Positions 1-64,000 of a stretch of 64,000 bases of DNA are shown here, in pieces; position 1 is the stretch's first letter; every line of letters begins with the position of its first letter. A model generated the notes under the pieces. The model made no database searches, was not told where the DNA came from, and saw only the letters and a list, made by a program, of their open reading frames with translations. Source of the stretch: Glandiceps talaboti (lineage: Eukaryota; Hemichordata; Enteropneusta; Spengelidae); contig NC_135563.1 in assembly GCF_964340395.1 (NCBI RefSeq), forward strand, positions 3,514,422 to 3,578,421. Direction: 5' to 3'. Position numbers and translations under genes: made by a program.

Positions 1-2530
1 AGCTATCAAATAATTCAAAATTAGAAAGTCAAAAGTAATTCAACATAAATACACCCACTTGTATGGATATGAGCGTCGGATTGTTGTCGCCTGACCTTTA
101 TGATAGACAGAACACAATACACGAATTAAGATAATGGTCTGATTGACAACAAAACAAATCACGTGATATTATTATCGATCTTTGGCCTTCAGACGTTTCA
201 TTAAAAGTTCTTTTTGCCCTAACATATTTATCATCGATGTAAGTTCAAAGCGACAATCAGCAATAACGTATAACGGACTTGTTAAAAGGAAACTCTTCAA
301 TATTTGATGGGCTCATAACTTGCAAATGTGTGTGATGACCCTTGCATACCTTGAGTAATTACTAGGAATATATACGTCGTTAAAAATTTATCTGTAAAAG
401 CTTTCTTTTCAATTATTCATGCTTCTGGAGTATGTGATCAAATTTGCATAACAGTTTGCATTGTTCTTATATTGAGGCAATAAAATATCCGGATTATGTA
501 CTCTTCAATAAGGCTTTCCTGCCTTTGGCTGAACGTGAAAACTTATGTAACATTTAACCCGTGGAAAGATAAACTAATAAAGTGCATGTTGATCTCCTTT
601 TCCATTACGCCTAAGCTGCGTATAAACGCGAGGGAGTTGTCCTCTATGATGCCGTTAGTCTGCTTGTCGAGAGACAGTCTTTAGTGAGGTTTTCTCGGTA
701 ATGGCTTGAGTCCCAAAAGAGTAATATGTGTCGGTTCAATCTTCACAAATCGATTTTCGAATTGCTTTGCACGGGTTTGATTATCTGTGGGTTAGTGTAC
801 ACTTCTGTATCCTGACAATCCTAGTGTCAATTTATTATTTGTCTTTGTAAGCTGAAGTAAAACTGTGCCGTTACAAAGTAGAAATCAAAGTTAATGTACA
901 GTGATTAATACTGCTAATTCTTTATGGTTCAGCTCAATGTAACTTTTGGCTGCCTTTAAGCTTGTTTTGTCGTTGAGGGCAGAGTCACAGAATATTGCAA
1001 CTTATCTTTTATCAATTCTCCGCGGCCTTACATGATATTTCGGATTAGCGCCCACGTTTACTTTATTCATGTATTACTTTCTTACTGGCAATTCTTACCA
1101 GGATATTTTTAAGAAAAATATTTCTGTGGCAGCTTTTGATTATTTCATATATTTTATCACTTTCAGAACCACCCTCCGCCACCTCACCCCAGACATTAAA
1201 CCCACAACGAAACTTCCATAAATGCGTTGCCCTATTCTATTACTTCTCTGAGATTTTTTTTCAAATCCCAAATGACGATTTCAGAATGACTTTACGCTAT
1301 GACTCATCTGCTGTGGTAGGTCAGGAATTTGTTTAGAATAAAATTCTATTTTAGTTCAAACTTTGAAGATATAAAATCAATCATCTGTAATTCATCAAAA
1401 TAAAAATAACATTTCAACAGTTGTAACAATTTCACTAACATGCAATTATCTAGTTTTCTTATTTCTTAATGACCAGTCGTATATCGCTTTTCTACTTTAT
1501 ACTCAATTCTTCAGCTTAAAAGCAAAGTTTGACAGTTGTAATTGTAATTAATGAAAGATTAAACGTGGTACAAAACTACCGTGACGGTTCTATTAAAAAG
1601 TGCTATGTATATGAGTAGAAACTGCTGTGTATGGATTATATATAATAACACAAATTACTAGTAGGATCGTACACTAGACATCCATTATAACAGAAATTTC
1701 GTGTTTGAGTCATTAAAAAATCACATATGACCACTTCTTTCCACCCGGGTACCGGTGATATAAACATGGCTAGTGTGAGACAACTTTCGACGAGGGTGGG
1801 CATGTGGGTGGGCCTAGGTATCCCCCAGTAAGATTTACATAAGCAATAAGTGTTCATTTACAAAGACAAAATTTCAATTTTGACATTTACGATGAAAAAA
1901 ACACAATTTACGAATTACGAAGAAAATAAACTGGAGTTTAAGTTTGACAATTCTAACTGGAAAGTTGCTGGAAGGGCAATTGTTTTGAATGATTGTTGAA
2001 TATGTTTTTGGAGATATATACAATTCTGAAAGCCGGAAGTAAACTAATACAACTAGGCAGGAACTGCAACAATGGGGGAGTGGAGCGACCGAGGGGGGGG
2101 GGGGGTCCAGCCTTCCCGCTGTTCAAACTTTTTGAACTTTTCGGACCAAAAGTATTCGCTCTAGATCTGGTGATATATTGAACCATTTTAACGCGTGACG
2201 TACAATTACGGTACTGGTGTATGTATTTTTCTTTTAGGTGTACGGAAAATATGGTACCGTTTTAACAGATTACAGTCTACATAAATAGTTGATTACGCTG
2301 TACGCTGACATCTGCATTACACTTTTACGATCCCTATTGAAACGTTATACAAACTACGAAAATAAAATGGCCCGATTACGAAGTACGAAAATAGCCCTTG
2401 CCCACCCTTTACACCTTAATTCTTAGACTTAATGTTCTCGTCCCATGGCGCTGTAGGAAATGCAGTGCAAAGTTGTACCTACTTTGTCTCATGCTATTCA
2501 TGGACACAGGCGATGTCAGATAGTTGGCAG
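1..2530. other. Non-coding stretch, no gene seen
   Basis: AT-rich DNA with only short chance open frames and no exon with convincing flanking splice sites. A poly-G run lies near 2093. The segments around 1860-1930 and 2345-2395 share loosely similar words (acgaattacgaa, gattacgaagtacga), which suggests an old repeat that I cannot delimit. Confidence 0.5.
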
Positions 2531-2534
2531 ATAT

Positions 2535-2865
2535 GGTAATGGTTGGGTAAAGATGGATACATTACACTTTATGTATACTGAGATAGTATACTTTGGGTAA
2601 AGATGGATACGTTACACTTTATGTATAGTGAGATAGTGTTATACTTTGGGTAAAGATGGATACATTACATTTTATGTATAGTGTTATATTTTGGGTAAAG
2701 ATGGATACGTTACACTTTATGTATAGTGAGATAGTGTTATACTTTGGGTAAAGATGGATACGTTACACTTTATGTATAGTGAGATAGTGTTATACTTTGG
2801 GTAAAGATGGATACATTACGTACACTTACTGTATAGTGAGATAGTGTTATATACTTTGGGCTAAC
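2535..2865. repeat. Minisatellite, about 60 bp units
   Basis: About six imperfect head-to-tail copies of a unit containing gggtaaagatggatac, ttacactttatgta and agtgagatagtgttat. Copies differ by small deletions and by substitutions such as cgttac/cattac. No gene is associated. Confidence 0.85.
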
Positions 2866-3684
2866 AGACCTTATACATGATAGTGCACTTGATCTGCTAG
2901 GCAGACAGAACTGGGTGACGTCATTGAAACATATTTCATACTCGTATGGTTTTGGTTTTGTCTGGCTTGCACAGGAGGTTGGATTGGTAACAAGGAAAGC
3001 ACAACGGAGTCGGGGGATAGTCATATGTTTATGCAGGACACCGACCTTGATTTTTCCCCGGCCCTAGGCCCTCTCATTTGTTATTACTTAAAGCTCCCTA
3101 GCATACTCGAATTAATTACTTTAGAAGCAAAAAATTGAAATGAGGAATGATATTTTTAATGTATTGTCGTCTCGTGAATAGAACACAACTCTCATTAAAG
3201 AATGGCTACCATGCATGTATATGTTTCGTCGATTATTTATGTTGAATAATAAGTTCATATATTAGGAAGTTGCTTAAAAGTCAACCTTGACAAGTTGAGT
3301 TGACACCAAAGCTCACAAAACTAATTTTGAAACATTTGTGTATCCTTAAAGAACACGAGGCAGTTTAATCTTAACTTAAGATATATTTGGTAATGGAACC
3401 CAGAAAACTCATTTTACCAACCCTGCATGGTGCAACCTCTCTGAAATAAAGTAAAAAATGTTCAGCCAATCAGCTTTCAAAAGGCCTGCTGTACACGTAC
3501 ACTGAGTGTGCCATTCTGGACAATGTCGAAGATATTTGATTTATAAAGAGACCAGGAGCCACTAAGTTTAATTTGTTAGTAGCATACCATTTTGAATTTT
3601 TTGTGTGAAAAATCTTGAGATTAGGCAATACATGTAAGTAATGATCAAGTGTGTGTGTTGGTGGGGGGGTGTATGTGTGCATGT

Positions 3685-3720
<36 letters not shown>

Positions 3721-3911
3721 GTTTACGGCGTGTCGGACGTGCTCTTATAAAGGCTTGCAAATTTTAGTCAACGCGGGCACATACGGCTGTAAGCACGCAA
3801 ACATTCACCTAACAAACATGCGGGCGTTGTACATGTATATTCACACAAAACACAGACAGACAGACAGACAGACAGACAGTCAGACAGACAGACAGACAGA
3901 CAGACAGACAT

Positions 3912-3954
<43 letters not shown>

Positions 3955-3985
3955 CAGACGCAGACACAGACAGACCCAGTACAAT
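3685..3985. repeat. (CA)n and (CAGA)n microsatellites
   Basis: A (CA)n tract at 3685-3716 is followed, after about 130 bp of unique sequence, by an interrupted (CAGA)n tract from about 3848. Frames open through these tracts are low-complexity artefacts. Confidence 0.95.
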
Positions 3986-4236
3986 CACAATTTATTTTAA
4001 TTGTTGCGCTATGATGCTCTCCGTTGGCGCACCCTAACTAAAACAAAAGTTTTGTTAGCTTTTGTCAGGAGAGGGCGCGCTTACAAAAAATACTTTTAAA
4101 ACAGCCTGGTATTGAATTTACAGAATGGTTGTTCCTGAACATCGTGCGAGTAAACTTTATTTTAACAATGTTACAATACACATTATTTAACAACATTCCT
4201 CTTCAAAATCTACCCTTCTTTCATATCGTGTACTCT

Positions 4237-4337
4237 GTGAGTGTGTGTGTGTGTGTGTGCGTGTGTGCGTGCGTGCGTGTGTGTGTGTGTGTGTGTGTGC
4301 GTGCGTGTGTCTGTGTGCGTGTGTCTGTGTGTGTTCA
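4237..4337. repeat. (GT)n microsatellite
   Basis: A (GT)n tract with interspersed gtgc and gtct interruptions, about 100 bp long. It lies in non-coding DNA. Confidence 0.95.
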
Positions 4338-4489
4338 TATAGACAGGCAGGCAGACATCAGAACAAAACAAGCTATTTGGCAAGGCAAATGCAGAAGGAA
4401 AAACAAATAAAATAATCACAAGATCCTATAAATATAGTGAGGTGTATATTTTATACAATCACTATTTGAATGCAATTCTAAACTTTGCC

Positions 4490-4504
4490 CCCCCCAAAAA
4501 AAAA

Positions 4505-4537
<33 letters not shown>

Positions 4538-4597
4538 AAATAAAATAAAATAAAATAAAATAAAATAAAATAAAATAAAATAAAATAAAATAAAATA
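4490..4597. repeat. A-rich compound microsatellite
   Basis: A short C run and A run are followed by (AAT)n and then (AAAAT)n up to 4597. The A-run start is compatible with an old poly-A tail that expanded, but no element body is recognisable upstream. Confidence 0.9.
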
Positions 4598-4929
4598 TTA
4601 TTTTGTTTATAATTTTGATTATTCATAGATCATCAAACTTGGCATATTGCTAAATATGTACACCAACATATTGTTTTGTTGCATTGTGTTGTAAATGTAA
4701 ATGTACAACATGTTACAAGACCACTTATCGCTGTCAAACATATAGTCCATGTAGCCAGAAGACTGACATATCTGAAAAGCCTGTCTCAATACATGTACAT
4801 ACAAATGGTATTGGACATCGACTCCTATATAGTCTGTACCTTCGTCCGCTGACTTGACATGATATCGAAAAATAAGTCTGTTTTTCCAATAATGTGTGGT
4901 AACTTTTAGAATTCTCTCCAGATATTTAG

Positions 4930-5076
4930 TGATGACGTCATAGCCTGCTTACGACGCTGTTGAGATAGATGGTTAGCTGGCCGTACCTCCCTAGCCTATT
5001 GATGCTAGGGTTGGGGAGGTACGACCAGCTAACGGTGTATCTCAACAGCGTCGTAAACGGGTAATGATGTCATTGA
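4930..5076. mobile_element. Hairpin foldback element (MITE-like)
   Basis: The left arm (acgacgctgttgagat, ggttagctgg, cgtacctccc) is the inverse of the right arm (gggaggtacg, ccagctaac, atctcaacagcgtcgt). Similarity runs out to gatgacgtcat on the left and atgatgtcat on the right, with a loop of about 20 bp. The whole unit is about 147 bp with no coding capacity. This is a typical short foldback element or MITE remnant; the family is not assignable. Confidence 0.75.
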
Positions 5077-5079
5077 GGT

Positions 5080-6214
5080 TCCAAAATTTTGAATACGGAC
5101 TGGACGAACAGCCGTAGTCTCGGGTACAAAATTTCTCTGTTTCAGAGTATACTAAACCACCTGTATCATGGTGTGTCAACACTAAATTCCTCCTCAATAT
5201 AAGTTGTACAGTGCATTGTGTATGTGGAATTTGTACACTGAGTTCAGCTGAAAATGGCGTCTGGGGAATATATCCGTGAATATCTGTGGTATCCAAATCG
5301 TTCATACGTAACAGACAGACAGACAAAGTGTGCTTTGATTCTTGGCAATATGAATCAATTCAAAGAATTAGTTTTCATCTATAAATATAGCCAATAGTAG
5401 GGTTCTACTACCAAAAATAGAATCCCTTAAATATGTATTTGAGCTCTGATACTTTCCTTTCTTTCCATATAATCAAGTGAAATGTGTCCATGTAAATAGT
5501 CAGTACACATCGGCGACTTAAAATCTGTATAACTTAGGTGTACTTAAAATGCTTGGACAATGAAAACATATCACTCGGGCTGAAATCGGCAACTCACAAA
5601 ATTGTGCATATCGAAAAGTAAATATCTGTAAATTGTAATGGCTGTATGAACAATGTGTTCAACAGTTTTGCTAATGTTACTGTCTCATTTCAAGTTTGCC
5701 GAGTTTTGTCAAATTTCAAATAAGCAGTCATAATATATTTTTTACTCTTACAACATGCACCTTTTAACACTTAGTTTTACATTATGATTCAGGTACATTA
5801 CCATGACCTTTGACACGATTATGAAGCTTTACTCTGCGCTGTAATGTCACACTCAAAATAAAACAGTGACCAAAATAAACAAAAAATTGACTTAACTGGA
5901 TGGACGGTTTAAAGTTTAACTATATCAATAGTTTGATGTCTTTAAAGCTTTCAGTAAATCTCTCCATTAATATATTGTTTTCAATAAAGTGTTATCGTAA
6001 CGTTGCTTTGTAAATCATACAAACTTTTCAGTGAAACAAAAGATCTCAAAACGAAGCTTGAAAATATACAATCCATATAAAGAGATAAGTTGAACACATT
6101 TTTATATTTTATGGATATTTTAAAGACGGTGACAGCAAAACAAAATTGGTCATTACTACACCAAATACGATAACCGAACTATCCGATATAAATTGGATTA
6201 CAATCATGTTGAAA
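5080..6214. other. Non-coding stretch, no gene seen
   Basis: AT-rich sequence without convincing exons. The only longer open frame (5042-5326, minus) partly overlaps the hairpin element and shows no recognisable domain. Confidence 0.5.
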
Positions 6215-7050
6215 GGCTGCGGTCAGAATTTGGAATGGAGGGATGGGGAACTGGAAAGAATACGCTCCAAACGATTTTCGCAGCCCACTTCCTCTTAAGC
6301 AATGTCAGAAAATTTTAAGTCCCCCCCCCCCCCATCTCCCCGATGAATCCAAGAATTTTCATAATAGAGATGTACAAGTATGCAGTACACTGATACACTA
6401 CGTTATTAAAAGTAACTTACAGTAAAAATCGACTCCATAGTCCAGAAGCTATTTTTACAAATAAATGTAGCTGAGGTGAAGAGATACTAAGCCAACAGGG
6501 TTTTTCCATTCAAGTTTTAATGGGGGAGACAGGGTCAACCATGATGGCCGTTGTGGGGATGGAGTGAGGGCCGGCCCCTCTCCCATTGTGATTTTTTTTA
6601 AAAAGTAGAAAGCCACTAGAGGCGTAACATATCAAACCATATACATAATCTAAAGCCATAGAATATTGTCTTCAATACCTCAATTGAATACAGTTCCTCT
6701 CAGTACAAATTATTTGGCTATTATCCCCATTTGCAATTATTTATTAATGTATACAAACAGAGAGGAATATTAAGACAGACACGTTGTATTTGCTATCATC
6801 TGTCACATACATACATGTAAATATAGATAACAAATGAAGTGTACATTACTGCTGCGGAGCCGTAAGAAATTGTACATGTGCACTGATAATTTCTTTTGGT
6901 TTAAGAGTCACAACTCAATAGCAAAATATTTCAAGTCCCCACCCCCCACCCCCCACCCCACCCCTCCTTCTCAGGCCAGCAGAATTTTTAAGTCCACCTC
7001 CCCTTAGCACTCCGAATTTGTTCTTTCCTCTCCCAATTCTGACCGCAGCC
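6215..7050. mobile_element. Non-autonomous element with terminal inverted repeats
   Basis: The left end reads ggctgcggtcagaattt and the right end aattctgaccgcagcc, near-perfect inverted copies that bound about 836 bp. Just inside both ends are C-rich or G-rich tracts (6320-6333, 6935-6965). There is no open frame of note. The right end lies only 33 bp beyond the stop codon of the minus-strand gene that ends at 7084, so the element probably forms part of that gene's 3' flank or 3' UTR. No clear target-site duplication was found. Confidence 0.65.
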
Positions 7051-7083
7051 TAAATACCGTCTACAGCAATATGACACAAACCC

Positions 7084-9685
<2,602 letters not shown>

Positions 9686-10489
9686 CTTACTCCTCTATGT
9701 TAATGGTTTGGAAGACTCCGATTATATCGCTGTGATTAAGAGATTATAGCATTACATTATTATATCTGATATCCTTAAACACAGGCAAACTAAACAAAAA
9801 ATGGTATTCACACAATTACAAAATTGACATAGATCGTTTCTCGGTAACTTGGAATAGCGCCCGCTACAGGTGACAGTGGTAACAAAATCGAAATGTTCGC
9901 TCCTGAGAAATACAATATTAGCTAGTATTAGTAACAGAAATGTATTTCTCAGGCGATAACCTGGTTTTGTTAAGACGGTAAATATCTACATTATCTGCAC
10001 CGTGATGCCAATTTTGGTTATCAATATCAACATAAAAGCAAACACTTATACGAGTCTCACTGCCATTATTTTGTTCAGTCCAGGCAATCATAAAACCAAA
10101 CTGGAACACTCAATGTTTTACTTCATACGCCCAACATTTATATATCCGTTCTCAGCTACCTCTAGTTGGTAATTTTAACATTGCTTCACATGTTAAGTTC
10201 TATTCTCATTCCGTAAGAGTTTGAGCCAATACTTAATAATACGAAGAAATCTTAAAGTGATGACAACTTCTGTCTCCCACATTCACAAAGCACAGCAAGA
10301 TTACTAGTATTCCTACTAACTTTAAGAATATATATTTACAATAGTACACATCTAACACATCTAATTCATGTACTTTCACTTATAACCAAATTTAAACGAA
10401 ATGCCTCCGGTAAGGTCAAAACCGTAGATTGTTGGGCCTGTACACACATTGTTGGAATGAACAATTCTGTACTATAGCCATATACAAGA

Positions 10490-11400
10490 TGTATCACTTA
10501 ATAGGAAAATTAATGATATGAAACTGTACGAAGTTTGAAAGTTGAATAGTTAACATATTGCCTAATTATCAAAAAATCATTAATTATGCAAATTATCCAT
10601 TTAGCTTATACGCGACATAATTAAGCTTTATATGACGCGTGCACGTCTTTTATCACAAATACATGTACTAAATTATCTGAAATTTAAAGTTTGCATTCTA
10701 AAGATATTGCCGAATTATCGAAATGATTACTTATGGGAAATTATACATCGCAATTAAATACTACATAAGCAACTACATCAAATAGGTATGAATTTTTATG
10801 GTTGATGGATGTATCAAGTTAGGTGAAATTTGAAGTTTGCATTCTTATGATATAGCCTAATTACCGAAAATCACTAATTATGCAAATTACCATTACAATT
10901 ATAAACTATACCAACAGGTTTTAGAGGATGTGTGTGTTTTCTCATGATTGATGTATGTGCCAAATTATATGGAATTTGAAGAGTGCATTCCAAAGATATA
11001 ACTTAATTACTGAAGATCATTGATAATTCAAATTACTCATCAAAAGTAAAAGCTACGTCAAGAAACTTCATGTGAGCATTGTTATGGTTGACATATGTAC
11101 CAAATTATATGAAATTTGAATCTTGCATCCTTAAGATATAACCTAGTTACCGAAAATCATTTTAATTATGCGAATTATTCATTAAAACTGTAAGTAACAT
11201 CAACAAACTTTTATTGGGCATATGCGCTTTGTTATGGTTAATGTATAAACTAATGTATATTGAAATTGAAGTATGCATTCTAAAGATATAGCCTAATTAC
11301 CGAAAATAATTAATTATGCAAATTATTCATTACAACTGTAAGTTAAATCAACAAACTTTAAAGGGCATGTGCGTTTTGTTATGGTTAACGTATGGACTAA
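10490..11400. repeat. Old tandem repeat, about 145 bp units
   Basis: About six diverged units, each with tgaaatttgaag, gcattctaaagatata, cctaattaccgaaaatcat and aattatgcaaattat, spaced about 145 bp apart (near 10589, 10735, 10880, 11025, 11170 and 11316). The divergence makes this much older than the other arrays in the window. It is non-coding. Confidence 0.75.
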
Positions 11401-13740
11401 ATTCTAAGCAAGTTTACTTTACATTTTACACTAAAGATGACCTACCAGTGACCCACATCCTATTGATACCATGTATTACTTGTGGAGTGTGTGTACACAT
11501 GACGCAGCTCGAGAAATAGGTAAAATGTTAATATATTTATAAAGTTTTACTGCGTCATTTACACGTAACTGTTGTTATTGTATAACTATTCTTTCTACTG
11601 TATAACCTAATACATGAACGACAACTGTAGTAATACAGTGTTTCCTATAAGATATGTATATATATATATACACATATAAACCCTGACCCAGTTTCGCAAT
11701 ACCAGTATGCCTATGTAAACGTCATCAAACGTTTGACCATAGAGTTCCATGGTTTGTCGACGGTCGCGCACAGACACGTAAATAATAATGCTCTCTTGAA
11801 TGACTTCTCGATAGAAAACATAACGATTATCTCACGTACCTCTAAGAAAGAAATCCTTAAAAATATTAGTCCACGAGTAACATGGGCGAATTGTCACTGA
11901 CAATATAGGCAACCTTTGGTGACAAGCTCCTTGCTTGGACTAAAGCCTCAATGTTGTTGTTGTTTCACTTTGGCGCATGCGCATACAACTTATATCGATG
12001 CGAAATTTGGATGTGAGCTCATTTCTCATTGCTAGAAATACAGGGAAACCGTAAATGAAATTTAACACTAAAGTCAAGCAAACGTCAGGTAAATTCCCCA
12101 AATATACAGCTCAAAAATACTACAAGAGGAAAAGCTAGGGTCCGAGGAGTACCGAACGGGCAAATTGTAGAAGGAATGAAATTGAAATTAGTAGGCCACT
12201 GTTGATAAAAAAAAAAAAAAAAAAACACTGTAATACAGTATGAAGTTCTTAGTAATCTAGATGACAATCATCTATGCGTTAAAAATTGTCAAGTCCAGGG
12301 GACACAATTTCACCACGTCTATTTACACTCTCACGAAGTTTAATTCATTTATGCTAAAATCAATACGCATTCTTTATTAGACAAAAGTTCATTCAATATT
12401 TAAGTATTATTAAAAACACTATAGTCCAAATATGGGCATGTGCACCTGAGGATTAGGAGCTAATCCAACCTCTACACATCTGGCAAATTAAGTACTACCC
12501 AATCGCCAGGTGTAAACACTAACAGTGGGACAATAATTACTGCTATGCCCTCGTCCCCTAAAGTATGTCACGGCGTTGAGCATAATCAGGGCCGTAGCCT
12601 GACCAAATTGCCAGGGGGCAGAACTTTGTCTTGGTGCAATCATGCATTTAAAATTTAGAAATGTGGCTAATTTCCATAAATTAGCGTGCAATTTACATAA
12701 TATTTATTTTAGCATACACAATTAAACATGATATGTAAGGCCAGAAAAAATTAAAAAGCTGTTCATCAGGTACATCACATTGGATAGGTAGGTCGATTTT
12801 TTTAATTTAATATTTACAATGCTTGACAAAGATATAAAAACAAACCATATATAATGATAGCAAAATATTTCAGGTTGAGTTTATATAGAACCTATTCAGT
12901 CATATTGATTTTATCTCTTGCAATTTGACTGCGTAGCAATCGATTTCCATATCGGTTCTACAGTTAGGAAATGTACACAATTTAAGGTTAAACATATTTT
13001 GTAGCTACAAAATATTTTGTAGCTCCTCTCACCCTCTCCTCTCAACAAATCTTAAGCCCCGCCAAAAATGAAACTCAAGCATTATTTTAGCCATCCCTTC
13101 TGTCACCTACACTACAATTCAAAGTCTTTAGATGCTTGAACTTATGGTATTAAAATACCAGAATTGAGATAATTATGCTGCGCAGTACATATATCTGGAA
13201 GTGTATTTCGTTGCGGCAAAGTTTAAAGATATTTTGCGGATGTGTACATGGTAAATGACTTCTCCTGAAGTTTAATTTGGTTTCAAAAAAACCAAATAAA
13301 GAACAAAACATTTCAAGACTTTCAGACTATCAGACTTTTGATGACCCAATGACTGCTCAGCCCACTTACCGTGGTCGTAAACTTTTGCTCAATTCTTTTT
13401 TAATAGTGCACGTTGGATATGCAACAGCTTAATTTAATCTCATACAATGCCAAGTAAACCACTGTATAAGATACTATATTATTTGGAATAGACTCAAATG
13501 TATATTGTTACATGTATTATTCAGAAAATATGAAGAAATCTCCTTAATTTTGAAACAAAGTGTGCATTTTACTGATATGCGAAGCCCGCATGAGAATATA
13601 TTGCCCATCACCAAAAAATGTATATTTAAATGCCAAATATATGGGTAGGTCGGGCCCGTTGAACAACTTTTTAAAAAACTGTCTGGCCTAATGTCGTACC
13701 TTTTGAAAGTAGTTGCCGAAATGATGTCACATTCAAAGTA
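11400..13740. other. Non-coding stretch, no gene seen
   Basis: No supported exon on either strand. It contains a short A-run at 12207-12225 and a small palindrome (gtagctacaaaatattttg) near 13001. Confidence 0.5.
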
Positions 13741-13744
13741 TAAT

Positions 13745-14895
13745 ATACTGGCTTTGTATTCATAACACTACATACTACTACATACTGGCTTTGTATTCAT
13801 ATATCACTACATACTACTACATACTGGCTTTGTATTCATAGCACTACATACTACTACATACTGGCTTTGTATCCACATCATACATACTACTACATACTGA
13901 CTGTGTATTCATATCACTACATACTACTACATACTGACTGTGTATTCATATCACTACATACTACTACATACTGGCTTTGTATCCACATCATACATACTAC
14001 TACATACTGACTGTGTATTCATATCACTACATACTACTACATACTGGCTTTGTATTCATAGCACCACATACTACTACATACTGGCTTTGTATTCACAGTA
14101 CTACATACTACTACATACTGGCTTTGTATTCATAGCACTACATACTACTACATACTGGTTTGTATTCACAGTACTACATACTACTACATACTGGTTTGTA
14201 TTCATAGCACTACATACTACTACATACTGGCTTTGTATTCATAGCACTACACACTACTACACAATGGCTTTGTATTCACAGTACTACATACTACTACATA
14301 CTGGCTTTGTATTCATAGCACTACATACTACTACATACTGGTTTGTATTCACAGTACTACATACTACTACATACTGGTTTGTATTCATAGCACTACATAC
14401 TACTACATACTGGCTTTGTATTCATAGCACTACACACTACTACATAATGGCTTTGTATTCATAGTACTACATACTACTACATACTGGCTTTGTATTTATA
14501 GCACTACATATTAGTACATACTGGCATTGTATTCATAGCACTACATACTACTACATACTGGCTTTGTATTCATAGCACTACATACTACTACATACTGGTT
14601 TGTATTCATAGCACTACATACTACTCCATACTGGCTTTGTATTCATAGCACTACATACTACTACATACTGGTTTTGTATTCATATCACTACATACTACTA
14701 CATACTGTCTTTGTATTCATAGCACTACATACTACTACATACTGTCTTTGTATTCATAGCACTACATACTACTACATACTGTCTTTGTATTCATAGCACT
14801 ACATACTACTACATACTGTCTTTGTATTCATAGCACTACATACTACTACATACTGTCTTTGTATTCATAGCACTACATACTACTACATACTGATT
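13745..14895. repeat. Minisatellite, about 37 bp units, about 30 copies
   Basis: Head-to-tail units built from actacatactactacatact, then ggctttgtattcata, then gc. Variants: tcatatcac, tccacatcat, tcacagtac, gtctttg and gactgtg, several of them clustered in local runs. The array ends sharply near 14893. Open frames through it are repeat artefacts. Confidence 0.95.
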
Positions 14896-15270
14896 TGAAA
14901 TCGATTATGCTGCCTGAAACATTTTCAATTTTGTCCAATTTAGTTAAAAGCGAGGATGGGGTGAGGCTGAGGCCTAACTAAACGATTTTAATTTGTTAAT
15001 TCTACAATTAGCTATTGATCTAGCCCCCCCTAATAATTTGACAATAAACAATTGTACGTTTCTTTATAGCTTTACACTAACTTTTATTTGTATTATTACT
15101 GTCGTCTATGTTTATCCTTAGTATACATATTATGTTTTCACTCCACGAATACGGTCAGTTCCGCTGTTGAAATAACATTCTCATCTCTGTTGTACACTTT
15201 TATCGTATGTTATCATTGATATAAACTAGTGACATTAAATAATGGATGATCACAGATGCTGCCCTGTAAG

Positions 15271-16019
15271 GGACCGGTCAGTTTCTTCGGCCTGGGGGGG
15301 GTCCGGTGGATTGGGAGGGTGGGGGTCACTCTGTTTTTGAAATTAGCAGTAGGGGGGGTCATGCTGTTTTCAGAATTGTGGATGGGGGGGGGGGTCATTG
15401 TGTTTTGGATTGTGATGGAAGAAAAAAATCCTTTTTCTACAATGGCATATAGCCTTGTCTGAAATGTGGTACATGTCAATATTTGTTCTTCTCCCTGTTT
15501 CTTACATGAATTCTTTAATATTATTTATTAGTTCAAGCATAACTATAAATATACATATACATGTATTACCTCACCACCCCCTAGGACCCCCCCCCCACTA
15601 CATGAGGTGTACACATCCCAATCTCAAGTTCTTCACCCTACCTCTTACTGTCAAGATGCTATCAAACTTAATATTTCAAAAAAAAAATCTTTTTACATGT
15701 TGTTGCTGTCTTGTAAAGCTTGGACATTATTGTCTGAAAGGGCCTGAATAGTCTCAAAATTGACTTTTCAGAGTAAAAAATCTCCAGGGCTTCTAGGGGG
15801 AGACCCCCCTAGGACCCCCATAACAGATATACATATTCCCTGCTCAAGCTTTCCTATACCTTTCACTGTCAAGATGCTATTAAACTCCTTTTGGAATATA
15901 TTTACCTTGTGTAGTCAATATATTTAAATATGATAGTGCTAACCCGGGATCTTATAAAGTAGATGCAAGACAGTCAAGCAGTCCACACTGAGTCACGATC
16001 AAAAAATACCTGTCATGTG

Positions 16020-16100
<81 letters not shown>

Positions 16101-16255
16101 GATGTATATATGGGGGGTCATCATGTTTTAGAATTAAGTATAGGGGGGTCAGCCTGTTTTTGGTTTTACAGATGGGGGGGTCAGTGACATTTTGTCGGCC
16201 CTATTTAAGAATCCACCGCACCCCCCCCCCCCAGGCTGAAGAAACTGACCGGTCC
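15271..16255. mobile_element. Complete TIR element, GGACCGGTCAGTTTC family
   Basis: The left terminus is ggaccggtcagtttcttcgg and the right terminus is its inverse, gaagaaactgaccggtcc. Together they bound 985 bp with no coding capacity. Subterminal poly-G (left) and poly-C (right) tracts are characteristic, and an expanded (TA)n tract lies at 16026-16091. Related copies occur at 26187-26806, 34249-34605 (inverted) and 55808-57003 (inverted). This is a non-autonomous DNA-transposon-like family with no obvious target-site duplication. The superfamily is not assigned. Confidence 0.7.
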
Positions 16256-16259
16256 CCAA

Positions 16260-18440
16260 GTATTTCCACAGTTGTTTGAAATGCGCCCTCATCGACAGTA
16301 ATGATCCTTACACTTATTATCCATTTCTACATCTCGTTGAAAATAATGGTCTTACTTTGGTTGCATCAATGCTGAGCTTTTACTTTGTTACCAGGTCCCA
16401 TATAACTTGTTTACAATACGTATCCATTCGTGTCTGTCCTGCATAAGTATTTCAAGTTCAACTACAGTTATCCCGAGTTCAGACTCAAGTGGTGTCGGAT
16501 CAAATTCAAATTCAAATTTCACCATTCTCTTCATTTCCATTGTCCCTTCATTACCAGACCCTTCCCTGTATATTTTAATTTGATTTAAAATATTTTATTT
16601 ATATTTTAATTTGGTTTAAATTTACTTCATGACAGTTTCCTTACTTGTCATACCCATTCTACCTCGCCTTCCTAAAATATGTACATAAGCTTGCACGGAA
16701 AGAGTTCAACCAAAACACATTCCCCTATCCGAAATCTTGATGTTGTGGAAGTCGACACTGTCCTTCTCTTCACTGTAAGTGTGTCTTATGTGTAGGTATA
16801 GGAGCTACATGTTTTGCATACGTTATACACTCTTCTTACTGATACTTTGGCTGATGGCAGATGTACAAACTGGCACCAGGAATAATATGCATATGAATCG
16901 ATGACGTAATTTGCCGAGTAAAAGTGACGTCACTGAATAACTCGTCCATTAATCGAGATTTCTTCCCACTGCATAGTAGTCTAGTTCTTGACGACCGTAT
17001 TCCAATTTTACACTACATTTCTACCCACATTTAGTAATGTGCGAAGATAACGTCGGAACACGGTCGTCAGGAACTACACTATTTACTGTATAGCCACAAA
17101 ACAGACACTACTCATTGAGTAGAACTATATACTTTACACAGTTTAAAAAAACGGGCCCGGAACTTCGTAAATGTTCGGGCTGTGTGGGGATGAAATACTG
17201 AGTATTGTTCTAACCAGCAGTTTGGATAATTCAAGTTTTCCATTGAATTTGAACAATATCTTTCTTCATTTCTTGACAACATTTACACATCCGGTCTTCA
17301 GCTGAGTCGTGGGAATTCACGAATGTACAGTAGCGTATCAATACCCAGTGTATGCATAAGGTCAGCAAGGGTCATTGCAAATCAATACACTGACAAAGAC
17401 CCTAACCCCATATCAGGGAAAGATAATGCACATCGTAAAATCGACTTGGGCACTTTTGTAAATCATCTAAAAGCATCACAAGTAGCACCGTGTATGCCAT
17501 GGTTCTGAGTCTTTGTTGATGAACATTTCTCACCACACACAGTCGCAGATGGGCAAAACTATGATTTGCCCTATTTACTCACCCGTTTTCAAAGGGAATC
17601 TGTTAATGTACGTGTCAACACCAGTATATAAAGAGTGAAAGCTTTTTGGAAACATGGACGTGCACAGAACAAATTGAAAATTATGAATGTCAGCTTCCCG
17701 TTTACTTCACTACATTGAAGTTTCATTTTTATGTTTCCAACATTTCTCATCCCATTCCCATTCACATCACGTTTCTCTGAAGAGTCGTCCTTTTTTGAAC
17801 TCGTCTTCAAGTTTCCAGTGTATGTAGAGTAAGTAGACCTTCGGCGATCCCGCCCTTATTGTACATGTACAGAGGAACAAAAATATGGCCTCACAGTACA
17901 GTCTCATTTCAAAAGAGTACATTTATCACGTATTCCGGTGTGGTCTCCCTACTATACACGGACACGGTGCTCTGGGTTCCAAAGAGAACGATTTTTTCGG
18001 GTTACCACTTTATTCTCCAAAACCATTCATACATAGATGTGATTGTAGTTTCTTACGGTGTCATTTAATGTTCTAATTTAAGAGGTTTGGAGCACAAGTA
18101 CCCATTCTAGTAAGCATTACCGTGATCATTGACAGTGCTAGGATTGAACTTTATGCACGATAACCTAGCATCATCTAGTCTGGATGCTAACGTGGTCTCT
18201 AACTAAACCACGTTGTGAGTTGAGGTATAAATCATAACGGTACTGTATAGGAACTAGACTAAGTCTGATCAAAGTAATTACGTTTCTACGCAAATACATT
18301 AATCTACAATGAAAGAATAATATTGTGTATGCCTTCAAAGTTATCTGTCAAAGTACATTATGTTCAAGTTTATCAAAATTATAGGTAGGTCACTTGAAAG
18401 TTCATAAAATTAAATGACGGTAAAAGTCATACGATATTCT
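16260..18440. other. Non-coding stretch downstream of the TTPAL-like genes
   Basis: No supported exon. A small inverted repeat lies at about 16978-17080 (tagttcttgacgaccgt versus acggtcgtcaggaacta) and looks like a degenerate hairpin element. The last part, 18300-18443, would be the 3' UTR or flank of the minus-strand gene ending at 18444. I see no canonical AATAAA in its first 150 bp. Confidence 0.5.
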
Positions 18441-18443
18441 ATA

Positions 18444-19766
18444 TTATGTTTCTAACTTCTTGAAGCTTCCCGCCAGTCCACCGACCGGATCAACACCTTG
18501 GGATTGAGCACCAAGAATTGCACCAGCCTTTGGGAAACCATATTGATTGTATTCAGCAAACTTGACGTCTTCCTTGACCAGCTCGTCAAAAAACTCTTTG
18601 GCGGAGTTGTTGTCCGTCAACTGTCCACCAAAATCTGTCGGCAGCATAGAGGACGGTACGTGGTTGTGTAGAGTACCAAAGTCTTTACCATGTAGATGCA
18701 TCTTGAATACAAAGAAATAATATATATGTTGGTATACCTGGCAAATAATCACCGTGAATGTTCTTAACCACGATAGCATGTTACCAAGAATGACTTCGTC
18801 ACCATGTATCATAATTGTTTTACGACAATACTGCATTTTGACTTTATTCTGAGACAAGTAGTCTCAGTTAAAACCTCGTTCGTCAACGCGAGATTTGGAA
18901 GTAATGATTTGAAAACCCCGTTCGTCAACGCGAGATTTTGATGTCATGATATGAAAGTTATCATTGTCTTGTGAGAAGGAATAAAGGGCTATTGATATGG
19001 TTAAAATAGTTATATAAAAGAATTGAAGGTCACATTTATGTAGGTCACACACTATCATGGCACATGTTGATAAATTACCAATATAAGATTAGGGCCATTG
19101 TCACTACAGATCGTATACGAGTGGTAACAAACCCTGAAGTCACTGGTTAGATGAAGACAAATATTGAAAGAATACTAGTGTAATTATGTCTGTATAAGTA
19201 TGATTTACGAAAAAAAATAGTGACATCTTGAGTCATGAACTAAACTGTCCAATAGCTTGGTATATCAAATGATTAGCATACTAGATAAAAAGTCACAAAC
19301 AATTCCTGTTCAAAATCTAGAGTCATATTTCGATCACAAAACCAATGACAGGGAGGCGCATTGTTGTGACGATATAAGGACCAGGGCCATGAACTCTGTA
19401 CTTTCAGGTCGAACATGTTCAACTTGCATACACGTGGTGTAATTAGATATCGTTCTCCAATATTGTCCTTCTTTCAACTAAAGAAAATGAGTGTGCACTG
19501 TACTGTCAAATGGAAATCTCTAGCACAGCATTCTGTTCTTACCACTAACAAATTATTTTATGCTATTGATATATAAAGTGTGATTTTCTTCGTGTCCTCG
19601 CGTGACTTACTTTCAAACTTCTGGAGTTTGTAGTACACATGAAAAAATAACCAATTACAACTGCATGTCAGTGTGTGGTGGTTTACTACTGACATGCTCT
19701 GTTCATTCTTTCCCCAACAGGAGATTTAGCTAGCTTTTCGGTAAAATTTGTCGTTTCACTATACGT

Positions 19767-19800
<34 letters not shown>

Positions 19801-19801
19801 T

Positions 19802-19874
<73 letters not shown>

Positions 19875-22800
19875 GTAGAAAACGAAAACCACTGTACTTA
19901 GAGTAATTAGACTACGTTCAAGTTTGCTTGCGCATAGTAGAATATTCTGTACTTACCCGACTTAGCAACTTTTCATTCAACAATGGCTTAAAGATCGCCA
20001 TCATGGTTTCAAAGATTTCCGGTTGACGGATGTAATGGAAGGCTTTCATGCGGAGTGGCAATGAGTTCTGTATAAATACAAACAGATGAATTTCGTTATT
20101 TTGTTTTTTTATATAGGTTACTAGATACAAAAGTACATTATAGTAATTACCCATCAAATCAATCGACCCATCCATCCATTCATTCATTCATTCATTCATT
20201 CATTCATTCATTCATTCATCCAGCCATCCATCCATTCATTCATTCATCCATCCATTCATTCATCTATCATCTATCCATCCATCTATCCATCAATCACTGT
20301 CCGTCCGACCGACCATCCATTCATCTATCCATTTATCCATCCATCCACCCATCCATTATTCCCTTCACCCATCCACCCACCCACCCATTCATTCATTCAT
20401 TCATTCATTCATTCATTCATTCATTCATCAATCATCCATCCATCCGTCTGTCCATCAATCACTGTCCGTGCGTCCGTCCATCCATCCATCCATTCATCCG
20501 TCCATCCACCCATTAATCCATTCATCCACCCATCCATCCATTTATCCATCCATCCATCCACCCACCCATTAATCCCTTCATCCATCCATCCACCATCCAT
20601 CCATCCATCCATACATCCATCCATCCATCCAGCCATCCATCCAGCCAGCCATCCATTCATCCGTCCGTCCATCCATCCATCTGCTATCCATCCATACATC
20701 CATCCATCCACTGACCCTTCCATGTATTGGCACCTCTCCATAACTACCAGCAATTAAACGCTATCATGTGTTTAATCAATAACACAGTATTTTGATAGGA
20801 TAATACACCACTCAAAATGTTAATCGGATTCACCACCAGCATTAGAGTTGGAATAGCATCACCACGGAACTCATCAAATTGGAATACCACATTAGCATAT
20901 CTGTTTTGCCTTTTACAAGAATTGTACAGCAGTTTGCTCATCTCCTTTTTGCAATATACTAGTATTCAAAACTTCATTGATTTATCTTAATATCAGGGAC
21001 TGTTATCTATAACTTTTGAACTGTTTGACAGATCGATCCTTTATATCTAAATAAAGGCACATCAAAGGTATATATAAAGGTGAAACTGATATATCAATTC
21101 AATCTTCTATTCATTTGTATCATTTGCTTGTTTATAACTTTCAAGTTGAATATCTCAGCAACGCTGCGCCCTATCTTTATTTTCTCTGTAACCAGATAAC
21201 ATATCGTAACTTGCTTCTTGTGTATGTTGTCGTTTGAACCAAAGTTCACGTTCCTAAATCAATATAGTCATTTCCTGGACGTAACCATACGTCTAATTGT
21301 GATGTTTGGTATCATAGACATATATATTAGACATAGTCAGTATTGTAGTCTCGTTCGATGTTCTTCCTCGTGTGTACCCTACCCGGTTGGCTACAAATGA
21401 CAACTTTTGCATACCCAAAATAAAGTTAACACAAAGCAAACATAATTTAAAATATGCAGCCACTTCCCTAGCTATATCAAAAATATTACCCACAGACGCA
21501 CCTTCAAAAACACTTTAAAGAACACCTTCTTGCTAAAAATTAATTCCTTTCAGTGACTTCTACAGAACTTGTATATGTTTTCAACTATGACTTATTTTCA
21601 TTAATTTCATTTCATGTGATTAGTTTACTTATAAATATACTATGTGAGTTTTGTTTTGTTTACTAGTTCTGCTTGAACTATTTCTATGGGCCTCACCAGG
21701 TGCAGTATTTCTTTTCTTTTCTTCCCAGTTGTGTATTATTTTCCCTTTGTGTCTGGTGAAAATAAATAATATGAAATATGAAATGAAAAAATATGAAATC
21801 ATAGGTTTAATTAAAATACAGTGACTGTATCCATAACAATGTCCAATCCTAACAAAAAATGGTATTTAAGTAATGTGATATTCTACAAACCATTACCATT
21901 ATCAAATCCGTATGCTTCTTTGCGTCCGGAGTCAGTTTTGTTATCAATTTCAACGTCAGATATTCGTAATCACCCACAGAGGCAATACCGTGGACTTGTA
22001 TCTCTTCATCTTCTAGCAACTTGTCAAACATCATCAAAACGGCTGTCAAGAAGGCGTCAAGGCTGTATTGATTGAGATCAATTCGCCCTGAAAGAGTTAA
22101 TCATCCAAATGTAGCAATTGTTCACAAATTGTAAACAAAGTAAATAAGATGGACATCGACTCAGAGTTGGGATAATGGTAAGAGTTATTGAATGTCATGT
22201 ATGCTGTCACAAAGCTCGGTGGTCTGAGAACAAACTCATCAAATCAGGGAGTTTGAGTTTGTTCTCTAGAGCGCGACACTCTGATGGTACGGTGTCTTGT
22301 GAATTGATATTCTCGCTTCGTATTGGGAAACAATTAGCACGAAGTGTTAGAGATGACCTTTTAAGTTTGAATAAATGAATTAAAGAATATGATTATATGT
22401 AACATTGATTTTTGTGTATGATGTTCTGGTTGGCAGATGTCGTCATCGCACCAATTACTCCTACTAATTCAAGCTCTGTCCTTTGACAAGACTACAGGAC
22501 AGAAACAAGAAGCATTTGGTCCTCTCTATACAGTCAAGGACAAAATCGATTTCAGAATTCGGTAGAAAAAAAGAAAAGATAACCCGACTTCTGACCTTTC
22601 TGTCCTTTATTATCTCCATAAACTCAACTACCTTCCCAAACTCCCCCACCTTGGCTGTTGAAAAAACTTCCTACACTGCTTCATGTTGTCAGTTCTACTG
22701 ACTCTCCTCATAGTTCCCTTCCGTTGTATTCTGAAGGGTCATCTTTCTGGAGTGTTATCATTTCATTTGCTCGTCATTTAACAACTTCGCATTTTAATGC

Positions 22801-22878
22801 GAACTTAAATATACAATCACGGGGTGGAGTACAGTAATTACGTGGTTGATAGGGTGACTTGGTGATCGATCGATCGAT

Positions 22879-22965
<87 letters not shown>

Positions 22966-25838
22966 GATTAAAGCAATGAAATAAATAAACTTTCATAAGC
23001 TGTTGTCCTCTTCCTGTCTTTTCTCACTTTGTATTGACTGAATAAAGACACCTTGTCAATTCTAATCCTTAAGTTTTAAGGGAGCCTTCAGAAATTACAA
23101 GGAGGGAGGGCCGGGTGAATTGGAGGGGGTTCACTTTTTTACAAATCAGTTCTCGGGGGAGGGCGCACAGTACAAGGATATTACAATAAATATGCTTTAG
23201 ATATCGGTACATACAAAACAACTATTTAAGCAATGCTCCCGAGGACTAGCGAGAAAGTATACTAGAGAGTCAACCTCTCTCTAATCTTTGTTACTTAACC
23301 GATCGGTTTTTTTGTTTGTTTTGTTTTTTTTTGGTTTGTTTGTTTGTTTGTTTTTTAACTCTTCCCCATTCCTAGATTATTGTTTTCTTTGTTGCTTTGT
23401 TTTCCTATCAAATTGTATTTTTTTGGAGTTATTTCTTTATGTATGAGGTAATAGAGTATGCACTTATTTTGTTCTACATGTATATCATTTTTGCAACTCT
23501 ACATATCTTCATTGTATAAAATGATTTATTTCATATAATTTGTTTGGGCCATGAAGGAAGATTAGTTCTGCTGAACTATATTTCATGGTCCCCACCAATT
23601 ATACTTAGTTAGATTTATGAAATGTAAATACTTATTATTATGGTGAAAATAAATTATTATATTATAACGTAGGTACAGGCCACTTGCAGACCAGGCCAGG
23701 TAAGATCAGGTATCGACTTAATATTTTTTTTATCACATTCAGATCCAAAAATGTGAATCTGTCATTAGATTTGGTGTAGATTTTAGATTAGTTTTTCTCA
23801 GGAATTCGTCACCAGTTATCATTGTTTTCAAAATCACCACACAATTAGTGTCTTCTGTACTAGGTATTACATTTTTCACATAGATTTCATACTCGTTCTT
23901 GTACAAACTGGGTACATTCAAGAGTAAACATATTTTACCAACTGCATGCACTTTAGAAATGTTACACATGAAAAACAAAAAGATTGCAGACACTCATATG
24001 CGAAAATAGTCGCATTTCGTGCAGATTTCAGTATTTATTGATAACAACACAATTTGCACAACTAAAATATACCATTGCAATATGTTTAAGACAAGAATGT
24101 ATGAAAACGACTTGTCTAAATGAAGTGACAATTACTCGTTCAAGAACAAAACATCTTGGGATATTAGTCTAAGTGTATCATCACCGAAGATAAATAACGA
24201 TCTAGGCGATGACTGGAAATCTGTCACTCTAACTCAGAGGGGTAAACCTTTGGCAGTTTGCAATAGCATCATGAAAATCAATGCCCTCCATACATCCCTT
24301 TTTTTTTAGATGTCATGTTTACGTAAATGTGTTATAGATGTAAAGGTCAAAGGTTATTCAGTGGGCAATATAACATGTATAGTAACAGTCGTTAGAATTT
24401 AACAGTTGAAGCATTATGTGTAATAATAAGAATACTTCAAAGTTAGCCTTATATTCAATCTGTTCCATATGAATATTCGAAATTATGCTTTAATATATAT
24501 TGCGACATATACAAAGTCTTGGTTACCCAGACTCTTGCCGTCGAGGGCTCTACCCTTGCTGGGTGCTGAGACTATCATATTATACATTGCATCAAAAGGT
24601 CAATGAAAGTTGGCGCAAAAATCAGGTTAGGTGTTGATCCAAATAGGAATGTGAATCCCCCAAAAATATTAAGTCTATACCTGATCATGACCTGTGTTTC
24701 GTACCGATCGCTACCTTTTTCCTTTGTTCACATCATTTTAAAGTGGGAATTTGGCCTACACATTGTTAGAAGGGTTGCTTTTTTGTATTATCAAACCCGC
24801 TATGCAGACATGGTCGATCAGTTTTCCAATATATTTTGTGCATAGGTCGTGTTGAACAATGGTGTGGTTACTAGGTATTTGTGTGGTAATTTGTGATAGG
24901 AAAGTTTGACACAAACATATACGTGTGTATATATATAGTAGATAGTTTAAGCATTGGTCAATATTCCGCGACCTTGCTAGCCGTCTGTCTGCTGCGTTGT
25001 GTTTGTGTCCCTAGGCCTGGTCCCACGATAGTGACAAATGACCCTATATACAAAATCATTCATCTGTAGCAATCAGAGGAGAAAACACATACGACCTTGG
25101 CTTATTTTACATACAAATGTACAATAGCCGTCAAAGGGAAAACAAAAAAGAGTGCGTTGCATTTTAACATATACAGAAATGACCATGTGAATCTATTACT
25201 GTAAGTGTACACTAACCTATTCTAAACAGCAATACCGTTCTCCCTTCATTATACAGAAATGACCGTGTGAATCTATTACTGTAAGTGTACACTAACCTAT
25301 TCTAAACAGCACTACCGTTCTCCCTTCATTATACAGAAATGACCGTGTGAATCTATTACTGTAAGTGTACACTAACCTATTCTAAACAGCAATACCGTTC
25401 TCCCTTCATTATACAGAAATGACCGTGTGAATCTATTACTGTAAGTGTACACTAACCTATTCTAAACAGCACTACCGTTCTCCCTTCATCATCATGCCCA
25501 GGACAAATAGTCACCATTTCCAAATCGTAAATATGTTTGTAAAATGACGGTTGGTATTTCACAAATATTTCTTTGTATTTCCGTCTCACATCGTAATAAT
25601 GCAACAGCATTTTGAACGCTCTGTCGACGTCAAACTTCTTGTTGCGTAAAAATCTGACGAGAAATGCATCATCAGGGGGCAGTTTGACTTCAGGTTTCTC
25701 CTTTCTAAATTTTTCCCTCAACTCGTCTATTTTCTGGTCCCTGGTTTCAGGATCTTCATTTAGTTCTTGTTTAGCTTTCTCAGCCGTCTTAGCACTCAGT
25801 GTGCTGACATAACGTCGACGTGTACCAGAGTCAGACAT
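18444..25838 (-). CDS. TTPAL-like CRAL-TRIO lipid-transfer protein, copy A
   Basis: Four coding exons: 25838-25457, 22087-21897, 20067-19957 and 18701-18444, giving 313 aa and ending in TAA. Phases are 1, 0 and 0; all junctions are GT-AG. Exon 1 encodes the CRAL-TRIO N-terminal helical domain ([20 protein letters not shown], a family hallmark, near residues 58-80). Exons 2-4 encode the SEC14-like lipid-binding fold, with [43 protein letters not shown] and LPTDFGG matching alpha-tocopherol transfer protein relatives. In this family such proteins carry a hydrophobic ligand (tocopherol, retinoid or phosphoinositide) between membranes; the ligand here cannot be told. The first ATG of the conserved frame ([10 protein letters not shown]) is chosen because copy B shares it; an in-frame upstream ATG at 25898 is possible. 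Copy B lies upstream on the same strand. Exon 2 begins RIDLNQY where copy B keeps the more usual RWDP. The exon 1 donor is duplicated in tandem. Confidence 0.9.
18870..18945. repeat. Direct repeat in intron 3 of TTPAL-like copy A
   Basis: Two copies, 45 bp apart, of a word containing cgttcgtcaacgcgagattt. It is of interest only as a recent local duplication. Confidence 0.8.
19768..19872. repeat. (CAGA)n(CA)n microsatellite in intron 3 of copy A
   Basis: About seven CAGA units are followed by a (CA)n run of about 34 repeats. It begins about 85 bp downstream, in transcript direction, of the exon 3 donor of the minus-strand gene. Confidence 0.95.
20160..20720. repeat. Degenerate (CATT/CATC)n array
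   Basis: About 560 bp of four-base units, catt, catc, cgtc and cacc, in changing blocks. It lies in intron 2 of TTPAL-like copy A. The minus-strand open frame through it, rich in Trp, Met, Asp and Gly, is an artefact of the repeat. Confidence 0.95.
21655..21795 (+). mobile_element. 3' tail of a non-LTR retrotransposon (LINE/SINE-like), copy 1
   Basis: The order ctagttctgcttgaact, gggcctcacc, gtctggtgaaaataaata, then a terminal run of tatgaaa-type repeats, recurs at 23552-23665 and, inverted, at 51308-51480. The shared 3' end and terminal short-repeat tail are typical of L2/CR1-type elements and the SINEs that use their machinery. No reverse-transcriptase frame remains. It lies in intron 2 of copy A, close to exon 2. 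Confidence 0.45.
22866..22966. repeat. (GATC)n(GATT)n microsatellite
   Basis: Four GATC units and then about 20 uninterrupted GATT units, in intron 1 of TTPAL-like copy A. Confidence 0.97.
23552..23665 (+). mobile_element. 3' tail of a non-LTR retrotransposon (LINE/SINE-like), copy 2
   Basis: It contains gttctgctgaactatatttc, atggtccccaccaatt and atggtgaaaataaattatta, in the same order as copy 1 at 21655. The upstream T-rich segment (23300-23550) may belong to the same element. No coding sequence is left. Confidence 0.45.
25186..25490 (-). repeat. 80 bp tandem repeat over the exon 1 donor of copy A
   Basis: Four units with 80 bp spacing. Each carries the last ~33 nt of exon 1 (agggagaacggta, ctgtttagaatag), the donor gttagtg and about 45 nt of intron. 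The real exon ends at 25457; repeated exon ends lie at 25377, 25297 and 25217. Units differ by one or two bases (aataccg/actaccg). Copy B has a single copy. Extending the exon past the real donor reads ATA GGT TAG, so any distal donor gives an immediate stop. Confidence 0.9.
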
Positions 25839-26186
25839 TGTTACCACTGCTAGTGAAGAAGGTGAATACTCTCTGACTCCTTTAGCAATTATTACCATGT
25901 GAATGGTGACACTGGCATGACAAACACCTGAATGAACTGCGCCCCTAAGTCACCAGATGTGACTGGGTATGTTTTTTTCATTGACATTGGTGTCGCAGAT
26001 TTCGTTCCCGCCAGGAATTTTGAAACGTAAATCTATCGAAACTTCAATAACAGAAATTATGTAGAATGGGGAGCTCAAAGTGACTGGCGAAAGTATATTC
26101 GAGTGACGCGAGGTTGTCTTTAGGTTTTAGATTATACTTCGATTCCATCCTTTACTTCATGGGACTCTAACATATGTGTGTTTTAA

Positions 26187-26806
26187 GGACCAGTCAGTTT
26201 CTTCGGCCTGGGGGGAGCGGCGGATTTGTAGGGGGTCACCCTGTTTTTGAAATTGGCAGTCATTGGGGTCATTGTGTTTTCGTGGTAATGTAAATATTTG
26301 TTCCTGTCCCTGTTTCTTACATCAATTTTTTAATATTACTTATTATGTGAAACATAAATACACATATACATATACATGTATTACCTAGCTACCACACCAG
26401 TTACAGAACATATCGTGTAAATGCTTGGCTGTTTCACAATCAGTGCTTCACTTATATTGCACTTTGGGACAAAGTGAACTTGAAGGTTTCGTAATAGTAA
26501 TCTTCAGAGATAGTTTATAAATGAACTTAATCTAAATTGTTCTACTCGTCAGTATGAACTTGTCAGAAGGGATTAATACACCTTCTATTTTGGAAACTAC
26601 ACGTTATTGACACTACAAATCACCACATCTCATCAGATTCCAGTTTCTATTATACACTAGGTATGACCACCTAAAGTTCTCTAACATACCGGTGACTTTG
26701 CTATACATGCAATACTAATGCCCCTATACCAATGTTACGGGCCCATTTTTATGTCACATGGGAAACTTAGCTTTTCGAAGCTTGGAAATATTACCTCAAA
26801 GGCTAA
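26187..26806. mobile_element. Partial copy, GGACCGGTCAGTTTC family
   Basis: It begins ggaccagtcagtttcttcgg and then runs parallel to the inverse of 56400-57003, including the ctatacatgcaatac, aatgcccctataccaatgtt and agcttttcgaagcttgg segments. The far inverted end is missing. It lies about 350 bp upstream of the start codon of TTPAL-like copy A, so it may sit in or near its promoter. Confidence 0.6.
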
Positions 26807-26809
26807 TTA

Positions 26810-27440
26810 CTAGATGCGTTTAAGTTCAGACATGTATAAACAGCACCATGTCTGAATTCATAACAATCCTAAAAATGTAGGGGTTTTACGTCGTGGTAAA
26901 GGTTGGGTTGGAACTGGATGTAGACTGGTGTGCTATATATATCGTGTTGTTTTGGACTATTTCCTTTCTCCCCAATAATCTCGATACCCTCATGTGAGAA
27001 ATACAAAACAAAGTGTGTCGTTGTTGTATGATTCACTATGTACAGAGAGAATTCCAGGGCCATTAGTGACAATTTTCGACATTTCAAACTCATTTCAAAC
27101 TTTCAAAATCATTTCAGGATTTCACCAAAGGTTCTAATGTTAATGATGGTCATACAGAAGCTAGCTATGGTCACAGACAATTGCTATGGTGTATCTGATT
27201 TTGATCGAAGAGAAACGGGTACAATTAGCCTATGACTGTCAGTGACATGAAGACAATTGAGAATTACAATGCCTTTCGTATTCAGTTTTGCACGAGTAAC
27301 TTTAATGGTGACGAAGAACTAAGTTAACACTTATAAGCACTTAATTCACTAATAGATTACGAGATTCAGGTAATGGCTGATACATGTAACTTGAAATCGG
27401 TGTAGTCATTAAGGTTGCGAATACTTCCATTAGTAATTTA
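26810..27440. other. Non-coding stretch between the TTPAL-like copies
   Basis: No supported exon. It is the spacer between the 5' end of copy A and the 3' flank of copy B. Confidence 0.5.
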
Positions 27441-27549
27441 AGTGTTTTTACTACCACCACTTTTCGTTCCAACAGGTTTCACTCTTACGAAAGCAAAAAA
27501 AATGGACTGGGCCCTTGCATATGTTTGTTTTGTTTTGTTTTGTTTTGGT

Positions 27550-27690
27550 ATGTGTGTGTGTATGTATGTATGTATGTATGTATGTATGTGTGTATGTATG
27601 TATGTATGCTATGTATGTATGTATGTGTGTGTGTGTCTATATGTGTATGTGCGTGCGCAGTCTGTCTGGCTGTCTGTCTGTCTGTTTGAT
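27550..27690. repeat. (TATG)n/(GT)n microsatellite
   Basis: Interrupted tatg units with gtgtgtgt islands and a short ctgtctgt tail. It is intergenic. Confidence 0.95.
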
Positions 27691-28019
27691 TATCATTTTT
27701 TGACTCTTTACTTTGAACTGTTGACAGGTAGTACCACATAAACATGTGTATCTTTACCATTGCAGTATTTACTCGATAACCTAAAAACAAAGTACATCAA
27801 CAATAATCTAGTCTTTCTAAAGAAATCTTACAAACGATTATTTCAAACGATAAAGTGAACCAAAGTTAAAGAAAGATAGTTAACCTCATTGAACTCAATA
27901 CCAAACTATATCGTCTCCACGTTCATCAAAACTGATGACAATAAAATTTACGATTATGTTTTATTTTCTAAATACAATATAAGGGGGACGTATCTGTAAT
28001 GAGTGATATGAGGGAACGT

Positions 28020-28021
28020 GG

Positions 28022-28085
<64 letters not shown>

Positions 28086-28167
28086 TTCCGGGACATGAAC
28101 GCACACATACATACATACATACATACATACATACATACATACATACATACATACATACATACATACA

Positions 28168-28201
<34 letters not shown>

Positions 28202-28230
28202 GACAGACTGACAGACAGAGACAGACAGAC
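28020..28230. repeat. (CAGA)n and (CATA)n microsatellites
   Basis: About 16 CAGA units at 28022-28085, 20 bp of unique sequence, then about 23 CATA units to 28198, then a short CAGA remnant. It lies about 265 bp downstream of the stop of copy B. Confidence 0.95.
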
Positions 28231-28494
28231 AGCGCCCCTTGCCATTCTACATTTTCCCCTTGGCCTCCCTCCCCTATGTATGTGCAATATTATTACTGCC
28301 CCCCCCCCCCCCTCCACCGGCCGTAAATAATGATTACTTCCTGCTCGACAGTGATCCGACAATTTGTTGTAGCTACATTAACATTGTTTTCTGAAAGAGA
28401 CTGGCTTTGCCAGATTGAGTGCAATATGATTAGTAATGATTCTAGATTCCGGATTCTGGATTCGGTTTCCATGTTACGGGAAAAGAGTTCTATA

Positions 28495-31400
28495 TTATGT
28501 TTCTAACTTCTTGAAGCTTCCCGCCAGTCCACCGACCGGATCAACACCTTGGGATTGAGCACCAAGAATTGCACCAGCCTTTGGGAAACCATATTGATTG
28601 TATTCAGCAAACTTGACGTCTTCCTTGACCAGTTCGTCAAAAAACTCTTTGGCGGAGTTGTTGTCCGTCAACTGTCCACCAAAATCTGTCGGCAGCATAG
28701 AGGACGGTACGTACTTGTGTAGAGTACCAAAGTCTTTACCATGTAGATGTATCTTGAATACAAAGAAATAATTTATACATACAATGTAAGCCTCTACTGT
28801 CTATGGTCTAACACTTGAATCCCAAATCCTTTAATATCATCATTACCAAGAATGCCTAGACTACGTCGCTCCGAAGTGTAATTGTTTTAGAACGACATTC
28901 ACCCTTTCAATTGTTTGCAAGATCCTCTTTTACAGCAAGGCTTATATTTATAAAGAATGTTGAATCTATCCAAAGACCACTAGTAAATACTCAGTGATCT
29001 TAGCTAAAACTATTTCCACATGGCGAGATATCGATATACGAAAGGCGTCTCATGTAAGAAGGAATAAAGGCTTTAATATCCAAAGGATGTATCAATTATT
29101 GAAATAAGTTGAAGGTCAAACTATGTACTAACTATAGGATCATCACTCCCATGGGAGAAAACAAAGAAAATCAAGTATAACAAGACATTGATATATATAG
29201 TTGACATCATACACAGCTAAACGGTATAAAGGTGGCTGTACACTATATTCACCAAAGTCATTTATTTGTTCAGCCGGGGAACTACTGATGGAATATCATG
29301 ATGGGGTTGACAGCATTGGACACACACGCCTACTAGACCTGGCCAGTGGTACCCCCCTCGTTCTGTACTTGCCCGACTTAATAAACATCATACGAGGTTC
29401 TGTACTTACCCGACTTAGCATCTTTTCATTCATCAATGGCTTAAAGATCGCCATTAAGGTGTCAAAGATTTCCGACTGACGAACGTAATGGAAGGCTTTC
29501 ATGCGGAGTGGCAATACATTCTGTATAGAAATACAAACACATGCCTTTATTTGTTATTTTGTTCTTCTCATACATCAAATTTCAGTTAAACTAAAGATAA
29601 TAATTACCTAATAAACCACACCGTTCATTTATTAATGTATATCCACATATCCAAAACTACCAAAGATTAAACGTTCAATAATGATTTGTCTATTAATAGT
29701 GTTTTAAGTGGCATCACCAACGGAACTCATCAAATTACAATATCACTATTACATAGTTCGAAACTTTCATATCTAAAAGACACCAAAGGTAACGTTGACA
29801 TTGATATAATTAATTAAGTCTACTATTCAGCTGACGTGTATCATTTTCTGTCAGTGAATTTATATCATTTAAAGTTATATATCTCAGCAACGCTGGGTCC
29901 TCATCTTCATCTTTAGTTCCGCTGTAACCAAGCAAAGATCCTCATTTGCCATGCTTCAGGATCCGTTGTCTAAGGCATTATTGAAATCAATTTTAATAAT
30001 ATGTATACAGAAGAAACGTAACGAAAAGAAGTGTATTGAATTGAAACTTTCGACAGAACTCATCAGTGTTTGTCAACTAGCTGACACGCTATTCATCAGT
30101 ACACACGACCTTACAGACGAGTCACGTGGGTCATCCTTCTATCGTTAAAAGACTGAAGTATTCACTTGAGAGGTACTATTTTCTTTATGTGTATGTTTGG
30201 AACCAAAAGTTTGCCAACACAGTTCACGAACACATAAACATCTGAATATTTCACGTTATTCAATACTGATATTGTTATTTGAGAATACTCCTACTCCTTC
30301 TTCCTTCTTGTATTGATTTGTATTGCAGATAAAAATAATTGCAAATTATTGTCCAGTAATTTTCTTCGTTCATCCAAGGAAAAAAGGCATGACCTAAGGG
30401 GTCTTGTTACTAGGAGTCTATCATGGATAAACAAGTAGTGACAAACCCCTTAGGTCACAAGAAAAATAATACACCCTCAAGCATTGCCTATGGAAAATCG
30501 GAAAAATAATGACGATTTTGAACGTTTTGATTCATATTTCGAGCACCGCAGAACCAGTGACGTAGACACCGGTTGTCATGACGTAGAACAACCAGGGTAT
30601 TAGTGTATTTTTTGTTCACAGACAATATCCTGGTGTGGGCATGATGTATGAAAGGTATAGTCAGCCTTGATAATGCAATAGCATCTCAATGTGCATGGTC
30701 ATAATGTAAAGATCAAAATACACAGGGTCTGTAACTATAAAAATGTCGGTGAAGTGATGATGGCTGGTATTTTACATAAAACAATGTGAGATTCTACGAA
30801 CCATTATTAAATCCATCTGTTTCTTTGCTTCCAGCGGTCCAAACTTTGTCATCATTTTCATCGTCAGGTGTTCGTAATCACCTACAAAGACAATACCATG
30901 GACTTGTACCTCTTCATCTTCTAGCAACTTATCATACAGCATCATGACAGCTGTTAAGATAGAGTCCAGACTGTATCGATCTGGATCCCACCTCTCTAAA
31001 CAAAAGACAAAGGTTTACACTATGTATTATCCCAAAGTTAGTCAATCCTTCTTGTCATAAATTACACAATGTAAGTTAGAAGATGAACATCAACGTCGTA
31101 ATCAACAAGCCTCTTTACGGCACCGTCCTGAGGCTAAACGTACCTGCAAAGAGGTTGCTTTGATCAGCAAATGTGTCCTTTGGTTTGCGAAAAAGATAGA
31201 AATCAACTCCATACGTCCTTAGGGTGTAGTATAAGAGCTGTTTCTGTGGGTGTTGGACCAGTTTACTATTCATTCTAAACTTTTCCCTCATTATCACGAA
31301 ATATAAATTCTTAACTTCTCCTGATCCTAAACTACAATTGCTATGTTTCGCAAGGCAGCCAAATCAATTTAGTATATGACATCATATCGGGTTGGGTTTG

Positions 31401-32402
31401 TTCTCTGACAGTACATTGTATTTGCTGGCGTGTACAGTAGCTCAATGACAGTGTGGTCACAACCAATGCTGTACTTTTTGTCTGACGCTCTGGTGCGTCT
31501 TGTATATTGGTGCCGTAAGAAGAGGCAGGGGTTTACACCGATGCAGTGTCGACATTTGGTCCATATAGGCCAACGTGTACATGTTAAACTTTGTTATCTG
31601 TATAATGTGTGTCACCTTGTGTTATCTACTGTATGAACTCGGGTTTGCGCATGTAAAATGACTCCATTCAACCAACTCTTAGAATACGAGTATGTGTCGG
31701 ATTATTTCAACAATCAGTCACGGTGAGAGGTGTTGGAGTGACTTTGAGAGTTTACTTTGTTATATTTCAACTATATAGATGTACGTGTATATCGTGGTTT
31801 TTTTTATCAATTATCAGTTGAACGACACGTGGCCATCGACGTCTGCTATGTTGTGTTTGTATGGTCCCACGATGAGAAATTAACCTATATACCAAGTATG
31901 CATAATGTAGCAGCCAAGGAAGAATGCTGTGTTACGTGTAATAGGTTGGCCTTTTAACACACACATATAAATGACCTTGACTCAACGTCAGTGAATCTAT
32001 TACTGTAAGTGTACACTAACCTATTCTAAACAGCAATACCGTTCTCCCTTCATCATCATGCCCAGGACAAATAGTCACCATTTCCAAATCGTAAATATGT
32101 TTGTAAAATGACGGTTGGTATTTCACAAATATTTCTTTGTATTTCCGTCTCACATCGTAATAATGCAACAGCATTTTGAACGCTCTGTCGACATCAAACT
32201 TCTTGTTGCGTAAAAATCTGACGAGAAATGCATCATCAGGGGGTAGTTTGACTTCAGGTTTCTCCTTTCTAAATTTTCCCCTCAACTCGTCTATTTTCTG
32301 GTCCCTGGTTTCAGGATCTTCATTTAGTTCTTGTTTAGCTTTCTCAGCCGTCTTAGCACTCAGTGTGCTGACATAACGCCGACGTGTACCAGAGTCAGAC
32401 AT
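28495..32402 (-). CDS. TTPAL-like CRAL-TRIO lipid-transfer protein, copy B
   Basis: Four coding exons: 32402-32021, 30995-30802, 29520-29410 and 28752-28495 (TAA), giving 314 aa. Phases are 1, 0 and 0 as in copy A; exon 2 is one codon longer. Domains are as in copy A: the N-terminal CRAL-TRIO helices ([20 protein letters not shown]) then the lipid-binding fold ([62 protein letters not shown]). Residues encoded by exon 1 differ from copy A at only two positions and the last 67 residues not at all. Exon 2 differs at roughly a third of positions, exon 3 at about 8 of 37. This suggests gene conversion at both ends, or purifying selection plus recent exchange. The gene lies upstream of copy A on the same strand as a tandem duplicate. 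The exon 2 donor is GTTCGT, weaker than usual. Confidence 0.9.
29345..29412. repeat. Short duplication of the exon 3 donor region, copy B
   Basis: On the plus strand, ttctgtacttgcccgactta at 29360 echoes ttctgtacttacccgactta at 29399, which carries the exon 3 donor of the minus-strand gene. The echo lies just inside intron 3 and has lost the GTAAGT donor (GCAAGT instead). It is a weak, single-copy version of the junction duplications seen elsewhere in this window. Confidence 0.55.
30388..30462. repeat. Inverted repeat (hairpin)
   Basis: tgacctaaggggtcttgtta and acaaaccccttaggtca are imperfect inverses about 30 bp apart, in intron 2 of TTPAL-like copy B. It may be a degenerate foldback element. 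Confidence 0.5.
31144..31273 (-). CDS. Candidate alternative first exon of TTPAL-like copy B
   Basis: Within intron 1 of copy B an ATG at 31273 opens a 43-codon frame (contains PQKQLLYYTLRTYGVDFYLF and RKPKDTFADQ) that ends in a strong donor, GCAG|GTACGT, at 31144. It ends in phase 1, the phase exon 2 needs, so it could replace exon 1. The product would lack the N-terminal CRAL-TRIO helices. I see no counterpart in copy A and no promoter motif, and phase agreement occurs by chance one time in three. Confidence 0.25.
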
Positions 32403-32409
32403 TGTTACC

Positions 32410-33990
32410 ACTGCTAGTGAAGAAGGTGCATACTCTCTGACTACTTTAGCAATTATTAACATGTGAATGGTGACAGCACACATGTATGAATAGCAACCAC
32501 AAGTCAGCGATACTGCAACTGTCTGGTATTTTGATGATGTCATGTCATTGATTCTGAGGACTTTGCTCACTTTTTAGAGCGTCACATAAATTGTGGCGAA
32601 AGCGACAAAAGTGTAAAGTAGAATGGCAAGTTTATTTGAGTCATGTAAAATCTGGGCTACAATTCTTTGTGAAGAGCCACATTTATCTTACGGTGACCCC
32701 CAATACATATATCTGCCGGGATGTTCAACATCATACCGGTAAATATACACTGACATGTACAGCTGCTTTCACGTGCTATTTTTAAATTTGTGTAATCGAA
32801 CAACTGAGGCCAATACCCTGACACAAACAGTATTCCAATGCAAATAATGCATACAACATAGAAAATAATGTTGATGTATTAAAAATATTACCGTTTTTTC
32901 CTCAGTGGTGTATTGCGCCCTCAACGTTCAAGTATAAATTACTTGGGTTTAAATTGAAATGGCATGCAGATGTACACATATTTTGTCTTAAAGGCCATAT
33001 TGGATCTGGCTTTCGATCTGAAAGTAGGCGAACCAAACAGTAGTTCTGCAGTTTGATATATTGCCTTTGTGTTCGAATTATCTTGCCATCCGACTGTGTA
33101 GTGTGAAACATATGTGTTAGTAAAGCAAGAAAATCAAGGCCATTACCCATGGAAGTTACTGGGTATACACAGAAAACTACGATGTCATACAAGGGTTAAT
33201 TTGATTTTATCAACTAAAATAGTGTTCATATATAGAGTACAAAAGTCGCCATGACGATTGTAGACAGTTAACAAAGTGACACGTTTTTTTCTTTTGTTAT
33301 ATATATTTCTACTTGGGGTTTCTATAAAGAACGGGTCAAGATGGCATTGTTAGAGAATTAGGCCATTATCCTGTTAATTTCACTGTAATTAAACTGATAA
33401 AAAATATTATTCTAAAATACTGTAGATTGATTTATTTTACTACATTTCAGATACATACAATGGCGTTTCTACATTTTCAGGAATAACTACGTGTATGTCT
33501 TCGATATTTGAGTTTCATAATTCTTTCATCCGATACACGATAAATGTACACATGTAATAAACATGCAAGATGCGAAGGTTTTACATGGTAATCTTTACCA
33601 ACGAGTGCGGGCGCTGTTCAATATGTGCTGAATACGTACTTCATGACCAGTGCACTGTAACAAGGAAAACAACAAACTACAAAATGTACCTGGGCCACTT
33701 TTCATCCTATAGGATAGGAAGTCAATCGTGCATTTCAGTTGACTGAACATTCCGGAATGTTCAATTGTTCCCTGGTTTCCTGGAAAGGAGCAAGAATATA
33801 ATCTAGAAAACATGGGTTACCTGTTACTGCAGTTGTCTGGAGTTTATGGTTACATTTCGCTTTGGCAATGGAAGAATATGTATCCATGGATTACTGTCCC
33901 CGAGTCTCACCCTGTCTGGCATCATTGAAAAGTGCCAGGCCAGGCTACCATTACTTCTGACAAATTACAGGATTCATTCAAGGTACAACC
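32410..33990. other. 5' flank of copy B and non-coding spacer
   Basis: The first ~80 bp upstream of the start (to about 32483) matches the corresponding flank of copy A almost base for base, then similarity stops abruptly. No exon is supported between 32500 and 33990. No clear TATA box is seen. Confidence 0.5.
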
Positions 33991-33993
33991 CAT

Positions 33994-34203
33994 AACACCA
34001 AAGTGAAGTATTTTCTGTATGTACCACAGTCATTTATGGCATCCATATCAAGTGTAAAAGTATACTTTTTTCACTATATGACCACATTACAAAGGCCACA
34101 TGCTAGGCTTGTAAATAAACCAATTGAATCAGTATACTTTTACACTTGATGTGAATACTATAAATGAGTGTAGCACATAAAGAAAATCCTTTACTTCAGT
34201 GTT
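33994..34203. mobile_element. Foldback element with ~65 bp inverted arms
   Basis: The left arm (aacaccaaagtgaagtatt, tcatttatggcatccatatc, aagtgtaaaagtatac) and right arm (gtatacttttacactt, gatgtgaatactataaatga, tacttcagtgtt) are imperfect inverses around an ~80 bp centre. It is a 210 bp MITE-like unit with no coding capacity. The family is not assigned. Confidence 0.7.
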
Positions 34204-34248
34204 ACTCGTTGTACTAAGTCAGGTCTGTAGTCTTGGTAATTTGATCTG

Positions 34249-34605
34249 ATGGTAGCTAGGTCATACATGTATATGTATATGTGTATGTATAGTTATGTTT
34301 GAAATAATAAGTAATATTAAAGAATTGGTGTAAGAAACAGGGACAAGAACAAATATTGATATGTACCACATTTCAGACAAGGCTATATGCCATTGTAGAA
34401 AAGCATTGTTTTTCTTCTATCACAATCTAAAACACAATGACCCTAAAAAACAGCATGAACCCCCCCCCCCCCACCACACACACACACACACACACACTGC
34501 CAATTTCAAAAACAGGGTGACCCCTCCCCTTTTTTTGTCGGCCCGATGGAAGAATCCACCGGACACCCCCCCCCCCCCCCCCAGGCTGGATAAACTGACC
34601 GGTCC
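34249..34605 (-). mobile_element. Short copy, GGACCGGTCAGTTTC family, inverted
   Basis: The right end reads aaactgaccggtcc at 34592-34605, preceded by a C-tract. The body is the inverse of 15271-15560 (tttcttacaccaattcttta, catatagccttgtctgaaat in reverse). Its edge lies about 114 bp upstream of the ATG at 34719, so it probably occupies the proximal promoter or 5' UTR of that gene. Confidence 0.6.
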
Positions 34606-34718
34606 CTTATAGTTATACCATAGACCCTGGTTATGCATATAGATTATATTCAGATTCGAGATCAACTTTTCAATGCGAATCTGAATGTAAATAACATCAA
34701 CACGTTCGAGCGAGAATA

Positions 34719-37700
34719 ATGGCGGACGCTCTCAATGAAGAAGAGCAAGACGTAGTTGAAATCGAAGAAGCTTTGTTATGTTCCCAGGGTTTTCCACGCG
34801 GAGCTAAAAGATTTAAAGGGTTTAGCGATAATTATCGTCCCAAACACAGAACACTTGTAACTAGCATGACTAGTGGGCAATGTCTTCCCAGACTTGCTAA
34901 TCGCAGAAAGCTACAGTATGCATCCTGGTGGATTGAACGACAGATGATGATGTTACGTTGGATTCCTGGTATATTCCCATTCATCTATGATACTTTTCCC
35001 AAGGATGCCTTGGAGAATCTCGATTTGCCTGGTGATACAGACAACCACGTATTTCTGAAGAGATCTTGTCTAATGCCTATTATGCAGTGGCTGTTAGAGG
35101 ATGGGGAGTTCGAACCACCCGAAATCAAGAAATTTGAAGTTAGCACGATGAGTGTAAGCGAACGTGTGAAGAACGATATTCTCAATGAACTTGCAGGTAC
35201 AATGTAATATTAAAGTAGAGAGATTGTAGTTGTGTTGTTTACGTCTCACCCGACGTATTTTGTTACGAATTACGACAAAATAAAGTAAATGTGAGTTTAA
35301 AACTATAAATTGTACTTAGACGTACATGTACATCAGCAAGACCCATGGTTGTTTTACTATTAGTGAGACCATGGGACGTATCATGGAGTATCTCAGACGC
35401 TGATACATCCATGGAAATGAAAAACCCATGATTACATTTACATTTTGTGTTTGCATTAAAAGTATAAAGCTTTGATATGTAGCCAAAAATATGTCATGTT
35501 GAGTAATGTACTTGAAGCTTAATGTGATATATTGTCAGATGTACATTGTAAAAACACCAAGTTATGCTCATCTACCAAATTATGAGAATGATTTGAATCA
35601 ATGTGTTTGATTTTTTTTTTTAATGTATAGTGGATAATGTACATTTTTTCCCCAAAATCATACAGATTGATTCGAGTGCCTGTGTGAAAAATAATCCTCA
35701 CAATATTTCGTTGTTTAAATTTAATGAAACCTAATGTAACTGAGGAGCATGCACGAGCATCTGGTACACGCAGTTGCTAAGATCAGTTTTCTGTCTTGGA
35801 AGTAAACATAATAATTCCCAGAGGAATTACATTAAGAAATAGAAATTAAAATAAAATAAAATAAAAATATAAAAAAGTTAAAAGTAATAATAGTGATAAT
35901 AATTTTTTTATTTTTGTTTAATTTAAAAAATAATAACAATAATCCATGATAAAATTGAAACGTTAATTTGATAAAGGAGTTATAGTAAGAGTAGGTTTTG
36001 CTGTCTCATGTCTGAACAAATGCTTATGTATTGTGCGACATAATATCATAGTTAGTCATTAAAGATATGAATTTGAAATAATTTGCTACATTTTCAAATG
36101 TGGGCACATAGAGTTTAATTTTTTCATTTGTCTGTGATGGTGATATACATGTAATGGGCAAGTTAATAAGAAATGTACCTCTCTTCAACATTCTTTGACT
36201 TACATTACAAATTTTAAACATTATCTTTCCTGTAGGGATTTTTTTAAGTGTCTTCCTATTGCTATCTTTAGATTGATCATTGTGTATGCCCAATTTGAAA
36301 GGAAATAATATATTACATTTGAAATGAGTGTTGAACAATCTATATGTTCTCAGTTTACTTTTATTATTTGAATTAAGACCCTTTGTGTTATCATTATGTA
36401 AGTCACTATGCCAATAGAAGCTGAAAATTTAGTATTTATATTGAGTGAACATTAATCACACATCTTTGAAAGATTCTCAATATTGTACTGAACCATTAAC
36501 TTTTTGTATTTATGTTAACTATGATAGACTCATTTAGTAGTGGCTTTGAGCAATCAATTGCATGATTATAATAGTTATATATCTATTGGATAACGGCCAA
36601 GTTCACTATAATTTCCCATTTTAGGTGATGCATGGGTATGCAAAACAATACTCAGTTTGCAAACTTGTGGGAAAAATTACTGCTGGTCGTAAGGACTATA
36701 AAAGCTGCTGGTTGCCATAAACAGTTGTGTGTAATACTTGATGCATACATGTAGTGTATATGTACCTACCTGAAGACAATTCTCACATTCCCATTGATGC
36801 TATCCTGCCAAAAGCTATAAACAAACCAGAACGTGAATAACAAAAAACATCTGAGGCCCAGTAGTCAACTATTAGCTATCAATTGACTATCTACTTATTT
36901 TACAGAGTGGTCTATTTGATGATGAAAGCTAGTCCCTGTTGAAATGATCAAAAATCTGGGGTTTTTTTCATAATTTCAAGCACCTTTCCTCACACATGCG
37001 AGCGTATGCCACCATGACACATTGGATGCACTGTTGCGCATACATTATATGGAGGGACATTTGAAATTCTGAACCATTTTGATTCCTAATTTTTGGACAT
37101 CTGAGCGGAGACTATTGTAAAAAAAGCTGTCACTGTTTATAAGTAAAGAGTTGATCAGTTGCTAACATTTGACCCACTGTGTGTGTGAGTTAATTCTATT
37201 GATAGTGGACAGGGCAGTTGAGTTTTGATTGTACGGCTTTCCACAGGATGGTGTAAATGGTACAATATCCGAATCTGTACTGACTTACGCCATCTGCAAA
37301 CATGACTAACATGTACTGAGAATGTATGTTATTTGAATAAAAAAACTAATATACTGTATTGAACTAGGGGAGAAATTCATAGTTTGCACCAAATCTAGTA
37401 ATATTTTTGATCCACTAAATGATCCAACTTTGTTCAAATAGATGGGGAAATACTGAATCTACTTAATTCTAATAGAAGTTCATTTCATATGATCTTTCCA
37501 AACTATATTTATCCTTGCACTAAAGCCATTCACTAAATTTTCTCTCTAGGGTCATATTTTTGTAAGATTGCCATGGCCATTCAGGATGCAACAAGATGTG
37601 TTCCATTGAAGCATTTAAACATAAATAGATTACATGACATAATCATGGTAAGTAAACCATTTGTTCATATTTAACCATAAATAGATTACATGACATAATC

Positions 37701-40700
37701 ATGGTAAGTAAACCATTTGTTCATATTTAACCATAAATAGATTACATGACATAGTCATGGTAAGTAAACCATTTGTTCATATTTAAACATAAATAGATTA
37801 CATGACATAGTCATGGTAAGTAAACCATTTGTTCATATTTAAACATAAATAGATTACATGACATAATCATGGTAAGTAAACCATTTGTTCATATTTAACC
37901 ATAAATAGATGACATGACATAATCATGGTAAGTAAACCATTTGTTCATATTTAAACATAAATTGATTACATGACATAGTCATGGTAAGTAAACCATTTGT
38001 TCATATTTAAACATAAATTGATTACATGACATAATCATGGTAAGTAAACCATTTGTTCATATTTAACCATAAATAGATTACATGACATAATCATGGTAAG
38101 TAAACCATTTGTTCATATTTAACCATAAATAGATTACATGACATAGTCATGGTAAGTAAACCATTTGTTCATATTTAAACATAAATTGATTACATGACAT
38201 AATCATGGTAAGTAAACCATTTGTTCATATTTAAACATAAATTGATTACATGACATAGTCATGGTAAGTAAACCATTTGTTCATATTTAAACATAAATAG
38301 ATTACATGACATAATCATGGTAAGTAAACCATTTGTTCATATTTAAACATAAATTGATTACATGACATAGTCATGGTAAGTAAACCATTTGTTCATATTT
38401 AACCATAAATAGATTACATGACATAGTCATGGTAAGTAAACCATTTGTTCATATTTAAACATAAATAGATTACATGACATAATCATGGTAAGTAAACCAT
38501 TTGTTCATATTTAACCATAAATTGATTACATGACATAATCATGGTAAGTAAACCATTTGTTCATATTTAACCATAAATAGATTACATGACATAATCATGG
38601 TAAGTAAACCATTTGTTCATATTTAACCATAAATAGATTACATGACATAATCATGGTAAGTAAACCGTTTGTTCCTATTTCTAAATAAGCACATTACAAT
38701 ATGAGTTGGTGGCAACAAATGTAAAAAAAATCATTCTGAGATTTATTAAAGAATAGTAAGATCAAATTGTTAAAGTGACCATATGGATTAGGATTGGATT
38801 TTTAATTATAAGTAACAGATACAATCCGACCAATATGCGTCGAGCGGTAGCGAGGCGCATATTGATCGGATTGTATCTGTTTTGTACACCGGCTAATTTC
38901 CTTTGTTGTGTATTGAGTTTCGAAATCCAATATACTCCGGAGATAACTCATCACCACAACAATTAATAACAGTGTCTGCGCCATCGTGCATGTCTGCATA
39001 TCTTCCGGGCTATGTATACACTCTAGCTAATACACATACACAAACAAAATTAGACACTCACTTCACACTACAAGTTCTCAAATACAGTGTCTGCTGTACT
39101 GTGCATTATCTCAGAGGATATTTTTGACATTGGAGTCAGAATTACATACATCAATGAAGTTGGATACTCTCCACACTCTCCATGTTCATAAATGTAAACT
39201 GAGCGAAACATCGCTTTCGACAAGACATGCTTAGCTACTGAAAGGTTCAGACACACAAGCTATTGACGTTTATTTCGTTGGGCTTTCGCCACCATCGATC
39301 ATTCATTTTGACAGCTCTTTCTGGTTGATAACAAACTCGCATTACAAACTTCTTCCTGTTGGAGTATATTGCGCACACAGTCAAATATACTCCGGATGTT
39401 GACTTTTTATTACCATGTCTGTCTAATATACTCTGGGTATGGACTTTTCATTACCCGGATGGTATTTCTCATATTCTCAGCTCCCTGGATTTTGAAGCGG
39501 GAAGTTTGAGGACACCTGATTGGCTGATCGCCCGATTAGTCACTGTCGCTTGACAAGAAACGCCCACGCCGGTGTACAAAACAATTTTATTATCGCTTCC
39601 TACTTGAAAAATCAACATGAAATAACATATACCAAGTCCTTGTTTGTAAATCTATAAATTGCAATAGATTATATGTGTGTAAAATTTTTGTTATTGTACA
39701 TACAATAACAAACTTTTGACACATCTTTTAGCATTTTTAATGTATTGAGTTACAAACACGGACTATGTCTATGTTGTTTTACATTGATTTTTCAAGTAGG
39801 AAGTCATGATAAAACTGGTTTGTAAATTAAAAATCCAAAATAAATACCAAATCCTAATCCATATGGTCACTTTAAGGAACAAAACAAGAAAAGATAGCAT
39901 GTATTCTGGCAATATCCTCATCTAAAAGATAGCATGTATTCTGGCGATATCCCCATCTAAAAGATAGCATGTATTCTGGCAATATCCTCATCTACATCCA
40001 TATCGTAAAATCACACTCTTTGGATATGACACACTAAAAGTAATAACCATTGCAAGTACTTTTTTTATCATGTGGTAAAACAAATTCTTTGCTATATTTA
40101 CATTTTAGTGTCTTGTGTGCTTTCATTTATGATTATATACAGTACAAGTTCTTAAATTTGTCATTCACAGGTATGCAGCAAAAATGTCACTGTTTTTTTT
40201 GTTGATTGAAACAACATACTGAATTTACTCAGTGAAGTGCTAATAGTATTTTTAGTTTAGGAAATAATCTATTTGTAAAATGATATTGACACCTTGAAAC
40301 ATTCAGATATAACAGTTATCACCTTGTATAAATAGTGAGAACTAACCAGGCATAATACCCCATCATATCACTAAATACAGGATGCAACACACACATGATA
40401 TGACAGTTATCACCTTGTATAAATGGTGAGAACTAACCAGGCATAATACCCCATCATATCACTAAATACAGGATACAACACACATGATATGACAGTTATC
40501 ACCTTGTATAAATAGTGAGAACTAACCAGGCATAATACCTCATCATATCACTAAATACAGGATACAACACACATGATATGACAGTTATCACCTTGTATAA
40601 ATAGTGAGAACTAACCAGGCATAATACCTCATCATATCACTAAATACAGGATACAACACACATGATATGACAGTTATCACCTTGTATAAATAGTGAGAAC

Positions 40701-43700
40701 TAACCAGGCGTAATACCTCATCATATCACTAAATACAGGATACAACACACACATGATATGACAGTTATCACCTTGTATAAATAGTGAGAACTAACCAGGC
40801 GTAATACCTCATCATATCACTAAATACAGGATACAACACACATGATATGACAGTTATCACCTTGTATAAATAGTGAGAACTAACCAGGCGTAATACCTCA
40901 TCATATCACTAAATACAGGATACAACACACATGATATGACAGTTATCACCTTGTATAAATAGTGAGAACTAACCAGGCATAATACCTCATCATATCACTA
41001 AATACAGGATACAACACACATGATATGACAGTTATCACCTTGTATAAATAGTGAGAACTAACCAGGCATAATACCTCATCATATCACTAAATACAGGATA
41101 CAACACACATGATATGACAGTTATCACCTTGTATAAATAGTGAGAACTAACCAGGCATAATACCTCATCATATCACTAAATACAGGATACAATACACATG
41201 ATATGACAGTTATCACCTTGTATAAATAGTGAGAACTAACCAGGCATAATACCTCATCATATCACTAAATACAGGATGCAACACACATGATATGACAGTT
41301 ATCACCTTGTATAAATAGTGAGAACTAACCAGGCATAATACCTCATCATATCACTAAATACAGGATACAACACACATTATATGACAGTTATCACCTTGTA
41401 TAAATATAGTGAGAACTAACCAGGCATAATACCTCATCATATCACTAAATACAGGATACAACACACATGATATGACAGTTATCACCTTGTATAAATAGTG
41501 AGAACTAACCAGGCATAATACGCCATCATATCACTAAATACAGGATACAACACACATGATATGACAGTTATCACCTTGTATAAATAGTGAGAACTAACCA
41601 GGCGTAATACCCCATCATATCACTAAATACAGGATACAACACACATGATATGACAGTTATCACCTTGTATAAATAGTGAGAACTAACCAGGCATAATACC
41701 TCATCATATCACTAAATACAGGATACAACACACATGATATGACAGTTATCACCTTGTATAAATAGTGAGAACTAACCAGGCATAATACCCCATCATATCA
41801 CTAAATACAGGATACAACACACATGATATGACAGTTATCACCTTGTATAAATAGTGAGAACTAACCAGGCATAATACCCCATCATATCACTAAATACAGG
41901 ATACAATACACATGATATGACATTTATCACCTTGTATAAATAGTGAGAACTAACCAGGCGTAATACCTCATCATATCACTAAATACAGGATACAACACAC
42001 ATGATATGACAGTTATCACCTTGTATAAATAGTGAGAACTAACCAGGCATAATACCTCATCATATCACTAAATACAGGATACAATACACATGATATGACA
42101 GTTATCACCTTGTATAAATAGTGAGAACTAACCAGGCATAATACCTCATCATATCACTAAATACAGGATACAACACACATGATATGACAGTTATCACCTT
42201 GTATAAATAGTGAGAACTAACCAGGCATAATACCTCATCATATCACTAAATACATGATACAACACACATGATATGACAGTTATCACCTTGTATAAATAGT
42301 GAGAACTAACCAGGCATAATACCCCATCATATCACTAAATACAGGATACAACACACATGATATGACAGTTATCACCTTGTATAAATAGTGAGAACTAACC
42401 AGGCATAATACCTCATCATATCACTAAATACAGGATACAACACACACATGATATGACAGTTATCACCTTGTATAAATAGTGAGAACTAACCAGGCATAAT
42501 ACCCCATCATATCACTAAATACAGGATACAATACACATGATATGACAGTTATCACCTTGTATAAATAGTGAGAACTAACCAGGCATAATACCTCATCATA
42601 TCACTAAATACAGGATACAACACACACATGATATGACAGTTATCACCTTGTATAAATAGTGAGAACTAACCAGGCGTAATACCCCATCATATCACTAAAT
42701 ACAGGATACAACACACATGATATGACAGTTATCACCTTGTATAAATAGTGAGAACTAACCAGGCATAATACCTCATCATATCACTAAATACAGGATACAA
42801 CACACATGATATGACAGTTATCACCTTGTATAAATAGTGAGAACTAACCAGGCATAATACCTCATCATATCACTAAATACAGGATACAACACACATGATA
42901 TGACAGTTATCACCTTGTATAAATAGTGAGAACTAACCAGGCATAATACCTCATCATATCACTAAATACAGGATACAACACACATGATATGACAGTTATC
43001 ACCTTGTATAAATAGTGAGATCTAACCAGGCATAATACCCCATCATATCACTAAATACAGGATACAACACACATGATATGACAGTTATCACCTTGTATAA
43101 ATAGTGAGAACTAACCAGGCATAATACCTCATCATATCACTAAATACAGGATACAACACACATGATATGACAGTTATCACCTTGTATAAATAGTGAGAAC
43201 TAACCAGGCATAATACCCCATCATATCACTAAATACAGGATACAACACACATGATATGACAGTTATCACCTTGTATAAATAGTGAGAACTAACCAGGCAT
43301 AATACCCCATCATATCACTAAATACAGGATACAATACACATGATATGACAGTTATCACCTTGTATAAATAGTGAGAACTAACCAGGCGTAATACCTCATC
43401 ATATCACTAAATACAGGATACAACACACATGATATGACAGTTATCACCTTGTATAAATAGTGAGAACTAACCAGGCATAATACCTCATCATATCACTAAA
43501 TACATGATACAACACACATGATATGACAGTTATCACCTTGTATAAATAGTGAGAACTAACCAGGCATAATACCCCATCATATCACTAAATACAGGATACA
43601 ATACACATGATATGACAGTTATCACCTTGTATAAATAGTGAGAACTAACCAGGCATAATACCTCATCATATCACTAAATACAGGATACAACACACACATG

Positions 43701-46700
43701 ATATGACAGTTATCACCTTGTATAAATAGTGAGAACTAACCAGGCGTAATACCCCATCATATCACTAAATACAGGATACAACACACATGATATGACAGTT
43801 ATCACCTTGTATAAATAGTGAGAACTAACCAGGCATAATACCTCATCATATCACTAAATACAGGATACAACACACATGATATGACAGTTATCACCTTGTA
43901 TAAATAGTGAAAACTAACCAGGCGTAATACCTCATCATATCACTAAATACAGGATACAATACACATGATATGTCAGTTATCACCTTGTATAAATAGTGAG
44001 AACTAACCAGGCATAATACCTCATCATATCACTAAATACAGGATACAACACACATGATATGTCTCAGGGTAACACTTTTACATGTATTGAATGTCTTTAT
44101 GTCTTTCATGACTAGGCTATTCAAGATGTGCCACAGACGTACCTCAGAACAGCATTAAATGTATTCTCAGAGTGGCTAGTGGTGTGTAAGAATGACTTTG
44201 TAAAAGAAAACACATTAACTGCTGTTATGCAATCTTTAGTATCCTTTCTATTCCTGAGTGAAGATTTAATTCCACATGAACTTTACAAAATAAGGTGAGC
44301 AAACCATACCAAGGCTAGTCGGCTACCCAGACTTTCTGGTTAGATAGTCTTGGAGGATACAGCTTCAGCGATTGGAACAAGATGACTGCATGGAGACACT
44401 GATCCACAACATGCATATGACCACTCAAATGGTGGTACTCTTGCTAAGATTATTTTGGTTATTAATTTTGTAACAAAGACAGTTTTCAAAACTTTCATAA
44501 ATACCATGATTTCCATGAAATATATTCAGATTTGGTGAAAATGAATTTTCCATTTTCATCCAATCAGAAGTGTCGGAGAGTCTCCATCTTACGTTCAAAT
44601 CACTGAGGTTGTATTGTCCGAGACTCTGTCAGAGGAAGTCTGGGTAACTGAGACTATACCAGGGATAACATTGTATTGTCTGAGACTCTGTCAGAGGAAG
44701 TCTGGGTAACTGAGACTATAACAGGGATAATGTTGTATTGTCCGAGACTCTCTGTCAGAGGAAGTCTGGGTAACTGAGACTATACCAGGGATAACATTGT
44801 ATTGTCCGAGACTCTCTGTCAGAGGAAGTCTGGGTAACTGAGACTATACCAGGGATAACATTGTATTGTCCAAGACTCTGTCAGAGGAAGTCTGGGTAAC
44901 TGTGACTATACCAGGGATTAAAATGATAGTGCTTATGAAATTTATGTCAAAATTATCCTGAAACATATGAGTGCATGAATCAACTCTTTACTAAACCATG
45001 ATTAAACCATACAGATGTAAACTCTTTTCTTCTTATTGATGTTCATCATAACCAATCAAATGTCAATAGGTAAGGTTCAATGTGTACATATCTAATCATA
45101 TTTGATTTTACGGTTCAAAGATGTATCGCTTGAGACAACATCATAATACATTGTTACATTTAGGCTTGTTTTGTTTTTTGTGTATTTTAATTGAAATAAT
45201 AATATTTCCCATGTGAAATGATGGAAAGACATGTTGATCTCTTTAATTGTGAATGATTTTATAGAACAAAGACTAAACACCATTAATGACAGAGAAGGGT
45301 TTTATTGCTAAACCCAGGGTATGGTCAGGTGAAAACCATCCCGAGTAGCTCATGTAAACCACAGAATATTTGACATTGTATGGGGGACACATAATGCATT
45401 TTGGAACAGGCCACATGTTGATGTAACTTGTAACAGGCTACAGGTTGATGACCTTGTAACAGGCTACATGTTTATGATAAAAATATGGAGTTTATGTAAA
45501 AGCATTCATTCTAATAGATCAATGAAAGTTCGCAGTCAGTCCTATTGTACTGCTAGATCAAGCAAATTTCACCTGGCAGTGAGATCAAGTTTATGTTAAA
45601 ACCTACAAACAGGTCAAAGGTCATTGATCAGAGATACATCATGTTTCTAAATCTGTGGCACATTTAATAATTTAGTCAAGAATTATATAGTTTGGAGAAG
45701 TATACAAAGACCTTGTATTCTTTCTTTAGATCCAAAGGGAGTACAAGGAGACAATTTGAAATGTGCGGTCTAAGAAACAAAACGGAAACTGGTGTGGAAG
45801 TTAGAGTTGTTTGTGATGGACCCAACTACACGACAGACTGGGTAAAGAACTACAAAGTGTTAACAATGGCAGAGGTAGGTTGTTTCTGTTCAGTTTTAAA
45901 AACAGTTCGTACATAATGTATTTCATAGTTAACAATACTAAGGGATGTATTACATAGACATACTCTTGTGTGATATACATCCATAGTTAACAATACTAAG
46001 GGGTGTATTACATAGACATACTCTTGTGTGATATACATCCATAGTTAACAATACTAAGGGATGTATTACATAGACATACTCTTGTGTGATATACATCCAT
46101 AGTTAACAATACTAAGGGATGTATTGCATAGACATACTCTTGTGTGATATACATCCATAGTTAACAATACTAAGGGGTGTATTACATAGACATACTCTTG
46201 TGTGATATACATCCATAGTTAACAATACTAAGGGGTGTATTACATAGACATACTCTTGTGTGATATACATCCATAGTTAACAATACTAAGGGATGTATTA
46301 CATAGACATACTCTTGTGTGATATACATCCATAGTTAACAATACTAAGGGGTGTATTACATAGACATACTCTTGTGTGATATACATCCATAGTTAACAAT
46401 ACTAAGGGGTGTATTACATAGACATACTCTTGTGTGATATACATCCATAGTTAACAATACTAAGGGATGTATTACATAGACATACTCTTGTGTGATATAC
46501 ATCCATAGTTAACAATACTAAGGGGTGTATTACATAGACATACTCTTGTGTGATATACATCCATAGTTAACAATACTAAGGGGTGTATTACATAGACATA
46601 CTCTTGTGTGATATACATCCATAGTTAACAATACTAAGGGATGTATTACATAGACATACTCTTGTGTCATATACATCCATAGTTAACAATACTAAGGGGT

Positions 46701-47489
46701 GTATTACATAGACATACTCTTGTGTGATATACATCCATAGTTAACAATACTAAGGGGTGTATTACATAGACATACTCTTGTGTGATATACATCCATAGTT
46801 AACAATACTAAGGGGTGTATTACATAGACATACTCTTGTGTGATATACATCCATAGTTAACAATACTAAGGGGTGTATTACATAGACATACTCTTGTGTG
46901 ATATACATCCATAGTTAACAATACTAAGGGATGTATTACATAGACATACTCTTGTGTGATATACATCCATAGTTAACAATACTAAGGGATGTATTACATA
47001 GACATACTCTTGTGTGATATACATCCATAGTTAGATTCACTGGTAAATATAAGTAGAGATGAGATTATGATGTGCCAAGTATTTTACAGAATGACTGTGT
47101 AACACGTTATCCAATAAGGTTCTCTTTTTTACTTTCAGAATAAAGCCAATATGTATGAATTGGAGGCGTCATACCCACAAATGGTTTGTCAGTTTGTAGC
47201 AGCAGCAAGACATGCCCGTTTCAATACTGATACTCATCATATACTGTACAGTGTTTCTATGTGTGGCAAACGTTCCATTCTGTTAGCAAGAGCACATGTT
47301 TGGAAACAATTAACTGAAAGAACAGAAAGTTGTATTGGAGACCAGCCAGCATTGGAAAAGTCCCATTTCTTGTATCGTAAGGTTACTTCCCATGACTCTA
47401 ATCAATGTTATGATGTTTTTCCTATATTGACTATTTATATGGCAGTCAAGGCTGTCACATTACTACACATGAAAACCACTTTCTCCTGA
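34719..47489 (+). CDS. Unrecognised 416-aa protein, five exons
   Basis: Exons 34719-35196, 37550-37647, 44116-44294, 45730-45874 and 47139-47489 (TGA) join with phases 1, 0, 2 and 0, all GT-AG. The start context (aataATGGCGG) is good. The N-terminus is acidic (MADALNEEEQDVVEIEEA), followed by a basic, Trp-rich part (KLQYASWWIERQMMMLRW). The middle contains SEWLVVCKNDFVKENTL and SFLFLSEDLIPHELYKI, which look helical. The C-terminal half has MCGLRNKTETGVEVRVVCDG and YPQMVCQFVAAARHARFNTD. There is no signal peptide or convincing membrane segment. I do not recognise the family. The last ~30 residues, after SHFLYRK, read poorer and an alternative end is possible. Introns 2, 3 and 4 are inflated by tandem arrays; intron 2 (6.5 kb) holds three repeat blocks. 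The exon 2 donor itself is repeated. Confidence 0.75.
35200..37545. other. Intron 1 of the 416-aa gene, no other gene seen
   Basis: AT-rich intron with A-rich low-complexity stretches near 35840-35950. The open frame at 36024-36338 on the minus strand has no recognisable domain and no start or splice support. Confidence 0.6.
37592..38680 (+). repeat. 56 bp minisatellite carrying the exon 2 donor, 19 copies
   Basis: The unit holds the last ~35 nt of exon 2 (ataaatagattacatgacat, aatcatg), the donor gtaagt and about 15 further intron bases (aaaccatttgttcat). The real exon ends at 37647. Copies of the donor recur every 56 bp up to 38655, which is 18 extra copies. Variants are aatcatg/agtcatg, taaac/taacc and atagatt/attgatt. 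Reading on past the real donor gives a TAA nine codons later, so use of any distal donor truncates the protein. Confidence 0.93.
38774..39871. mobile_element. TTAA-flanked foldback element
   Basis: The termini agtgaccatatggattagga and taatccatatggtcact are inverted and flanked on both sides by TTAA (38770-38773, 39872-39875), the target duplication used by piggyBac-type elements. The arms are long: cttcctacttgaaaaatcaa at 39597 is repeated inverted near 39790. It has no coding capacity and is about 330 bp without the element inserted in its left arm (38812-39580). The piggyBac assignment rests on the TTAA sites alone. Confidence 0.65.
38812..39580 (-). mobile_element. HINE-like (Helentron-derived) element, copy 1
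   Basis: A 769 bp non-coding element with the inverted short repeats ttgtacaccggc/gccggtgtacaa. One of these is followed outwards by a near-perfect hairpin (38815-38881; arms acagatacaatccgaccaat and its inverse). Short subterminal inverted repeats plus a terminal hairpin on one side, no target duplication and T-rich insertion points fit Helentron-associated non-autonomous elements. It is nested inside the TTAA foldback element. The copy at 59464-60248 is in opposite orientation and highly similar throughout. Confidence 0.55.
39891..39995. repeat. Short tandem repeat, about 40 bp units
   Basis: Three copies built on aaagatagcatgtattctgg followed by aatatcctcatct. Intronic. Confidence 0.85.
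40300..44063. repeat. 89 bp satellite-like array, about 42 copies
   Basis: Head-to-tail units (gatatgacagttatcacctt, gtataaatagtgagaactaa, ccaggcataatacctcatca, tatcactaaatacaggatac, aacacacat) fill 3.76 kb of intron 2 of the 416-aa gene. Copies differ at only a few positions: cataat/cgtaat, cctc/cccc, aacac/aatac, and a 2-bp acac insertion. Each unit contains tataaatag (TATA-box-like) and ctaac (branch-point-like). The array ends about 50 bp before the exon 3 acceptor. Confidence 0.95.
44600..44925. repeat. Minisatellite, about 61 bp units, 5 copies
   Basis: Units of tgtattgtccgagactctgt, cagaggaagtctgggtaact and gagactataccagggataac, head to tail, in intron 3 of the 416-aa gene. Low divergence. 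Confidence 0.9.
45927..47035. repeat. 58 bp minisatellite, about 19 copies
   Basis: Units of catagttaacaatactaagg, ggtgtattacatagacatac and tcttgtgtgatatacatc. They vary mainly by gggatg/ggggtg and very little else. The array fills most of intron 4 of the 416-aa gene, starting about 50 bp after exon 4. It does not include the splice site. Confidence 0.95.
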
Positions 47490-47624
47490 AAAATCAAAAG
47501 ATGAAAAAGTAGAACCAAGACTTAATTTAGACCAATGTAGTTTAAGTATTTTCTCTGTCTACAGTTCTCAATCAAGTGAATGAAATAATCAGTTTCATTT
47601 GTTAGTCACACAGAAGTAATTTGA

Positions 47625-48455
47625 GGGGAGACTGCTGTACTTGAGGGGAGATAGTGTGTTGTACTTGAGGGGAGACAGTGTGCTGTACTTGTGGGGAGAC
47701 AGTGTGTTGTACTTGAGGGGAGACAGTGAGTTGTACTTGAGGGGAGACTGTGTTGTGCTTGAGGGAGAGACAGTGTGTTGTACTTGAGGGGAGACAGTGT
47801 GTTGTACTTGAGGGGAGACAGTGTGTTGTACTTGAGGGGAGACAGTGTCTTGTACTTGAGGGGAGACAGTGTGTTGTACTTGAGGGGAGACAGTGTGTTG
47901 TACTTGAGGGGAGACAGTGTTGTACTTGAGGAGAGATAGTGTGTTGTACTTGAGAGATAGTGTGTTGTACTTGAGGGGAGACAGTGTGCTGTACTTGAGG
48001 GGAGATAGTGTGTTGTACTTGAGGGGAGACAGTGTGTTGTACTTGAGGGGAGACAGTGTTGTACTTGAGGGGAGACAGTGTCTTGTACTTGAGGGGAGAT
48101 AGTGTCTTGTACTTGAGGGGAGACAGTGTTGTACTTGAGGGGAGACTGTGTTGTACTTGAGGGGAGACAGTGTGTTGTACTTGAGGAGAGATAGTGTCTT
48201 GTACTTGAGGGGAGACTGTGTTGTACTTGAGGGGAGATAGTGTGTTGTACTTGAGAGGAGACTGTGTTGTACTTGAGGAGAGATAGTGTCTTGTACTTGA
48301 GAGGAGACTGTGTTGTACTTGAGGGGAGACAGTGTTGTACTTGAGAGGAGACTGTGTTGTACTTGAGGGGAGATAGTGTGTTGTACTTGAGGGGAGACTG
48401 TGTTGTACTTGAGGGGAGATAGTGTGTTGTACTTGAGAGGAGACTGTGTTGGACA
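47625..48455. repeat. G-rich minisatellite, 22-26 bp units, over 30 copies
   Basis: Units of gtgttgtacttgaggggaga followed by cagt or tagt, with short-unit variants. It starts about 140 bp after the stop of the 416-aa gene, so it may be transcribed in its 3' UTR. Because the unit lacks stops on the minus strand and unit lengths vary, all three minus frames stay open for about 300 codons (SPLKYNT, SPQVQHT and SSTTHYL readings). These are not genes. Confidence 0.95.
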
Positions 48456-48459
48456 GGGA

Positions 48460-49110
48460 CTTGGGGGTTTTCTTTGAATCTTGGGCACAGGTAATAAAAA
48501 ATGAGAAATACATACATGCTTTAATTTGTTGCTCCTATTACCTCTTTTTTACTGAATGGTTTGTGTGTGTGTGTGTGTGTGTGTGTAAACACCAATATTA
48601 TTTTGAGTGACACTGTCTAGTTTGTTTGTTTTTCAAATGAAAATGATCGCACCACAGCTGTGTGCATGCATGATTTGAGTAAAAAAAAGTATTTTTGGTA
48701 AAACAACTTACACTCAAGAAGTACTGGGTAGATTGTTGTTGGGGATGTCATTTGGGATGTGTAATTTATACTACTCAGTGTCCTTTATGGAACCACAGGC
48801 AACGTCTGTGATAAGAAATCTCCAGCCCTTGCATCAATCTCTATGCATAACTATGTCTTTTTCAAAAGAAACGAAAAACTTGAAGTAGATTGACACGCTA
48901 ACATAAAGCCCAGGATGGCGGTCACGAATGTCAAACAGACAGGCAGACCTTGACACAGGGACACATATTATTGCTTCGATTGTTGTTTTTCTAAAAAGGA
49001 AAGGGAAAATATCACACAAATCCTGACTGAAAATGTATCAATATACACTATATACTAGTAGAAGTATTCTTTCCAAAAGGTAGGGGAAATAAATTCAAGT
49101 CAAAACGTTT
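48460..49110. other. Non-coding spacer
   Basis: A short (GT)n tract lies at 48560-48588. No exon is supported. Confidence 0.5.
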
Positions 49111-49112
49111 TT

Positions 49113-49637
49113 AGGGAGCCATCAGTAATTACAACTGGGGGGGGGGGGATGCTGGGGGAAATCAAGCCCAGTCTATGGTATAAAATGCAATCCTCCCCCT
49201 TGTCCATTATGCTAAAAAGTGACCCTCTCATAATTTTTTTTCTCTGAAATATGACCCTAACACAATTCGACTAGCAAAATCGGTCTTGCAATTCGACTAG
49301 CAAAAACGGAAATTAATTTTCATAAATCAAGTAATCCGACCACTAACATATCGTAATTATTAAATCTGGCCAAATTGATGGGATTATTACAGTACATTAC
49401 AATGCTGGCAGTGGTGGGATGTGGTAGCAGTAGGATTTGGAACCGATGGCAGTGGTAGGATCAGGCCAAAATAACAATATAAATTATAATGCAAATTTAG
49501 ATTAAAATGAGTAAAATGTAACCCTGCCCTAATTCCCATATTTTAATATATGGTCCCCTGAAGACCTATTTGTAAAAAGTGACCAACCCCCTATTTCCCC
49601 CACCCCTGCCCCTAGTAATTACTAAAGGCTCCCTTAT
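49113..49637. mobile_element. Non-autonomous TIR element
   Basis: The left end agggagccatcagtaattac and right end gtaattactaaaggctccct are imperfect inverses bounding about 525 bp. Inside are G-runs near the left end, C-runs near the right end and a direct repeat of attcgactagcaaaa. A fragment of the same family may lie at 23080-23160 (agggagccttcagaaattac). It lies about 180 bp upstream of the NHP2 start codon. Confidence 0.6.
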
Positions 49638-49818
49638 ATTAGCCTGTGGACAAGGAAAACAACAACTATGTGCCCCTATGGACAGACAGGCATGCCCAAA
49701 GATGACTGAATGGCACAATTAATACAAATGTGTACGAAGGAATTGATGTATCAAACTTTGAGGGCGCCTTCCAACGCCGGTATACTTGTTAACCCAGCAG
49801 TGTGGAAGTTGAACAACC

Positions 49819-52800
49819 ATGGGTAAGACACCGAAAAAAGACAAGGAGGCTCGGGAAGAAGAGGTTGAAAGCACCGAAAGGACGTATGAAAGTCTTGTTA
49901 CTTTGGTCAATCCAATTTCAAGTCCTCTTGCGGGAAGAAAACTTACAAAACGACTGTATAAAACTGTCAAGAAAGGTCAGTGACACAATATTCAATAATC
50001 CCCAATATGGCTGCCACCATTCGTGACCACGCGGTCCACACTCGTATATTTGTTTGTATCTACGAATAGATGATTGTAACGCGAAAGCCAAAACATTAAC
50101 CATTGTTAATTGTTGTTGGAACGTAAATGAAATTGTAGCTACATTGTTGCATGTAACGATATTTCTAAAACTATACGTTCTGAATCATTACAGTGCAGTG
50201 TTAGTGTTAGTGTTAGTGTTAGTGAAAAACATACTGTGTATGGTTTGTTGAATCATGGCAATACATGTATAACCCATGGTTGAATTAATTACGTGCAAAC
50301 TACTTCGAGTCCCGCTTGCAGACAGAGGTTTAAGTCGGGACTCGATTCTGACAGTGCCCCTTTTCATGGTTAAAATCGAAACCCGTACTCCGTCTGCAAG
50401 CTTGACTAGTTGTTAATCCTTAATTGTGCATGTATGTGTGGTTGTAATATATGTGATTATTGAGCGTGAGGGTCGAGTGACAAATCGGGGGGGGGGGGGG
50501 GGTCTCTCATCTACTGGTTTGGTCAGGGCTAATGTTAACATCATTGGGTGCCTCTCTCCCAGTCGTACAGTGCCCAGGCCATGTGTTAGCTTGTTCAGAG
50601 AGAATACTTTACATTCGGGGTTTTTTTTTGTAACATTCGAATTTGAAAGAATATTAAGCTTAAAGTTCTTCCACTGGATTTTAAAGAGATAAAACTTAAA
50701 AGTCTCGGTGAGATCAACTTTTAAATTTCTAAATTCCAGAGACTGTTCAATATATACATCGTTATTCTTGCAATATATTACTTATTCAGTACATAACATA
50801 ATAGCAAAAAACAAAAAATGCACAAATGTGAGTGTCATGTACACTTTAGTTATTTATATGTCACCTGTTGCCAATCTCGCATTCTGATTGGTTGAGAGCC
50901 CTGCAGATATTTTTCACCAACAGCTGTAATTTTGCTTGTTGTGTCACATGATCACTGCATGTCCCCTTGTAAACAAACCATACAGAAAACTACATGTACA
51001 AATCCAGGTATTACCAGCATTTCCAATGCCAAATTTATTGTCAAATGTACAAAATACATAGGGAAATTGTCAAAAATTCCATACAGAATGGCGAATGTCC
51101 CGGAGACAGTGAACGCACAGTCATCTCATGATCGTAAACATGAATTCCTAAATTTATGAATGATGTCGAAATTACCACCACAGAGGGCAGAATTTTTGCT
51201 TAACTAGAACAACAAAGCATATTATGAAGTATGCAAAACAAGGACATTTTCCAGCTGAAGGTTACTACAGTATTACATTTCTGTAGTTTGAATCTGACTG
51301 AGTGATATGCAAATAATGAATGAATGAATGAATGCAATTTATTTCACCAGATAACAAAAATAAGCTACACTTTCAAAGAAACATATGATACAAATATACA
51401 AAATGAATACAAAAGAAATAGACAATTGTTATCTGATGTAGAGCATCAGCGGAACTAGTCTTGTCCATGGCCTATACAATTTTCTACATTTCAAATCAAT
51501 AATGGCACGCAACAAACTTTCAAATATAGTAAACTTTACATCATACTACAGAGCAAACGCTCACTCTGATTGGATGGTAAAGTTAGGGTTGTCATAAACA
51601 ACTGCATTGCAGTCATCAGAGAGGTGTGTGATATTAGTGCTGCAGAATAATGCATAAGTGATTTTATTTTGAAATGAAGCAGTACTTTTAGACTTTCCTT
51701 GAAGAATGAAATCATAGCCGCAGGTGACGTGTAAGTATGTTATTTGCCAAATACTGTTCCACAACTTGCTATGCAAGGTCATTAATGATCTCTTGCTGCA
51801 AGACATGGAACAGTATTTGGCAAATAACATATACATATTATCAAATGAAAATTTTTATCTAGTTTACATCTATTATTTTTACAGCAAGTAAACAAAAGAT
51901 GGTCAGAAGAGGTGTGAAAGAAGTACAAAAATTCATACGCAAAGGAGAAAAAGGGTAAGTTGCATGTTCCATGTTATTTCATTTCTCTTGTGTGCCAGAA
52001 TAGTTTGACATATTTTACAATATATTTGGTCATACATTTTATAGCCACAGAAATGTCCTCTTAGCAATGTGAATATCATGGACAGAAATGTCCTCATACT
52101 AGTCTTAGCAGTTGATCCTCTTTCTCCCTAGGGTGTACACAACTAAGTACAAGTTGGTCCTATTTCTCCCTAGGGTGTATTTGTTTGTACACAACTAAGT
52201 ACAAGTTGGTCCTCTTTCTCCCTAGGGGGTATTTGTTTGTACACAACTAAGTACAATTTGGTCCTCTTTTTCCCCAGGGTGTATTTGTTTGTACACAACT
52301 AAGTACAAGTTGGTCCTCTTTCTCCCTAGGGTGTATTTGTTTGTACACAACTAAGTACAAGTTGGTCCTCTTTCTCCCTAGGGGGTATTTGTTTGAACAC
52401 AACTAAATACAAGTTGGTCCTATTTCTCCCTAGGGTGTATTTGTTTCTACACAACTAAATACAAGTTGGTCCTATTTCTCCCTAGGGGGTATTTGTTGTA
52501 CACAACTAAATACAAGTTGGTCCTCTTTCTCTGGAGGGGGTATTTGTTTGTACACAACTATGTACAAGTTGGTCTTCTTTCTCCCTAGGGTGTATTTATT
52601 TTTACACAATTAAATACAAGTTGGTCCTCTTTCTCCCAAGGGGTATTTATTTTTACACAACTAAATACAAGTTGGTCCTCTTTCTCTGGAGGGGGTATTT
52701 GTTTGTACACAACTATGTACAAGTTGGTCTTCTTTTTCCCTAGGGTGTATTTATTTTTACACAATTAAATACAAGTTGGTCCTCTTTCTCCCTAGGAGTA

Positions 52801-54219
52801 TTTATTTTTACACAACTAAATACAAGTTGGTCCTCTTTCTCCCAAGGGGTATTTGTTTGTTCAGAGTCTTTTCCTAGTGTTTCACTGCTATTAAATTGGA
52901 AACAGTTCGTTGCCAATTCAAATAGCCCAGTTCTTTTTTGAAATAATTTATAGGCAAGTTAACCAAGAACTTGTTTACATACATTGTATGAATGTATTAT
53001 TGACTGCTATATGTACTGCTATGCAATATCACTTGTTGTTTCCCTTTACCTGGAGTGACTTTCCAGGACTTTTCTTTTAATTTTGAATTTATGTTGTCAT
53101 GATACAATTTTTGTTAATCTTCTCTACTACTACTAGGGGTATACCCCCCCCCCCCCATACATGTATTTGCTTGTACACAATAACAACAAGTTGAACAAAA
53201 ACAGGATTATTTGATTTATACTTTCCATAGATTTGTTGTGTTAGCTGGTGATGTGACACCCATTGATGTCTACTGCCATATTCCACTCATATTTGATTTA
53301 TACTTTCCATAGATTTGTTGTGTTAGCTGGTGATGTGACACCCATTGATGTCTACTGCCATATTCCACTCATATTTGATTTATACTTTCCATAGATTTGT
53401 TGTGTTAGCTGGTGATGTGACACCCATTGATGTCTACTGCCATATTCCACTCATATTTGATTTATACTTTCCATAGATTTGTTGTGTTAGCTGGTGATGT
53501 GACACCCATTGATGTCTACTGCCATATTCCACTCATATTTGATTTATACTTTCCATAGATTTGTTGTGTTAGCTGGTGATGTGACACCCATTGATGTCTA
53601 CTGCCATATTCCACTCATGTGTGAAGAAGCTGAAATTCCATATGGATATGTACCGTCAAAACAGGTCAGTATCATGGCTTACAAATTATATACATGTACA
53701 TGTACATGTACATTACAAAGATGTGTGCCAAACAGTGAATTACCTGATCAACTTCATGTAAGTGACTCCAGTAGTGTCCAATCCAGCTATTGACTGCAAA
53801 TTTGTATGCCGTGACAAACATGTACGCATATGCAGCGACATTATCGGTCATTTGGTTTTTTGTTATGATGCCCATATCTAAGCAAAGCCAGTATTTTAGA
53901 CTTCCTTTTGCCAAATTCCTTTTAGATACATCTCAAAAGATATCCTCAGCAGACAAGTAATGTGTATTGTATTTTTGTCTTGTCTTGTATTGTATTGTGT
54001 TTACTATACCATGCTTTCCACAGCATGTTGTTAAGTAATAAAGGTTATTGTTTGTTTAAACTAATTCTAACACACTGTAACTCTATTTTGTAGGATCTTG
54101 GAGCCGCCACAGGAGCCAAACGACCCACAGCTTGTGTACTTGTAAAACAGTCTGATGAGTACAAAGACACGTATTTAGAATGTAACGGTGAACTGAAAGC
54201 ACTTCCACTGCCAATATGA
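49819..54219 (+). CDS. NHP2: H/ACA ribonucleoprotein subunit 2 (NHP2)
   Basis: Four exons, 49819-49975, 51885-51954, 53559-53664 and 54094-54219 (TGA), join in phases 1, 2 and 0 to a 152-aa protein; human NHP2 has 153. The central L7Ae/Gadd45-type RNA-binding fold is clear: RRGVKEVQKFIRKGEKG, then VVLAGDVTPIDVYCHIPLMC, then YGYVPSKQDLGAATGAKRPT, and the C-terminal LPLPI seen in orthologues. NHP2 acts in the nucleolus and Cajal bodies with dyskerin, NOP10 and GAR1, binding H/ACA snoRNAs that guide pseudouridylation of rRNA and snRNA, and in vertebrates also telomerase RNA. The N-terminal tail is lysine- and glutamate-rich as in orthologues. Intron 2 carries a 52-58 bp array with acceptor-like sequences and four tandem copies of the start of exon 3. 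The weak GTCAGT donor follows exons 1 and 3. Confidence 0.96.
50100..51300. other. Intron 1 of NHP2, first part
   Basis: It contains a (gtgtta)n run at 50194-50222, a G-run near 50488 and loosely inverted segments around 50300-50400 (gtcccgcttgcagacag versus ccgtctgcaagc). No gene is seen. Confidence 0.5.
51308..51480 (-). mobile_element. 3' tail of a non-LTR retrotransposon (LINE/SINE-like), copy 3
   Basis: Read on the minus strand it gives ggccatggacaagactagtt, ccgctgatgc, then tatctggtgaaataaattgc and a terminal (attc)n run. This is the same order as the copies at 21655 and 23552. It lies in NHP2 intron 1, opposite in direction to the gene. Confidence 0.5.
52120..52858. repeat. Minisatellite with acceptor-like units in NHP2 intron 2
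   Basis: About 13-14 copies of a 52-60 bp unit: acaagttggtcctctttctc, cctagggtgtatttgtttgt, acacaactaagt. Most units contain a pyrimidine tract ending in CCTAG, a good match to a 3' splice site. Copies vary (ccctag, cccaag, ctggag), so some have lost the AG. The array lies between exon 2 and the true exon 3 acceptor. Confidence 0.9.
53149..53618 (+). repeat. 82 bp tandem repeat over the exon 3 acceptor of NHP2, 5 copies
   Basis: The unit joins ~22 nt of intron end (atttgatttatactttccat, ag) with the first 60 nt of exon 3 (atttgttgtgttagctggtg and so on). Acceptors lie at 53231, 53313, 53395 and 53477 as complete copies; the functional one opens at 53559. The full copies appear identical, which argues for very recent expansion. 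If an upstream acceptor is used and the copy is read through in frame, the TAG of the next acceptor is an in-frame stop. The first copy is preceded by a C-run (53147-53157). Confidence 0.95.
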
Positions 54220-54625
54220 TGGACAAATCAGTATTCCACACTGAACTCTGTATTTTATGACTGCCAACGACACAAAGTATCTGGTGTCATTTTAATCAGA
54301 AGGCAGAATAGTTGAAACTTTATGGACTGTCTCAGTGACAGCCAGGCACTTATTTGCCCTGTTAACTATATTTTATAATGAAAAGATATAGGAGTGGGTC
54401 TTGTATTATACAGTTGATATAAAACTAAGACGTAAGAGAGAAATTTGCTTTCTTCCTAATTGTATCTTTCTTAAGTTGAGGCGATGCAAGTTGTAAGGTA
54501 CAAATTGGGTATCTGATGTCATTACTCTTCTGTTAGTCAGAGTTAGATAATACTATTAATAGTATATTCTGCCAAGTTTAATCATGGTATATAACATCTT
54601 CATTAATACATTTGCAAAGCTGTAT

Positions 54626-54631
54626 AATAAA
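54626..54631 (+). terminator. Probable NHP2 polyadenylation signal
   Basis: AATAAA, 407 bp beyond the NHP2 stop codon. Cleavage would be expected 10-30 bp later, near the ttttttttatta tract at 54652. Supported by motif and position only. Confidence 0.5.
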
Positions 54632-54979
54632 GATGACAATTTCTACTGAAATTTTTTTTATTAATTTTTACATAAATGTTGTACAAGCCTGAAGATTTGG
54701 AAAAGTTCAGTAGTTTTATACATATCCTACGTATGCGTGAGTGAGTGAGTGCGGTCCTACTAATTACTGCCCGGGAGATACAAGAAGTGCCCGGGAGCAA
54801 ACTGGTGGCCAAATGGCACTCAAAAGTCGATATTTATGTGCATTGGCCCACTTGGAATGTATATTGACCAAAATTTAGTGGATTTAAGCCCCCGATTGCT
54901 GCTTTTCCAGTCTTAAATTTTCTAGCGTGTTACAGACATTGCATGGCTACAGCATATATAACTGCCCGGGACACATCTG

Positions 54980-55308
54980 GCCTGCATGAGATGACTACAT
55001 GCGATATGACTACATGTACATGCGATGTGACTACATGAGATGACTACATGTACATGCAATGTGACTACATGCAATGTGACTACATGAGATGACTACATGC
55101 GATATGACTACATGCAATGTGACTACATGCGATGTGACTACATGCGATATGACTACATGCGATGTGACTACATGCGATGTGACTACATGCAATACTGCGA
55201 TGCGAGATGATGACATGATATGCAGCGATTTTGTAATGACGTTATGCCATTCGTAGATTATTCGATATGCATAATGCGAGTATTAATATGAAACAGGCTA
55301 GGGAGTAC
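54980..55308. repeat. Left arm of a 2.7 kb inverted repeat
   Basis: The outer part is a minisatellite of 14-16 bp units (tgactacatgcgatg, tgactacatgagatga). The inner ~95 bp (gattttgtaatgacgttatg, ccattcgtagattattcgat, caggctagggagtac) is the inverse of 57286-57385 with few mismatches. The arms enclose about 1.98 kb holding the exon at 55395 and a complete transposon-like element. Confidence 0.85.
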
Positions 55309-55394
55309 TGTCTAACAAGAAGAAACAGGTCAAGAATGAACCACGTGGCTTCCGTTGTCTCTTGCTGAGAATTGCTCTCGTCTAGCGTCTGCCC

Positions 55395-55574
55395 ATGGCT
55401 TCCACTTCGACCACAGCCTCCATAATCCGTAATTTACAGTCGAGTGTTCATTCCTTACTGGTAGACCTGCGATCACTAAATGATAGAAACTTTGATGGCT
55501 TCCAACAGAAGTGTGTAACCCTTGTGCGTCTGGCATTTAATTTAGACGCTTTAGGTATAATTGACAATAACGTC
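55395..55574 (+). CDS. Probable first exon of an unrecognised gene
   Basis: An ATG in good context (cccATGGCT) opens 60 codons ending exactly at a strong donor, GTC|GTAAGT, in phase 0. The translation (MASTSTTASIIRNLQSSVHS, then LLVDLRSLNDRNFDGFQ, FNLDALGIIDNN) reads as a soluble, helix-forming N-terminus. I do not recognise it. The frame stays open past the donor for another 46 codons but becomes low quality, which supports splicing. Downstream exons were not identified with confidence; 57790-57950 was considered. It lies between the arms of an inverted repeat, directly upstream of a transposon-like element. Confidence 0.5.
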
Positions 55575-55807
55575 GTAAGTCACCTACATTTGTTGCCACA
55601 ATTTTCTGTTTGGTTTTGGCACACGGTAATAGAGAGAGTAAAAAGATGCTGTTCTATCACACACATATTATATTTAGAAAACTACATATTTCATACATGT
55701 TTGATTTTCAATTAAATAAACATCGTTGACAGTTTTTATGCCATGGTATGGTGACACACTGAAAATACAAATCGGAAACTTGATTGGTGAGCTCAAACAT
55801 TCAGATA

Positions 55808-57003
55808 GACCGGTCAGTTTCTCCAGCTTGGGGGATGGGGGGGGGGGGTGTCAGTGTTTTTTTCCATTGGGCCGACAAAAAGTCACTGACCCCCCTGAAT
55901 AAAGTTTCATAGCATCTGACAGTAAGTTGTAGAGGGAAGAGCTTTGAGACTGGGATATGTCCACCTCTTGTGTGCGTGAGTGTGTGTGTGAATGGGGGGG
56001 GGGGGGTTCTAGGGGTCTCCCCCTAGAAAACGGCCTGGAGGATTTTTACTTCTAAAGGCAATGTTTTGGCTATTCACAGACACTTTCAGACAATAATGTA
56101 CAAATTTTACAAGACAGCTCTAACATGTAAAAAGCAACTCTGTGAGGTTGAAACATTTTTGAAATAAAGTTTCATAGCATCTTGACAGTAAGAGGTGGAG
56201 GGAAGAACTTTGATTTGAGGCTTGGACATGTCTACCTCTTATGAGGGGTCCTAGGGGATCTCCCCTAGAAGCTTTTCAAGTTTGTTTTTTTTACCAATTT
56301 TGGTGAATCTTATTGTTGGTTTAACGAATGAGTGGCCTCTGGGGGGATGGAGTCCAAGGCCCCCCCCCCCCCCCCCCCCCCCCGCCAGATCTGCAGTTTT
56401 TTGTTTCTATTTAGGCAATTTTTAGGTTATTCATAGCCTCTGAGATATATCATGCCAAGCATCGAAAAGCTAAAGTAAATATAACTTTTTACATAAGTTT
56501 TCCATGTTATAAAAGTGGGCCTGTAACATTGGTATAGGGGCATTGATATTGCATGTATAGTAAAGTTACTGATGTGTTAGAGCACTTTAGGAGGTCATAC
56601 CTAGTGTACAATAGAAACTTGAATTTGAGTTGTGGTGTCGATACATGTAGTGTCTGAAATAGGAAGTATATCATCCCTTTTGACAAATTCAGACTAGAAC
56701 AATTTAGATTAAGTTCTTTTATAAACTATCCAATAGTATGAAGGTTACCATTACAAAACCTTCAAGTTCACTTTTGCCCCAAAGTGTAAGATAAGTGAAG
56801 CATTGATTGTGAAACAGCCAAACACTTACATGGCATGTTCTGTAACTAGTGTTGTAGCTAGGTAATACATGTATTATATGTATAATTTTATGTATAGTTA
56901 TGTTTGAACCCTTACATGAAGTAATATTTAAACCATTTATGAAAGAAACAGAGACAAGAACAAATATATATATGTACCACAGGCTAACGAAACTGACTGG
57001 TCC
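55808..57003 (-). mobile_element. Full-length copy, GGACCGGTCAGTTTC family, inverted
   Basis: The ends gaccggtcagtttctcc and acgaaactgactggtcc are inverted and bound 1196 bp. It shares internal segments with the copies at 15271 (aataaagtttcatagcatct and the aggggtctcccccta type repeats) and 26187. Poly-G and poly-C tracts occur near 55842, 55995 and 56360. It sits in the loop of the 54980-57715 inverted repeat. No coding capacity. Confidence 0.65.
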
Positions 57004-57285
57004 CTGACATGTGTTTGAAACTGTTTGTCATGATTTGACAAGTGTCCTGGTTGGAGAGGTACAAGCAAGTTGAACAGTATACTCGAACCTGTGCATCATT
57101 TCCATGCCAAGACATTTTTTTTCTAGCAGCAGTGGTCCATCTTTTTTTCCCATAACCCTCTCATATCCGGATTTTTTTCAAGAAAATCCATTTGGCATCT
57201 TTTTTTCCCCGAAATCTTCCAAGCCCCCCCCCCCCCCCCAGGATATCAAATGGTCCACCTCTTACCACGTGCAACATGCTGAGGA

Positions 57286-57715
57286 GTACTCCCTAGCCTG
57301 TTTTATATTAATACTCGTATTATGCGTATTGAATAATCTACGAATGGCATAACGTCATTACAAAATCGCCGCATATCATGTCATCATCTCGCATCGCAGT
57401 ATTGCATATAGTCATCTCATGTAGTCATGTCGCATGTAGTCATCTCATGTAGTCATATCGCATGTAGTCATCTCAAGTAGTCATCTCATGTAGTCACATC
57501 GCATGTAGTCATATCGCATGTAGTCACCTCATGTAGTCATATCGCATGTAGTCATCTCATGTAGTCACATCGCATGTAGTCATATCGCACGTAGTCACCT
57601 CATGTAGTCATATCGCATATAGTCATCTCATGTAGTCATTGCAGTATTGCATATAGTCATTGCAGTATTGCATATAGTCGTTGCAGTATTGCATATAGTC
57701 ATTGCAGTATTGAAT
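57286..57715. repeat. Right arm of the 2.7 kb inverted repeat
   Basis: It starts gtactccctagcctgtttta, the inverse of the inner edge of the left arm, and continues into the inverted minisatellite (atgtagtcatatcgc, atgtagtcatctc), then four copies of cattgcagtattgcatatag type units. Confidence 0.85.
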
Positions 57716-58689
57716 TTTCGAATATTGGCAGGCATTCAACGCCATATGTCAATGTTGTTGAATACGGTATGTATTCAAGACACAATACTTGCTCTTGTAG
57801 GGTTTCTATCACACAGGATAACCAGGCGTGCCAGTGGCAGAGAGATAGTACAATTTTTGTCAATACAAGTAGGCCGACACGTTTTCCTACATTCAGTGAA
57901 ATCATACGTTATTTTCACCTGTGACCATGCATGTTGATATCTAGACTTTATTACAGGTTTATCTACTCTCTCCTCAAGGACGCTGACCTCTACAGTTATT
58001 TTCATTTGGAAATTTCCAAAACAAAATGGTTATCGTCGAAATTTTACACAAGTAAACAAGCAAGACATATACAGCATTGATACTGACAAAGACATAGCTA
58101 CAAAATTGTTCAATTTCATAAAAACTAAAAAAAAAAGTTGTTTTTAAAGGCCCAAGAATTGTCATTGCCGTCACCAGTACCAACCGGCGCTAAGTAGTGG
58201 TGTTCCTAAGGTAGGAACATATATCGAGTGCCCGGGGAAAATTGCGCCTCTATAACACCATTAGAATTATATAGATGTACAGTATGGATACTAACAAGGG
58301 CATAGCTACAAAAATGTATAATTTCAAGAAAGCAAAAGTGACATTTTGCGCCCGACGCCCAAGGCAACCGGTGCTAAGTAATGGCGTTCCCTAAGATAGG
58401 GATGAGGGACATATATCGAGTGCCCGGGGAAAATCGAGGAAGGGTAATACATCTAAAAGTATATAGATATATAGTATATATACTTAGAAGGGCATAGCTA
58501 CAAAATTGTATAATTTCAAGAAAGCAAAATTGAAAATTTGCGCCCGACAATTGCCGTTGTCGTCACCCCTGCCAACCGGCGATAAGTAATGGCGTTCCTT
58601 AAGATAGGGGAGGGGGACATATATCGAGTGCCCGGGGAAAATCGCGGAAGGGTCATACAACTAAAACTATATAGGTATATAAGTATCGG

Positions 58690-59425
58690 AGTGTCTGGTG
58701 ACAAGCGCTTATCAGCAGCATATTGTTCTCGTGACAAGCGCCGAGCGTACATGTGTACTACAGCCTGGTCGACGTCAACATGTGCGCTAGTACTGACCCG
58801 TACCTTTGACACAATTAAGGCCCGGAATGGAGTTATACCGTCACCGTGTCGTTTTCCTGTAGTAGTTTCAAGTTTCCCACCCCAGCTTTAATAGTACTTG
58901 AGATTTAATGTTTATTTCACGATTCGGCGTTTAACTTGCGCGGCCGGTGAGCTGTCGTCAGCTGTATGTCATTACTTTGAGGCCATCACTGCACATGGGA
59001 TAAAACAAGTAAAAAAGACCACGCAACACCACAAAAACTATACGCATTTTACCTGTCCTTCACAATAATGAATGTTATTGATGCAACAAACTTTAGTTGT
59101 TTTAGATTAATTACCTTTACTGTTTACACGTTGCACGTAGTACTACATCACATACGCGGCCATGGCCATGGAGCATATAGGCGGTGAAGTGTACATGTAA
59201 TGTGTGTACGCGGCGGACTTCGCGGTTGTTGGAAAAAACAGGAGCTATCACACGTAAATTAACAGTTTTAAGAACTGATGGTGTTTGATAAAGTGCAATC
59301 AATTTCAAGGGTAATAAGAACGTTTTACACTTGACGCCAAAACACATCATAATGGGTGTCAAAGGTCACGCTTGTCAGCAGCATATTGTTCTAGTGACAA
59401 GCGCTTGTCAGCAGACTCGGCCATA
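58690..59425. mobile_element. Insertion in the satellite, bracketed by 33 bp direct repeats
   Basis: The satellite unit is broken between about 58685 and 59425. The insert is bracketed by a direct repeat, 58708-58740 and 59371-59403 (tcagcagcatattgttct plus gtgacaagcg, two mismatches), and contains the self-complementary gacaagcgcttgtc. The centre is unique and non-coding. It could be a transposon remnant or a locally duplicated segment. Confidence 0.45.
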
Positions 59426-59463
59426 TAGTATAGATACTAAGAACGGTATAGCTACAAAATTGT

Positions 59464-60248
59464 TTGTACACCGGCGTGGGCGTTACTTGTCAAGCGACAG
59501 TGACTAATCGGGCGATCAGCCAATCAGGTGTCCTCAAACTTCCCGCTTCAAAATCCAGGGAGCTGAGAATATGAGAAATACCATCCGGGTAATGAAAAGT
59601 CCATACCCAGAGTATATTAGACAGACATGGTAATAAAAAGTCAACATCCGGAGTATATTTGACTGTGTGCGCAATATACTCCAACAGGAAGAAGTTTGTA
59701 ATGCGAGTTTGTTATCAACCAGAAAGAGCTGTCAAAATGAATGATCGATGGTGGCGAAAGCCCAACGAAATAAACGTCAATAGCTTGTGTGTCTGAACCT
59801 TTCAGTAGCTAAGCATGTCTTGTCGAAAGCGATGTTTCGCTCAGTTTACATTTATGAACATGGAGAGTGCGGAGAGTATCCAACTTCATTGATGTATGTA
59901 ATTCTGACTCCAATGTCAAAAATATCCTCTGAGATAATGCACAGTACAGCAGACACTGTATTTGAGAACTTGTAGTGTGAAGTGAGTGTCTAATTTTGTT
60001 TGTGTATGTGTATTAGCTAGAGTGTATACATAGCCCGGAAGATATGCAGACATGCACGATGGCGCAGACACTGTTATTATTATTGTTGTGGTGGTATGAT
60101 AGCAGTGTATGAGTTATCTCCGGAGTATATTGGATTTCGAAACTCAATACACAACAAAGGAAATTAGCCGGTGTACAAAACAGATACAATCCGACCAATA
60201 TGCGCCTCGCTACCGCTCGACGCATATTGGTCGGATTGTATCTGTTAC
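59464..60248 (+). mobile_element. HINE-like (Helentron-derived) element, copy 2
   Basis: A 785 bp near-identical, inverted copy of 38812-39580. The left end is ttgtacaccggc; the right end is gccggtgtacaa followed by the hairpin (cagatacaatccgaccaata and inverse) and gttac. Because it interrupts the satellite, the empty site can be read from sister units (ctacaaaattgtataattt, or the variant attgtttaattt at 60663). No bases are duplicated. With the variant unit as target, the insertion falls between two Ts, as Helentrons do. Confidence 0.6.
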
Positions 60249-60827
60249 ATAATTTCAAGAAGTAAAAAGAGTCATTTTGGGCCCGGCAATATTGCCGTTG
60301 CCGTCACCCATGCCAACCGGCGCTAAGTAATGGCGTTCCCTAAGATAGGGGAGGGGGGAGTATATCGAGTGCCCGGGGAAAATCGCGGAAAGGTCATACA
60401 ACTAAAACTATATAGGTATATAATATAGATACTAAGAAGGGTATAGCTACAAAATTGTATAATTTCAAGAAGTAAAAAGAGTCATTTTGGGCCCGGCAAT
60501 ATTGCCGTTGCCGTCACCCATGCCAACCGGCGCTAAGTAATGGCGTTCCCTAAGATAGGGGAGGGGGACATATATCGAGTGCCCGGGGAAAATCGCGGAA
60601 TGGTAATAAATTTAAAAGTATATAGATATATAGTATACATACTCAGAAGGGTATAGCTACAAAATTGTTTAATTTCAAGAAAGCAAAAGTGACATTTTGC
60701 GCCCAACAATTGCCGTTGCCGTCACCCATACCAACCGGCGATAAGTAATGGCGTTCCCTATGATAGGGATGGAGGACATATATTGAGTGCCCGGGGAAAA
60801 TCGCGCCACTTTAACTCCTTTAAAACG

Positions 60828-60891
<64 letters not shown>

Positions 60892-61339
60892 GCGATGTTA
60901 CAGCTACCAAATATTTGTCATTTACAGACGCCCTAAGGTGAAATATCATGTCCGAGATTTTCCTTACCACCGTCACCCATATTAACTACCCATAAGTCCA
61001 TAACCTTGCTAACTGCACGGCAGAGAGATCGACTGCCCGGGGAAAACCGCGCCACTTTATTTAAACTCCTTTCAAACGTCATAGATATATATTTTGAATA
61101 CTTGCGATGTTATAGCTACCAAATATGTGCCATTTACAGACGTCCTAAGGTGAAAATATCAGGCCCGAGATTTGCCGTACCACCGTCACCCATTACAAGT
61201 CCGAGATGTCCCCATGTTTCTTGTTTTAATACCGAAAACATTTATCGGATGCGAAGGGAAAATCGAGCTAATGTAATTAGGGCAAAAGTCCATAGATATA
61301 CATTTGTGAAATATAAGAAATACTTATTTCTTTAGGTCC

Positions 61340-62690
61340 TATAAGAGTATAGTGGTGAATAATTTTAGTTCGTTTTAGTATGAGTTTGTTTTTTTAATTG
61401 GCGTTTGAACAAAATACAGCAATCCCCAGAGAAACGAACTCAATACGTGTAAATTAGGTGCGAATTAGATTTGTTACTTGCAAGTAACCACCTTCTTGGC
61501 ATCGTTAATGCATGTCGGGAAGAACATCGAACATAATGAAAGTGTGAGTCTAGTATGAGTCTACATGACAGCTGTGGAGAAACAACCTTTGTATAAATTC
61601 AAATGTGTGAAAGTGTATTATTACTTGTGCGACATTTTTCGCCGACAAAGGGGCAGATCTGAAGCAAATTGCCGACTAATGGACACCGATCGGGCTATTT
61701 AGCAACAAGGTGCTAATAATGATTTATTATCATTATCATTATCGACAAGGTGTGGACGACCAGTTCTGAAGTACGCCGAGATGCGCCTAGCGCCTTTACA
61801 AGCATGGTCCTGACAGATGAATTTTCTTCTAACTATCCCCCATCCACTGCGCAAATCAGCAATGGTATACTTTCGTTGTAATGACCCCTAGTTTTTGTGG
61901 TCTTTTTTTTATTTGAATAAATATTTTCTTAGCAAAAGTGTGTTCTATTCTGTGACATACATAATGCCCCTATGATGGCAGGCCCAGACGAAGCGGGTAC
62001 GCGTGCTTGTCAGAAATTTCACGGCGGTGTTTTGTGTCGGCCATCTAAATCCGAGGAATCGTTAAAAAAGGGGTATTAAAAGGGTACTTTATTCTGATTA
62101 CCCTAACATTAGGGCTAACAGTGTATGTGTAGTGTATGGATTACATGTAAGTGTCTTTGAATGTAAAAATTTCCGGTTTTAGGAAATAAGGCGATGTTCT
62201 TTGCAGTGAAGTTTTCTCCCAGATTCACTAAAAATGGGGAAAAAATCTCCCGTGAGACTGGTACCATGCCAGTTATCTTTCTACCCAGCGAACGCCAAAA
62301 TCAACATAAATGATTACCAGCCATTCATATTTGTTATTCAAATAAACACCAGATTAATTGTTACTTGTTTTGCAACTTTTCAATCACTTGGCTACATCAT
62401 AGCATAGCTCGTAGCGACTTCTGTAAACACATAAACACCATACCTTCTCTATAGTCATGATAGTGGTGTGAGCATGTACCAATCGCCAAGCATATATCTA
62501 TATGTTCGATAATGTATTATGATAATGTATTCTTTTATTGAACTTATAATTACTAGGGCCTAATAGAGACACCCGGGTTTGAGACATTACCTCGGCATTA
62601 AATGCACACTCAGTCGTAATTTTCACACATGATTTATCGAGGTTTTAGTACCAATAACACCTCCCACCCACGTGGGGACGGTTTTGGTGC
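61340..62690. other. Non-coding stretch upstream of the PHD gene
   Basis: No supported exon. Small features only, such as the ttatcattatcattatc run near 61728. Confidence 0.5.
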
Positions 62691-62729
62691 ATGTGCCAAG
62701 TATTAACAAAGTAACTTTCTAGCTAAACT

Positions 62730-62830
62730 TCAGCCAATCAGTTTTCTTGGGCCGTGTGCAAAGGATAAAGTAACTTTCTCCCTAATTTCAACCAATCAAA
62801 TTTCAGAGGATCTATACACGATGTATAAAA
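62730..62830 (+). promoter_or_regulatory. Core promoter of the PHD-finger gene (CCAAT x2, TATA)
   Basis: Two CCAAT boxes (cagccaatcag near 62731 and aaccaatcaaa near 62789) lie within a tandem repeat of a ~60 bp segment (aaagtaactttc at 62708 and 62767). A TATA box, tataaaag at 62823-62830, follows about 30 bp after the second. The ATG is 167 bp beyond, which leaves room for a start site near 62855. Order and spacing are those of a TATA-type RNA polymerase II promoter. Confidence 0.65.
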
Positions 62831-62996
62831 GGCCATATTTTTAGCTGCTCGATCATTTCGATCTACTGAGCTTAGCACCTGCTATCCTTAAAACCGATTA
62901 TCCACCTGCTATCATCCACCGATTATTATCCACCGATTATCATCCAAAACTGTGTCTGTATTTCCACCACTCATACTCCAAGTACGAGAAGCCAAG

Positions 62997-63399
62997 ATGA
63001 GTACCGTCATGAATAGAAGACCAAGCCGTGTTACCAAGCGAAAGTGGCCTTGCGGTGCCTGCAGTCTGCAATGCAACGACCGGTCCGTGTACTGCGATGG
63101 ATGCCAATTATGGTACCACGCTGTGTGCGAGAACTTGTCCACCGCTGGCCTGAAGGTGATGGAGGGTCTTGAGGAAGAGTATTTGTGTTTATCATGTACG
63201 CATGTTAATGGTTTGTTTGATTTTCAGAGTGCCCTGTATCGATTTAGAGCCGCCATATGCAAGGGAACGTTGAAAACCGCCGCCAAAGCTGAAGTTGTGT
63301 TTCTCCGAAACACTCCTGCCCCACAAGTGAAAGAAGACGAGGTAGAAATTGGAAAGCGAAGGGTAGACACCAAGTCTACGAAGATTCTGAACAAGTCGG
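62997..63399 (+). CDS. PHD-finger protein, first exon
   Basis: The ATG at 62997 opens 134 codons ending at a strong donor, TCGG|GTGAGT, in phase 1. Residues 19-63 form a PHD zinc finger: CGACSLQC, YCDGCQLWYHAVC and LCLSC give the Cys4-His-Cys3 ligand set, with the Trp before the His typical of the fold. PHD fingers usually bind histone H3 tails. The rest is Lys/Arg-rich (KTAAKAEVVFLRN, EIGKRRVDTKSTK). Later exons would lie beyond the window. Stand-alone PHD fingers of this form are often encoded by mobile-element-related genes in marine invertebrates, so a domesticated or element-borne origin is possible. The 5' UTR contains three copies of a ccaccgattatc-type repeat. Confidence 0.75.
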
Positions 63400-63419
63400 G
63401 TGAGTGTCTCATTTTTGTC

Positions 63420-64000
63420 TGATATGATAATGTATGTCTTGCAACTTAGTTGTAGAATTATACCGAGGAAGAATGGTTGCTTTTGATAAATAGTTTTTAC
63501 AAATTAGATTAGTGCCGGATAGTATTGATGACTGGCCCAATGAATAATATTTGAGAAAGTTGGTTCAATGAGTAAAAGCCTCTAATGTCAGTTACCTTTA
63601 CTTTTTTGTGCATCCCATGCGTCTAAATAGAACTAGGTTACCACAGTGACTTGCATAACAAGTGTTCCTAGTACTGTCAAGTAATTTTTCGGCACAAGAT
63701 ACACTGTTTAATAAACTTGTATTGTTATATTTATAAGCACATTTTAGTCACGTTTTAGTTGAAAATGATTCTTTAAGTCGGGAAGTTCTTCCCTTTAGTT
63801 CTAAATTTCACATGATAATTTTACCTTGGATAATTAGACGCATAATGTATGTGCAAGTAAAATCCAAATTTCTAAAAGTGAAAGGGGTGGTCTGAAGGGG
63901 TTCTACACATGCTCAGGGTGTCAAACGATACTCATTTACGTATCAATGGACTTCCTGTGCATACCATCTGTCCGAGGTTCTTTAGTGATGACAATGAATA
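63420..64000. other. Intron 1 of the PHD gene, to the window end
   Basis: No further exon is recognised before the window ends. Confidence 0.5.

Follow-up and report, generated by a model that had tools for sequence, protein, structure and literature searches.

The closest described counterparts of the arrays considered here come from amphioxus, for which the original Adh paper reportedly dates from 2002. Further afield, a minisatellite in IFI6 (6-16), attributed to Turri et al. 1995, is said to supply multiple splice donor sites, and the Rogers model reportedly traces the gain of introns to tandem genomic duplication of AGGT, with a case in potato RdRp.

The amphioxus class has a name, 'mirages' (PMC3087553, PMC3902484), and the remark in the initial annotation of our locus that it knew of no named class of junction minisatellites therefore does not hold. 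In the sections of PMC3087553 that treat them, mirages are described in Adh3 and in the globins BflGb6 and BflGb9, with units of 150-160, 157 and 10-72 bp; copy number differs between haplotypes, and RT-PCR data for Adh3 and globin suggest that regular splicing is undisturbed by them. The corresponding sections of PMC3902484 add a mirage in PGBD5 and cite TnC, with units of 60 and 108 bp. For earthworm metallothionein, the sections of PMC12783039 on these repeats describe intron minisatellites and exon duplications, and junction arrays were not seen in those sections.

Here we consider the window, that is the whole stretch of 64,000 nucleotides analysed, in which three genes carry a tandem array on one of their splice junctions. 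Among the papers searched here, no report of mirages in hemichordates was found.

Splice-junction arrays in the window

Arrays on junctions of a TTPAL-like gene, of a gene encoding 416 aa and of NHP2 had been described in the initial annotation, each unit being said to contain an exon edge, a splice site and an intron edge, and the use of any further site being said to add an in-frame stop. Using Tandem Repeats Finder and the location of the splice site in the copies, we could confirm all of this: the sites are intact in 4/4, 19/19 and 5/5 copies respectively, and decoy use gives RIG* in TTPAL-like copy A, IIMVSKPFVHI* in the 416-aa gene and IPLIFDLYFP* in NHP2. All three junctions are backed by homologues or paralogues.

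TTPAL-like copy A encodes a CRAL-TRIO protein. Its exon 1 has its coding part on the minus strand at 25457..25838 in a coherent joined reading frame, and the donor of this exon is covered by an array of 80 bp x 4.0 copies with 98% match (25170-25489, minus strand; Tandem Repeats Finder). The donor ATAG|GTTAGT has its first intron base at 25456 in the authentic, exon-proximal copy and at 25376, 25296 and 25216 in the decoys. The joined protein contains a CRAL_TRIO domain (PF00650, E 1.5e-26), and exon 1 aligns to its last codons with retinaldehyde-binding protein 1 (3hx3_A, E 3.1e-12). A paralogue on contig C14 (L003), 76% identical in DNA to the TTPAL-like gene, places its donor, by eye, at the corresponding codon position and has no array. 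In copy B, exon 1 and the first 30 intron bases (31991..32402, minus strand; donor first intron base 32020) contain one unit only, compared with four units in copy A, and the two copies are about 98% identical there. The units of copy A alternate at one G/T difference, reading G, T, G, T outward from the exon, which fits a doubling of two units to four. Copies A (18437-25838) and B (28490-32402) share 98% identity around exons 1 and 4 and 79-87% over exons 2 and 3, a sequence pattern suggesting gene conversion of the ends; as the identity at exon 1 may reflect such conversion, the array of copy A is not simply datable from it.

The 416-aa gene (34719-47492) has five exons that give one open joined frame of 416 aa, and its protein has no match in Pfam or PDB. 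Exon 2 (37550..37647, plus strand), which rests on a coherent joined frame and on a paralogue on contig C20, ends in an array of 56 bp x 19.1 copies with 96% match (37613-38680, plus strand; Tandem Repeats Finder) that covers its donor. The motif CATG|GTAAGT is preserved in every one of the 19 copies, the first of which is the authentic one with its last exon base at 37647, and past the last copy a sequence resembling a decayed partial unit can be recognised by eye. The C20 paralogue shares exon 2 and its donor, ATAATCATG|GTAAGTAAACCATTT, with the 416-aa gene, the donor standing there as a single copy free of any array. The first 252 residues of the protein give 27 matches in the genome, of which three are to the gene itself and 24 to other places, many of them on C20, and the gene is a member of a lineage family. 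About 24 bp over the exon 2 donor (37640-37663, with roughly the first 15 bases of the intron among them) are identical in the C20 paralogue (L047), and the exon 2 proteins of the two genes are only about half identical. The introns of the 416-aa gene (window positions 35200-49000) also hold arrays with units of 56, 35, 89 (42 copies), 64, 26, 58 and 24/46 bp, all within 13 kb.

In NHP2 it is an acceptor that is multiplied. An array of 82 bp x 5.0 identical copies (100% match; 53208-53618, plus strand; Tandem Repeats Finder) covers the acceptor of exon 3, the authentic form of which lies at 53559..53664 on the plus strand according to an alignment with 7bgb_I across the junction. The acceptor CCATAG|ATTTG has its first exon base at 53231, 53313, 53395 and 53477 in the decoys and at 53559 in the fifth and authentic copy; splicing there gives GEKG-FVVLAGD, which aligns over the junction to H/ACA ribonucleoprotein complex subunit 2 (7bgb_I, which we take to be the human protein) with E 4.1e-35. 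A dispersed-repeat or mobile origin of the unit was considered and rejected, since a DNA search of the genome matched only the unit's own locus, and its origin is accordingly local. A further array of 52 bp x 14 copies lies off the junctions in intron 2 of NHP2 (52134..52860, plus strand; Tandem Repeats Finder), its units carrying by eye an acceptor-like TCTTTCTCCCTAG|GG, and a diverged stretch resembling this 52-bp unit, again by eye, is found at about 53130-53195, just upstream of the exon 3 array.

Junction arrays and chance expectation

Arrays with units of 40-120 bp occupy 16.1% of the bases of the window against 8.9% of a background sample of 19 stretches of 10 kb (190 kb) taken from 19 contigs, an uneven sample in which three of the 19 stretches carry about 89% of these array bases and nine have no such array. 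For units of 20-500 bp the corresponding values are 18.5% and 14.2%.

The four gene models of the window comprise 26 junctions, of which three are covered by an array, and rotation gives an expectation of 4.2-6.4 (P(>=3) 0.72-0.98), so that the suggestion in the initial annotation of three events beyond chance was not borne out. When the nine arrays of the 18.4-54.3 kb span are placed at random, 3.25 are expected on a junction compared with the three observed (P 0.72); with the two longest arrays left out, the expectation is 1.85 (P 0.27). We also searched for junction copies with a 28-mer test, which looks within 400 bp for a second occurrence, with 22 or more of 28 positions matching, of the 28-mer that has the junction at its centre. 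In the window, such a copy was found at 2/13 donors and 1/13 acceptors versus 734/2762 points, intron points being a set whose members overlap one another, which makes binomial P values indicative only. This genome is very rich in minisatellites, and three junction arrays are about what chance would give.

Junctions in myosin genes

As a sample of junctions elsewhere in the genome, we used the myosin genes, represented by PF00063 (myosin head) alone, for which there were at least 78 exon matches, with 65 of the 175 candidates scored; PF12774, with 89 exon matches, was left out. The sample consists of 18 stretches (49.5 kb) with 52 exon matches, in which 101 junctions were placed by a simple splice score that will have put some of the sites wrongly. 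The 28-mer test kept the 81 of these 101 junctions with a splice score above 2, the 20 weak-scoring ones being dropped.

Tandem Repeats Finder, the arrays of which differ slightly between the two strands, covers 2 of the 101 myosin junctions with an array. A near copy of the junction 28-mer was found at 2/45 donors and 1/36 acceptors, compared with 723/4530 intron points (16%) of the same stretches. Splice junctions thus look depleted, not favoured, for duplication copies, a depletion that may be overstated for genes at large because myosin genes are highly conserved. Such a lower rate at junctions than at intron points is expected if duplications land anywhere and those that damage exons are lost. 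The rate of junction copies is higher in the window (3/26) than in the myosin genes (3/81), a difference that is not significant (Fisher P 0.15).

The myosin cases come from two loci. In one (L040), the end of a myosin exon (52 bp) and its donor are repeated 141 bp downstream (141 bp x 2). In the other (L042, G000:C12:385500-389400), the donor and the acceptor of a single myosin intron both carry mirages. The donor recurs at 50 bp (50 bp x 2); it was placed on the second copy and counts once either way. The acceptor has a copy 142 bp upstream that agrees at 27/28 bases around the site, and the exon part of this copy is mutated and carries a deletion, the true exon being open. The decoy of L042 has decayed and the exon-proximal copy has kept its coding sequence, as predicted if junction copies are tolerated on the intron side.

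Mitochondrial contig

The mitochondrial contig (G000:C40, 51,222 bp) contains three COX1 matches 15,435 bp apart and is probably an unresolved concatemer. Read with the invertebrate code, nine mitochondrial genes use AAA twice and AAG 40 times, and in the best PDB match three of the four ATA codons of the COX1 domain stand opposite Ile or Val and one opposite Met. The passages of PMC2697986 that deal with these codons describe the reading of ATA as Ile as a synapomorphy uniting echinoderms with hemichordates, and report that Balanoglossus mitochondria lack AAA. Gene order is largely chordate-like, most genes having been named by eye, with COB between ATP6 and COX3; this ATP6-COB-COX3 arrangement differs from that of Balanoglossus and Saccoglossus, in which, according to the same paper's account of them, nd5 adjoins cob. 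Taken together, the codon usage suggests an ambulacrarian and probably a hemichordate, and the gene order speaks against an echinoderm. Amphioxus, a candidate host since mirages occur in its genes, is very probably not the source, to judge by COX1, the codon counts and the gene order.

Discussion

In our view the three arrays are very probably mirages, that is, minisatellite-like tandem duplications whose breakpoints happened to enclose an exon-intron boundary and which are tolerated if the additional copies come to lie intronward of the exon. In a genome so rich in minisatellites, the occasional duplication falls on a splice junction. An initial event in which a segment of 50-150 bp was duplicated, perhaps by unequal crossing-over or replication slippage, would leave the splice site present twice, with the additional copy towards the intron, and continued unequal exchange would then change the number of copies. 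Duplications of this kind would survive because one complete exon edge stays beside the body of the exon. The exon-proximal site would presumably be picked by exon definition and the other sites ignored, and the rare use of a decoy would lead to a premature stop and, presumably, to nonsense-mediated decay. Two of the three genes have a paralogue in the single-unit state, namely TTPAL-like copy B and the C20 paralogue of the 416-aa gene.

Two explanations had been offered in the initial annotation, and they fared differently. Tolerance survives; a duplication process with a preference for splice-site sequence, such as one acting through R-loops where donors are transcribed, would make junctions into hot spots, yet in the window they are hit less often than rotation predicts and their copies are rarer than those of intron points. 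Some observations do lean towards donors, which are involved in two of the three window arrays and two of the three myosin cases. Also, in the plus-strand run of Tandem Repeats Finder, six of the 101 myosin junctions have an array within 30 bp and all six are donors, and at two myosin loci (L043 and L046) arrays begin 10-30 bp past the donor and have units with a donor-like AGAAGGTA or AAGGTAAG; these two arrays may be decayed mirages. However, array starts within 30 bp of a donor in myosin introns number four against 2.4 expected (P 0.13, sense-strand permutation), acceptors are hit too, in NHP2 and L042, and among 33 array units of 40-120 bp a single one, that of the 416-aa gene, contains a donor-like motif that is better than in shuffled sequence (p <= 0.05). 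No array in myosin introns ends within 30 bp of an acceptor, where 1.3 would be expected (P 0.18). A weak preference of array starts for donors may exist, but no observation calls for it; we regard a hot spot as quite improbable, and a special mechanism of splice-site duplication is no longer needed.

The decoys could instead be functional and serve, as alternative or poison sites under regulation, to tune expression in the manner of the IFI6 minisatellite. The intact sites in all located copies, the stop to which each decoy leads and the precedent reportedly set by IFI6 (Turri et al. 1995) would agree with this, but the arrays are young (their units are 96-100% identical), so that intact decoy sites need no selection; moreover, the arrays are missing from the paralogues and the acceptor decoy of L042 has decayed in its exon part. 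Functional decoys therefore seem to us highly improbable. Artefacts of assembly or polishing are harder still to credit as the source of the arrays, and we hold them to be extremely improbable: the five NHP2 units are identical and the three COX1 matches on the mitochondrial contig are identical and head to tail, which points to at least one concatemer in the assembly, but the TTPAL-like and 416-aa units carry patterned substitutions and the separate myosin cases have diverged copies.

If the arrays are mirages, they extend a little-cited amphioxus phenomenon to a host that seems to belong to another deuterostome phylum, and the near copies at 3/81 myosin junctions and 3/26 window junctions, below the rate at intron points, provide a first rough rate. 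With 4 to 19 identical tandem splice sites in a row, the arrays offer a clean natural experiment in spliceosomal choice among equal sites. More speculatively, mirages might be a general and steadily turning-over feature of minisatellite-rich deuterostome genomes, in which a few per cent of junctions would carry ignored tandem decoys; we advance this only tentatively and incline to doubt it. If true, such decoys would form a natural mutation series for the choice of the exon-proximal site and a standing supply from which new exons and shifted introns could arise.

Comparison with known systems

Like the arrays described here, the IFI6 minisatellite reportedly has donors in its units; the extra donors of IFI6 are reportedly used, whereas the decoys here would give stops. 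As in intron gain through AGGT, a tandem duplication has copied splice-competent sequence inside a gene, but here the intron pre-exists and the multiplication concerns a single one of its edges. No new intron missing from homologues was seen: the same donor stands, without an array, in the paralogue of the TTPAL-like gene on C14 and in that of the 416-aa gene on C20.

The likeness to the amphioxus mirages, as these appear in the sections of the two papers devoted to them, extends to several features. In both cases a minisatellite-like tandem duplication spans an exon-intron boundary, and both 5' and 3' boundaries are affected, here at two donors and one acceptor in the window and, in the myosin genes, at the donors of L040 and L042 and the acceptor of L042. 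Many amphioxus units keep AG/GT, as do 4/4, 19/19 and 5/5 units here, and unit lengths are of the same order, with 80, 56 and 82 bp in the window and 141, 50 and 142 bp in the myosin cases. The arrays differ in that their host is probably a hemichordate and not a cephalochordate, and that they are seen in one haplotype, at the level of DNA sequence. The new point is this host, probably from another deuterostome phylum, and mirages are probably not confined to cephalochordates.
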